Assembly (NCBI GenBank): GCA_017506865.1 | Contig: JAFCMP010000124.1 | Coordinates: 558,001-622,000 of the forward strand | Length of the DNA: 64,000 nucleotides | Source: Tribonema minus | Taxonomy: Eukaryota > Sar > Xanthophyceae > Tribonematales > Tribonemataceae | Direction of reading: 5' to 3' | In this document: positions 1-64,000 of the stretch, piece after piece | Layout: every line of letters starts with the position of its first letter | Position numbering within the stretch: the stretch's first letter is position 1 | Translations under genes and position numbers: made by a program | The notes under the pieces: model-generated | What the model saw: the letters and a program-made list of their open reading frames with translations, nothing else | Database searches by the model: none | What the model was told of the DNA's origin: nothing

Positions 1-1050
1 TGATCAGCATCATGCATGCGTACACTTCACAAGTACTACAGAAGACCATGACTGTGTGCGGAAGCGAGAGTGTTATGGCAGGGGGGGTTATGGTGTAAGT
101 TTGAGGGAAGGATGAGATAAAAAAAATTTAACAAGACAAGCAAAAAAGTCAATAAGAAACAAGCAGGTGTCAGCATCCTGGAGATAATAGGGGAGCACTG
201 CGGCAGTTGCAGTGGCAGTTACACAGCGAGGCTTTAGTTGTGGTGGCAATGTACCTGCAGCGAAAAGTCTTGAATGTCCCACTGGAATTTGATGAGCAGG
301 CGGTCAATCATAACTTCAATCAGGATTTCAGCATCAAGCTCTGTAAAGCCACCAACAAATCCAGTGCATGCCGCATAATCAACACAGAGAGCACACGCAG
401 GCCTTTTTAAAGCAAAACAAAATACGTGTTGAGAGCAAAAACCTAATAATGCGGCTTCGTAGCACAGGGCTAGTTGGTTGTACCCTATTTCTTAATGTTG
501 GCCTTAAATTGGACACATTCCATGGGTCGATGACACCACTATGAAGTTTAGCTCCGTAAGTTCTTTCAGCGCTTTGCAAAACCTCACTCAATGTTGAAGT
601 CCACGAGTTTTCCCCAGGCGCTTCTTGCGTGGCAGACTTGTTGGCAGCACTGGCCACTGTGTCGCAGTTACAAAGGCTGGAAGCAGCAGACGCGGACTTC
701 AGTACTGCCAAACTTACGCGGTCCGATGAAGTGTGCAGTGGAATTCATCCGTGCTCAGCGCAATCATTCGTACACGTTGAATTCAGCCAAGCCGCGTGCG
801 ATGCATGTGATAAAGTGCTTCAGTGAAAGGCCCGTCACCCCCGCTGCATGTAATCAAACCTCAAGTCCTGTGTGTACTTCTGCTCGAGGGACAAAACCCC
901 TCCCAAATATGCACAAGATCTGCCCCCTAGTTTGCAATGTGAGGGCTATGTTCAATATTCATCCCCTCAAGAGGCGCCACCGGCACCTTCTTCTGCGCCC
1001 TGTCTCACGGTCTGACCCCCCCCCCTCCCCCCCCTCCCCTGCTGTCGCAG

Positions 1051-1155
1051 AACAAGTACAACGCCGTGCTGCTGATACTGCTGGTGGGCTCCTTTGTCAT
1101 CCCAATGGTCCAATACTGGTGGTACATCCGCGACGAGGACGTTGACTATGAGTAA
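1051..1155 (+). CDS. Terminal exon of an unknown membrane protein (5' part not found)
   Basis: The exon follows a C-rich pyrimidine tract and a CAG acceptor at 1048-1050 and reads 34 codons to a TAA at 1153-1155. It encodes one hydrophobic segment (VLLILLVGSFVIPMVQYW) and a short acidic tail ending RDEDVDYE, as in the C-terminal anchor of a single- or multi-pass membrane protein. An AATAAA at 1185-1190, about 30 bp after the stop, supports the 3' end of a transcript. I do not recognise the family, and no convincing upstream exon was found in 1-1050. The exon itself is likely real; the function is unknown. Confidence 0.5.
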   Translation, partial: NKYNAVLLILLVGSFVIPMVQYWWYIRDEDVDYE

Positions 1156-1184
1156 ACGAGTAACTCCGAGTCGTACTGCCCCTC

Positions 1185-1190
1185 AATAAA
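1185..1190 (+). terminator. AATAAA polyadenylation signal
   Basis: AATAAA lies about 30 bp downstream of the TAA that closes the exon at 1051-1155. Position and strand fit a cleavage and polyadenylation signal. Clear AATAAA signals are missing after most other genes here, so the signal is not universal in this genome. Confidence 0.45.
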
Positions 1191-2924
1191 GAGCACCTTT
1201 GACGAGCATCGAGAAGCCGCAGCTGCGCACACAGGAGCTGTGCTAGCACCTGGGATGGGTGGGTTTGTGAGTGGTGAGGGGGGAAGTGGGGGGGGGGGGG
1301 GGGGGAAGGGGCATTGTGGTGGAGAGAGTAAAGGCAACCTCAATAAGTTGGGTCAGTGACTGTGGCAGGCAGCACACCCTGGGTAAGGAACGCACACTAC
1401 CCCAAATGTGAGCACAGGGCTGGCCTATCCCCAGCACTATCCCTAGGGCATGGCTGTGGCAGGTGGCGGTATATTTGGGGGATTGAGGTGAGGTTGGGGG
1501 TGGATTTTCACTGGTTTTAAGGTGATCATTTCGGCGGGGGCCACCGCCATCATAGGTACATATGGCAGGGGATACGGCTGAACTTAGAGCTGTAATACTT
1601 TACTCAGTAAGCAATTATTCAGCAAGCGGTCGACGTTGGCCAATCTGTCCTCTTGTGCCTGTGTGTTGTGTGCAGAATTTGCTGCGTTGTGCAGTGGAAG
1701 CAAGTACTTCGAAGGACCATCATTGAGATATGTGATGCACGGAAGTTGTAACAGATTTTTTAATCTGTTGAGGCATCAGAGTGCCTGGCATGATAGCAGC
1801 AGCGATGCCTGCAGGTGATTGCAAATTGCATGAAAGTTGGGCTGTGAAGTTGCTTAAGCTTTTGCTGCACCATTGTTTTGGGGCGCTTTCTGATGAGGCG
1901 TACGTCTCATATTTTTGATGTAGCAATCTGATGTTTTTTCACTTCCAGTGGTGGGTTGGAGCTCACTGGTGCATTGCGATGGCCGAGTGCATTGAATGCT
2001 CAGCGTACTATGTAATGGATGCACACCTGTTGCAAGAACGCTGTGGCAACAAACGGCTTTGTGCGTCGCAGTCAGCATGAGTGCCTGGCCATACCTTATG
2101 TGATGTTCCTGTCGTCAACGTCGCGTGAGCTGCCTGAAGCGAAACGCCGACCATGTCTTTGTATCTTCCAAGTGAGGCCAGATGTCTGAACTGGTGCCAC
2201 GATGTGCATAAAGTTGAAATACATGCAGCAACCTATCGACGCCGCGTGGGCCTTTGACTGCGCCATAGCACAACCTCTGACAGAGTCCCCCTGCAAAACG
2301 GATGCAGGTTGTGTGATGTCGTGTTTGGAAGCCCAGCAGCTGAGACAGAGGCTGTGCCATGCATGACATCTATTCACAGGCAACAGCCAGGAAACATGCG
2401 TCAAACATACCCGACCTCCGTCAACCTGACATCATTATCATTAGAAGCTACTTGTCTGTGCTTTTTTATACCCTTCGCGATAAGCTCAAGTTCAAGTGCT
2501 TCTGGGTGCATGGCAACTGTCCGAACCAACCACTAGTGGTGTCTGCACTGAGGGCTTGGACATCGGTGCTGCAATACGGCTCAGCATTTGGTGATGCGCT
2601 CCGTACGCTACTTACAGAGTAGTCATTGTCATCCTCAAAACAGGTGCAGCAGTGGTACAACAAGCAGCATGCATTCATGGCGTCAGTCTGCCCATCATGC
2701 GCGCAGCTCAGAGCACCATAGCTATGATAATGACAGCATGAGAAGACAAAATCATGTGGGAGCAAATTAACCAGAATTACTCAACGCGTCTCATTGTCGT
2801 GAGGCTGCAAGAGCAGTGCCTGCACTCGCGCGCAACCACCGCATCACAAGTCGTATGTAATATCAGAAACAACATGCAACCCTTTCTGTACATGTCGAAG
2901 GCCGCCACCAATAAAAAGCCATCC
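1191..2924. other. Intergenic stretch, nothing recognised
   Basis: Between the plus-strand terminal exon and the PEX2 stop codon. It has a poly-G run at about 1287-1306 and only short open frames without recognisable similarity. No tRNA-like or other structured RNA was noticed by eye. Confidence 0.4.
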
Positions 2925-3225
2925 TCAAGAGGGGGGCTCCGCACCCCCCCCGCCGCTACCACTCCGCAGCGGCGCCGCCGCCGCGAACCGCGCGCCGCAC
3001 GCAGGGCACCCGTACTCGGCGTCATCCTCGCAGCCGACGCGCACGCAGTAGTAGCAGAACGTGTGGCCGCAGTCCGCAACATAGGGTTGCCGCGCGCGCA
3101 GCGCTCCGCACTCCACGCACCCTCCTTCCCCCCCCCCCGCCCCCGCGCCGCCGCGCCCCCCCCCCGCGCGCACCCCTAGCCGCCGCGCCGCCGCGGCGGC
3201 GCGCGCCGGCAGCCGCAGCGCGCGC

Positions 3226-3256
<31 letters not shown>

Positions 3257-6053
3257 CCGCGTGCTCCCACAGGAGGCGGCGCGAGAGGAAGGCGTAGTTG
3301 ATGGGCCGCGGCGCGGCGGTAGCGGCGGCGGCGGCGGCGACCATGCGCAGGCGCAGCGCGCGGTCGAGAGGGGTGGGGTAGCGCGCGCCGCGCAGGAAGG
3401 CGAGGCAGTTGAGGAGCCACGCGACGCGGTAGGCGCGGTGCGCGTGGGCGAGCACGGCCCACGCGAGCCTGCGGCGCGCGCGCGCCGCGAAGAGGGGAGG
3501 TTGGCTTGAACGTGGTTGTGGTGGTGAACAAGCAGTTCAGCGCAATGGCCAGCTTGAGGGTGTATGAGAAGGTCCAACTAGGCTATTGAAAGCAACCATT
3601 ATTTTGTGTCTAGTAGGTTTTGTGTGGGCAGTAACAGTAATGAGGACTGTTCCATACTTTCCAGCGGCTGTGGGGAATGCGCAGCAGGGATTGGCAAAGC
3701 AGGAGGGAGCCGCCAACATTGGTCAGGATTGGTGGCGACAGTGCAGCGGGCACATGGTCTTCATAAGTCTTGAACACACTTGTTAACTACGGCAACATCC
3801 ACCAGACAGCGCTGTGTCTCGCTGTCAGCGACGGCCACATGGCTGCTGCGCGTCGTGCACAATACCTCCTATACAGACTGTTGTCATACACTCAAAAGTA
3901 AACGGTTACTGCTGGAAGGCATTTGTGGCTAACCATCCCTTGTCACCTAGAGCTCTACGATATTTTAATTCGCTTTCATCAACAAGGACTGTGCGGGCTG
4001 CAGCACGCATGAAAGGATCCTGATGCAACGTGCCCTTGCGTCCTTTCCTGCACAGCGATGCTATTGCGGCCTAATACCGCCGCTGCTGCCAGCAGACCAA
4101 ACTGCTGAGATTCCAAAGGCATTGCGTAAGAAGCCCGTACTTCAAGACAAAAACAGATACTTTGTGAAGTATTTTGGCTCCCTTCCCCTCCACAGCACCC
4201 CGCGCTTAGCCCAGTTCCACCTCTCAGCACAAAACCCACCACCCACCCTTGCTGCAGCGCGATATTGCTTTGGTATCTTCTGACAAAAGTCAATTTCTCT
4301 CAATCACATGAAACAATGCTGAAGTGTGATATCGCAAATCGCTGACAAACATCAGCTCCTCTCAATCTCATCAAACAATGCAACAGCGCGACATCGCACG
4401 TCACTGACAAGGTATCATTTCCTCTCCATCAAACAACAAATGAATGCATTCATGAATGGATGAACTAAATTCACCAGCGAGGGGAGCCATGCGGAGCGTC
4501 GCCCCACCCCCTAGAAAGCCCCTCGCGCCTCGCGCGCGCCAGCGCCCACGGCGCCCCACATCTCTGACAAAAATCATATCCACTGAATCACCTCAAACAA
4601 CAAATGAATTCATGAATGGATGAACTAAATTCACCTGCGTGGGGAGCCATGCGGAGCGTCACCCCACCCCCTAGAAAGCCCCTCGCGCCTCGCGCGCGCC
4701 AGCGCCCAAGGCACCCCCACCCAGAGCGCCCCCCACGCGATGCGCTGCGACAGTCGCGGGTCTGCGAGGCCGGGGATGTGCGTGGCGGTGGCGGCGAGCG
4801 GCGGCGACGCTGACGCTATGGCTTCGTCCCTGTACCTGCGCGGATGCAGCGGTCAAGTGATCGTGGTGCTGGGAGTTGGCGAAGCTGTGCCATAAGATCA
4901 AGTGATCGTGGTGCTGGGAGTTGGCGAAGCTGTGCCATCAGGTGTGACATTCTTATACGTGTTGTTCAAGTTCACCAGGGACCACGCAGCTTGGTGTGAC
5001 GTCCACCAGGTGCGCCTACATGCAAGGCACTCGCTTGTCACCGGGAGTGGGATGTTGTCGGATTTGCTTGCATGGCTCCGGTCTGGCGGAGAAAGCGGCG
5101 ACTGCAATCACATCAAAGAACGTCGCACGCTGATGCTACCACTTCGCCCCCCCCCCCCCATGCGTCAGAAGACATCAGTGCCGTACTCAGAGGGTGCGAC
5201 GAAGATCAATGAACTGTAGCTGTCACATGCCGCAGCGCACTGAATTGCAGCTTCTGCTGCATGACTCTGAGGAATCCGTGAATGAAGTCCATCATTGCGT
5301 ACATGGACGAATTATTTAGGTGTCTGCAACCTCCCGTGCCTGCATAGCTCAGTGCTTGAAGTTATCTTGCGGTGATTGCAATCCGCTTGCGCTGTGGCAG
5401 TGCGTGCACCTGCATGTAAACAATGACCGAACACCCTGTGGGGGCCTACAACAGCTGAAAGGTTGTGTGTGCCAAGGGATTGTGTGCGGCGCGTGTCCTA
5501 TGCATTTGTAGGGTTTACTACTATGCACTGCAGTGTGCATTACTACTCTGCCATCTTCGCTATGCAATGATGCATGCCGAGAGAAATGGCACACACGACC
5601 TCGTATTCAAAGCCTTCACTGCAACTTGACAGCTTTGCTGAGTGCACCTCTTAAGCAGTATAGCACTGTCGTACAGCTTGTCGCCATAACAACGCTATGC
5701 TGACTTGCCATTGTGCTGCTGCAACCGATCTTGCACCTGAGATTTTGAAGTCGCATCCCAGGTGTTGGCACCTGCGCCATCACAGTGTATCCCCACAGCA
5801 GCAGCCTCAGCCCCGCCTCCACCTCCGGCTTGTACCTCTCAGAAAAACCCTGAGAGCACATTGAGAACACTCTCGCCAGCTGCATTTTCAGCAACTCCAT
5901 GAGCTCCCCATCGAGCACTCCAGCATCAAGCTGGTTCACACGAAGCACTGGTGGACTAGGTACAGGGGTGGCAGTGGCGAGGGCTTGCACCTGCGCCAGC
6001 TCGGGAATGGGCTTGGCCCAGTCGGTCGGCGAGGGCAGCGGCGCCTCCGCCAT
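2925..6053 (-). CDS. PEX2: Peroxisome biogenesis factor 2 (RING E3 ligase component), 3 exons
   Basis: Exons are 6053-5737, 4835-4635 and 3504-2925; phases join to one 365-residue frame (human PEX2 is 305). PEX2 is a multi-pass peroxisomal membrane protein which, with PEX10 and PEX12, forms the RING ubiquitin-ligase complex that recycles the import receptor PEX5. Exon 1 carries the family start (RVNQLDAGVLDGEL) and the FSERYKPEVEAGLRLLLWG segment. Exon 2 continues NLRYRDE and holds a hydrophobic helix. Exon 3 has LLNCLAFLRGARYPTPLDR, FLSRRLLWEH and a C3HC4 RING at residues 302-342 (CX2CX12CXHX2CX2CX12CX2C). Ala/Gly-rich expansion before the RING explains the extra length. The start MAEAPL is the first Met before the conserved block. 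The acceptor of exon 3 is chosen by phase. The exon 2 tail is duplicated in intron 2. Confidence 0.9.
3895..3990 (-). repeat. Dispersed repeat, copy 1
   Basis: Inverted copy of a sequence of about 75 bp with core AGAGCTCTAGGTGACAAGG and GCCTTCCACCAAT-like end. Other copies are at 18980-19060, 35890-35970 and 55380-55470. This one lies in PEX2 intron 2, just before exon 3 in genome order. Confidence 0.75.
4430..4560 (-). repeat. Decayed copy of the PEX2 exon 2 tail and donor, inside intron 2
   Basis: This segment repeats 4590-4720 about 160 bp away. It copies the last third of exon 2 (the frame encoding ARREGLSRGWGDAPHGSP) and the intron start that follows. In the copy the donor context has changed from GCAG|GTGAA to GCTG|GTGAA. 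Further upstream (4290-4430) a shorter, more degraded repeat with a recurring CTCAATCxCAxxAAACAA pattern continues the series. Confidence 0.8.
4853..4938. repeat. Exact 41-bp direct repeat, 45-bp period, in PEX2 intron 1
   Basis: 4853-4893 and 4898-4938 are identical and lie just upstream (in transcript order) of the exon 2 acceptor. The lack of divergence indicates a very recent tandem duplication next to a splice site. Confidence 0.9.
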
Positions 6054-6076
6054 TGCACTACGTAGTAGTCTGATGG

Positions 6077-6193
6077 CACTCACACTCACACTCACACTCA
6101 ATAGGTACTTCAACTTGAAGTCAAGATTGGCGCCTTGAAGTTTGGGGTTGTTGCAAGTGTGTGTGTGTGTGTTAAGCGTGTGCGTGTGTGTGC
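6077..6193. repeat. Microsatellites just upstream of PEX2
   Basis: A CACACT-type repeat at about 6077-6101 and an interrupted TG repeat at about 6157-6193 flank the probable PEX2 5' untranslated region. They may fall in the promoter or leader, but no core promoter motif could be assigned. Confidence 0.6.
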
Positions 6194-6199
6194 ATAAGA

Positions 6200-9100
6200 A
6201 GGCATAAGTTGCATGATCACATCAGGTTTGGGCACAGCACATTAATGTTCACATTTACACATGTGTTTGCCTTGATGCATCTCACCTGACTGCGCAATCA
6301 CAAGCAGCTATAGCAGCATGCTGTCATGACACTTAGTCTGCGGCTCGAGCGCAACGCCACGCTGGAACGTTGCTGGTGTTGCTTCGCTGCATCAAAAGCC
6401 TGCTTGTTGCATACATGCCTTTAAACTGAAGTCAAACGCCCCTGCTCAAGGCTGCATGTCTCTAATGCAGGTCCAGACCTTGAGTCAGAAACGCCAAGTC
6501 TAATTGTCGAAAAATGTTGATTACACGTCCAATATTGTTCGCAGCTTGAGCAACTGTGATATCAGGTTCAACTTCAGATGGCACATCCACACATGAGAAG
6601 TGCATGCTCAGTAAAACCACTGCAACGAACAGCAACAGCATGCCCCGCAGTGCATGCACACATTGGTAACATTACGCTGTAATCAAGCACGATTACAGTT
6701 TGCAATGACGAAGTTGTGTTTGCCAGTCGCCCAACAGATTTATGCAATACCATCCTGCAAACATGCATGCATGCAGCATACTGAACACATACTATGTAGT
6801 ACTTCGAAGTACTTTTATTATATTCCACTTGTGGCTGTGGAAATGCCATGTTGTAGGTGTGTCGCCTTGTTTTCACTCTTGGATGTAGCATGCAAAGCTT
6901 GCACGCCACACCCCGCGATGTAGTACTTTATTTAAAAGTAGAACTCACCTCCGGGCCATTGGACTCACCTCAGACTCTGCCACGGCCAACTCAACAATTA
7001 ATCATGGCAAGCGACACATTATGTCCTGTCCTTTGTCCAGCTAGTGTTGCCTGAATTGAGACACCTCTCGTTCATGCTGCTAAGCAAACACTCTATAATT
7101 GTGTGACAGTGCGCACCAGTGCCACGCCCAGTAAGCATGTACCATTTCGCCTCAGCGATGGCCATCGACCATCAGATCAAGTGAGGCACTGTGACTTTGC
7201 ACTGTGATTTGCCCCACGCATGCACCGAATACTGTTGCGTGGGTGTATGACTCGGAGGACTTGACGTCAAGACTGGCATTGATCAGAAGCTAGCTCTGAG
7301 GGCATTGGATGCTGTCACACCTCAATGCGTATTTAGAAGCTCGTGGCAGTTGCCAACTGTGTCACCGGGCCCAAGCCGCACACTGTGCCATGGCACTCAA
7401 AATTGGCGCACTGCAGCCTGAGTGAAGTACGTCAAGCGACGCCACACTAGTGAGTGCAAGGCACATAGGTCTGAATATTTCATGCAAAGGAATCATCCAG
7501 TCTGTGTTTTGCGCATACCAATGGCTGGGCTACACATGTGCGCCGTTGCGCCAACTTCACATGCATGGCAGCGATCCGATCAGAAGAGGCTGCACTTCAA
7601 GTTGCCTAACGGCACAGGGCATTCTTGTGTGCAAGGGCGCTCAAAAGAGAAAAGCAGGTTGCGGCAAGCAGACATTTTGTTTGATGATATTCAAATTTGA
7701 TGCCCATGGTAAGCGTGCCCCTGTAGCGTGCTCCTAAACCGCTCTAGAACATGGTGCATGATCGGTCACCACCATTACTGACGACTGTATATACAGAACG
7801 GAGGCGACACGGCTCTGTAGTCGCACTTGAAAAGCCATCGCTCCATCCAGCAAGCAACGCCCGAAGGAACTTCGTGCAAATGGCTTCTATACATTACTGA
7901 CCTGCGCATCAAGGTGACCTGACAAAGCAAACCACTGCTCTTCCAGGGCACTCTGTGACCGTGGTACCAACACTCAACAACAAAGCTCCTAAAGCGCTTA
8001 GATCGTGATGCTGTAAACCCTGGAGGTGCGTACTAGGAGCCTTTGTGGCCAACTACAGAGGGAAAGCGGGCAGCGCAATGCGCCTGCGGCAGGCGTTCGC
8101 TGAGGAAGTAGCAAACAAAGGAGGACGGCCCACCCCAGGCTTACTTGCTCGTAGACGTTTGTTGGAAGGCGGTTCTGAATCGGAGCCGATGTGTGACTGC
8201 CTGAAGCAAATCCTTGCCCGAGCCTCTTGCGGTCGCCTTCTGCTGCATCGTCGCCTGACCTCGCTCTCGCCTGGTGAGCAGCACGTAGACCACTGCATCA
8301 TCTGTGCGCAGCATCGGGAGGGGCCTGGTGCTCATCGTCCGGGCTTCTGGAAAGTGCGTGTCGGTCGCTGGTGCTGTGCTGTGAGTGTGAAGTGTGATAT
8401 CGTCGCTCGGTGCCCCATTTTATGCTTTTTAAACGTGCTTTTCTATGTGTGTTCTGAGTGCGGGTTGCAGTGCAGTGACAACGCCGTTCGATTCAACCGT
8501 TCTGTGCCGGCGCGAGGCTTGATCGGCGGTGATAGTGAGCACGCGCTTCCACAGAAGCTCGTTACGATGAAGCACGCCAATCACTGAACCGTTCCTGTGC
8601 AACGGGACCAACGGCTTCCGTGACAATTTTACACCGAACCCCGAGTGGTTGGGTGCATTTCAAATGACACACAACAAAAAAAATCCGTTACATCGAGGTG
8701 TGGAGGGGGGTTTGGGGCGGGGGCGCTGAGGGGGTTCCAGGTTGAGAGCCTGCAGCCTGCATGTACCTTGTGACAGAGGGTCTCAATGCACAGTGAAGAT
8801 CTCCCAAAACGACTTTGCCATGTATCTTGTGGCATGCACCTCTTTGATTGCCGGAGTATTGCTGAGATGAAAGGGCTCGGCCGCTAGGTGATCAGCCCAA
8901 GGTTAACTTCTCACAGGCGTGGGCGAGTCACTCCACACCTCACCCATCACGTTCTGTGCAAGTCTGCATGACAATGGCCTCTGGGGCCCTCGGAAGTTCA
9001 AATGCTCACCACTTTTGCAGTACAGACCACTGGTGTGCCATGGCCTTGCTCGAAGGTTCTCGCCAGCCGGTTCGAATGCAGCAAGCGCGCAGGTTCATCA

Positions 9101-10040
9101 TGCAGTCCAAACAAGAAGGGTGTCAAGAAGAAACGTGAAATGTATTAACATTCTTTGTGCAGGGCGTCATAGTTCAATGCATATTGGCGCCACCAATAGT
9201 GCCACAATGCACATCACGGAATCTGCTGACACCAATGCCTTGGCCTCGACTGTGGTGCGGCGCCAATATTTGCAGTGATGGTGGCACAGAATGCAGCCCG
9301 AGAAACAGGAACCAGCAACGGAGCACACAAAGGGGGGGGGGGAGTCTTGAAGACGATGCGCGTTTGAGGCCAGACTGCTTTGACGATGGTAGCTCCCCCA
9401 ACTTCAACTGCACACATCTTCTCTGCCCGTTACACTTGTGCTTATCGCATACGCGCTGCAGTGCTGCGTTGCTGCAATGACACTGCCTGTGAGCGTATTG
9501 CACCGCATGCTGTTGACCAGCCTCAACTTACTGTAGAGCTTCCACACTTTGGTGCTGTACACCGTCATTAACCCTCGCTGTGCTGCGTAGCGTTTCTCAT
9601 TCAGCCGTGTGCCCATGGGCTCACTGGCTTGTACCACGCAGCGGCTGTACTTGTGGTTCTGTGTTGGGAAGTAGGTCACTGGGTTCAAATTGCCGCAACA
9701 TACTGGCGTAAAGGGGGTCCTTGGTGAGTGGTGGCCAACTTCAAGCCAACTTCAACTTGCAGCTGAGCCATGTGCCCGCTGCCACCCTGCTGCCGTCCGG
9801 GCTGTGGTCTATTGGGATTGCTGTTGCTGTACACGCCCGTTCAGCGCGGCAAACTGCAGGCACCACGCAAGCACACGGGGGCAATGGTGCGCGTATGCTC
9901 GTGACATGAGATGCATCAAGAATGCCTGCAGAGGTTGCGGCCGCTGTGTATATACATACATGCATCAGAACTGCGCGCACACATACTTTTGAGCTGCGTC
10001 ATATCTGTATGTTCACCAACAGGCTTCATCATCGGCAGGC
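6200..10040. other. Long stretch without a recognised gene
   Basis: Between the PEX2 start and the 3' end of the hybrid kinase. Base composition is more even than in the exons and open frames are short. The only longer frame is at 8045-8587 (listed separately). No non-coding RNA gene or mobile element was recognised. It may contain exons of a poorly conserved gene. Confidence 0.4.
8045..8587 (+). CDS. Unrecognised open frame, possibly an exon
   Basis: A 180-codon frame opening at a GTG codon. Its first half is charged and fairly protein-like (LRQAFAEEVANKGGRPTPG), and it contains an internal GTGCGT that could be a donor after FWK at about 8355. The second half is Cys-rich and unlike a normal domain. 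No family is recognised and there is no poly(A) signal. It could be a non-conserved exon or chance. Confidence 0.15.
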   Translation: MANYRGKAGSAMRLRQAFAEEVANKGGRPTPGLLARRRLLEGGSESEPMCDCLKQILARASCGRLLLHRRLTSLSPGEQHVDHCIICAQHREGPGAHRPGFWKVRVGRWCCAVSVKCDIVARCPILCFLNVLFYVCSECGLQCSDNAVRFNRSVPARGLIGGDSEHALPQKLVTMKHANH

Positions 10041-10048
10041 TTGACAGC

Positions 10049-10136
10049 TTCAGGTTGACGCAAAGCGGCCTGGCCTGTTGTCATTTGAAGCATTCAGGTT
10101 GACGCAAAGCGGCCTGGCCTGTTGTCATTTGAAGCA
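10049..10136. repeat. Exact 44-bp tandem duplication
   Basis: 10049-10092 is repeated without a change at 10093-10136, head to tail. It lies in non-coding sequence 3' of the hybrid kinase. Size and exactness resemble the 45-bp duplication in PEX2 intron 1, which suggests one ongoing process. Confidence 0.9.
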
Positions 10137-10517
10137 TTCACAAAAACGCCAGCAATGCAGCGTCTAATGGCACAGAGCTGAACGCATCGGGAGCAGGCAA
10201 ACATGATCATGCGAGACGTGAAAGCTGTGGTGGCACACTGAGCTGCACAATGCATGGCGCGCAGCCCACTGGCCCAAAAGCGCCAAATCTCAGAGCCGTT
10301 CGCCATACTTGCTGCACACACACTACTAGGCACATGAGACCCGTCAACAGCTTTGCAGTCACTGCCGCAGGCATGCATCGTGCAGCAAACGGTAATCCTG
10401 CCTTCTAGGGCGCCCACGGAACATGCTGCACCTGCTGTACTCTCTCCATGGTTGTGTGCGAAAGCGTGGGATGCCCACGTGCACTCGCAGTGCTTGCACC
10501 AGGTTCTGAGCGTCAAT

Positions 10518-13500
10518 TCACTTCTTCAACAACCCCATGTTCCTGCATGGCTCACAAGGACAGCGTGCGCTCACCAGACTGGGAAGATGGATGGGCTTCG
10601 AGTGAAACAGATCTGCACCAGCGCTCAGCGCCTCCGCCGCCTGCGCCTCCGAGCAGTTGGCGGAGATGACGACGACGAACTGCGGGCGGCGGCGCGGCGG
10701 CGGCTGCTGCTGCTGCTGCGGCGGCGGCGGCGACTGCTGCTTCTCCCATGCGCGCAGCGCTGCGAGCGTCTCGATGCCGCTGAGGCGCGGCATGTTGAGG
10801 TCGAGGAGCACCTGCACGCGTGTTGCAAGGAATGGGGGCAGCGGGGCCAAGGGGGGGGGGGGGGGAGTTTTAGGACAGGCCCCATGCAGTATGCACTTTT
10901 GTGGGGGGAAGCACGGGGGCGCATAGTGTACATGAGCATCACGGGGCCCCCAGCATGCACTTTTGTGGGGGGGAAGGGGGCACATAGTGTATATGAGCAC
11001 CACTGTCTCGGCGCCGCGAAGGCAATTGCGTGTTTGCGTGCAGGCGCGTGCGCTCGCTTGATCAGCGGCGTGCACTGTTGCTGCAGCGGGAGCTGACCCG
11101 AGGCCTGGTCACGCATGCCTTTGGCGCTGCAGACACCTTGTTGAAATGATCTGTGGCATGAGCGACCGTGGAAATAATAACTTCGAGCAGGTGACGTTCC
11201 AGCACCCACTCTCTCAAGACACTGGACCACGAGCACCCGCATGCAACTTCGGCCTTGCTGCTGCGCTCCCTCTCAAGACCGGACTAAATGCGCAAACAGC
11301 TCGGAGCAGTTCGCATTTGAAGTGTGAGCAGAGCCTACACGCAACCCCGGCGTCACCGCCGTGCATGCCCTCACGACCATAACAAGCGCGCAATCAGCTC
11401 GGAGCAGTTCGCATTTGAAGTGTGAGGAGAGCTCGCCGCTCACCGCAGCGAACGCGCACGCCTTCATGACCACACCGAGTGCGATATCGGCCTGGAAATA
11501 TGCGTCTACAAAGTGTGAGCGGAGCTGCCCTCACGACCACACCCATACGCGCAATCAGCTCGGAGCAGTTCGAAATTGAAGTGTGAGCAGAGCCTACACG
11601 CAACCCCAGCGTCACCATTGCCCTCATGACCACACCGAGCACGACATAAGCTTAAGAATATGCGTCTACAAAGTATAAGCAGAGCTCGCCGCTCACCGCA
11701 GCGAACGCGCACGCCTTCATGGCCGCACCGAGCGCGATATCGTCTTGAAACTATGTGTTCGACTACAAAGTGTGAGCGGAGCTCGCCACTCACCGCAGCG
11801 AATGCGCACGCCTTCATGGCCTCCAGGCCCTCTGCGCCGTCGCAGGCGACGACGACGTCATAGCCGCGCGTGCCCAGCATGCGCGCGAGGAAGCGCCGTA
11901 ACGTCGCGTCGTCGTCCACCACCAGCACAAGCGGTTTTGCCTCACCTGCCAGCGAAGGATTAGATAATCGGGTTAGGGCTTGGGTTAGCGCGAAGACATG
12001 CATGGCTTTCTCAGATGCGATACTGAGAATATGCGTTGTAAAAACGGTCGTGTTTGACCTCAATTTGTCATGCGCGTGAGGAAGCGCCGTATTGTCCCGT
12101 CGTCGTCCACCACCAGCACGAGCGGTTTCGCCTCGCCTGCCCATGTGACGTGTGCATGGCACTCTCACAGGCTCGACGTTACTCAAGGTATGCATTGTGA
12201 GAAGGTTCATTTCACCTCACTCTGTAACGAACCCGGAACGAGGAAGCGCCGTACCTGGCGTCATCGTCCACCACCAGCACAAGCGGTTCCGCCTCGCCTG
12301 CTACTAGTAGTGGCGGTGCGCAGACATGTGCGTGGCAGTATCAGAGGCTCTGATATCAATAATGTACTTCAAGTGCCAGCTGCCGAGGGCATGAGCAGTT
12401 TCTTTTCTCATGCGTTATGCGCGACTGCAGACACTATGATGGTGCGTGTGCTGGAATTGCCAGTGGGAAGAGGTGTGTTGCGGTGTAGAACGCTAAGCTT
12501 AACCCTAAGTCTTGTCTGGTGCAGGGGCAGTAGCAGGTTGAAGACGTGCAAAACTTGGGAGGGCCCCTTCACAACATGCAGCTGCACGGTTTTCTGTGCC
12601 ATTCCCACAGGTAATCCAGCTACTTGAAGGCAGCTGACATTACAACAACGCCATACGGCGTCATTAACCTACGCACGGCGCACAGTGCATTGCTGTGGGG
12701 CAGAGCGGCAACTTGAACGAGGGGAACTGTCGGGCTTGCATCAGGCCACATCGTCGATTCGCTCAGGCGCACGTGTGGTACTTGAACACTGACTGGCATT
12801 TGAGCGCTGTGCATGTACCCACCATCAATCAAGTTCAGCGACGGCGCGCTCAAACGCGCGCCGTCGCAGCTGCCGCCGCCGCCGCTGCCGCCGATGCTGC
12901 CGCCGCCGACGCTGCCGCCAGCGTCCCCGCTGCCGCGCCCATCAGCAGCACTGCTGCTCAACGCATCACAACGCTCAACAGTCCGCATCAGCGCTCCATC
13001 GCCAACAGCAGCCGATGCAGAGGTACTGGTGGAGGCACTGCCTGTGCCGTTGTCGCTGGCATCGGCAGCAGCAGCGAGCAGCGGCGGCGCCAAAAACGTC
13101 TCCCGTTGAGGCGGGTGCCGGGCTGCTGAGCACTGTGTGGTTTCGACGACTACTTCGGTGCTGCGGGCGGCGCTCTCGCACGCGCTCCGCGCACGCCGCC
13201 GCGCTGATGCGCCGTCGCAGGAGGTTCCGGAGGCGCTGGCGGCGTGGTCACCACAGGCCGTGGCGGCCGTCGCTTGCGCAGTAGAGGCAGAGGCGCTAGT
13301 GTTTGCGGCGGCGGAACCAGCTTGATGGTCTGCAGCGACGGGACCGTGGCAGCCCTCACTGTGCACGTTGGAGAGCGCAGCATCGGTCGGTGCGTGCGCA
13401 GCGCATACGCTGAGCGCTGCTGCAGTAGCGCAGGCGCTCCGCAGGGCCGGCAGCCGGGACGGCCGCGGCAGCTGCGTATTCGCCTGCGCGCACGGATGCT

Positions 13501-16500
13501 GCCGCTCTTGAAGTTTATAGGACGCGCCCTTCAATGGCTGGTTCGCAGCCGCATTGCACGGCGGGACTTGAAGTTCGCTGCGCGCCGCGGCAGCAGCTGC
13601 AGCTTCGCCACGAGCCGCAGCAGCAGCCGCCGTGTCTCTGCGGTCCGAGGCATCATCAGTGGCGCCGGCGCCGCTCGAGGGGCTGCTGCCCACAACGGGT
13701 ATGTAGGGTATGGAGAACCAGAACTTGACGCCTGACGAGGAGCCGTGGCTTGCGCTGCAGGGTGCGGCGGCGGGGCAGACGATGCCGCACGCGCCTCCGA
13801 GCGCTGCTGCCTTGACCGACATGCCGTGCAGGCCCAGGCTGAGGCCGCCGCGCAGCGTGCCTGGCGTGCGGCCCCGCCTGCCTGCGGTTACGGGCAGTTA
13901 CGGAGAGCAGAGCAGCGCTCGGCATGGTGAGTCACTGATGTTATGGGGCCGCGCTGATGCGGAAGTGCGCCTGCACTCCCCACTGCATGTGCGCACGTAT
14001 GCTGAGTGAGTCGCGTTGAAGAGGTATATGGAAGCCTCGTCGAGGTGGGCCTGCTTTGGCCGTTGAGCACATAAATTTGCACGGGAGGAAAAGCAGCAAG
14101 TATGCAAGAAATTGCCTTAGAAACAAGAAATGTACTTAGCCTCTTGAAAAGTATATCTACATTGAAGTATGCAACTGTGTTGAAGTTGGCTCCGCATTGC
14201 TGGGCGCTGCTGTATGTGCTGCCATTTATGCTTGCCTGGACCCAGGGCGCCACGCACGGCATGCGCCCGTGCTTGCTCGCGGCGGCCATGTGCAGCAGTA
14301 TTGAATCTGAGCTACATCACCTGGAACTTGACGGCTGATTAGAGAGCCACAAAATCACGTCGCACAGCGCACAGACCTGTTAATGCCCGACCTGCCTTGA
14401 AGTTTTGTAGCTGAGAAGCCATGAGGTCAACGCGCTGTACCCTATTTTTGACTCTTTAGATGAATTGGCATTGCTGAGTGCTGCTGCGTGTACTGCCGTC
14501 GTAATGCGGCGCGCAGCTCCAGAGCGCGAGTGTCACCTCAGCAGCAGCGTGCACCCCCAAGTCTCATTCAATTGAGTCGTGACCCTATATTAAGCTGCGA
14601 TTCAAAGCAGCTCCATTGTCAGCAAACAACGACAACTCAGAGTGCTAGACTCACGTGAAGTTGTCCCCAGATGGACGTGGAGCTGTGGTTAACAACGACA
14701 ATGCAGAGTGCCAGACTCACGTGAGTTTGTCCCAGATAGACGTTGAGCTTTGGTAACCAACGGCAACGCAGAGTGCTACTTAGACTCACGTGAACTTGTC
14801 CCGGATGGACGTTGAACTGTGATGAACAACGACAATGCGGCAGTGCTACTTAGACTCACGTGAACTTGTCCCAGATGGATAATGAGCTGTGCTGAGGCAA
14901 CCCCACGCCGAAGTCGCGTACGCCGAAGCGCAGCTGCGTTCCATCATCCGTCAGAGAGACGGTCGTGATGACGACGCGCGTGCCGTTGGCGTGCTTCTTG
15001 GCATTGCTCATCAGCTGCAGCAGCATGTCCTGTGGAGTTGCAGTAGGTGACGTGCCGGTGGCTGAGCAGGAGTGACACTATGAGCACGGGCACGCAAGAG
15101 TTGAAGTATTGGCCATGACCCCGCGTAGAATGGACCTCATGCGAAAATAATAACCGCTGAGTCAGGTATTGGCTTTCCATCCTTCATTGCTGAGACTTTC
15201 GTTACGGCGTGCTTCTTGGCATTGCAGCAGCTGCAGGAGCACGTCCTGTGAAGTTGCATTTGGTGACGTGCCAGAGGTTGAGGTACAAGCATGTGCACGC
15301 AAGATTTGGGATATGGATCATGAGCAAACAACAACCGCCGAGCAAGGCATTGGCTTTCTGTCCTCCATTGCTGACTATTGTGATGGTGGCACGTCTCAAC
15401 GGCGTGCTTCGTGGCATTGCTCAGCAGCTGCAAAGGCATATCCTGTCAAGTGTGCAGTAGGTGACGTGCCGGTGTTTGAGGTACACGCGCGTGCACGCAA
15501 GAGGTGAGGTATAGACCATCACGCAAGTAAAAATCGCCGAGCAAGGTATTGGCTTTCGTCCTCCATTGCTGACTATTATAAGGGCACGTGCCAATGGCGT
15601 GCTTCGTGGCATTGCTCAGCAGCTGCAAAGGCATGTCCTGTGAAGTTGAAGTAGGTGATGTGCCGGTGGTTAAGCACGAGCCGCGCTACAAGCATGTGCA
15701 CGCCCAACAGTTGAAGTAATGGCGATGACGCCGCGTGGAATGGACCTCATGCAGTAACATTACCCGCCGAGTAAGATGTTGGATTTCCGTACTCCATTGC
15801 TGAGACTATCGGGATGGGGGCACGTGCCGACGGCGTGCTTCTTGGCGTTGGTAAGCAGCTGCAGGAGCATGTTACGTCAAGTTGCAGTCGGTGACATGCC
15901 AATGGTTGAACATGAGCCAAAGCAGGGGGTCACCGTGAGCTCCATCCCCCTCCTCAAACATCGCCCAGTGACGTGAGTGCGGAAGGGGGAGGGGCCCAGG
16001 GGAGGAGCCAAGAAAGCATCAGATGCAGTGGCAGCTGCTACAGGCTTTGTATGTCACGCAGATGGCATAATTATGCTGTCAAGATAGTCCTGGGTGACGA
16101 CACGATCCAGTGCACGACCTACCTGTTGGTCATTGCTCGATGTTACGTGTGAGAAGACAGGTCAAACGCACAGAGTGAGTGGTAACTACCCTAGTCGCAT
16201 ATCGCCATGACCGCGGCCTTTTCGGCAGTTATTAGCTCTGCGTGAATGTATTTTCCTCACAACTTCAACTTCACAGCACCACGCTCCACGCCGACGCCGC
16301 GCGCACCTGCAGACAACCGAAGTCCGTCGCGACCTCCTGCGCTACGGCGTCATCCACGCGACATGTGAAGTTGCAGTCGGTGACGTGCCAGTGGTTGAAG
16401 ATGGGGGAAGGGCCCGGGGGGAGGCAAGGGTATCATCAGGTGCGGCGGCCGCTGCTACTTCTACACAAGCTTCGTGTGTCAAGCAGATGGCATAGTCATG

Positions 16501-19500
16501 CGCTGACGTTGCGCGCACCTGCAGCCAGCTGAAGTCCGTGGCGATCTCCTGAGCTACGGCATCATCCACGCGGCACTGCCAGTCTATTGGAGCGGCCTTT
16601 GCGCTCGATGCTGCACGGCTTGCCTTCAAGCCGGCACCGCCGCCCGTGCTGTCTGACCACAGCTGCGGCGCGGGCTCCGGCCCTGCTGCAAGATCGGCGC
16701 TCATGAAGTGCGCGCGCCTGCGGCCGGAAGTAGGGTTAGGGCAGATGTTACATAGGGTGGGAGTTTCTGCTGCGAGGTCGGCACTCGTGAAGTTCGCGCA
16801 CCTGCAGGTGGAACGAGGGTTAGGGCCAGGGTTGAGGTTGGCGTGAGGGTTAGGGTGGGGAAGTGGGGCAAGTAGGTGCGGCCCGAGGGTAGGGTTGGGG
16901 CTAGGTTCAGGATGGGGAATATTGAGGTGAGGGCTAGGGGTCGCGTCTCGTTGCGCTGTGAAGTAACGCACAGTGTACACACGTGCAGAGTGTACGCCTG
17001 CGATGTTCTATAACCATAGCTACTTAGCGGGAGGGGTGCGTTTTTCATGTATACGGGGTACAAGCAGAGTTGCAGCCCCTCATGCAGCACAGTAGCTTTC
17101 GGCACTGTACCAATTGCTAATTCTCGCTTAGGCACCGTCCTTACAAGTGGGCCCCGCAGCAAGTGGCGCACCGTGTACAAACATGCACAGTGTGCGCCGT
17201 CAATATTGTAGAGCCGGAGCAAGTAGTGTGGCATCCTCCCGTTTCTGGGGTAGAACCAGTGTGCAGCCCTTTACGCAGTACAATAGCTGTCGGCATTGTA
17301 CTTTTATTCACTGATCGAGGCACAGCTGTACTACTGGTGATCCCGCACTGAAGCCACCGCAGGTCTCAACACTGTTACAAGCAGACTGGGGTTGACCTTC
17401 CGCAGGCCAATCAGGCTGAGGTTCACGCTCGGGCGGGGGGGGAGGGATTGCACACTTCACCTTCAACTTCTATACCAGCTGACTAGCCAAAATGACGGGG
17501 GCTGTAGGCGAGTGGAATTTGTTGCTGAATGATGTATGAACTTGCGCCAGCAGACTCGGCTCGATGAAAACAATGTCTGCTGGACACATCTTCTGAAGCC
17601 GATATATATCCAGTACTTGTTTATGGCTGCTAGTGCTGTGCTGCCACTACATGTGCCGCTTCTCTTTGCGCTATGACCGATCACTTCTTTGCGTGCCCCC
17701 CCCAGGGAGCACCGTGGTCCCTAACACGTGCATGTCAAGCACAAGAGAGATGCAGCCAGGACTGGTCCAAACATGCTGAGTCTGCCTTCTTCAAACGTGA
17801 CTGTACTCTGCTGCGTCATGTTGCACCAATTTCTGCAGAGGTTCTCTACCTTTTCGTGAGCACCCTGACGCTGCCGTTGCTGAGCACTGGGCTGGGGGTG
17901 TGGCCCTCGGAGTACGCCGCGGCGTCGAGCGCCTGCGTGCGGATGGCGTTCATGGCGCCTAGCGCCAAACCCTGCAGTAGGGCGCACATTACAGATTAAC
18001 TTGCGGTGATACTTGAAGTATAAGAAAATGTGGAGGCTAGTGTTGGGGGAGGCTGAAGGAGCGGGGCGCGCGGCCGTCGCTGTACAGTTCATCAGTGTAC
18101 TTGTGTGCAGTACACTTGGAGTACGCCGCGGCGTCGAGCGCCTGCGTGCGGATGACGTTCATAGCGCCTGGCGCCAAACCCTGCAGCAGGGCGCACATGT
18201 TCAGATACTTGAAGTATGAAAATGTGGGATGCTGATGTGGGGCTGACAAACGCAACGTGTGTGGCCATCGCTGTACAGTTCATCAGTGTACTTATGTGCA
18301 GTACAGTTGAAGTACGCTGCGGCATCGAGCGCGTGCGGATGGCGTTCATGGCGCCCAGCGCCAACCCTGCAGGTGCGCATGTTGGAAAGTCAACTTGAGG
18401 TAATACTTGAAGTATGAAATGTGGAGGCTGATGTGAGGGGGCGGATGCAACGGGGCGCGCGGCCAATGTACGGCTTAGTGTACTTGTGCGCAGTACACTT
18501 GGAGTACGCCGCGGCGTCAGCGCGTGCTTGCGGACAGCGCCCAGCACCAAAGTTGTGGGCGCACACGTTGATATACTTCACAATTGAACGTGCAGATGCT
18601 ACTTGCCATGCCTCGAACTTTCCAACACAGTCATCTGATCAGTTGCGATGCCGGCAGAGGGCAGCATGGCTGCGTTGGCAAAAAGCGAGAGTAATGCACA
18701 AATGATGTTTGGGACCGCAAACAGGTGGTGGGGCCTGCCAGAGTATAATAATACAGGGACTCAAGTGCCACAGCATGTGGCATGTCACTTCGGTATGCAT
18801 GTACTTCGAAGTATGTGTTCATACGTTCAAGCACATGCACACGACAGACGCAGCCTCTGCCAGAGACATCGAATACACTTGGAAAGCACGTATGGCGTCA
18901 GAGCAGAGTAGATTGCTAGGGTTTAGACCCTAGCAACACACACAGGGTACACAGGGCCTCCGTTGGGGAGTTTACCAATGGAACCTGAACAAAAGATCGC
19001 AGAGCTCTAGGTGACAAGGAGTGGTTGGCCGCAAGTGCCTTTCACCAACAATACTACATAGAAGTGAAGGAAAATAAAGTCTATGAGTACGACGTTGCAG
19101 ACTACAATGTTGCAAGCACCTGCATGTCCAGTATTTGCTGCATTGTGGGCGTCAGATCGGGGCCCTCTCGCAGCAGTTGCAGGCCCAAGGAGAACGTCGC
19201 GAGGGGGGACCCGATGTCATGGGCAACCTGCGCGAGTGATTGTAGGTGACGCGGTAGAAGATGAAGGGAGGATAGTGAGCCCAACCTGGCAGTCAAGCGG
19301 CATAGTGTCAGGCTATGGACACCAAGCCAGCGATGGCCGGCCAGCTAGTGGAGCATTTTACTTTTTTTTTATTTTTACCGCAACCCTATTCCTAACCCCC
19401 AACACTAACAGTAAGCCTAGTACATGACCGGGCAACGGCACCTGACATGGCGAGATGTAGTGCTGCGCCCTTCACAAAGGCTATACGACGTCGACACGTG

Positions 19501-22500
19501 GCGCGCTTCGATGTGTAATGCAAGTGAAGCACACACGCCACAGATGTGCACTTCAAGGTAAAGTACTCCAGCCACTTACCGCGCCTTTGCACTTGTAGCT
19601 CTCCTGCATGATGTAGAACTTCTTCTCGGAGTGCCACCTGGATGTGCACTTCAAGTTCAAGTACACCGACCTATTGCCGCGACATTTGCATTCGCAGCGC
19701 ACCTGCGAGATAGTGCTCCTTCCATGTGCCACTGAGGTGCACTTTAAACTTCAAGTTTAACCCACACAATTGTCTCGACTTCTATCAGCAGCGCACCTGC
19801 GAGATATAGAGCTCCTTCTCCGCGCGCACGCCCAGGGCCAGCGCGCGCAGCAGCCCCTGCGTCGGACTCGCAAACAGCTCCAGAATGGACGCGTGCACCA
19901 TGTAGGCCACCGCCGCCGCCATGCACATGCGGCGCACTGCCTCCAGCGCGGACTCCAGCTGCGGCAAACAGCACCCGGAGGAAGGCGGTGTTCACAGGGT
20001 CCCGCGGGAGAGAAGTGCTTGAGCAAGGGTCGTCGTTGGATTGGTCGTCCAGAATAGGATGACCAGCATTTAAATATTCTGCGCGGACCCCAGCTGCGGC
20101 AAACAGCACCCGGAGGAAGGGGCTCAAGAGAGAAGCTCCCGAGGAGGTAGCGACGGAACGGTCATCTCGAGCGGGATGACCAGCGTTTGCAGATTTGAAG
20201 TAAGATATATACACAAAAGTACATAGAGGAGGGGCAACCAGCCGGCGACAGCACCCGGAGGAACAGAATGACCGGCGTTCGCATATTTCAAGTTTGATGT
20301 ACTGAGGCGGGTACCCAACCCCATCGCGCTATGCTCCCATCAATCACCTTTGCAGCATGATGCCTTCGGCACCTCGTGCTACTCGGGCATGGGATAACGA
20401 CAGGGGAAGTCTATTTCAAAGTAGAGGGGTAATCAGCGGGCACATGCAGCAGCAGCCAGGAGGCGTACCTCCCCAGCTCATCCTGCTGTTGACAGCGCTG
20501 CGATGGTGTCATACCAGGAACAATTTCAACCTGATGTGAGCAGCACTTGCGACGACATCATCGGCAGAATTCATTCACTTAGGGTAAATTCCAGGTGTTA
20601 CTTTGTAGTACTTGAAGTACATGCTACTTCTAGAGCGTGTTCTGCTACTAAATTATGCTGTCCCATAAAGATGAACATCACGTGAGTACGCCACAACAAC
20701 TGCCACGCACATGGAGTCTTGTGCCTCGTGCCTAAGTAGGGCTAGGGCCAGTGTTCAGACCGCCACGCATGTGCGTCACTACAAAGTGCAAGGTACAAGC
20801 AACTTCAATTACGTGCATGGCGATAACATGTGTCGAGTTCGCGGTGTGGCGGCATTTAACGGTGGCTTTTGTTGGAATTTGTTTTTGTGGCGCTGCTCAA
20901 CATGCATCCTGAGTGGCCCAGTGCCAGGCACTTTGGCTGGTATGGACAGCCATTTGATCACTGCCACTTTTGTATCACTGAAATGTATAGTGACAGCACC
21001 TTGTACGCGGCATGCTTAGCATGCATTTCATGTCCTTGCGTTAAGGTTTAAAAAAAAAGTGTAATGGTAACATTTTGTAATGTGGCGCAGTTGCATGAAG
21101 CCCTGACTGTTGCTGATCTGTACCCCTGCAAACTGCAAGTCTTCGACCTGCTCAGCTCACAAAACTGGACTTGTCGTGACCATCTTCTCAGGGGCTCATA
21201 CACAATAATGGCTTGGCGCATCGCTTCCAACAGTGTGGCAGTACGTATATATACTTCTGAATAACACACTTCAAGTAAATTCTTGAAGCATTCGTACTTA
21301 ATGCATCACATACTTTTAATGCCTCATATACTTCAAGTATACCTCATGTATATGTACGCACCTCTCCCCTGCCCATAGGCGGCAGCACCTGCAGCGCGAT
21401 GCCTATAGAGATGGGCGTTCCAATAAGCACCTGCGACCACCAAGCAACGGCATGCGTCAGCCTCAAATTTTTCACCCTTAATTGATGAACATGAATCACC
21501 AGAACCGGCGCAGCACAGCGCCACGTGACGTAGTGGCAGACGAACCTTCCGCCTTCGTAGTGTAATACTAAGTATACATTTACATACGTCGTTGGCGGCG
21601 GCGTCATGTGAGTGGTTGTCATTGAGACACTTTCAGACTGTCACACGACATGTAGATTCCGTACAGCAAGCTTCAAGTTAGATACCATTCATCTGGGCTT
21701 TTTTGCGCCCTGAGCGAGAATTAATAAAAAGTACATGCGTCCTCTACGTGTTGTTGCGCGAATGCAACAATGTACTTTGTGAAGTACTACATCAAGTCAT
21801 CGCAAACCGAATGGCACATATGACCTGCTCTAGCACTGCTAGTGCCGTTGAGAGCTATTGACCGGTTGACGTTTTGAAGTGCCCAAACCGATGCACGAAG
21901 GGAATGTGGTGAAGTGTAATTCAACTTCTGAACAAACATGTTCGCAGTGACGCACACCCGGGTACAGAAATGCTGATGTGAGTCACGAAGGTTGGTGTCA
22001 ACACGCTGAAGCATGGAGCGGACGAGCAACTGCGACCGCACCTTGCACATGTGCGTCGCAGCGCGTGCTAAACGTTACAGGGCCTATCAGCACGAAACAC
22101 TTTGGTACATCAGGCGCACACCGATCGTTTACTGCTTTTTAGGAGCATGCAGAGTAGCTGTGCTTTGCGCACACACTGCGTGTGGTTTCGTGGGCAGGTC
22201 AGTGATATATCTAGGACTGAGGCGTCCTGAAAAGTTGAAGTTGCTGTCGGAACAACTGAGGTCTCCGCGCACCTCTCTGAGAGCACAATGCAGATTGCCA
22301 GCACCAGGACTACTATAACGAAAGGCTTGGTCGAGCTTGTTGTGAAGTGCAGGAAATATCGAATGTAAATAAACATACAAAGGCCGGCTAAAGTCACTCA
22401 GATTTTGACATTCGTGATGGTTTTGGGCTACTGAGGATTGTGCTGTGCACTTGCAATATGAGGCATCTGGACGCTGGTACGGGGTCCAGCGTTGGCGAAG

Positions 22501-25186
22501 CCCCAAGTTTAACGTCAACAATCACCAGGAGGATCCAGCTGCACGAGTCACGGATGACGTCAGGTGACACTGCAGAGAGAACCACCAATTCAAGTACAAC
22601 AAAACGCCACCACCACCAGCCCAAAACTTCAACTTCAACTTCAGGCGGCACCCACGTTCGTGAACCAGTACGGCGCCAGCATGAAGTCCGCGACCATGAT
22701 GAACGTTGCGTTCAGCGACAGCGGCGTCACGCCCTGCCGCAGCAGCGACCAGCGCGCGAAGCCGACGGCATTGCCGACCAGCAGCGTCGCGAACGCCGCG
22801 TGCAGCAGCGCCGTGAGCGCTATGCAGAGGCGCGAGACGGCGCGCTCCGACACGGCGCCACCGGTCGTCGCGCGCATGATGCTCAGCAGCGCCGCCACGA
22901 CCGCGGCGAACTGGCACACGCCTATCTGCGCGCGTGGGGGGGGGGAAGAGGGGCGGAGGGGGGAGGCAGCGCTCAAGGGTGTTGGTGAGGACTCTTGGCG
23001 CGTTCACGAGTGTCTTGATTCGACTTGAATTTTTTTTAGGTTCATGCTTTGTGTTAGCCCAATGTCATACTTAGCATGACATAGTATCTGTTTACTTGTC
23101 CTTAGAACTTTCAACATTGTCATTTTATCGGTGATGCTCAGTCGTTGTGATAGCAGTCGCGGGCGCAAAGGCGCGCATGACGGCGGTCGCAGTGTGTGCA
23201 GCAGTGCTCAGGCTTGGCGACGCGCTGCGCGGTGTCCGCCTAACCCTACCCCCAACCCTAACCCAAACCGTAATCCTAACTCTAAGGGGGTAGGTCGTCG
23301 CCGCGCACTGCGACCACGGCGGCGGCGTGAGCGCGCACATTCTTCACACATGTCGCTGATACATTTCGCGTTGCTGCTGCACGCATCAAACGCGGACCGC
23401 AAGGAACGCGGGCCCGCGCTCTGCTCGCCGCCTTCTCTCCCGAGCAATGCCCCCCCGCGTGAACGTAAAGTCATATGCAACGTACCCTGTCGCGCCGCGC
23501 TGCTGCACGCATCAAACGCGGGCCCCACCATATGCGGGCGCGCACTCTGCTCACGCCCCCCCCCTCTGAGCAATGCCCCCCCAAAACGTAACGTAACGTA
23601 CGCAGCGTACCCAGTCGCGCCGCACTGCTGCACGCACCAGACGCGGGCGTGCTTGCCTCCTGAGCAATGCCCCCCGCAAAGGTAAGGAAACGTGCGAAAC
23701 GTACCCAGTCGCGCCGCGCGAGCGCGTTCGCGAGCGCGACTCCCTCCGCCGCGCTGAGCACTGTGCACACGAGCCCGAGGTTGAACCTGCGGAACGCCGA
23801 CTTGTGCGCCCTGTGCGCCCTGTCCGCCTCCGCGTGCTTGAAGCGCAGCAGCGCCGTGCTCCACTCCAGGCGCCCCGTGGCAGCGCTCAGCGCGGGGGCA
23901 CGGCTCAGCGGCGGCGGCGGCGGCGCCAGCAGGTTCACGCGCGAGCGGTCCATGGCCACCTGCGCTCGTGCGGAGAGGCGGTTTTTGATCAGTCGGTCGG
24001 TTTGTGTGCGTGTCCTCTGCGCGCGTGAGGTGTTGCGTTTGCAGCAGGTTTGCGAGCGAGCGGTCCATGGCCACCTGCGCTCGCTCGGAGAGGCGGGTTT
24101 TGATCAGTCTGTCGGTGTGTGTGTGTGGGCGCTCCGCGTGGGTTGTTGCGCTTTGAAGTGTGTGCTGGAATGGCCACGTGCGAGATCGAGCCGGTTGCGT
24201 GGTGATGTGTGCGGGTGGCGCAGCAGCAGGCGCGCGCACACGCAGCTGCGTGCTTGAGCCTGAGCGCTGTCACCATACATACCCCTGCAGACCGGCTTTA
24301 ATATTGGCTCTCGCACCGTGAGTCCTGCGTGTACGCCATCAACCAAGCTGTGTTTTCAACGCAAGCGTATCCAATAGCAGCAGCAGCAGCGCTCAGAATA
24401 GGGCTGCAGCTGCAGCGCCAGCAGGTTCGTGCGTAATTGACCGTTTATGGCCCCAGCAGGGCAGCACGCGATCCTCTGGATGTGCAACGCGCAGCAGTCG
24501 GTGTGGTGTTCACAGCTGTCAGCGACAGTGTGTGGTTTAATGCGACGGCGGTGGATGGCAGCCTGCAGATAGTTCAGAGAATGCTTCAAATTATAATGAG
24601 GTGTATCGGCAATACAGGCGTGCACATCGCCGTGACGATTGAATGCAACATCGGTACCGACAGGGACACACTTGAAGTATATGTTCATGCACACAGAGAG
24701 TACGTATGTGTATGAAGCGCCTAACCCCAGCAAAGCACTGGATATGCATGTATGTCTAGAAGTATATTCATTATTTAATGGTGACGACATGTACATGTGT
24801 GTGTGTGCATGACAGTTAGAGGGACTGCTTTCACCAGTGTAGGCAGCACTGCGGCAATTAAGGCTGCTTCCACGTACGGCGTTGGCGAGTTGCGGTCTTC
24901 TGCTGCCAGCGGGACACAGCGACAATGTAGTTTAGAAGTGCTGGCAAGGCGATCGTAGGCTGCTGTCACAATGGATCACCTGAAGATTTGTGTGCAGCGA
25001 GGTCCAGCTGCCCTTGCCTCGAGGTTTTCGCCTCTCCGGACTGTCTCCATTTGCAGGCGCGTGAGAACTGGCCACAGCTGGCGCTCCTGTCTCTGGCGTG
25101 CTGCTATCATATGTTGGCTCTGCCTCGATATCAGACTCTGCAGCTGTGGCGGGATGAATCGTCGTTAGCCGCGACTGCCACCACAT
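10518..25186 (-). CDS. Membrane-anchored hybrid histidine kinase (TM-HisKA-HATPase-REC), about 12 exons
   Basis: Proposed exons: 25186-24980, 23959-23705, 22925-22656, 21430-21362, 19958-19797, 19227-19120, 17971-17850, 16717-16519, 15029-14860, 13877-12823, 11945-11794, 10811-10518. All phases agree, giving 1020 residues. Exon 1 is the least certain. Exons 2-5 encode about six hydrophobic segments, a membrane sensor of unknown ligand. Exon 6 has the H-box VAHDIGSPL (phospho-accepting His about 324), exons 6-7 the dimerization helices, exon 9 the N-box (Asn about 473) and G1 box DFGVGLP, exon 10 a weak G2 box (GGLSLGL) and the closing strand GVKFWFSIP. A Ser/Ala/Gly-rich linker of about 290 residues leads to a complete receiver domain: acidic DDD about 883-885, phospho-accepting Asp about 927 in LLDLNMP, Ser 973, Lys 995. 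It should autophosphorylate and pass phosphate to its own receiver. The last exon could instead splice on at GTGAGC near 10543. Confidence 0.8.
11320..11760 (-). repeat. Copies of the tail of the first receiver-domain exon, in the following intron
   Basis: The exon end encoding AMKACAFAA plus GTGAGT and about 50 bp of intron recurs near 11694 and 11441, with more degraded relatives around 11330 and 11590. Several copies keep a GTGAG donor. The real exon ends at 11794. Confidence 0.8.
12065..12305 (-). repeat. Two copies of the head of the receiver-domain exon, upstream of it
   Basis: The acceptor and first 60-70 bp of exon 11945-11794 (encoding KPLVLVVDDD) recur with acceptors near 12133 and 12300, 160-190 bp apart. 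Both copies keep CAGGCGAGGC in place of CAGGTGAGGC and still read VVDDD. A GTACGG inside the 12300 copy could act as a donor. Confidence 0.85.
14640..14865 (-). repeat. Four-unit tandem array of the G1-box exon tail, 66-70 bp period
   Basis: The donor-side junction of exon 15029-14860 (encoding WDKFT then GTGAGT) recurs at about 14784, 14715 and 14649 after the real one near 14854. The unit includes about 30 bp of exon and 40 bp of intron. Donor-like CACGTGA is kept in every unit. Confidence 0.9.
15180..15905 (-). repeat. Four-copy array of the N-box exon head, about 195-240 bp period
   Basis: Copies of the acceptor and first 40 bp of exon 15029-14860 (real: DMLLQLMSNAKKHANGT) occur with junctions near 15242, 15440, 15635 and 15872. 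The middle two read DMPLQLLSNATKHA-like peptides. The intron part of the unit (a GTGACGTGCCxGTGGTTGA block) is copied as well. Confidence 0.9.
16258..16400 (-). repeat. Copy of the tail of exon 16717-16519
   Basis: The last 50-60 bp of the exon (encoding VAQEIATDFSWLQ) and the donor GTGCGCG are repeated around 16291-16365, about 220 bp into the downstream intron. A copy of the head of the same exon lies at about 16761-16810, before the real acceptor. Confidence 0.75.
18110..18560 (-). repeat. Three-copy array of the second dimerization-helix exon head, about 187-208 bp period
   Basis: The acceptor and start of exon 17971-17850 (GLALGAMNAIRTQALDAAA) recur with junctions near 18179, 18366 and 18552. 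They become less similar with distance; the last copy keeps little beyond the junction and the sequence encoding the Ala-rich stretch. Confidence 0.9.
18980..19060 (+). repeat. Dispersed repeat, copy 2
   Basis: Matches the core of copies at 3895-3990, 35890-35970 and 55380-55470, in the hybrid kinase intron after exon 19227-19120. Flanks are not similar between copies, so the family boundary is short. Confidence 0.75.
19560..20290 (-). repeat. Junction copies around exon 19958-19797
   Basis: Downstream in transcript order (19560-19770) lie two degraded copies of the exon tail (RAEKELYISQ plus donor). Upstream (about 20080-20120 and 20245-20265) lie copies of the acceptor segment GTGCTGTTTGCCGCAG. 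The same exon is therefore flanked by duplications on both sides. Confidence 0.7.
21581..21741 (+). mobile_element. 3' fragment of a non-LTR retrotransposon with short target-site duplication
   Basis: 21591-21731 matches, in inverted orientation, the last codons and 3' untranslated region of the element at 51997-55120, including the TCATCTGGGC block and the AATAAAAAGTACA end. It is flanked by TACATACGTC (21581-21590) and TACATGCGTC (21732-21741), a 10-bp direct repeat with one mismatch. This is a strongly 5'-truncated insertion made by target-primed reverse transcription. It sits antisense in the hybrid kinase intron between exons 22925-22656 and 21430-21362. Confidence 0.85.
23360..23640 (-). 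repeat. Copies of the tail of exon 23959-23705, 94-125 bp period
   Basis: The junction RRDW|GTACGT recurs with its GTAC at about 23607 and 23482 after the real one at 23701; a weaker relative lies near 23385. Each unit carries a C-run and a CACGCATCAAACGCGG block. Confidence 0.85.
24040..24190 (-). repeat. Copies of the head of exon 23959-23705, 105-115 bp period
   Basis: The acceptor GAGCGCAG followed by GTGGCCATGGACCG recurs near 24066 and, degraded, near 24171; a last trace lies near 24447. A shared GATCAGTCxGTCGGT intron block identifies the unit. Confidence 0.85.
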
Positions 25187-25189
25187 CGC

Positions 25190-27615
25190 CGAGACGCTAG
25201 AGTGGTTGCCTTGTGAGTTAAGCCCGGGCAGGGCGAGGACGAATGTCCTGGCGTGCTGCGTCCTCGGCTCGGTACATTGATGCGCCTATGATGCTGTCGA
25301 AGTGGCCTTACGATCTTCGAGCACACTGAAAGGGTTTAAACCAAGTGCTCATTCCGTTACGTCAGTTACATACTTCTCTTTTTCGCGATACATCTGGGAT
25401 CCTGACTTGAAGTTGTTGTCCGCGAACCGTGATTTCTATGTGATGTGCTGGTGCATGCTTGAGTCACATCAGCTGCAACGTGTAGCACCACACTTCCCTG
25501 ATTCTGTAAATGCATCGAATGCATGCAGTGAAGAACGGGCTACAACAGATGCAGTGACATGGCGCTCACAGCATTTTCTGTGAATTTTGGAAAGTATATC
25601 ATCTAGGCTGCTGTGAGTACAGGCACAAGCATGCATTGTGACCTCAAACCATCATGTTTTGCCTGATCTGCATGCACAAAGTTGAATGAGTCACGCATTT
25701 GACTAATAACATGCTTCTTTCCTCTACTCGCGCGCGCTTCGCGCGCAAACTTTAATTTCTCGGGAGCTGTCCCAGTACACCAAAAATTTGCCGGAGCCTG
25801 CGTGCATCTTCCCGCTGGCCTGAGTACACGAGCATCACTTATCTGCACCCTAGCGAAGCTCTAAGTGCTGCAGTTCAGATCACTAATGCTTTCATCACCG
25901 TGACATGACGTCAAGAGGGCCTACCTGCTAGCTGGCTGTGACACCAGCTCTGTCTCATGTGGTACTGCACCATCAGCTTTGAAGAGTATGTGAAAGGTCT
26001 GAGAGTGCTGTGACAATGCCTGATTGTCGGTGTGCTTTACAACAGCCCATTCTACACAGCCTACATGGTAGATCTACACCACATGCAGCATCAACTTAAG
26101 CTATTTGCGCCATCAGGGGTTGACAGTGGCCCTAAACCCAAACCCTAACCAAAGCTTCATATCAGCCAGGCCCTCTACACAGGTTGATCTTTAAAGCAAA
26201 GTGGAGGCCACAAGGCAAGTCTTGGTCACTAAAGATGCAAGGAAATCTGGCGGCCTCCAGATGCGCTCTGATACCGTGAAGGCGAGCTGACTTCGGAACT
26301 TTGGTAAAACAAATCTCTTGTGCAAGCGCGCATGCTGGTAGGTAGCACCATTTGCAGTTTATAGTCGACAAGCCAGGTGGTCTGCCAAGCATGCGCCAAA
26401 ACCTGATCTGGTGACTCAAATTGGCAAGGGCACAAATGCAGGCACTGCATGTGCTGCAGTTCGTGGCAGACACCAACTGCGCGTGTGCGCAATCAACAAT
26501 GCAGGACCAGAAAATGTGTACCTAAGCACTTCTTGCTGCCATGCTATGCGTAGTACCCATCATACTCATGAGTGCGCTACGCTGCTAGTACAGATCTGAC
26601 TCGAGTCGTAGCACACACCAAAAAAGTTGCAGTGATTGCAGGCAGGATGGGCAACCTGAGCATGTTTGGCAGAGCTGCATGCAACAGACATGCAGACAAC
26701 ACTAACCAGGCATGTACCCTACATGTCACATGCAAGTCATCGCATAACAAAGCCGGCAATGCATATGCCAGCCACTGAACTGTCCCTTTGCACTTTGCAT
26801 GGACGAGTGTGTTATTGCACACTGTTGATAGCGCATTGACCAGGTGGCAGGGGCAGCAAGCAGTATGCAACAAGGTCAATATTCAGCGTTGAAGTGGAAT
26901 TTGCAACATGTCGTTCCAGTGTTGTGATGCCCCCCCCTACTCGTTGAAAATTCCATTGCCTCCATGAAGATGGCAGAAGTCTATTTGTGACCGAGCACAG
27001 TGCTGATGAAAAATTGACATAATCGCCTTTCAAAGTAGAGTTCTGAAAAAGTACAGTATGCAGAGGATGATCGCCAACATGAAGTTTCCTCTCCTCGTCT
27101 GACGCTCTTCCTCAAGTGGTGCCCCCTGGACCAAAGCACTTGAACATGTACCTTGCGCAACCTCCAAAACGCTCCAGTAGAGGCTTTGACATGCATACCC
27201 TCCGTCTGGCAGACAGATCTGCCCGACGTCTGCAGCGTGCAAATGTGATGCGTGCCCGTGCCTCAAAGATGGTAAAAAGCACCTGAGACATGACATGCGT
27301 TGGGCCGGTGTGCCCTGTGCGCCCCTGGGGGCACACGAAAGTAGCTCCCCAGCAACATCAACGTGAAGTTACACGTGTTTGCAGCGCTACAGTAGGGCCG
27401 CAGCAGCCGCGGCAACCGCCGCAATCACCACTGCGCACTGCTAGCACGGCTCCTCGCATACCCTACAAGTGCCTGCGATAGATGCAGCTGCAGCAGTTGC
27501 TGCCAGCGCTCTCTTGTCTGACGCAACTATGTGCCATTGCTAAAGGAATCCAGGACAGCACAATGGCTTATCAACCACTCTGCCGAGTTACGTGTACATG
27601 TAGTAAACTTACGAC
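25190..27615. other. Intergenic stretch between the two kinase genes
   Basis: Between the proposed start of the hybrid kinase and the stop of the GAF kinase. It holds a few CCCTAAC units near 26135 and only short open frames. No gene was recognised; the hybrid kinase promoter should lie at its left end. Confidence 0.45.
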
Positions 27616-27618
27616 CCG

Positions 27619-30284
27619 CTATCGCTTGCCGGCATGCACCCGCCGCCGCTCCACCGCCGCCGCTGCCGCCGCCGAGCCCGGCACTTCGTTGCAGAACTCG
27701 AGCCAGAACACGCTGCCGTGCGCAGGCCAGGGCGCTGTTGCCGAGCGCTGCGACGCCGTCGACGCGACGGTGATCATGTCCACCGCGCCGCACGCGCTGC
27801 CGCCGCCGGCGATGGCGCTCGTGCTGATGCGCGGGCACGGCGTGTCGAGGTGAGCGCTGATGTCGCGGTGCCTCGCGCCGTCGCGCTGCTGCAAGTTGAA
27901 GTTGAGCTGCGGTGACCCGCCACCGCCGTCGTGCGCTGAGTCACTGGTGTTCTGTGCGGAGGCACCGGTGACAGGCGGCGGCGCGCTGCTGCTAGCTGAG
28001 CTGCTGCTGCTGCCGACCGCTGTGCTGGCGCTACCTCGCCATTCGCTGCCGTTGGTGCTTGCAGAGCAGCGACACGTAATATCAGTAGTACTTGCAGAAG
28101 CGTTCGTCGTGCTCCTGCGGCTAGCGCTACCGGGCCGACGGGTATCGCAGGAGCAACGGCTGCCGCCCGCTTGTGACCCAGCACAGCACACCCCGCTACT
28201 GCTGCTGCTGTCGCATACAACGCCGCACGCAGCACTTGCGTCGGCATTGCTCACAACGCCTGCGCAGCTGTCGTCGGGACGCCACCTGCGACTGCCTCTG
28301 CTGCTGCCAGGCCGTCTTACGCTGCCGCTGCTGCTGCCGCAAGCATCGCTGACGTCCATGCAGGTGCTGCCGCTGGTGGGAACGCTGCAGCCGCCACAAG
28401 TCAGCGCAGTGCTGCTGCTGCTGCTACTCGTGCATTGCTGTCCGCTGTATTCTCTGCACCCTGGTGCGCATGCGCTGGCGCTGCTACTCAGCGGTGGAGA
28501 GTTAGGGATGCCGCAGTCGCCGCTGTGCAGCGCATGGCAGCTGTTGCTCAAGCTGATGCCATGCGGGCTAGCGCCGCCGCTGCCGCCAGCGCACGGCACA
28601 TCGGCACCGAAGCTGATTTGCGGTGCGCTTCCTCCACCACTGCCCCTACTAACGCCGGGCTCATTCAAGAAACAGCTCAATCGAGGTACGCTGCCGCCGC
28701 CGCTGTCGCCATCACTGCCGCTGGACGCAGCGCCGGTGCCGCCGCCGCTAGCGCGCGCGCCGCTGCGCCTGCCGCCGCCAGCACTGCGCCGGGGCTGAGC
28801 AACGCCACCGTCTATGGCCGCAGCGCTGGCGCGGCTGTGCGCTGCGCTGCCGCTGCCGCTGCCGCCGCCGCTGCTGCTGCTGCCAGCGCCGCCGCCATAT
28901 GAGGGCGGATCAGCCCGTATACGACCCCTGTCTGGTGGTGCCCCTGGCATATGTGCGTCCGTGCAGCCGCTGCCGCCCTTGTCATTGCCGGCGCTAGCCT
29001 TGCTGCTGCCAGCACCACCAGAGTTGTTGCTGTTGCAGCTGCTGCCAGTGGCCGCAGCGCTGCTGCCGCCGCCGCCGCTGCCGCCGACAACGCTTCCATT
29101 AGTTCCCTTGGTGCTCCGTCTAGCTTGATGTGGGGCATGCACACTCCTACTGCCGGGGCGAGTGCTGCCATTGCATGTGGTGTCAGTGCAGCTGCCTCTA
29201 TCAGCGCCAGTAGCACTGCTGCTGGCCCTGTTGGCGGCCACGTCTGCGCCGCCGCCAGTTCCGTCGCCGGCAGCAGCGCCGCCACCTGCGCCGCTCGCAC
29301 TGCCGCGGCTGGCGCTGCTGCCGCCGCCACCATGACTGTCACTCGCATTGTTTGTGATTGTGCTAGCGGCAGCGCTGGCAGCAGCGCTGGCAGCAGCGCT
29401 GGCAGCAGCGCTGGCAGCTGTGCCGATGTCAGCACCAGCGCCGTCGCTGCTGCCGCCGGCTGTGCCGCTGTCGCCGATGTCATTTGCATAGTGCCCATAC
29501 GCGCCGCCGAGCTGGTCCATAAGATGCGCTACAAAGTACAGGCCGAGACCGACCCCGTCTTTGGCGGAGCCGCCGCTGGAGAAGGGGGTGCGAAACAGAC
29601 GGCCTGCCAGGGCGGGGTCTATGCCAGTTCCCGTGTCTCGAACCTCTAGTCGGAGGTATTGCGCTGCTGCATGAGTGGCGGAGGCGGGAGTGGCAGGCTG
29701 TCAGTTGTGCGCATCGTGGCTTTGCGTGACTGGCGACAGCGCTTTGAGCAGTGGGGGTTGTGGAGTGTGTGTGTGTGTGTGGGGGGGGGGGGGGTAGGGT
29801 TAGGGGGAGGGGGTAGTATTAGGGTTATGGTTATAGCCAGGTTAAGGTTAGGGTTGGAAAATCTTGAGGGTTGAACGAGCACTGCACTGGTCATATATAA
29901 GAATCAGCCAGCGCATGCGGATGTTGCTGCGGTTTGTGATAGTCAATGGGATTGTTGGGTAGCACAGGTATGCAGGTACACGTGCATCGGACTTACTCTG
30001 CCTGTGCGCCCTTACTTTCTGCTGGCCTGTTCGGCATCTCGGTTCAGCATCTCGGCACACAAACTTGAGAGCACCACTTGTATATGACCGTCAAGCACCA
30101 AGAGCGATCGACCGATGTCATTCAGCACATCGCACCGTAGTGTTGTGTGGGATTCTTCAGCAAGACGCCGACTGCTCCTGTAGCAGCTGCGACATCAATC
30201 ATCTGGGCCATCTGGCTCTGCAAGCGACAACTACTGAACAATACCAGGTGGCGCACTGACCGTTGTCGCCGCCTCCGCCGCCGC

Positions 30285-30318
<34 letters not shown>

Positions 30319-33300
30319 ACGAGTCGTCATCGTCGCCGTGACAGTGATCTCCCCCGTCGGCGTGAAGCGGCACGCGTTGGTCAGCAGGTCCAGCAGGCAG
30401 TGCAGCACGACGCCGCCGTCGGTGTGCGCCGTGGCAGCGCTCGGCGGCACGGCGGCGAAGCGCACGGGGACGCACTTGGGGACGACGCCGCTGGCGATCT
30501 TGCGCGCGCGGCGCAGCAGCGCGGGGACGTTGACGGGCGCGATGCGCGGCGGGGGGCTGAGCGCTGCTGCTGCCTCGGAGTGCCGCATGTGCGCGCGCGC
30601 GCTGCGGACGCAGAGACAGAGAGGGGAGACAGAGAGGGGGGGAAAGGGGGGGAGGTTCGGCTGTCGGGTCATTACGTGTCTTGCTGATGTGATGATAGGT
30701 GATGCGCGGCAGCGGCGCGGCGAGTGCTGCTGCTGCCTCGGAGTGCAGCATGTGTGCGCGCGCGCGCTGAACACGGAGAGGGGGGGGCACATCTCTGAGG
30801 GTCATTACATGTGTCACTGATATGACTATAGGTGATGCGCGGCGGTGGCCCGCCGGACGCTGCTGCTGCCTCGGAGTGCAGCGTGTGCGCGCGCGCGCTG
30901 CTCACAGAGAGGGGGAGGGGGGGGGGGTACAGCCCTAGGGTCAATATGTGTGCGCCATCGCGCAAATTCTCCTGACTCTTGGTCATCATACGAAAGTCAT
31001 CATGCGTTGTTTATAGCATGTAGTACGTGTAATGCGTGGCGGCGCGCTGAGCGCTGCTGCTGCCTCAGAGTGCAGCATGTGGGCGCGCGCTCTGCGTGCG
31101 TGGGGTGGGGGAGGGGGGGGGAAGGGGGGGGAGCACGGCCGTTGGGTCATTACCTGTCTCGCTAATATGATTGTGGGTGATACGCGATGGCGCGCCGAGC
31201 GCTGCTGTCTCCAAGTCGGAGTTGAGCAAATGCGCGTGTGTGCTACGTGCGTGGGGGAGGGAGCCCCAGGGCGGAAGGGGGGGGGGGGGGGCACGTCTGG
31301 GGGGGTCATTACATGTGTCACTGATAATGAGTTTAGCTGATGCACGGCGGCGCGGTCAGTGCTGCTGCTGCAGAGTGGAGCATGTGCGTGCGCGCGCTGC
31401 GCGTGCTTGAAGGCATGGCCCTTGCCAGTGGGCATATTATGAATTTTATTGGTGCCTTGTCGATCGCCCACTTCATGGCATCATGGAAGCGCCGAGTTAC
31501 TGCCAAGTTCTTGAATACTTGTTGAAGGTGCAGGCATAGGCGCGTGATACTTCAGAAAAGCACTAACCATTGTCAGTTTCGCTGCGCACCTGCCGTGAGC
31601 CTTTGTTGATGGTCGACTACATGGCGCCGAGCGCTGTGGAAAAAGTGTACTCGAAGCTGGAGTACTACTAATTGTCATGTTGAGAGCACACAAGGGTGCA
31701 CACAGAGGCGCGTATGTGCACAGGCATGCGGATGGAACTCGAGAAAAACACCAGTTCGTGCCAACAATGCAGATATCTCTGCCATTGACAGTTTTGCTGA
31801 CAACCTGCCATGTGCCTGATTGTTGGTCTACTTCATGCTATTGAGCATTGTTGCTGCCTTAGCCAGCCACATGTGAAGAGGACATGCTTCAAAACATCAA
31901 AGAAGCAGGCATGGTGCCTAATGTACTTTTAAAAGAAAGGCAGTTCAGTTGCCACTGTCAGTTTCGCTGCTCATCTGCCGAGTGCCTTATCAATGATCCA
32001 CTTCATGGCGTCGAGTGTTGTGATTGCCTGCTTCTGCAGAACATTATGAACGCACGGTGCCTGACGTACTTGGTGTGTTTATAAAATGTGAGTTGCGCAT
32101 GACTTTTTGCACCTGCCAAGTGCCTCATCGATGGTCCACTTCATGGCGTCGAGCGGTGTGGTGGCTTCCTCCCGCCAAAGGTGAACATTTGTAAATGTTC
32201 TAAATTAAAACTATTTACGTATTGCAGAACACGGTGAATGCAGGCACGGTGCCTGAGGTACTCCGTACTACCAAGTATACATTTGATACATATGCATACA
32301 TGTGTATTTTCCCACCTGCCAAGTGCTTTATCAATGGTCCACTTCATGGCGTCGAGCGTTGTGGTTGCTTCCTCCAGCACATCGGCGTGCTTGCGCCCAA
32401 TCACGTGCTCTCGCAACAGCTGCAGCCCCGATTCAAAGCACGCCAAGGGGACCTGTCAGGGACAGAAAAGTCAAAATACATTGGTCACCTAGGAGTACAG
32501 TAGTAGACGACCTTGCGCATGCACTGACTGAGTCGTTAATCAGATGCCGAGACAAAAGCCAACATATACATGCTGTGACTGAGTCATGAAATGTATGCAA
32601 ACTGAAGGCATGGACATTTTCAAGTCGTCGTTGGCGCCTTCTGCCAGTGACATCAAAGTAAGCCCGCAGCAACGCCAATGGCACATGGTTATATACATTG
32701 AGCAACCATGAGCGTACCTGCTGTAGGACGCTACAGGCTGCTGAAAGCTCTCTTTGCAGACGTGTCGTGGCTCGTGTAGATCCATTCGCTGTATGCATGT
32801 GCGCTGAAAGCTCAAGGTTGGCCTTTACCTAACCCTCAGTTAGGGTTAGCCCTACCCCTGACCCTCAGCCTCTCTCGACGTCTTTGTCAGCAACCAGGTA
32901 TCTGAACCTGTATTTGGCACCACTGCCACAGCGTATGCTTCACGATACATATTATATGTCGTGCTGCAGCGCTCGCATCACAGACCGCTGATGTGCAGAT
33001 TACGCGCGACTTAGCCCTAACCCTAACCCTAAGGTGATGAGCCCCTGCGCTGGCTGCGCAGCACGCACCGCCGACATTCCAGGTCTCACCTTAGGGTCAA
33101 CCCCATCCCTGACCCTAGGTGCAGGTACATTCTCAGCACCACTCAGAAAAACAACCCTAGCCCTAACCCCGAATCTAGGGTTGCAACCCTATCCCTGATC
33201 CCTGCATAAACACTCTCTCGGTGCCGTAATCAGAAAAGCAACTGCATTCACAGTCGCCGCACCTGCAGATTCTGCATGATAGCAGTCATGCGTCCGAGCT

Positions 33301-36300
33301 TTCTGCGCAGCACCCGCGCCGGACCACATCTAGCCCTTAACCTTATCCTAGCCCTGCCCCTAACCCCAACCCTACTTCTAGCTGACAACACCCCAGCCCA
33401 CTGCACCTGCAGGTAGCGCGCAATAGCGGATCATGCCTGAGCTGACTCCTCCGCACGCGCTGCCGCCTCCAGCCCTGATCCTAATTCTAACCCTCTAGCC
33501 CTAGCCCTAGTCCTAGTCCTAACGTCACTGGCACCGCACATGCAGATTGTGCGCCACGGCCGTGATGTGCCCCAAGCTGGCTGCACAACACGCGCCCCCG
33601 CCTCTCCAGCCCTAACCCTAACCTTGACCCTCTAACCCTAGCCCTAGCCCTAGTCCTAGCCCTAATGTAACCGCCACGGCACCTGCAGGTTGTGCGCCAC
33701 GGCCGTGATGTGCCCGAGCTGACCCCTCAGCAAGTGCCACCGCCTCTCCCGCCCGAACCCTGACTCCACTCCCAGCCCTGGCCCTAATGCCCTTCCTAAC
33801 CCTCACCCTAACCCTAAAATCATTGACACCACACCTGCAGGTTGTGCGCCACGGCCGTGATGTGCCCGAGCTGACCCCGCAACACGCGCCGCCGCCGCTG
33901 CAGCTCCACAACGACCGTCTCCGCCAGCGCCACGAGGTTCGCCTTGTCCGCGACTCCAAACGCCCCCGCCTCATGAGGCGCGGTGTCTAGTAGGCACAGC
34001 GCCCCCAGCTTTACCCCCTCCAGGATGAGCGGCGCCCCCGCGTAGAAGCGCAGGTGAGGGGGGCCCGTGACGATGGGGCTGTGGCGGAAGCGTCGGTCGC
34101 GCAGCGCGTCGGGCACGACCACGACATCGGGGGCGCCTGTGTTGGGGGGGGGGAGGGGGGGTTGTGAGACGGGGGGGGGGGGGGGGGAAGTTCACCCACT
34201 GGGGGGCCTCACAGGTCATGTGCGAGTTCAAGTTGGCAACTTCACGTGCTGGTCGCGCAGCGCGTCGGGCACCACTACGACGTCCTTACTTGCGTTCACC
34301 TTGAACCCAACCCTCTGCGTGAGGAATGCGCACGTGCAGAAGGACGTATAGCATGGCATCTCGACCACGCTCAGCCCTGCGCGCACCTTGAACCACTGCC
34401 CTACATAACCCTGATGCTCCCCCTGACCCCAGCTCTGCCCCTATCACTTCTACAGCTCCTTATCTGCGAGGAACGTGTATGCGCAGAAGGACGTGTCGCG
34501 CGGGGTCTCAGCAACGCTCAGCCCCGCGCGCGCCTTGAACATGACCCTCACTCTCACTCCAAGGCTACCCCTAATCCTGCGCCTAACCCTATAGCCTTCA
34601 GGTGGACAACCCTGACCCTGACAGTACCTTTACTCACCAGAGAGGAATGTGTATGCGCAAAAAGAAGTGTCGCGCAGCGTCTTAGCAAAGCTCAGCTCCG
34701 CGCGCGCCTTGAATCACTGCCCTAACCCTACCCCGTACCCTGACCCCAACTCTACCTCACTTACAAAAACACCTTGCCTGTGAGGAACGTGTACGCGCAA
34801 AAGGATGTGGCGCGCGGCGTCTCAGCAACACTCAGCCCCGCGCGCGCCTTTAACGTAAAAGTTACTCTAATCTTTATGCCACTTCTAATCCTGCATCTTA
34901 CCCTAACCCTATCCCTGACTCTACCCCTAGAGCTCATCACCTGTGAGGAACGTGTACGCGCAGAAGGAAGTGTCGCGCGGCGTCTCAGCAACGCTCAGCC
35001 CCGCGCGCGCCTTGAACCACTGCCGCTCCGCGTCCACGAGCGAGATAAGGCAGATGGGCACGCGGAACAGGCGCGCGGCAAGGCGCGTGATGCGATCGAA
35101 CGACTCTTCTGCATCGCTGTCCACCACCTGAAGGCTGCGCAGCAGCGGTGTTGACAGCGGTGGCAACAGGGGGGGCCCGCTGTTAGTGTTGCCAGCACAT
35201 GCCTTTCAAGAGGCGGGCGCACAGTGTTGTGATGTCTGATGCTTAAGTATGACAGGGGTGTGGAACAGGCGCGCGACGAGGCGCGTGACGCGGTCAGAAG
35301 ACTCCTCGGCGTCGCTGGCCACCGCCTGCAGGCTGCGCAGCAAGAGCAGCAGAGGCGTTGGAGGACGCCGCGGCGGAAGCAGGGTGAGCGGACTGATGGC
35401 AGTACGCCAGGGGTGTTGTACAAAAGGGGCAATTTGTAGTGAGGGCATGAGTGCGGCGAGGCGCGTAACGCGGTCAAACGACTTTTCTGCGTTGCTGTGC
35501 ACCACCTGAAGGCTGCAGCGGCGGCAGCACAGTGAAGCCGCTGTGAGTGACGCCTGCAGTATCCATCCACGAAGCGCTTTTGGAGTCCCAGCGCGGTGGT
35601 GTCTAATTTATGTATTTGGTGTCTAATTTATATATAATTTAGGGTATGAAATGGGTGTGAAGTCAGGGTAGCGGGTGTCGTGCTTAGCGTTGGGGTAAGG
35701 TTAGCTTAGGCGTAGCGCGGTCAAACGACTCCAGCGCGTCGCCGTCCACGACCTGAAGGCTGTACATTCAGCGCGTGCAGTGGCGGCGCAATGAAGCGGT
35801 GGCCAGTAAATGCAGTTTCGGCTCGCAGTGTTGTGCTGTCGGATGGTGTAACATGACAGCGGTGTTAAGTTGGGGCATCGGGGTTGTGCAGAATGAAAAC
35901 GAATCAAAAGATCGTAGAGCTCTAGGTGACAAGGGATGGTTAGCCGCAAGTGCCTTCCACCAATAACCGTGGTCGCCGCTGCTGCAGCAATTGGCCACAG
36001 AATTTGAAGTGGTTGTGAGACTGCTCTGCATTGCCGTCCACCACCTGGAGGCTGCTCAACTTGGACAGCAGGGGCATCGGCGATGGTGGCGGCAAAGGGG
36101 CGAGCCGACTGTTGGCAACACGCCAACCAGGAACATTGTGCACGTGAAGTGAGGGCATCGATGCAGCGGGGCGTCATGTTATTAAACAACTCCCTCCACG
36201 TCGCTGTCCACCACCTGAAGGCTGTACAGTCAGCGCATGCAGTGGCGGCGGCACAGTAAAGCCGCTGTCAGTATTTGCCAGCAGTACCTGGCACAGGGCC

Positions 36301-37083
36301 CCAGAATTATAGTTCAGCATACAACAAAGCTCTAAAGAGCTGTTTTAGTGACCAAGGCATGGCGCCTCCACTCGGCAGCACAGGCATGCAGGTGTCATGT
36401 GTCCGCTTACGTCGGACAACTTTGTACAAGCAAACAGCGCGACCATTTCCAGCATGCTACTGCCTGTAGCGTGGAGCCATGAATGCAGTGTGATTCAGCA
36501 AACACAGGCATGTACTTTTCACCCCCGCATTCAGGACTGAACTGGTGCCAACACGTTGCTGAGCTTCTTGAAGTGCTTGCGAAGTAATATGGCCAAAGCA
36601 TGTTCCAATCTCTTGTAAGTTGCACATGCAGCACAAGTCGAAGCTGCAGTCTGTGTCGTCGACTGCACGGCTCAGCTCGCCAGCTGGACTGGAGCGCGTC
36701 TCGTGTAGGTAGCTTGGATGACTCATTGACTTGAGTAGGTTGACGAGGCTGCCAAGAACTTGACGTCCGCAATCAGCAGCAAGCACGCGTACCCGCAGGT
36801 CATTCGACGACACAAACAAAGGGCTGGCCTTGCCTGTGCATGATCAGAGCTGTCGCAAACGGGTCGCACGACGGCGATTGCATACATCGTCAAAAGGGTA
36901 CCTGTGCAAGAGCAACAGCCGCTGAGCCTCGTTGTGAGGCTTTGGCGCGCCATAGTGTACACCCTCAGTCCAATTGCTGTCGCCAGCTGCGCCAATGTAC
37001 CTCGTAGCCATCCCCTCTGTCGTCGCCGTTGTTAGGTATGCTGCATTGCGGTCACCTGCTGCGCCGAGGTACTCCGTTGCCAT
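27619..37083 (-). CDS. GAF-domain histidine kinase with a giant low-complexity insert in the ATPase domain, 6 exons
   Basis: Exons 37083-36886, 35127-34941, 34136-33835, 32452-32316, 30601-30261 and 29645-27619 join in phase to 1063 residues. Residues about 40-220 form a GAF domain (NEAQRLLLLHRY, SFDRITRLAARLF, PICLISLVDAERQWFKA, RFYAGAPL, LGALCLLDTAP). The H-box spans an exon junction: AHNL plus Q|VPLACFES, with His about 226 followed by Asn rather than the usual Glu or Asp. Exon 5 has the N-box LLDLLTNACRF; exon 6 has G1 (DTGTGI, 393-397 region) and G2 (GVGLGL, 419-424). About 560 residues of Ser/Gly/Ala/Cys-rich sequence then separate G2 from the final strand SVFWLEF (near 1035). There is no receiver domain, so a separate response regulator or the neighbouring hybrid kinase could accept the phosphate. 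An ATG at 37011 is an alternative start. Confidence 0.85.
27900..29480 (-). repeat. GCN-type low-complexity DNA inside the GAF kinase CDS
   Basis: About 1.6 kb of degenerate GCN/AGC/GGC triplets, encoding Ser-Gly-Ala-Cys-rich protein on the minus strand. Both strands stay open over hundreds of codons here, which produces large spurious frames. Similar DNA occurs in the hybrid kinase linker (about 12860-13650) and in the retrotransposon (about 53190-54060). Confidence 0.85.
29761..29870. repeat. GT microsatellite, G-run and TTAGGG-like tract in a GAF kinase intron
   Basis: A TG repeat runs into a 14-bp G-run and then into degenerate GGTTAGGG units up to about 29860, between exons 30601-30261 and 29645-27619. 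Confidence 0.8.
30680..31390 (-). repeat. Five-copy array of the N-box exon head, 136-195 bp period
   Basis: The acceptor and first codons of exon 30601-30261 (HMRHSEAAAALSPPPRI) recur near 30700, 30836, 31031, 31176 and 31338. Each unit includes a C-rich tract (G-run on the plus strand) and a CATTACNTGTNTCNCTGAT-like block from the intron. Confidence 0.9.
31455..32170 (-). repeat. Five-copy array of the dimerization-helix exon tail
   Basis: The end of exon 32452-32316 (TTLDAMKWTIDKAL) recurs near 32127, 31989, 31817, 31604 and 31461, after the real copy near 32330. Copies decay with distance, but the DAMKWTID core stays recognisable in most. Confidence 0.9.
32820..33825 (-). repeat. Junction array of the H-box exon tail interleaved with CCCTAA repeats
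   Basis: The junction encoding GHITAVAHNLQ then GTGTGG recurs near 33681, 33539, 33405 and 33261 (real 33834; spacing 153, 142, 134, 144 bp), with traces near 33125 and 32986. CCCTAACCC-type telomeric tracts occupy the intron part of almost every unit. Confidence 0.9.
34270..34815 (-). repeat. Four-copy array of the GAF exon 2 tail, 140-174 bp period
   Basis: The junction encoding SVAETPRDTSFCAYTFLT recurs near 34778, 34638, 34464 and 34315 (real 34941). The AETPRxTSFCAYTFL reading is largely kept in the nearer copies. CCCTAA-like and CCCTGACCC tracts separate the units. Confidence 0.9.
35300..36230 (-). repeat. Five-copy array of the GAF exon 2 head
   Basis: The acceptor and first 50-70 bp of exon 35127-34941 (VVDSDAEESFDRITRLAARL) recur near 35319, 35499, 35745, 36038 and 36206. 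Copies read as VASDAEESSDRVTRL and HSNAEKSFDRVTRL, which shows coding-derived sequence accumulating substitutions. Confidence 0.9.
35890..35970 (+). repeat. Dispersed repeat, copy 3
   Basis: Near-perfect match to copy 1 in opposite orientation, embedded between two exon-head copies in the first GAF kinase intron. Confidence 0.75.
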
Positions 37084-37089
37084 CCCCCC

Positions 37090-38465
37090 CTCTGCCGCCG
37101 CCGTTGTTGGTGTGCTGCATGCTAGTTTCCGCAACCTGGAGCGTTGCAATAACGAGGTACATCGCCCCTCAAGAGTGCTCAATTACCTTCGTACGCGGCA
37201 TCACCTCCATCCAGCCAATGCCATTCAACAGCGAAAAACGGTTTCATCCGAAGTCTTTTTTTATCATCGGCAACTGCAAATGGTGCATTGAAAGAGATAG
37301 GGGGGGAGGAGGCAATTGCATGTGCCACTACTTGGCCCACTAGTCATGCATGTATATCGTGCTGAGGTTATTGCCAAAGTTGTTGAGAGTGAGCTTTTAA
37401 AATCTAAGAGCTGTGATAGTCACTGTCAGGGCTCTGGGAAATGCACGTATGGACTTGTATTTATAAAGGCCCAAGGGAGGCCGGGTTGCCTATGCAATCG
37501 AAAAGCTTGCGTCAACGCAGCAGCCTAGTCTGCGCTGTGCCCTAGGAGTTTGGATACCGGCGCCGCAATGCACTGACCGTGCTTGCTTTCTGTCTGACAA
37601 CTTGTGGCTGTCTGCTTCGACTTTTTCCTGCATGCTGGTGCAATTCAAATGGCAAATATACAGTAGTTTTCTTCTATCAACCCAGTCGTAAACCCCCAGC
37701 CCGAGTCAATATTAGTACTTGGCGTTTTACATACAACTTGTTGAACTGGCATACTTCAAGATGATACTTGCCATGGCAGTGGCAGTGGTTGTGAGGGGTG
37801 ATATGCATGGGAGTGTCAATATACGGTGATGTTCTTGGAGAAGCCCATGAAATAAAGGAAGAAAACAAAAGATGTTTCGCGTACAATAACACGCATGGAC
37901 TGCCTGCACCATTGAAAAAGCACTGCAATTGCGATCGCCACTCAGGCTCAGGCTGTAGCCAACCTGGCAGCTGGAACATCTGAGGGTGCACGTGACTGCA
38001 TTACTAGGACGTAGCGTCCAACAGTCATCTTAAAGTCAGGCTGCAGGGCGACGCCGCAGCGCTAAGCGAGCTGCTTCACCGTCACCGAGACAGATGCATC
38101 CAAATAACATCGGTCTTCACGTTTCTCCCAGATGCCCTAAAAAAATGCAAGGCTTCATCGCATGGATACGTACTTAATGTCGAACATGGAGGTTTGTCGA
38201 ACACGAGAACTTGCAGATGGTGTACGGCTTGCCACAGTACAGTCTGCAAGGGCACAATCGTGCCCTTCTCGGCAAGGCAAGGCAAGTTGGGCAGGGCTGT
38301 GATTGCTTCCAGAAGCGCGCCATCTGGCCATCACTCACGCCTGGGATAAAAAACCGGCACATCCTGAAAAAAGGCGAGGCGGACAGATTGAAAACTAGAA
38401 CATAAACTCACTGCAGGAACACACAGTGCCCGGTGCAGCAGACAGGGGGTGTGTCTGTCGTCTGT
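37090..38465. other. Intergenic stretch upstream of the GAF kinase
   Basis: Probable promoter region of the GAF kinase at its left end. The sequence just before the first exon contains an imperfect repeat of the N-terminal coding segment (MATEYLGAAGDRN and MATRYIGAAGDSN, about 36960-37083). The rest shows only short frames and no recognised element. Confidence 0.4.
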
Positions 38466-38470
38466 GTTGT

Positions 38471-38865
38471 TTATTGTGTTCTACGAGCGTGGGCGGGCCG
38501 TACTCGCGCGCGAAGCAGCAGAGCAGGAGCTGATTCCTGCGTTTTTTCACACCAAGCACAGCAAGCATGCAGCCACGGTGTGCTAGCAGCATCAAGTGCG
38601 GCCTGCCGTGCTTCTGTCCAGCAGGCCCATTTCCGAAAAGCACACAGTGCTATGGCTGCAGCGAGCCGGCGCCTGCTGTCGTTGTGGAGGATGCGTGCAC
38701 TCTCTTCCCGGTCCGCCAGCAGTACTGCCACCAACAACGGCCAGGGTTCCAGGAGCTGCCGCTACTCTACAGGCAGCCAGCTGCATCAGGGCCTGGCTTT
38801 GCGCTGGCGGGGCGTGTGGAGCACATTTTTATGATCACTTACCTCAGGTGCGGACTTTCTCAATT
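38471..38865 (-). CDS. Two 3' exons of an unrecognised small gene
   Basis: An exon ending at about 38849 (reading GLELKLRKSAPE) is followed by a strong GTAAGTGATC donor. An intron of roughly 85 bp ends at a GCGGCAG acceptor near 38760. The last exon encodes about 96 residues of charged, helix-like sequence (VLLADREESARILHNDS, AFRKWACWTEARQAALDAA). Its TAA stop overlaps an AATAAA, which supports a transcript end. Phase is continuous across the intron. No family is recognised; the Trp/Arg spacing loosely recalls calmodulin- or centrin-binding helices, but that is weak. Confidence 0.4.
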
Positions 38866-39099
38866 TGAGTTCCAACCCACCACACCTACTATCATATCAC
38901 CATGCCACGTAGAAGGTCCTTTAGATGACCACGCTCCCACAGCGCGAGTCCCGCGATGGCCATAGTTGCGGGCTTCCACCACGGCTGTACACATTAGATG
39001 GTCACTTCCGTCGTCGCGCCTATTACGACACGTCGGTGATTTTATGAGCGAGCTCATGTTGGCTGCGCGCTTCGTCTGCTCCTGTTTGATTCTGCACAG

Positions 39100-42000
39100 G
39101 GACTTGCATGACTTCGCTCCTCTGGCTCCGAAAACTGCGATGGTGCATGGCCTGCTGGAGGTACGTGTCGCTGCATGGCCGGTAAAGTCTTGTTGTACAA
39201 CAGGGAGGTCAAAATCACACCACCTCATTATTCTATTGCTAACAAGAGGTCAACACAGCTCTTCGTTTGATGGGAGGTCTAGCAATGGTACATTCATATG
39301 TGTCACCACCACATGCAACAGGTCTTTTTTTTTGGGATTGCAAGCTTGAACTTGAACTAGCACTTATTTGGGGACAGAAGCGCAATTGCTTCACCAATGG
39401 CTGTGCTCGCCAGCATGGCACTGCAACCAAAACTCAGTTAACGCTATCGGGGACGCACCGTGGTTGAATGGCAAGCAGTATAGATCGATGGTAAGTTAAA
39501 GGTTTAGCCTGACCCCCCCCTCCCCCCCCCGCCCCCCCCGCGCCTGGTGACGGTCAGACATAGTGCACCTCTTCATTACTGGTTCACGACACATCCTTCA
39601 GCGTGCTGACACCTTGCATATCACTGTTACAGCGCGAGGGACGCCAGCACCGATAACATTGAAAGACAAACGCCAATGACTACATAATAGACTAGGGAGC
39701 CTTGTGGCTCAGCAATGGCCGCTGATCACATGCGCAAGCTGAGCACTGCCTTGCCGGAATAAACTCACGGGCCCTAGCTGTGCCACTGCGGATGTGATCT
39801 ACAGCTGTGCGCCGCTGCCGCCCCCGTTTTTGGTAGCCAGGTGCAGGTAGAATGGCCAACAGCCGTGTGGTGTGCACAAGTCATGTGCAGTATGCATTGG
39901 CGGCAGTGTACTGTTGTGGGCAGGGTCAGGGTAAGCGTGCGGAGGGAGCCGGGGCCATCATCATTGATTGAGCGGGTGGCCCTTGCAGCAGGTGTTCAGC
40001 ATTTGGCGCAAGCGGCTACAGTACACCCGCCACAGAGCTTGATGCACTTCTCAAGCATCAACGTGAACGTCTCATCTGCAGTCCGTGTGCGTCTCACTCT
40101 GCCAGCAGGGGGGCGCACGTCCCCCAAAGGTGACGCTCCATTCTGTGAGATGCGCACCTACAGTGCGTGAGTGCTTGCAACAACAGGATGTATACGTCCA
40201 CGCGTGCACTGCTCAGCACGGCCAGGACGTCGCTTGCAGAGCAAGTGCAAATGCCGCCACGTTGCAGCGAGCTGGTTGTGCTCTGCGCCTTTCCAGCCTG
40301 ATTACGCCTTCGTATCTACCATGGCTTGCACCGCACGCATCAGTGGGCTCTAGACTCCAACGGGCACTAACCTTTAAAAGTGCACCCATACCCATCGTAC
40401 CCATGAGTCGCGCGATGTGAGCGCCGCACTTTGCTGCGACACGCCCACCGCCGCCGCGACTGTGGCACATGCAGATGCGCGCGAACGCACGCACGCGGCC
40501 TGCAATTCATGCTGGCTCGCGATTCAAGGGCAAGGGAAAGCCTCCACTTTCTGGTGCTGTTGAGCACTGACTCGGCCAAACTTCAATGTGCACGCAAGGA
40601 ACAGCCCACTTGTTGTGCAGTTGAGCGCTGTGACAGAGCCGAACGTCTCGCCCACCCGCGCGCGCGCCGCGCAATACTACATTCATGGAAAGACGATTAG
40701 TATTATTTTTGATATTCATCATTTCATCAATTTAACACATGTGCAGGCCACGGGCTACCTCTGCCCGAGCCGCACGGTGTCGCTGCCGTACGAGCCTGCG
40801 GGCTGCTCGGCGAGCGCCGCCGTGTTTTGGAGCACGGTGGGGCTGGGCAGCTTCCTGTGCGGCGCGGCGCGCGCGGTCACGGAGCGCTACGCGGCGTTTG
40901 CGGCGCGCGCGCTGCGGGCGTGCTTCGACGAGCCGGATACGCAGGTGCGCATTGAATATCTGCACGTGAGGTCAAGTTGAAGACGAAGAGCTCAAGTTTA
41001 AGCTGGTTGGTACGGTGACGGAGCGCTACGCGGCGTGCGCGGCGCGCGCGCTGCGGCCGTGCTTCGACGAGCCGGATACGCAGGTGCGCAATGTTGAAGT
41101 TGAAGTGTCTGGAGAAGTTAAGTTGAAGAAGTTGGCGTTCGCGGCGCGCGCGCTACGGGCGTGCTTCGACGGACACGCAGGTGCGCGGTGTATGTGCATG
41201 AGTTGAAATCAAAGGTGTACATGGCGCTCGCCGAGGGCGTGCTTCGACGAGCCGGACACTCAGGTGCGCATTTGAATGTATGCGCGTTGAGTTGAAGTTG
41301 AAGGAGAACTGAAGCTGGCACGCGCGCGCCGGGTGTGCTTCGATGAGCCGGATCAGCAGGTGCGCAGTGAATATATGCACATTGAGTGCAAGTTGAAGTT
41401 GTTGAAGAAGTTGGCGGGAGCGGCGCGCGCGCTGAGGGCGTGCTTCGACGAGCCGGACACGCAGGTGCGCGATGAATATATGCGCTTGAGGTTGCAGCTG
41501 AAGTTTAAGAAAATGTGTTCAAAGTTTGGCGTTTTGTGGCACGGGCATTCTGGGCATGCTTTGATGAACTGGGCACGCAGGTGCGCGATTTACGCGGCCT
41601 AAATGAAGTTGGAGATGAAGTGTCTAAAACTTGGCGTGTGTGGCGCGGGCGTTCGGGCGTGCTTTGACAAACCGGCTACACAGGTGCGCATATTGCAAAG
41701 AACACTCAAGTTGCAGTTATAGATGAAGCTGGCGTTTGTGGCGCACTTGTTGTTTTAATTTAGAAGGGCCTGGTTCGACGAGGCAGATACTCAGGTGCGC
41801 GTGAACGCACATGCGCTGAAAGTGAATTTCAGGTTGAAGAAGGCGTTCGTGGTGCGTCAAGGGCATGCTTCCATTAGTCCGATACTCAGGAGCGCCGGGC
41901 AGACGGGGCATGCAACTTGCACTTTATGTTGAAGTTGGCATTCTCAGAGCATGCGTTCCGATGAACCAGACGTCCAGTTGAAGCACGCATTGCGCCTCGG

Positions 42001-45000
42001 TCTGAACTTTGTTTTTTGGAGTCGTCATTTTCGGCGCAGTCGTTCGCACTTGCTTCAATGAAGTGGACATGCAGGACCACGCGATGTACTCGCCCCTTCA
42101 AGTGTTCATGGTTGGCATTCTGCGGCACGGTCAGCCAACGACTCACATATACGAGTCACGAGCTATAAGCGCATGAAAGTGCAACCTATGCCCCCATACT
42201 CAGATGACCACCTACCTCGAGTGATTTCCTGGACCCCCAGTCCTCTCCTTGGCCGTCTCATCGCCACTATAACTACATGTCACTACTGCGTTGCAGGTGG
42301 TTCACGCATACCTGCAGTTGGGGTTGCTGGAGGGTATGCTCGGCCACTACGCCAAGGCGCGTCGCTACGTCCACTTCTCCCAGATGACTAACCCCCTATA
42401 CACTCCCCCCTCTGATCTTCTCATCACCATCATCAACTACATAACACTACCACGGTGCAGGTGGTGCACGCGTACCTGCAGCTAGGGCTGCTAGAGGGTA
42501 TGCTGGGCCACTACGCCAAGGCGCGACGCTACGTCCACTTCTCCCAGACGCTTTATGCCGGGCTCCAGGCGCAGGGGCAGCCGGGCTCTGCCTGGGACTC
42601 CAACGAGGGGGGCATGCTGAGCTCGCTCATCGCGTCTTTCGGACCGCGGATACTGGATACATCGGTGAGCATCAGGGTTTAGGGTTAGGGGGCTTTTAGG
42701 ATCATGGGGCTTCAGGGTTAGGGTTAGGGTAGGCGGGCTCTGCCTGGGACTCCAATGAGGGGGTATGCTGAGCTCCCTCATTGCGTCCTTCGGACCGCAA
42801 ATACCGGATACCTCGGTGAGTATCATTAGGGTTTACATAGGGGGCGCAAGGGTTAGGGTTAGGGTTAGGGTTAGAAGAGGCGGAGCTGCCCATGCTCCGC
42901 TCGCTCATCGCATTCTTCGGACAGCAATAGTGCATAACCCCTGTGAGCGTGCTGCAGCAGCGCCAGCGTTTAGGGTAAGGGTTAGAGTTAGTCTACGAGG
43001 GCATGTTTCTTTCTGTTGCGTGCAACCGTCATCATCAGCGGTGACGTGCTTTGGGCGGAGGCTATCGACGGGAACACTGTCAGATATAGCCTGCCCTCAA
43101 GCGGATGCAAAGGGGGGGGCATGCTCAGCTTGTGTATATTTTGCTACCTAGCTACTGTGCTGTCGTGCAACCTACCAGCCACGAGATGATTTGCTGCCAC
43201 CCTTCTGGAGGCCAGGGGCTGTTGAACCATGACAGTTCGTTCTGACGAGGGGGGCACTGCTCAGCTCGCTGATTGCGCCCTGTGGGCCGCATACATTGGA
43301 CACACAGGTGATCATAGCAGGGGGCGTCGCGCGACACGTCAAGCGTGCGCTTGTCATCAGCGGCGATCGCAGCGATGTGGAAACCAGCAGGCTGGTGTCG
43401 CATGGGCACGCCACCAAAGCCGATGCACACAGCCGATCAAAACAGTAAACTTCAAGTTGAAGTTGCTGATGATTGTGGGAATTGCCAAAATGTTCGAGGA
43501 GGTGTGGTAGGGCCTGATTGGCAAGGAGTCTTGACTCGAAACCGCAGCTGGGACTTCACACCCTACAAGCGGGTTTGGGGATTGCTTGTGAGCAACGGAC
43601 ACAAGCGACGGTCGGTGGCGACGAGCATTGACGTCGCTCGCTTCTCCCTCGCAGCAACCCTGGAGCATAGTGCTGAGCATCACCGCCACCCACTGCGGCA
43701 CGCGACCACGCACCCCTCAGTCTGCCAGGAGCATTGGTGCAATGAAGACTGGTTGCTTGCTGCTCACACCCCTCGAAGCTCTTGTACTTTGCAGTAGCTG
43801 TGACATGGGCCTTTATCTTATATGCTAGAACTTGAAGTAGCTGACACATGCGCAACATTTGCTGTTTGCAACCCTTTCTGCACCCCTTTCTCACGTGGCT
43901 TCCACTTTCTTCAAACTTGCAGGAGTCACAGCCCCCCCCCCCCCCCCCCCCCCCTGTGCCTCCCATGTGGCTTCCACTTTATTCAAACCTGCAGGAGTCA
44001 CAGTACCCCCCCCCCCTTCAGTACCTCTTACATGGCTCCCACTTTCTTCAAACGTGCAGGAGTCAGAGCAGGTCCCGCCCGACAACCCCGAGAGCCTGGA
44101 CGTACCCGGCATGGCGCTAGCGGCTAAGCGCGGCAAGGTGTCGCGGCCGTTCGACGCGCTGCGCATCATGCTGGGCGTCGTCGGGTTTGCGCGAGAGGCG
44201 AGCGCTGCTCCATCGTGCCGAGCGTTGTCAAACATGATGCTGAGCGTTGTCGTGCATCATGCTGAGCGTTGTCATGCATGGCGCTGGCGGCAAAGCGCGG
44301 CAAGGTGTCGCGGCCGTTCGACGTGCTGCGCATCATGCTGGGCGTCGTCGGGTTTGCGCGAGAGACGAGCGCTGCTGCCATTATGCTGAACACTGTTGAA
44401 GTTGTGTGAGAGGTGACAGCGCTGGGAGCGTTGGCGGAAACATGTGAGAGGTTGAGCGCTGCCGTGTATGCTGGGCGTCGTCGGGTTCGCGCGAGAGGAG
44501 CACTGCCACGTTGTGCTGAGCGCTATGGTCTTTTGGAAGTTGGTTCGAGAGGTGAGAGCCGCTGATGCTGAGCGCTGTTTGGAATTGCACGAGAGGGGAG
44601 CGCTGTGATGTTGAGCGCTGCGCATCATGCTGAGCGTCGTTGGGCTCGCGTGAGCGCTGCCGTATCGTGCTGAGCACTGTTGAAGTTATGTGAGAGGTGA
44701 CATCGCTGCTAAGCGTTGTTGTACTTGCGCGATGCGAGCGCTGCGGCATGTTGAGCGTTGGCATGCATCGTGCTGGGCGTCGTCGCGCGCCGCTGCTGCT
44801 GCTGCAGGCACTGGAGCCCGCCAGCCCGACGCACGTCGTCCAACAGAACGTGCAGCACCTCGTGGACGCGTGGGACGCGGCGGGCGTCATCATGACGTGC
44901 ACAACGCTCAGCGGCTGCATCGCCGCGCGTGCGCCGCAGCTGCTGCTGCGCGGCTCGACGCTGCTGATGCAGGAGCGCGTGGAGGTGCGCAGCGCTGAAC

Positions 45001-47834
45001 CCTAACCCTAGCCCTAACCGTAATTCAATCCCAACACTGATTCTAACCCTGCCCTGCCTGCACCAGTAGCCCTGCCCTACTCAGTCTTGCCCTGACGTTT
45101 CACTAGCGCGTGTAGGTGCCGCCGCATCTCGCGCTGGCCTCGCGCTTAGGGTTAGGGGTAGGGCTAGGGTTAGGGTTAGGGTTAGCCTGTCGGTAACCTT
45201 GCCTAGTCCTTGTCCTAGCCTCCTAGCCTCGCTCTAGCCTTGCACTGAAAGCGCGCGCAGGTGCGCTACACCATGCCCTAGTCTTGCACTGGCAGCCCTG
45301 CCCCAAGTCTCGCCCTAGCGCTTCCTCAGACCTGGCTTGGCCTGGCGTGCCACTGACCTTGCCATAGCGCCGCGTCAGGGGGCCTCACCGACATCGAGCA
45401 CGGCTGCGCATCACCTGCTAAGTCCATATGATGTACATCTGTACTGCTCTGCAGTACATCTGTAATGACCCGTGAACCGCTTCCCCCACGCGTTGCAGGA
45501 GGGCCTCGCTGACATTGAGCAGGGGCTCGCGTCACCTACATTGAAGTACACCCGTACCTCTCTGCAGTCCATCTGTACCAATCTAAGTATATCCGTACTG
45601 CTGTGAAGTCCACATGTACTGATCCGTAAACCCCCTTCCCCACGCGTTGCAGGAGGGCCTCGCCGACATTGAGCAGGGCCTCGCGCTCGCCGTGCAGCAG
45701 CCGAACCTCATCCGCTTCTCGCTGTGGTGGCACGCGATACACTGCGGCGTCATCGGGCTCGCACATCATGGCCGCATCGGCGCATATGTGCGCACCAAGG
45801 CGGTGTACGACGCGTACACGTTCCCCGGCACGCAGCTGCCGGACATGCCGACGTACCTCGCAGACGACCACAGCATCTGCGGGCCCGGCCACTACTGCAT
45901 CGCGTACCGGTGAGCTGCGCTACTTTCTCGACGCTCTTTGAATGTGTACGCCTTGACGGCTTTTGGTCACAGTCGATGCGCGTGCACGTGCGTATCTCGG
46001 ACGACCGGAGCATCTGCGGGCCCGGCCACTACTGCATCGCGTACCGGTGAGCCGAGCGAATTTACCTCAATGTCTCTTGGTGCCAATCGATCATGTGCGC
46101 ATAAGTACTGCGCGGTCAATTACAGCGTCTGCGGGGGGCCCGGCCACTACTGCATCGCGTACCGGTGAGCCGAGCCGCTTTCTTAATGTAGTTTGAATAT
46201 GCTTTTACGACTCTCAGTGTCAGTTGATGCGGGTGCGCATGCGTACCTCACGGACGACCAGAGTATCTGCGGGCCCGGCCGCTACTGCATTGCGTACCGG
46301 TGAGCTGCGCTGGTTTCTCAGCATCGATTTGATGTGCCGCGGTCCCAGTCGATTCGCGTGCGCGTGCGCACGTTGCCGGCCAGCAGAGGGTGCGCGGGCC
46401 CGGCTGCAACTGCGCCGTATGCGGGCACGCTGAGTTGGTGAGTCAACGACTCCAAGTATGAGTCCACGCAGTGATTGTTCGTGCAGCTGCTTGCCTCGCG
46501 GACGACCACAGCATCTGTGCGTGTCGCCACTACGGCATAGGGTCCACGTGCAGCAAGTCGGATTGAACGCTTGCCGTCCGACTTCAACCACGACAGCGAC
46601 ACCGACCAGCCACCCCCGCCAGCGATGATGCTCCGAGTTGTATCTTACAGAGCTGTCATTTACAGAGCTGCTGCATCATCGTTTGAGCTGTAACGTACAG
46701 AGCTGCAAGTTGCACAGCTGCTGCATCATCATTGGAGTTGGCGAAGGTGGCTGGTCGTTATCGCTGTGACAGTTGAAGTCCGCTGACAAGCGTTCCTTTC
46801 CAGGTTCCTTGGGGGAAGTGTTGGCAGGAGCCGGCAGATGTGCAACACGAGTGATTTGACATATCCGGCCACTATTGGTGACGGCCAAAGCAGGCGGACC
46901 GCGGCCACTACTGCATAGCGTACGCGTGCGCTGAGTCGACGAGTCAATGATTCCCGAGTCTGAGTCCACGCAGTGATTTCATGCGCCGACACCCACATTG
47001 CTGCAGGCCCAAGCGCTACTGCATAGCATCCATTGCGCTGGGTAGACTACTTATTTCTGGGCACGTTGTTACGTTGATATTGTTGGTGCGCTCATATGCA
47101 TGTGCTCTGTGCATGTGCACGCTGCTTTGTTTCATGAATGCGCCGGGCTCGCGCCTTGTCACCCCTTCTGACGATTGCTCAACACATACGCATTGGTCTG
47201 TGGCAGCAGTTGCGTTGATGCACGGGCAGTGGCAGCAGTTACCCATGACCCTGGGCTTCAGGTCGTGGCCATCAGTGACCATGCCACCACGTGCCAGTAC
47301 AGCTGTGAACATACAGAAGGCATCTCTACGCGATCATGCAGTGCAAGTATATCTGCGGCCATCATGCAGGGTCGGGTACGTTTGTTGCGGCTGCGCTGCA
47401 ACATACCCCCACACAGACACATCATAGAGAAGGGTGGCCACACGGCGTACCAGCGATTGCATGGCTCAAATCACCCTTGATGCCGGTCACGCTTTGCTGC
47501 AGGCGCGCTGTACGCTACTTCAATCTGCAGCCTCAGCTTCATGGTGCAATGCAGTGTCTAAAGTGCAATTTGCCTCGGTGTACACGGTCCCTCCCGCAGC
47601 CAGTTTCTAGAACGGCGCTGCCCCACCGTGCACACGCGCGCGCGCGCGCGCCACGGGTCGCTGGACAAGTCACAGGACGAGTCGCTGGACAAGTCGCAAG
47701 ACGGGTCGCGGGATAGCAGCGATGCCACAAACTCGCTCACCGACCTCGATGAGATGGACACGGATGGCCTGCTGCCGATGGACATGGAGGCCAGTGTAGA
47801 CGTCAAGCACATACTCATGGGGCTGTTTGACTGA
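39100..47834 (+). CDS. Putative transcription factor with helical middle-homology-like region and acidic tail (5' end missing)
   Basis: Exons: possibly 39100-39160, then 40747-40944, 42461-42664, 44060-44197, 44808-44984, 45653-45909 and 47600-47834; phases agree to the TGA. The conserved part reads YLCPSRTVSLPYEPAG, SAAVFWSTVGLGSFLCGAA, then helical pairs AYLQLGLLEGMLGHYAKARR and EGLADIEQGLALAVQQPN. The sequence order resembles the middle homology region of fungal-type zinc-cluster regulators, but no DNA-binding domain is seen; it would be encoded upstream. The C-terminus is Ser/Asp-rich (two SLDKSQD repeats), then LTDLDEMDTDGLLPMDM and a hydrophobic end, like an activation domain. The intron after 44197 begins GC (GAGAG|GCGAGC). 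Gene status is strong; the function is a suggestion and a TPR-like scaffold is the alternative. Confidence 0.6.
41010..42085 (+). repeat. Eleven-copy array of the CFDEPDTQ exon junction, about 83-139 bp period
   Basis: After the real donor at 40945, the tail of exon 40747-40944 plus GTGCGC recurs with junctions near 41084, 41181, 41264, 41360, 41465, 41581, 41684, 41795, 41890, 41977 and 42073. Nearer copies read ALRACFDEPDTQ almost intact; distal ones decay. Most keep CAGGTGCGC. TTGAAG-type motifs fill the intron part. Confidence 0.95.
42240..42390 (+). repeat. Near-identical copy of the VVHAYLQLG exon head, 164 bp upstream
   Basis: The last 55 bp of intron and first 94 bp of exon 42461-42664 are repeated at 42240-42390 with few changes, including an intact TTGCAG|GTGGTT acceptor. 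No donor follows the copy, so it is unlikely to be an exon. Confidence 0.9.
42725..43320 (+). repeat. Degrading copies of the SSLIASFGPRILDT exon tail with telomeric tracts
   Basis: Copies end near 42818 (SSLIASFGPQIPDTS, GTGAGT kept), 42940 and 43310. GGGTTAGGG arrays at 42677-42730, 42848-42872 and 42970-42990 occupy the intron part of the units. Confidence 0.85.
43895..44058 (+). repeat. Head copies of exon 44060-44197 with long C-runs
   Basis: Two copies of CTTCCACTTTxxTCAAACxT followed by GCAG|GAGTCACAG precede the real acceptor at 44059, spaced about 70-80 bp. A run of C of about 20 bp follows each copied junction. Confidence 0.85.
44200..44790 (+). repeat. Copies of the DALRIMLGVVGFARE exon tail
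   Basis: Copies at about 44275-44370 and 44470-44510, then shorter ones with GAGAGGTGAGA or GAGAGGTGACA near 44410, 44545 and 44695. The distal copies keep GT where the real donor has GC, so the GC donor probably arose after duplication. Confidence 0.85.
45001..45185. repeat. Interstitial telomeric repeats in an intron, both orientations
   Basis: CCCTAACCCTA units start directly at the exon 44808-44984 junction region (45000-45018) and GGGTTAGGG units run at about 45147-45185, so both orientations occur within 200 bp of the same intron. Confidence 0.85.
45370..45650 (+). repeat. Head copies of the EGLADIEQG exon
   Basis: The acceptor CGTTGCAG|GAGGGCCTC and following codons recur at about 45374-45410 and 45490-45535 before the real exon at 45653; unit length is about 120-160 bp and includes a CAGTCCATCTGTAC-like intron block. 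Confidence 0.9.
46000..47040 (+). repeat. Array of the GPGHYCIAYR exon tail, 118-137 bp period then decay
   Basis: After the real donor at 45910, copies with intact CGGTGAGC donors end at 46047, 46165 and 46300. More degraded ones follow near 46405, 46545, 46925 and 47035. The SICGPGHYCIAYR reading is kept almost perfectly in the first copies. Confidence 0.95.
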
Positions 47835-47839
47835 TGTTT

Positions 47840-49080
47840 GAAAAAGGGGGGCGAGGGCCGGGGGGGGGGGGGGGGGGGGGGGCACCAGCAGCAATAGAGG
47901 GCCGCAATGTCATGTAGAGGCCACATGTTCCATACGGTGTTGGGCAAAGACGGGTTTGGTGGCAGCCGTATTGGTGTCGATTACGCTCACGGCCGTTCCG
48001 CATGTGGCACGCCATCAGAGCGCGGCCACAAGTTATTTTCGGGCGCAGTCCGTGGCAGCGCTGGAAGCCAGCGCGTTCGCACGTGCGCGCGTGTGTGTAC
48101 ATCTGCGATGTAAACATAGTTGAGGTGGGGTGGGGGCGCGGTCCTGGTTCATGCGCTGTGCAGCGGAACGACGCCGATACAGTCACTTGCGCAGAGTCCG
48201 TTCTCCCGCTTCACTTGGTTTGAGCATCGCATGTAAGGGTGGCAGCCGCCCATGCTGCATTGCAGCCAGCGCAGCCGCTGATGTAGGTGTAGGTGCGGGT
48301 GTCCCGAGCTTCTGCGATGCGCGTCCGAAGGGCGTGTGCACAATGCAATTGATCTTCCCCCACACTGCGCTCGTGTCTGTGTTGAAGTTGTTCTCCGTGC
48401 AGTGGATCCATGATGGCCCTTGGGTGGTTCATGCTGTTGAACACATCAGCTGGGGACTTGCCTTGATGTTCGCATAACTGTGCGTGACGCTCACTGCAGC
48501 ATGCGGCAGAGCTCAACCGCGTGTCCCTGAATGAATCCGACGGAGTCCCTGACCGAGCTAGGATGGCCACACAGACGCCAATGGCGGTGCTTGGCCTCGC
48601 ACCTTGAAGTTGAAGTATACGATCATGTAAACGACAGCCGTGCCGTGCATGTGGCACTATCTAGCAGCATGCCAATGGGCATGCTTCCCAAGTCTGCCTG
48701 ACTTCATGATAGCAGACTTTTCTGTTGGTGAGGTAGTACGAAATGCAGAACTTGAAGTTCGTCGCTGTAAAAAGTTGAAGTTGAAATATACCGACGCTGA
48801 ACGCAACGGGGACTCCCAGACAGCAAGCAGCATGCGCGCGTGGTAGAAGCTCCATCACCTACAAACCTCGCAGTGGGAATTGTCTAAGGCCTGCCGGTGT
48901 ATGCTCTGGTATGACGGAGTGACAACAAGGACGCTTCGCGTCTTTGAATGATGCTCCACATGTCATCACAGGCGGCGGCTGTGTCACGCGCTGTGTTTAG
49001 CCAAGCCAACGGATCGTGTTGTTCCTTTCTCCCTGTGTTCACTCTACCATCACACAGCAGCGGCTTCACCATGCCTACTA
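47840..49080. other. Intergenic stretch after the transcription-factor-like gene
   Basis: Begins with a 22-bp G-run near 47860. Only short frames occur. A Pyr-rich tract at 49020-49062 may belong to the intron before the small gene at 49096-49537. Confidence 0.4.
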
Positions 49081-49095
49081 GCACACCCCTGACCA

Positions 49096-49537
49096 GGAGG
49101 CAGACCTGGACTCGCTGCAGGACGTCGACCATGCGGCGAGGGAGCTTGTCGCCCGAGACCGCAGGAGCCAAGATCCTGCCTCCCACCTGGGCTCAGCGTA
49201 CGACATGCCAGCAGCAGCAGCAGAGGTCGCCGACGTGCGGAGCAGCATGGTCTCGTCACCTTCTTTGGCTCGCACGCACCACCAGATTCCTGCTACTGCT
49301 GCTTCGACGCGGTCGGTCTCTTTCGCTCACGTCTCCGCAATCACCCCTGCCGCCAAGATGCCCAAGAGAGTGGGCTTCAATCAGTCTGTGTACGTGCTGC
49401 TGATCCCTTCTTACCAAGACCTTGGCGAGCGGGAGAGGGCGGACAGATGGTGGTCGGCTAGGGAGCTGTGGCAGTTCCGCTGCTCGTACTACCAGCACCT
49501 CGTGACGGAGACCCAAGGCGCTGCGGTTCAGTGCTGA
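49096..49537 (+). CDS. Small unknown protein, terminal exon
   Basis: The frame is open from a TAG at 49081 to a TGA at 49535-49537. It reads EADLDSLQDVDHAARELVARDRR-like sequence, then RVGFNQSVYVLLIPSYQDL and RADRWWSARELWQFR. That RVxF-pattern followed by LIPS and a WWSxxE block resembles a short conserved motif common in algal and protist proteins of unknown role. I place the exon start at a possible ACCAG acceptor (49096). The first in-frame ATG is at 49205, which would give a 110-residue protein. No function is assigned. Confidence 0.45.
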
Positions 49538-49544
49538 GTGTGAG

Positions 49545-51980
49545 TGCCCCCGCTCTGCCTACCATGTATATACTAGCAGCGAGAGGCACTACCTCTCTGT
49601 ACGCAGGGTCAGCGCTGCCGCAGGCGCAACTGACGTGGCGTCTTGTCGTTGTTTAGGTGGCCCGATAGGTGGGTTGCTCAAGGCCAGGCCACTTGTTGTC
49701 TTCTAGCGTTTTTGTTGGCATTTTTCGTGAAGTGAGTTGCTGCTGCTGGCGCGAGTACATAGTACATAGGCGCCAGTTGCAATCGGCGTGACCGGCCCCC
49801 TCACGAAGCTGAACATCTGTGTAGAGGGGCTGAGATCTTTGCTCATGCGAGGCAACAGCCATGGTTGTTACTTGAAACACGGTGTGGCTGCAGCTTACTT
49901 AGCTGGTCCTTCAGCCTGCGTGCGTGAGCCGCCAGCTTCCTTTTGATTAGCAAGCTTTAGCAGCGCACATGTTTAGGATGTTTGCTTATGAATGATGATC
50001 ATCATTGATGAATCCGACGATGGCTGCAACCTGGCACAAGTTTCACCACCCTGCTGTGCTGCTGACTATGAGTTGTCGCTGCGTGCTTACATGCAATCAC
50101 CACGAGCCACACAATGGAGAACACGCAATGCTGCAAGTGTTGTATTGATCTCTCTAGACTAGTTGATTATATTATCTCACAAGTGCGACGCAATGCGCAC
50201 AGCAATTATTGGCACAGCCATGTCTGCATGCAAGCTATTGTCACAGGTGTGCTGCTGCTCCAAGCGCTTGTTAAACGAATTGCAATGCCGTGCTGCTGGT
50301 ATGTCTTGATGCTCATGGGCCATGGCGCATGGCATATACATGGCGCAGCATACTGCGACAAGTCAAGTGTGATCACATGCATGGTCTTCTTGCTGAATTC
50401 TGTCCAATCAAATCAATAATCAAAAACTGTCGCTGGACACCCGTACGACGACGTATGTACGCGTGAAACGGAAGAACGTTTTGTGCCATCTGGGTATGTT
50501 CTTTTGTTCCTTTACGGAGCAACAAGTAAAAAGGTTGCACGAGAGGACACACCGGACACACCGGACGATGTGCTGTGATCTGGCCTAGCAAGACGATCAT
50601 CGGCAAGGCAAGACGATCACCGGCAAGGCAAGCAGCGGAATGTGCACCAATGGCAAGATCCATCATCGGCCTCCGCTATTGCGGACAGACAGCTTCGTAG
50701 TGTATCACAGTGGCCTCTTCATCAGCGTAGTCGAGTCTAGCAAGCGAATGCTGCTGGCTGGCAAGGCGCCAGTCACGTGCCACCAGCGACATCGTCCAGC
50801 TGCCACGCCGTGCCACCCCTCTACGCATCGAGAGTGATCCATTCGGACAAGGGTTGTGTAGCTCACGAGGCGAGTGCGCCAGCGCGCGCGGCGGCACACA
50901 CAAGGCGAGCTCATCCTCTCAGTCACGAGTGTAGTTTTTGCACGACGAGAAGCATTAGGCTATCAGCCGTGATCTGTACTCCATCGTGGACGACTTTAAG
51001 CAACGACACGCGCTCTGCAGCCCAGTTCACGGAAAATGTGCTCCAAGCGGCGACCGTCAGCTTGCAAAGTAAGTTAGATCATTGACCGGGTGGCACACGC
51101 TCCCCCTCCCCCCCACCACTGGTGGCACCTCTCGGCCATAGGCATGGCTGCCAGATTGAGGGTGCGTGTTCACATTTTCTTAGATACGTTGCAATGGCTC
51201 TTTCAAGCTATTGCTTGTCCCGCTTCCACAGTGTCGAGACTCAGTGCGTGCCATAGTGTTTCATGTGACATGCGATCGCCAGTTACATAAGCCAGTTTTT
51301 TTGAAGTCATCTTTTCGACAATGATATGGGATCCTGTGCACGGTGGACAGACAGCCGTGGCATCTTTCAAAAGTTTTCATGTTGCCTGTGCTGAGTGTGC
51401 CAGTGGGACTTGAAGTGCGCACCATTCGAGTAGTATACTACATGCTATGGTATGGCTTTTTTGCTTGCTATTGTGTGTCGGCAGTCGTGCCTTAGCAGTT
51501 TGTCATTGATTGTCATGAAACAGTGACTGCCCGTCATGGTGCACGCATCTTGCTCGAAATTCATCGTGTAGGCCGGTTCCCATTGCCAGAGTGAACGAGA
51601 AGACGTCTCACTGGCAGGAGCGGGCTGTTTCATTCATGACATGTGTCGTCATGCGCAGGCTGCTGCAGCATCATGCGGCATCATGATACTGTGCAGGTTC
51701 ATGCGGCATACTTGCAAATTGATGGAGCAGCAGCAGCAGCAGCAGCAGATGCATGCGTTACTAGTATGCTCAGACTCTGAGGACCTGGTCTGCCTCGGAG
51801 GCCCCTTTCAAAATATTTCATGTGATTCAGTCAAATGTGCATCAAAATGAGCAAGTTCAAGTTGGCAAGTTGAACCAGCGCATTCAGTTTTGGTTGACAT
51901 AATCTGCATGCACGTGCACGCAAACTACACTCAGTAGGCTAGTGCCACAGTGAGAGCTTTGACTTGGTTGGCAAGTTTGA
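49545..51980. other. Intergenic stretch with no recognised gene
   Basis: Relatively AT-rich for the window, with only short frames. It contains a CAG/GCA trinucleotide run at about 51726-51750 and a short tandem AAGACGATCA-CCGGCAAGGC duplication near 50592-50630. Nothing suggests a coding or RNA gene. Confidence 0.45.
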
Positions 51981-51996
51981 CTCAGCACTGTGTACT

Positions 51997-54900
51997 TTTT
52001 ATTAGTTCTCGCTCAGGGCGCGAAAAAGCCCAGATGATTGGCATCTAGCTGTAAGGAATCTACATGTCGTATGACAGTCTGAAAGTGTCGCAACGACAAC
52101 CACTCAAACGCCGCCGCCGCCAAATGGCATCTCGGGGTCCTCCCCTACGTCCTCCTCCATGTGCCCCCCCCCCCTGGATTCTGCCATGTGTGTCATGACA
52201 CGGCCAGAGTACGCCATGTGGAGCGCTGCCGACAGTGCCGAGCGTAAGCGCGCCAGGGCGATGCCCTTGAGAGCTTTAGGGCGCGCTCCTCCGGGCACTG
52301 ACATCCTGCTGGCATACTCCGTCGCCACAGCCTCCAGCAGCTTCCGCCCCTGCTCCCCGATGCTGCCAAATGAGCCTATTGCCAAAGTGGCACGTTTGTA
52401 GCAATTCTGATCATAATGACCAGAATAGTGGGTAGTCTTGGCGGCCTCTTGGTCGCGGCAGCATCGCTCGGGGTCTGCTGCAGTCTTCGCCGCCCGCGAC
52501 GCCATCTGTGCCTCGAAGCAGGTAACGTCCACCATGAGCGGTAGGTGGCGTGTCGGGTCGTCGTAGCCGGTCACCGGGAAGGCGTCGGCAGGCAGCACGA
52601 TGTCCATCCTGCGACTCCCCGGCGGCCCGGCGGACCCCAGAAACGGCGTGTAGTCCTCGTCCACCAGTCCCGTTTTGAGGTATTGCCGCAGGATGCGCTG
52701 CGTGGCCCGCTTGACGCTATTGTGGACGATGGTGTCGTGCGCCTTGACGCGTGGCGCTTGACACAGCCGTGCATGCAGGGTGCCGCCCGGCGACTTCCCG
52801 CACAGCTTGCAGCCTGCCGTCTGCTCCTCTACTCCGATGGCGCGTTTGACGGCCAGCTGCCAGGATAGGCCATCGAACGAAGCCGTTGTGGAGTACATGG
52901 GCTCGTTGAGGAATGCCATGCCGATCGAGTGCATGTGGCGCTGCGACCGGAATCGAGCAAGTGCTTGCGTGCGTTGCGTGCCCTGCGGCAGCTGTTGCAG
53001 GTCCGCCTCCACCTTATCTGCAAGCTCGGTAGCGACGGCATCTGCAAGCGCACTCTGATTGGGGCGCTTCAGGCTACACTGCAACTGCAGAGCACTGGCG
53101 TCAAGTACGCAAGCAGCATCCGCACCAGTGCCACCACCTGCTGTCGGCCGCAGTGGCGGCTGCTGCGTAGGTGGTTGCTGCTGCAGTGGCGTTAGCGCTG
53201 GTGGCAGTATATGTTCCAGCTTGTCACCTGTTGCTGCACGTAGAGATGTGGCAGCTGTGGCGATCGTCCGCATGAGGGGCAGGCGCGCCACCTCTGCTGC
53301 TGCTGCGCCTTGTAGCATTGCTGGTGTGGAACGCGCAGCGCCTGCATTGACGGCTGCCGCTGCTGCGTGCGCTGGTGCTGCAGCTGCGCCGCCTGCCGTT
53401 GCTGCTGCTGCCAGTGGTGTTGCTGCTGCCGCAGGTGTTGGTGCAGCACCTGCCGCATTGGCCGCTGCCACCGCCATTGCCGCTGTCGCAGCCGGCACGG
53501 TTGCGGCGCCGCCTGCCGACGCTGCTCCTGTTGCAGGTGCTGCAGCAGCCCTTAGGCTAGTAGGGCCTGTAGCAGCTGTGTTCCCTATGCCCGCAGCCGC
53601 TGCTGTTGATGCTGCAGTTAGTGATGCCGCCGAGGCCACTTGAGGTGCAACATGTGCTGCCGCTGCTGCAGCAGCCTCTGATGCTGGAGCAGCTGCTGCT
53701 GCCGCCGCTGCTGCTGCCGCCGGAGTAGTTGCGCCGTGCGCCGCTGCTGCTGCTGCTGCCGCTGGTGCCGCCTGTGCTGCCGTCGCGGCCCCTGATCCAG
53801 CGGCAGCTGCGTCGTGTGTTGCCGGAATGGCTGCGCCATAAGCGCGGCCAGCCGCTGATGCAGTTGCCGCTGCCGGAGCGGTCGCGCCTCCACTGGCAAC
53901 CGCCGCTGCCGCTGTAACAGTTGCCGCTGCTGATGCTGCTGGTGCTGGTGCTGCTGCCGCTGCTGCCGGTGCCGCTTGTGTTGCCGCATCCTCAGCAGCG
54001 TTGTCTGCAGCCGCTTGAGGAGCCGCCTGCTGCAGCACCCCCGCCCATCCAGAGAGTGCTGGTTGCAGCGCTTGCAACGTGCCCGCCACATACGCAGCAT
54101 CAGCGACGTCGCAGGCGCTGGTAATGCCAAGGCCGCCATGCCGTGTTGGGAGTCGCGCTTGCTGTAAGGCTGGGCCGTGCGCTGCCAGATGGAAGTGGGC
54201 CCCACTTTGCTCAAACTGGCGCCAGGTCTGGTGGCTGCAGGCCCATTGAGTGCTCAAGCACCCACTGCGTGACCCGATCCCACTCCTTGGCGGCTGGCGC
54301 TGTTTGCGTAGTGGGAATGGTGCGCAGGCAGTACGTCATGCGAGGCACCACGCAGTAGCGCAGTAACCTGAACATAGCCCTCGGAGATGTCAGGCGCGCG
54401 CATCGCTCTGCAAATGGAGCCCCTGCCCCGCCTGCACCCGCTTCCCTGCGCAGCCATGCGTCCACAAAGCTGCTATGGCCCACCGGCACCCCCAGCAACA
54501 CAGCTCCACGGTTCTGATTTTCATCCGTATCCCCCACTAGCTGAACGCCCAGCTGCTGCAGCAGTTGCCGCTCGTGGTCTGTCACCACATGCCCCCTGCC
54601 AGGCAGCGCGCGTGACTTGGTGAGGTTTAGCTCCAGCCCCACCTCCGCAAAGTGTTGTTTGAGCTGCGCCACCGCCTGTATGTCATCCTGAGTGCAAGCG
54701 CCTGTTCGGACGTTGGCATCGTCCATGTAGGCGCCCATCCGCCTCCGCGCGCGCTGCGCGGCCGCCGCCTCATTGAACCGTTTCAAGCACTGAGCAATGG
54801 CGCCGCAGAAGAGCATCGGTGCCGCGGGGTCCCCCTGCTTAAACCCGCGCTGAGACATGATGATGCGCGTGGAGCCGTCGACGTGCTGGAACAGCAGGCG

Positions 54901-55120
54901 TGGCCGAGTGCGAACGTATGTGCCGATGAAGTAGTCGAGGAAGTCCGGCAGCTGTGCTGCTACCCATTCCGCTGCCGCCAGGACGAACACCATGTTGAAG
55001 GCATTCTTGAGGTCCAGCATGAACTGCCAGTGACCGAGCTCATACGCGAGTTTGCCGGCCATGGCCGCTTTCTCCGCTCCTGCTGAGACGGCTACCCCAT
55101 ACTGCCCGTCTGGCTCAAGG
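51997..55120 (-). mobile_element. 5'-truncated non-LTR retrotransposon (RT plus restriction-like endonuclease type)
   Basis: The element is bounded by 13-bp direct repeats AGCACTGTGTACT at 51984-51996 and 55121-55133, a target-site duplication. Its 5' end falls inside the reverse transcriptase, so it is a dead-on-arrival copy. The 3' end is AATAAAAA without a long poly(A). Downstream of the RT come a CCHC finger and a restriction-like nuclease region, as in site-biased non-LTR lineages with an RLE instead of an APE nuclease. A 140-bp 3' fragment of the same family is at 21591-21731. Confidence 0.9.
52104..54257 (-). pseudogene. C-terminal half of the retrotransposon ORF: Ala-rich insert, CCHC finger, RLE-like nuclease
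   Basis: Begins with the post-RT motif ARLPTRHGGLGITSA. About 300-400 residues of Ala/Thr/Pro-rich low-complexity sequence follow (about 54060-53190). Next comes a CCHC finger, CKLCGKSPGGTLHARLC (CX2CX8HX3C), then a region with RRMDIVLPADAF and LMVDVTCFEAQ that fits a PD-(D/E)XK restriction-like endonuclease core. The frame ends at 52104. It is joined to the RT frame only across a frameshift near 54211-54257. Confidence 0.75.
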
Positions 55121-55122
55121 AG
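54211..55122 (-). pseudogene. Reverse transcriptase domain, truncated and frame-shifted
   Basis: About 300 codons with RT palm motifs in order: FMLDLKNAFNMV (motif A), SQRGFKQGDPAAP (B), AYMDDANV (C, catalytic DD), LELNLTKSRAL (D) and LLGVPVG (E). The N-terminal fingers are lost with the 5' truncation. The frame stops at 54211, while the continuation is open in another frame from about 54257, so one frameshift separates the thumb from the C-terminal part. No start codon of its own exists; the first codons belong to the junction. Confidence 0.85.
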
Positions 55123-55133
55123 CACTGTGTACT

Positions 55134-55808
55134 ACGATAACTACTGAGTGTACTTCAAAGAATGTGAGTTACTGACTTGGAGTACTTCAGGTGCAAACAT
55201 AAAATTGAAAGACCACACTGCGGAATCTGAAAACTTGAATCAACATGTGTTTCAAGGTTTATTATCATATATATATGCATACACAAAAAGCCTACATGCA
55301 CTTGGCATTCAAGTTGCAGCAATGATCACTTGCCAGGCCCGCATTGTGCCACAAGGCTGCACACACACTGCACACATAATGGAAACGAATCAAAAGATCG
55401 TAGAGCTCTTAGACTAGGTGACAAGGTGAGGTCAGCCGCAGTTAGCGATTGCCTTCCACCAATACTATTGCCTCACAAATTATTGCTCTTCATTGTTGAG
55501 GGCACTGTGCAAGCAGCCGCTCGCCGACTTGAGATGTCAACAATTCTGGACTCCGGCAGACGCCAACAAAGTGTACAGGCAAAACTCAGAAACACACAGT
55601 AAAAGATAAAAACACCGATGTGGTCATTAGATCGGAGCAACGCCCCCGCCCCCCCTTCCCACCCCCCCCCCCCTGCCTCCCCCCTCCCCCACTTCTATGT
55701 AACTTTACCCATGCAGCAGGGGGCTGGCACAGGGGGGCGGAGCGCGGCGGAGGGGGCCGCCGCCGAGCGAAAAAACCATTCTCAACGAGGTGAATTTGGG
55801 GTTGAAGT
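55134..55808. other. Intergenic stretch between retrotransposon and plastid EF-G
   Basis: Includes one copy of the dispersed repeat described at 55380-55470 and C-rich tracts at 55640-55690. It should hold the EF-G 3' untranslated region at its right end, but no AATAAA was found near the stop. Confidence 0.4.
55380..55470 (+). repeat. Dispersed repeat, copy 4
   Basis: Matches the family core but with small insertions (GCTCTTAGACTAGGTGAC in place of GCTCTAGGTGAC), in intergenic sequence. Confidence 0.7.
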
Positions 55809-58800
55809 TTACTCGTCGTCGCTGGCGACCTTGCCCGCGTACTTGCTGGTGATCTCCTTCTCCACGTTGGCGGGAAGGAAGTCGTACTTCTTGAGCACCA
55901 TGGTGTACTGCGCGCGCCCCTTGGAGACGGAGCGCAGGTGGCTCACGTACTGGAACATGTTGGCGAGGGGGACCGCCGCCTCCACCTGCTTGAGCCCGTT
56001 GCGGTCGATCATCTCCACGACCTGAAGTGGCAGCAGCAAGTTCAAGTTAGAAGTGAAACTCGCAGGTCGATATCATCTCCACGACCTGAAGTGGCAGCAG
56101 CAAGTTGAAGTTAGAAGTGAAACTCGCAGGTCGATGACACAAGAGAAGACAATGCGGTCGCATCATCTCCACAACCTGAAGTGGCAGCGGCGAGTGGATG
56201 TTGCGTGTTGGGGTTAGAAGTGGAAGTCGCTTACAAACAAGAACTCGCTTGCTGAACAAGACCATGACACAAGAAGGGACAGTGCAATATGGCCGCCTCT
56301 GCCTGCTTGAGCCTGTTGTGGTCAATCATCTCCACGACCCGGGTGGCAGCGGCAATTCGAAGCTACTTCGAAGTATGTTTCCGAGTTACAAGAAGAAAAA
56401 CTCGAGGGAGCAGGTCGGTGGCACAAGGCAAGACATCGTGAGTGGCAGCAGCCAGAGCGGTGAAGGACATTTTACGGTTAAAGTTGACACTCGCGTACTT
56501 TGGCAGGTCAGTGAAAAGGGCAGGGAGTTGAAGTTATGTTTTAGGTTGGAGTTGAACCTCGCATGCTGAACAGGTCGATGACACTGGGGATGACAACGCG
56601 GTGCAGCCGCCTCAGCCGGCTTGAGCCCGCTGCGGTCAATCATCTCTACTTGCAGGGTGAGGGTCATGATTGGACTTGACGTCAGAAGTAAGTCGGCCAT
56701 CCTCACCTGACGACGGGGTTCGATGGCACAGCTGCCTCCACCTGCTTGACTGCGCGGTTCATTTGCACGCCATGATGCAGATGTATATCATGATTGAAGT
56801 ACACAAACATGCAGTGTTCAGCTGTGTCACGACATCCACCATTTCTATGTTTGAAGTTATTGTTGAAGTTACTTGTCAAAGCTCTGTGCTTGTCAAATGG
56901 TGTGGGAACGTTGGCTCTTTGGAGTGTGAGCGCTCGAGCGCCACTGCCAAGCAAGCAAGCACGCACCTGCCTGCGCCGCGAGTACCTGTCCCCAATGTCC
57001 CCCATGTACTCCTCGAGCAAAAAAAAACTTCTATTGAGTTACAGTGCTTGTTGAGTACAATAGTGAACCAGAAGTTCACTATGCCTGAGTTTCATTTTTC
57101 TCAAGTTGCATTTGCTGAGCGCTGCCACGCACCTGCCCGCGGCGGGAGTTGATGTCCCCGATGATGTCCACTATGTACTCCTCAGGCATCAGGACGACTT
57201 GCTGTTTTTTGTTCAAGGTACATAAGGACTTACATAGAAGTATTATCCAATTGAGTCGTTCACGAAGTTGGCCACTTGAATTGAACGCGCTTGAGCGCCG
57301 CTGCCAAGACCCCTTGCACGCACGCACCTGCCCGCGCCGGGAGTTGATGTCCCCGATGATGTCCCCCATGTACTCCTCGGGCGTCACGACGTCCACCTTC
57401 ATGATGGGCTCCATGAGCCTTGCGCCCGCCTTGCGCAGCCCCTCGCGCGTCGCCGCGCGCCCCGCAATCTCAAACGCCATCACCGAGGAGTCGACGTCGT
57501 GGTAGGCGCCATCCACGAGCGTGGCCTGCGGTACGGTAGGTACGGGATGGTCATGTTGAAGTTGAAGCTTGAGCTGAAGGCATGAGAGACGATTTCGAAC
57601 GCCATCACCGCCAAGTCGACGTCATGGTAGGCGCCGTCCACGAGCGTGGCCTGTGAAGTGTATGTGTTGAACTTGAAGGTTGAGTTAGAGCCCTATGTAC
57701 CAAAAACATTATAAGGTGTCAGATTGGACCGAAACAGACACTTCAACTTGTGAAATGAAGGACAATCTCAAACGCCATCACCGAGGAGTCAACGGCGTGG
57801 TGGGCGCCGTCCAGGAGCGTGACGTGTGGTAGACATGTGTGTGATGGCGTACAGATGTTGAAATTTGCGCTGCAGGCATCATCCACGTTGCGCGAACAGT
57901 CATGTCAAGATCGCCTGTTGCAAGCCTGCATCATCAGATCTGCATCACATCGCAAACCTTAAGTTCCTGCAAACCTCAACTTCTTGCGTTCCTCAAGTTA
58001 AACTTCAAGTCAGTCAGCGAGCCCCCCCCCCAACACGCACCTTGAGTCCGAGCACCGGGAACCCGGCCAGCACGCCGTTCACCAGCACACTCTCAATGCC
58101 CTTCAACATGGCCCGGATGTACTCGTTGGGCACAGACTCTCCCGCAACCCAAACTTCAAGTTAAAGTTCAAGCGCACCTTGCCAGCACCGGGAATTCGGC
58201 CAGAACGCCGTTCGCCAGCACGCACTCAATGCCCTTCTGCACGCCCAGCATGGACCCGCCCTTGATGTCGCACATTGAGCTTCAAGTTGAACTTCAAGTG
58301 AAGCAAAAGCTACGCACCTTGAGGCCGAGCACGGGGAAACCAGCCAGCACGCCATTCGCCAGCACGCTCTCAATGCCCTTCTGCACGCCCGGGATGTACT
58401 CCTTGGGAACAGAGCCTCCCTTGATGTCGCTGACAAAGGTGAAGTCTGTGGCGGACGCCTCGTCGCCCTCCTCCACGGGTGCGAACTGGATCTTGACGCG
58501 CGCAAACTGGCCGGACCCGCCCGACTGCTTCTTGTGCGTGTAGTCGATCTCGGCCGTCTTGGTGATCGCCTCGCGGTACGCCACCTGCGTGAAAGCAAGC
58601 AGCCATGCGTGTTAATTATTCATTCAGGTGTGTGAATTCACGTGTGTTCATTCATGAGTGTGAGTTTCATGTGCATGACTTCACGAGGGATTGTCGCGCA
58701 CGGCACCGGCCTCTGTAGGCCTTGGGCTGCGCCTGATACACCTACATGGCGCGTGCTGTATTATGAACATGGCAGTTGATGCAGGTCCCCAAGGTGTGTA

Positions 58801-61800
58801 CTTGCTTCCTCTCCCCCCACAACCATACACTTCCAACCATGTCAGGCAAACCCGCCATGCCAGTACATGCGCTGCGGAAGCGCGATACGTACCTGCGGCG
58901 CGCCGACGCTGCACGCCACGTTGAACGCAACACGCTGCAAACAATACCTTAGTGGCTGGAATTGCGCAACTGCCATGCTGAACCGCGCCTGCCCCCCCCC
59001 CCCCCCCCCTTCAAACACCCATACCCCCCGCCCACCCCTAACACACACAAACATACACTTCCACTCATGGTTATCAACCCCACGTCATGCCAATACATAC
59101 CCCACGGAGCGTGATACATACCTGCGGCGCGCCGACGGTGCACGCCACGTTGAACTCGCGCATCATGCGGTCGACGATGATCTCCAAGTGCAGCTCCCCC
59201 ATGCCTTCGATGATGGTCTGGCCGGACTCCTCATCACGCGAGAAGCGGAATGACGGGTCCTGCGGTGGCGCGCGCGCAGAAGACATGTCGTTATGTAACT
59301 GACGTCATTTAACTGATATGAGTGTATCTGTGCGCGCCAAGGACATGTCAGTGGCGTTGTGAAACCGACTGACATGGTGTATCGCCGCATGCAGCTAGCT
59401 CGCCCATGCCTTCATGGTGGTCTGGCAGCCTCCTCATGTTATGCAACTGACGTCATGTAACTGACGCTTGTGTACCTCCACGTGCAGACAGCTCATCCAC
59501 GCCCTGCATAGTGGTCTAGCCACAGACTGCTCTTCATGCAACAAGCAGGAGGCGCGTATATAACTGACGTGACTGACACGGTGTAACTGGCGTTGAGTAC
59601 AAAAGTAACAGCGTACACGAGACAGCATGAGAGTTTGACGGGGCTCCGTGCCAATGTGCGCCCCAGCCAGCAGCCCCTGCAAACGCTCCGCCAATCATTT
59701 CATGCCGGGTCTGCCTTACCTCACCGGATTGAACTTACATCTAACACAGCGAACTGTACGAGTCGGCCCATTGAGTACATACTATTACAACCGAATAATG
59801 TACGTTTAAAGTACCATGTTTGGCAACCACATAGGAGTATATGAGTGCTACAACAAGTTGGGCCCGTGGCTCTAAGCCTACGACCTCTAACAATAAATTA
59901 TACAACTTCAACACCTCATCCCGCCTGACCTTGCGCACCACGCCAACCATACGGCAAGCCCGTGTGATATTCAACAAGTTGTGAGCTTACACTACTCCAA
60001 CAGGTGACCATCCGCAAACGTGCGCGCACTGCTCACCTCAGCCCCCATTTTCATAAGCGCGTTGCCCATCTTCTCTTGAAGTTCAACAACAGCAACCTAT
60101 GCTACTTCAACAGGTGACCATCCCCAAACGTGCGCTTACCTCAGCCCCCAGCTTCATGAGCGCGTTGCCCATCTTCTCATTGTCGGCCTTGGTCTTGGGC
60201 TCCACGGCAACCTTAATAACGGGGTCCGGGAAGTCCATCTTCTCCAGAATGATGGGGTCCTCCTTGGTGCACAGGGTCTCACCGGTGGTGGTGTCCTTGA
60301 GGCCCGCCAGCGCGACAATGTCGCCTGTTAAAGTCAACAGAACAATGTTGAAGTTCACAGGAAAAGTTGAAGCTCACATAACAATGAAATGTTCAGGAGA
60401 TCTGCTTTGGGTCTCTTATGCTGCACTGAGGCCCGGCATCAAATCAAACTGTGCTCGTACGGCAAGGGTGGTTACAGAGCAGCTCCAGCATGCGGCTGAA
60501 GTGTTCGCTCTTGCAATGTCAGTCACGGCAGCTGCGCTCTTAAGCACTCGCTCTTGCAATGTGTCAGTCATGGCAACTACGCTCTTTGAGAATCCAGTTC
60601 AAACACCTGAAATCGCCGCTTCTCTCATCTGCGCGTGCCTGCTTGATCTTCTCCTGCGAGATGACATCTTTCTCCATCAAGCATCGCTCTCAGCTGAATC
60701 AGTGACAGCGGCTGTAACTGTTGCCGTGTAACTGCCGCTTCTCTCACCTGCGCGCGCCTGCTTGATCTCCTCGCACGAGTTGACACGCATCTCCAGCATG
60801 CACAAATCACACTAGCACACTCAAATATGGCTGCGATAACTGCAGCCCACCTGCGCATGCCTGATTGAACTCCTGCGTCCCCAGTATGCGCTCTCAGCTA
60901 ACTCAGTTACAGCGGCTGTATCTGTTGTTTCTCACACCTGCAAGTTGAACTGCATCTCCAGCGAGCATCGCTCAAGCATCATTCTTAGCTGAATCAGTTA
61001 CAGCTGCCGCAACTGCTGCTCACCTGCGCGCGCCTGCTTGATCTCCTCGCGCGAGTTGGCGTGCATCTCCAGCATGCGGCCGATGCGCTCGTTCTTGCCC
61101 TTGACCGAGTTGAACACGGTGGTGCCCGCGTCCATCACGCCGCTGCGGAGCAATGACACAGGTGGCATGGCTCAGCACACAGTCAATGGTGAGCACTGCT
61201 TCATTCAATATATGGTGGTGCCCGCGTCCATCACGCCGCTGCGGAGCAATGACACAGGTGGCACGGCTCAGCACACAGTCAATGCTGAGCACTGCTGCAT
61301 TGACACGGTGGTGCCCGCATCATGGACGCCGCTGCTGAGCAATGACACGGGCAGCACGGCTCAGCGCGCAGTCAATGCTGAGCACTGCAGCATTGTACAC
61401 GGCGCGGCCCACCTCAAGCACCGCTGCAGAGCAATAAATCAGCTACTACAATGCGCACACGTGCTAGGACGAACATGCGGGTAAACATGGCATGTGTCAG
61501 GCAAGAATTGAACGAATGAAATGGGCAACAGGGATATTGAGCTGCTTTTCCGCAAGCACAACTGTCACTCTGCCAGCGCTTCGCAGGGACACAGAGCACT
61601 TGATGAAAACAGAGCACGTGGCGAGTCACCGATTCACTGCTCCTTGTGCTCATTGATCGCGATGAATTCACGCACCTGTAGATGCGGATGAAGGTGAGGG
61701 TGCCGACGAAGGGGTCGTTCATGATCTTGAACGCCAGCGCAGACATGGGCTCCTCATCGCTGCTCATCGAGAGAAAAAAAGGAGGTGGGGGGGGGGTTCA

Positions 61801-63551
61801 GATGCAGGTTTCTGGCAAACTGGCACTGTCATGGCGCAGTAGTATCGGGTACTTCCTAAATGTGATGGTAGGAGGGATGAGATGTGCAGTTGCACATGGC
61901 GACAGTGGTAAAAGTATTGTGCTATGCTAGATTATGCAACTGACGACAGTGGTAAAAGTATTGCGCTATGCTAGATTAACAGAGGTCGCAGTTGCCACTC
62001 GACGGAGCAAGCATATCCTTTGTACTATGACAACACATGTACATGTGTATAGTATACACTTGCATGCAATAAAGTACACAACTATGCATGTGCATAAACG
62101 ACAGGTGTACATGCAGCAAGCGTTGAGCACATTTCAAGCTAACCCTAAGCTCAAGCTCAACTTGTAGAGTTCAAGTTGCAAAGTTGAAGTACCTGGACTT
62201 GCGCGACATCTCCCTCTCCGCATCATCGGGGTCCACGCCCTGCGCCAGTAACAAGGGTTTGAGGTGAGCGTTGAAGTGAGGGGACAACGCGCATATGAGA
62301 AGTTACAAACACGGGGACGCTCGGCAAGAAGACAATGTGAACACGAACCAGTGACCGGCCATAGGTGGCCGTGTTGAGGAGCTGCGACAGCACACTATGT
62401 GCGGTAAAACACATTTGTGCGAGGAAATGCGCCGTATTCAAGATGCGTCACTGACGCATTACGGCATATTTTGGCATATGGCGCACGCAGCTGGCCGCCG
62501 CAGTGCTCAGCAACAGCGGCACGGCACCACAGGCACCAGCAGCAGCAGATACCTACATACCTTGATGGCAGCGACGTCGGTGGGTGCTGGCATGTAGTAC
62601 ACAACAGCGTCCAGCAGGGGCTGCACACCTGTCATGGTAGCGCAGTCGCAAAGCAGGATTGGTCGCTGCGCAGACGTCCATGCGACATCACAATTGCAGA
62701 TTTCGGACACATTGGCATCTGTGCGTGCGTGTGTGCTTAGGGCGTGGGATAGTGGAATGCAGAGGAGGTTGATCACTCTGAGTTTAGGCCAGGGGACATC
62801 ATAATTGTCGTACTGGACACAGCGCCAGGCTTAACATTAAAACTCAAATAAGAGGGTTGACGGGCCTGAGGGGAGCGGCGCCGCACAGCAGCGCCAAGCT
62901 TGACATTCAAAGCTGATAGGGGGGGGTGACGCACCCAAAGGGAGCCGGTGCCGCCAAGAACATGCTGACACACAGATTTCAGTGACTATACCCACAAGGT
63001 AATACGTGTGGAGAAGCGCCGTTAACACTAGCCCTAACCCTGCCAGTCGACGAGCTGCTGTGCGCAATATGCCTAACCCTAACCCTAGCCCTATCGCAGC
63101 TGCACACTCCAGGTGCTCTATCCTGTCAGCAAAGCGCTGTTCGTTACGCGAGATCAGGACTGCCAGGGGCACGCTTGCACAGCCAAATGCTCCAGGTACT
63201 CAATGCCAGTCAGCGAGCTGCTGTGCGCAATATGCCCTACCCCTAATCGCAACTGTGACCGTGACCTTAACCTTAACCCAGGACTGCTAGGGGCGCGCTT
63301 GAGGCGGGAGGCACAGCTGACTGCGGACTGAAACGAGTGCCACACCTCACCCTGACCCTATTCAACACACAAAGCATGAGAGCTGAATATGCACCTGAAG
63401 GTGACGATGCACATTACGAGACGTGTCGTATAAAACAGCCTTTGCTTACCCTTGTTCTTGAAGGCAGTGCCTGTCAGCACGGGAACAAAGGCACCGCCGA
63501 GGGTGCCCTTGCGGAGGCACTCACGCAGCTTCTCCGTGTCCGGGGATACAC
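55809..63551 (-). CDS. cpEFG: Plastid translation elongation factor G, ten 3' exons (5' part beyond window)
   Basis: Exons 63551-63450, 62628-62561, 62239-62193, 61759-61676, 61142-61024, 60324-60140, 59259-59122, 58584-58318, 57525-57328 and 56021-55809 join in phase to 472 residues ending in TAA. EF-G is the GTPase that moves tRNA and mRNA through the ribosome. Visible are the end of the G domain ([14 protein letters not shown]), domain II ([53 protein letters not shown]), domain III ([19 protein letters not shown]), domain IV ([40 protein letters not shown]) and domain V ([37 protein letters not shown]). The NSRRGQ and FQYVSHLR wording and overall pattern match chloroplast rather than mitochondrial EF-G. 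The GTP-binding loops and any transit peptide lie beyond 64000. Confidence 0.93.
56060..56755 (-). repeat. Head copies of the last EF-G exon
   Basis: The acceptor junction CACTTCAG|GTCGTGGAGAT recurs near 56075, 56165, 56328 and 56641 (real 56011-56021), with a trace near 56735. The first unit is only about 64 bp and nearly identical; others are more diverged. Confidence 0.9.
56945..57190 (-). repeat. Two tail copies of the [17 protein letters not shown] exon
   Basis: Copies of the end of exon 57525-57328 lie at about 57131-57190 ([18 protein letters not shown]) and 56950-57015 ([16 protein letters not shown], degraded), each ending in a GTGCGTG donor. Confidence 0.9.
57600..57830 (-). repeat. 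Two head copies of the same EF-G exon
   Basis: Copies of the sequence encoding [20 protein letters not shown] at about 57600-57655 and 57768-57830, upstream of the real acceptor at 57526. The exon is flanked by duplications on both sides. Confidence 0.9.
58035..58265 (-). repeat. Two tail copies of the [12 protein letters not shown] exon
   Basis: Copies of the last 90-110 bp of exon 58584-58318 ([20 protein letters not shown]) at about 58180-58265 and 58035-58140, about 140 bp apart. Confidence 0.9.
58875..58925 (-). repeat. Tail copy of the [11 protein letters not shown] exon
   Basis: The end of exon 59259-59122 with its GTACGT/GTATGT donor is copied about 230 bp downstream at 58875-58925. 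Two internal copies of the same exon (MGELHL region) lie upstream near 59395-59445 and 59488-59540. Confidence 0.8.
60010..60080 (-). repeat. Tail copy of the [13 protein letters not shown] exon
   Basis: The last 40 bp of exon 60324-60140 and its GAG|GT donor, plus about 35 bp of intron, recur about 105 bp downstream. Confidence 0.85.
60620..61445 (-). repeat. Tail and head copies around the EF-G exon 61142-61024
   Basis: Tail copies (encoding [18 protein letters not shown] and the GTGAG donor) lie near 60736-60795, 60848-60880 and 60626-60665. Head copies (acceptor CCGCAG then GCGTGATGGACGCGGGCACC) lie near 61210-61275, 61305-61345 and, degraded, 61395-61435, about 90 bp apart. Confidence 0.85.
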
Positions 63552-64000
63552 CTGAGGGGGTGGGAGGGGGGGAAGTAGATTTGTTGTTGACAAACTTGAC
63601 AACTTGCTCAGATAGGGGGGACAGAAAAAAATTGTGGAATTGACGTGGCCAAATGACTGACCCGGTATGCAGTAGAGTATGCAACAAAACTTTGTAGTAA
63701 CTTATTTGACAACAATTTGATGCAGTTGAGCCCCAGTGGTGCTGTGCTGGTATGGCGCTCAGCATTAATTGCAGCGCGCATCTATGGAGGACCCTCGTGC
63801 AGAGCGGAGCGATAATCAAGGTATGCATATAGGGCCGTCGTGCTGAGCACTGCATCAAATTTTGTTTGACAACGTATTAATGCAATTAAGGCCTAGTGGT
63901 GCTAGTGCAGCGATCAACATTGGTTGCAGCATGTATGTACACATGTAGGGCCATCTTGCTGAGCGCCGCTGATCACGGGCGCATTCGTGCCGCAAAGCAC

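What the first reader, a model, noticed from the sequence alone, without database searches (positions are those of the whole stretch)
2925..63551. Introns are built of decaying tandem copies of their own exon-intron junctions
Seen directly: across at least five genes (PEX2, two histidine kinases, a transcription-factor-like gene, plastid EF-G) most introns contain 1-12 copies of the neighbouring junction. Copies of an exon tail plus donor follow the exon; copies of an acceptor plus exon head precede the exon. Units mix exon and intron sequence and decay with distance from the real junction. Because splicing from the outermost donor to the innermost acceptor still gives the right protein, such duplications would be nearly neutral, which suggests a ratchet that lengthens introns. 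Intron gain by tandem duplication of AGGT-containing segments is an established model; a genome using it so widely, on both sides of exons, would be unusual.
Basis: partly seen in the sequence, partly recalled or inferred. Interest (0 to 1): 0.92.

Follow-up and report, generated by a model that had tools for sequence, protein, structure and literature searches.

The report
Intron arrays copied from exon edges
In this alga most of the introns we sampled carry one or several worn, same-direction copies of the edge of the neighbouring exon, usually with its splice site, as if exon borders keep being copied into the introns beside them, which gives a directly readable record of how introns change and a natural test of how the cell ignores decoy splice sites.

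Summary
The window lies in an unnamed 158-Mb eukaryotic assembly whose EF-G is closest to Vaucheria and Chrysoparadoxa (ochrophyte algae). Of 103 introns between strong predicted exons in 294 kb, 81 carry a direct copy of the upstream exon's tail (61) or the downstream exon's head (49), usually with the splice site; reverse-complement controls give 1 and 3. In homology-certified EF-G, 6 of 8 introns have them. Copies sit beside their source, up to 8 per junction, less similar with distance. They drift largely without codon constraint while the exon is constrained. Many keep donors scoring as well as the used one, so position probably decides splicing. Intron-gain geometry was not seen (0 of 243 copies).

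"Introns are built of" these copies is too strong: they cover 18.6% of intron bases, and array introns are not longer. Plain duplication and decay is incomplete too: linkers are far more diverged than exon-derived parts. Best model: local tandem duplication across junctions, tolerated because the exon-proximal site wins, with the selected exon as a fixed master that probably re-homogenises its copies. Ten searches of an open-access library listed no description of this.

The parts
55809..62635 (-). Organellar-type EF-G gene, nine exons read in the window (55809-56021, 57328-57525, 58318-58584, 59122-59259, 60140-60324, 61024-61142, 61676-61759, 62193-62239, 62561-62635 partial at its 5' end), eight introns with GT-AG ends
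   Evidence: Exon chain joined; aligns over its length with EF-G proteins
56022..57327 (-). EF-G intron 8: donor-side copies 57127-57196, 56961-57018; acceptor-side copies 56725-56775, 56606-56649, 56292-56339, 56153-56181, 56065-56091 (the 64-bp unit at 56008-56135 is a 98% identical young tandem duplication across the acceptor)
57526..58317 (-). EF-G intron 7: donor-side copies 58173-58255, 58035-58143; acceptor-side copies 57763-57829, 57592-57653
58585..59121 (-). EF-G intron 6: donor-side copy 58887-58926
59260..60139 (-). EF-G intron 5: donor-side copy 60031-60078 (the acceptor-side copy 59397-59437 is weak: 11 of 500 shuffles reach the acceptor-side score)
60325..61023 (-). EF-G intron 4: donor-side copies 60845-60877, 60743-60801, 60624-60682, 60479-60514
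61143..61675 (-). EF-G intron 3: 96-bp units of acceptor plus 29 nt of exon head, copies at 61214-61244 and 61300-61335
   Evidence: TRF 61114-61402, 3.1 copies of 96 bp
40945..42460 (+). Intron with eight donor-side copies (41013-41089, 41134-41186, 41224-41269, 41317-41365, 41420-41470, 41528-41586, 41633-41689, 41766-41800) and one acceptor-side copy 42292-42384, in a gene without Pfam match
45910..47599 (+). Intron with five donor-side copies (45991-46052, 46122-46170, 46242-46305, 46494-46538, 46880-46931)
42665..44059 (+). Intron with donor-side copies 42727-42820, 42891-42948, 43245-43311
34137..34940 (-). Intron inside a GAF domain of a histidine-kinase-like gene: donor-side copies 34777-34854, 34634-34721, 34464-34540, 34319-34400; acceptor-side 34251-34284
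   Evidence: the GAF match spans the junction
30602..33834 (-). Intron of the same gene: five donor-side copies (33680-33747, 33534-33610, 33404-33467, 33257-33321, 33034-33073) and five acceptor-side copies (30701-30769, 30834-30901, 31032-31096, 31179-31247, 31339-31401), four of the five with exon part 61 nt and one with 60
10812..11793 (-). Intron inside a response-regulator domain of a second histidine-kinase-like gene: donor-side copies 11692-11724, 11439-11471
   Evidence: the Response_reg match spans the junction
15015..16518 (-). Intron with acceptor-side copies 15200-15236, 15401-15432, 15584-15627, 15802-15864 and donor-side copy 16301-16363
17972..19796 (-). Intron with acceptor-side copies 18115-18186, 18311-18372, 18498-18534 and a short donor-side copy 19697-19722
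3469..4634 (-). Intron of a Pex2/Pex12-like gene with donor-side copy 4469-4557
   Evidence: Pex2_Pex12 match

Best explanation
DNA segments that straddle an exon-intron border (roughly 100-220 bp in the arrays, shorter in most fresh events) are duplicated locally in direct orientation. A duplication over the donor leaves extra copies of the exon tail plus donor downstream of the real donor; one over the acceptor leaves extra copies of acceptor plus exon head upstream of the real acceptor. Because the splice site next to the intact exon is used, the copies are removed with the intron and the protein is unchanged, so they are tolerated. New copies are added next to the exon and older ones lie further out. 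The copies drift as largely non-coding DNA. The exon, held constant by selection, stays as a fixed master; exchange between the exon edge and its copies (gene conversion or unequal recombination) probably keeps refreshing the exon-derived part while the linkers between copies diverge. Shown: position, orientation, copy numbers, weak coding constraint, gradient, decoy donors, mismatch between linker and exon-part divergence. Inferred: splice choice by position outside EF-G, order of events, and recombination as the cause of homogenisation.
For: Direct v inverted 340 v 1. Junction copies in 81 of 103 introns against controls of 1 and 3. Donor copies lie in the 5' half of the intron in 132 of 143, acceptor copies in the 3' half in 92 of 100, and where both occur they are ordered in 27 of 29. 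Copy-private differences per codon position 0.057/0.051/0.075 against exon-private counts 7/7/39; 174 of 194 indels in the exon part are not multiples of three. GT kept in 75 of 98 copies and AG in 45 of 58, in line with neighbouring positions. 70 of 114 GT-keeping donor copies score at least as well as the used donor. Gradient by rank 0.913, 0.868, 0.850, 0.830, then 0.852 for rank 5 and beyond, donor side; linkers show a weaker gradient, 26 arrays v 10. Homogenisation: mismatch between intronic copies 0.207 in the exon-derived part v 0.441 in the first 50 nt of linker, 29 of 29 arrays; of 32 copies whose 40-nt exon part is nearly identical (score 70 of 80 or more) only 1 has a linker score of 60 or more, where a shared-clock simulation gives mean linker scores of 57-64. 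Young full-unit tandem duplications exist, one of them across the acceptor at 56008-56135.
Against: No RNA was available; use of the exon-proximal site rests on protein homology in EF-G and, for two further introns, on Pfam domains. Copy-private changes still show a third-position excess (p 0.0003; 0.057/0.058/0.074 at G/C sites), so constraint on some copies is not excluded. Where both parts still align, copy-v-copy divergence is the same in exon-derived and linker parts (0.111 v 0.123, p 0.35, 42 of 270 pairs; exon part alone aligns in 122, linker alone in 6, neither in 100), which is what duplication without conversion predicts. Copies were found by their exon part, so linkers are judged without that filter. 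The mismatch clustering that conversion should cause is small (longest clean run 20.9 v 19.2, reached in 0 of 500 permutations, 119 copies). Young unit-length duplications are mostly away from junctions (11 of 14) and short (median period 45 bp), whereas nearest copies in arrays have a median offset of 146-156. Linkers are rich in simple motifs and may simply mutate faster.
Confidence: 0.52

Rival explanations
1. Blind local tandem duplication everywhere, with survivorship and detectability doing the rest: duplications inside exons are purged, those in introns fade quickly because both copies drift, those spanning a junction stay visible because one copy, the exon, is frozen. No conversion; linkers just mutate faster.
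For: Young unit-length duplications fall in introns (6), unassigned DNA (5) and exon edges (3) of 14; no exon-only cluster among 145; exon-derived and linker clocks agree where both align; linkers are slightly AT-richer (51% v 55% G+C) and motif-rich.
Against: Clusters touching an exon edge number 89 against 23 intron-only and 26 unassigned, where uniform placement at those rates predicts about 7-9 (not corrected for the longer visibility of exon-edge copies); linker and exon-part scores are only weakly coupled (rho 0.27) and nearly perfect exon parts sit beside old linkers (1 of 32).
Confidence: 0.3
2. A junction-directed copying mechanism (tied to transcription, R-loops, chromatin on exons or splicing intermediates) that specifically copies exon edges plus splice sites into the neighbouring intron.
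For: Strong concentration at exon edges; local repeats cover 30% of intron bases against 9% of unassigned and 16% of exon bases; median shortest period 131-147 bp in every cluster class; nearest donor-side copy never starts closer than 32 nt to the donor (61 arrays); 3 of 14 young unit-length duplications straddle a junction where about 5% is expected for a 45-bp period.
Against: Three of 14 is a small number and two of the three are long units (164 and 177 bp) that straddle junctions more easily; linkers often keep residual homology (33% of registered linker pairs exceed the 95% point of a shifted baseline, at least one pair in 35 of 46 arrays), so the copied unit is not cut at the splice site. 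The 9% is uncertain because missed exons lie in the unassigned DNA.
Confidence: 0.1
3. The copies are alternative, mutually exclusive or regulatory exons, or functional decoy splice sites.
For: Many copies keep strong splice sites (70 of 114 donors score at least as well as the real one); 152 of 243 have no frame-breaking indel in the aligned part; copy-private changes have a mild third-position excess (p 0.0003).
Against: The far end of the exon is rarely found in the intron (6 and 5 of 103), so copies are mostly half-exons; the third-position excess is far weaker than in the exon (0.057/0.051/0.075 v 7/7/39); 91 of 243 are frame-broken and GT/AG are neither lost nor kept beyond neighbours; in EF-G the protein is complete without them.
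Confidence: 0.05
4. [quoted passage not shown]
For: Same kind of event, and the donors are CAG|GT-like.
Against: That model puts the exon-1 tail copy at the intron's 3' end and the exon-2 head copy at its 5' end; 0 of 143 and 0 of 100 copies lie so (within 4 nt).
Confidence: 0.02
5. Artefact of gene prediction, low-complexity sequence or assembly.
For: Most exons are ab initio predictions.
Against: EF-G is homology-certified and shows it in 6 of 8 introns; reverse-complement and foreign-intron controls are near zero; 68 of 82 introns with complex exon edges show it; copies range from identical to about 28% different from the exon, with indels, unlike assembly duplicates.
Confidence: 0.01

Closest known systems
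[quoted passage not shown] vertebrate ATP2A1, fission yeast, potato RdRp; passages of PMC4974935)
   Same: Local direct duplication inside genes, splice signals copied along; those passages also mention an 83-bp duplication inside a potato intron
   Different: Here existing introns receive copies of their own borders; the gain geometry was not seen and it touches most sampled introns instead of single cases
Human introns derived from tandem arrays (Zhuo et al. 2007; only its title seen, in the reference list of PMC3488318)
   Same: By its title, tandem arrays and introns
   Different: Not read, so detail is uncertain; here arrays are anchored to coding exon edges on both sides of introns
Short tandem repeats forming complex patterns in the Haematococcus lacustris genome (passages of PMC7617258)
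   Same: Short repeats arranged in tandem over long stretches of an algal genome
   Different: A different lineage; the passages do not speak of exon edges or introns of nuclear genes
Patch-mediated or nick-induced tandem duplication during DNA repair (plants; recalled, not read here)
   Same: Short local direct duplications of tens to hundreds of bp; the 64-bp unit at 56008 looks like such an event
   Different: Not known to me to build exon-anchored arrays
Introners / introner-like elements (recalled)
   Same: Genome-wide process that shapes introns
   Different: Introners share one sequence family between genes; here each array copies its own exon, and foreign-intron controls are almost empty (1 of 346)
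Tandem exon duplication and mutually exclusive exons (recalled)
   Same: Repeated exon sequence inside one gene
   Different: Here mostly half-exons with one splice site, often frame-broken and weakly constrained

Membership tests
Intron gain by tandem duplication (Rogers model) | Exon-1 tail repeated at the intron's 3' end and exon-2 head at its 5' end | tested here: not met
   0 of 143 donor-side and 0 of 100 acceptor-side copies
Intron gain by tandem duplication (Rogers model) | Intron absent from the same site in relatives | not testable with these tools
   No relative's genome is held
Local tandem duplication arrays | Direct orientation, short offset | tested here: met
   340 direct v 1 inverted at 50-1600 bp
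Local tandem duplication arrays | Whole unit, linker included, shares one divergence | tested here: inconclusive
   Equal in the 42 of 270 pairs where both parts align, but linkers are far more diverged overall
Introners | Same sequence in introns of unrelated genes | tested here: not met
   1 of 346 foreign-intron probes of exon edges; only short motifs such as TTGAAGTTG are shared
Alternative or mutually exclusive exons | Both splice sites, open frame, coding constraint | tested here: not met
   Far exon end rarely present (6 and 5 of 103); 91 of 243 frame-broken; copy-private changes only mildly third-position biased
Concerted evolution by gene conversion | Exon-derived parts more alike than flanks of the same unit | tested here: met
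   29 of 29 arrays, 1 of 32; faster linker mutation and ascertainment are not excluded
Concerted evolution by gene conversion | Mosaic tracts within copies | tested here: inconclusive
   Small clustering only: 20.9 v 19.2 nt, 0 of 500 permutations

The most novel reading that the evidence does not exclude
Coding exon edges act as permanent master templates: recombination keeps re-copying each exon edge with its splice site into the adjoining intron, so introns are lastingly seeded with strong decoy splice sites that the spliceosome ignores by position alone. That would be an exon-anchored, two-sided form of concerted evolution between coding and intronic DNA running through much of a genome.
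Probability: 0.35. Interest if true: 0.88.

Novelty: new variant of a known kind. Interest (0 to 1): 0.74.

Why it matters
How introns grow is usually hard to read because intronic DNA decays. Here a fixed reference, the exon edge, sits beside a graded series of its own copies, so birth, decay and possible conversion can be measured in one genome. The arrays are also a natural experiment on splice-site choice: 38 of 52 arrays with GT-keeping copies have at least one decoy donor that scores as well as the predicted real one, which would argue for exon definition or first-donor choice. Practically, such arrays will mislead gene annotation: my gene finder called four EF-G copies as exons.

Tried and rejected
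Organism: I first took it for Haematococcus (G+C content, TTAGGG-type motif; PMC7617258 gives an AACCCT telomere motif and a 151-Mb assembly, passages read); EF-G hits to Vaucheria litorea (85%) and Chrysoparadoxa australica (81%), the best of 120 listed among 7999 scored, overturned that.

Junction targeting: the 10- to 13-fold excess of exon-edge clusters looked like targeted birth, but fresh unit-length duplications are too few to show it (3 of 14), so I do not claim it.

Exon-tail-only copying (linker never copied): rejected as a general rule because 33% of registered linker pairs exceed the 95% baseline point and 35 of 46 arrays have at least one such pair.

Selection against decoy donors: tested, not seen. 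Longer introns with arrays: not seen.

The motif TTGAAGTTG near copy starts is enriched in all non-coding DNA and was left as an observation. At least two of ten printed repeats without a predicted exon look like edges of exons that my gene finder missed (my reading); a coding-potential test of such cores was weak (12 and 9 cores).

Ten literature searches showed no title or abstract start describing exon-edge arrays in introns. I saw at most 20 rows per search (of 1,595, 779, 74, 36, 26), one search found no paper, and the library holds only open-licence papers, so this is weak evidence of absence. Papers of which I saw passages: PMC7617258, PMC12702839, PMC10400597, PMC6687776, PMC4974935, PMC3488318.

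Full report
Setting. The window is contig C124:558001-622000 of an unnamed 158.18-Mb assembly in 554 contigs. Its EF-G protein is 85% identical to Vaucheria litorea and 81% to Chrysoparadoxa australica, both PX-clade ochrophytes, so the organism is most likely an ochrophyte alga. I also read 200 kb directly upstream and five 10-kb pieces of other contigs. Two of those five (L025, which has 71.5% G+C and dense long ORFs and looks bacterial, and L026) came last and enter only the tally.

Repeats. Within 264 kb, direct repeat pairs at 50-1600 bp number 340 against one inverted pair, and cover about 20% of bases. Three other pieces show the same, with 10, 7 and 21 direct and no inverted pairs. Grouped, the pairs of the 264 kb form 145 clusters: 89 touch an exon and its intron, 23 are intron-only, 26 lie in unassigned DNA, 7 join exon and unassigned DNA, and none is exon-only. 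Among 182 strict hits (93% identity, 30 bp or more, 294 kb) 83 touch an exon edge, 71 are intron-only, 23 unassigned and 5 exon-to-exon; many intron-only hits are copy against copy (the last point is my reading).

Gene models. A codon-based gene finder with splice models was trained on the DNA itself; it settled on CAG|GTG(A/C)GT-like donors and GCAG| acceptors. EF-G is the anchor: its nine exons in the window join into a protein that aligns over its length to EF-G proteins; in the one printed alignment no gap falls on a join. Pfam matches confirm Pex2_Pex12, GAF and HATPase_c, Response_reg and HATPase_c, and RVT_1 in the other models; the plus-strand gene at 40-48 kb has no match. The GAF and Response_reg matches run across two array-bearing introns.

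Junction copies. In 103 introns, the 30-nt exon tail recurs in its own downstream intron in 57 and the 30-nt exon head in its own upstream intron in 43; controls give 0 and 2 of 103 (reverse complement) and 1 of 346 (foreign introns). Wrong-side tests give 6 (head v downstream intron) and 5 (tail v upstream intron) of 103. The signal decays to near background about 100 nt into the exon. A profile over distance shows a local copy for 54% and 47% of the outermost 30-nt exon windows, 25-30% just inside the donor, and about 20-30% in mid-intron, so introns hold other local repeats too. With longer probes 81 of 103 introns have copies on at least one side: 143 donor-side and 100 acceptor-side copies, up to 8 and 6 per junction; 122 and 84 of them reach the splice site. 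By place: window 26 of 29, upstream 49 of 64, other contigs 6 of 10; the tally with L025 and L026 was 6 of 15, with none of 5 introns in those two pieces. In EF-G it is 6 of 8. In some arrays the exon part has the same length in every unit (for example 75-76 nt in seven copies), in others it varies.

What the copies are. They are mostly half-exons with one splice site. Changes private to one copy are much more even over codon positions (0.057, 0.051, 0.075 per site) than changes private to the exon (7, 7, 39), so the exon is coding and the copies largely are not; a mild third-position excess in the copies remains (p 0.0003; also at G/C sites alone). Of 194 indels 174 break the frame and 91 of 243 copies are frame-broken. 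Splice dinucleotides are neither preserved nor purged beyond neighbouring bases (GT 75 of 98, AG 45 of 58). Yet 70 of 114 donor copies that keep GT, and 26 of 77 acceptor copies that keep AG, score as high as the predicted real site, so strength alone would not explain splice choice.

Order. Donor copies sit in the 5' half of introns (132 of 143), acceptor copies in the 3' half (92 of 100), and similarity to the exon falls with rank. Linkers also fall with rank, more weakly (26 arrays v 10). This fits serial addition next to the exon. The geometry of intron gain by duplication was not seen (0 of 243).

A clock that does not fit. If a unit of exon tail plus linker were duplicated once and then drifted, linker and exon part should tell the same age. 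They do where both still align (0.111 v 0.123 between intronic copies, 42 of 270 pairs). But over all arrays linkers are much more diverged, even between two intronic copies (0.441 v 0.207 mismatch, 29 of 29 arrays), and linker similarity hardly depends on exon-part similarity (rho 0.27): of 32 copies with a nearly perfect 40-nt exon part only one has a linker score of 60 or more, where simulation gives means of 57-64. Part of this is ascertainment, because copies were found by their exon part; the near-perfect subset is hard to explain so. I read it as homogenisation by the exon (conversion or unequal exchange), with faster linker mutation as the main rival. The mosaic signal is small though above all 500 permutations (20.9 v 19.2 nt).

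Birth versus persistence. Fourteen young, full-unit tandem duplications were found in the 264 kb: 6 intron, 5 unassigned, 3 exon edge, median period 45 bp; about 5% at edges would be expected for that period. Births are thus spread over non-coding DNA, perhaps with some excess at edges, while lasting arrays concentrate at exon edges and have larger periods. I therefore do not claim junction-targeted birth.

Size. Copies that carry an exon edge cover 18.6% of intron bases and any local direct repeat 35.5%. Array introns are not longer than others (982 v 1199 nt, 81 v 22 introns, p 0.71), although copy number rises weakly with length. In EF-G the two introns without copies are the two shortest (321 and 433 nt). 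So 'introns built of junction copies' overstates it, and the length ratchet remains a hypothesis.

Literature. Passages of PMC4974935 describe intron gain by tandem duplication, including single cases in vertebrates, yeasts and potato, and an 83-bp duplication inside a potato intron. PMC3488318 cites human introns from tandem arrays (title only seen). Nothing in the rows listed by my ten searches describes exon-edge arrays of this extent.

Noticed in passing
window 23239-23285, 33467-33904, 42678-42723, 42849-42874, 45146-45185: Interstitial telomere-like TTAGGG/CCCTAA tracts inside or beside introns; TTAGGG is denser in array introns (8.3 per 10 kb) than in other introns (1.7) or unassigned DNA (4.6) and absent from exons, CCCTAA less markedly so (7.1, 4.7, 2.4, 0).
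   Followed up: partly
introns throughout, e.g. the seven-copy array 155 kb upstream of the window printed: The nonamer TTGAAGTTG and its reverse complement occur 39 and 26 times in sampled introns against 0.6 expected each; hexamers of this kind are densest in linkers, often just before a donor-side copy.
   Followed up: partly
window 52104-55062, minus strand: Reverse transcriptase-like retroelement ORFs (RVT_1) in a stretch free of local arrays.
   Followed up: partly
L025 (G000:C1:50001-60000): A 2.45-Mb contig with 71.5% G+C and dense long ORFs on both strands: probably a bacterial companion in the assembly, not the alga (not tested further).
   Followed up: no
L026 (G000:C100:50001-60000): Long open exons, four inverted repeat pairs and no junction copies in its two tested introns; may be mobile-element DNA (not tested further).
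   Followed up: no
window 55809-62635: The best solved-structure match is 6not (Elongation factor G, E 6.6e-173), well ahead of mitochondrial EF-G entries (6ydw, E 3.7e-91), so plastid v mitochondrial targeting of this EF-G is open.
   Followed up: no
nearest donor-side copies, all loci: The gap between the predicted donor and the first copy is never under 32 nt (61 arrays) and mostly 50-131 nt (44 of 61); a splicing constraint on spacing, a property of the duplication, or of my detection.
   Followed up: no
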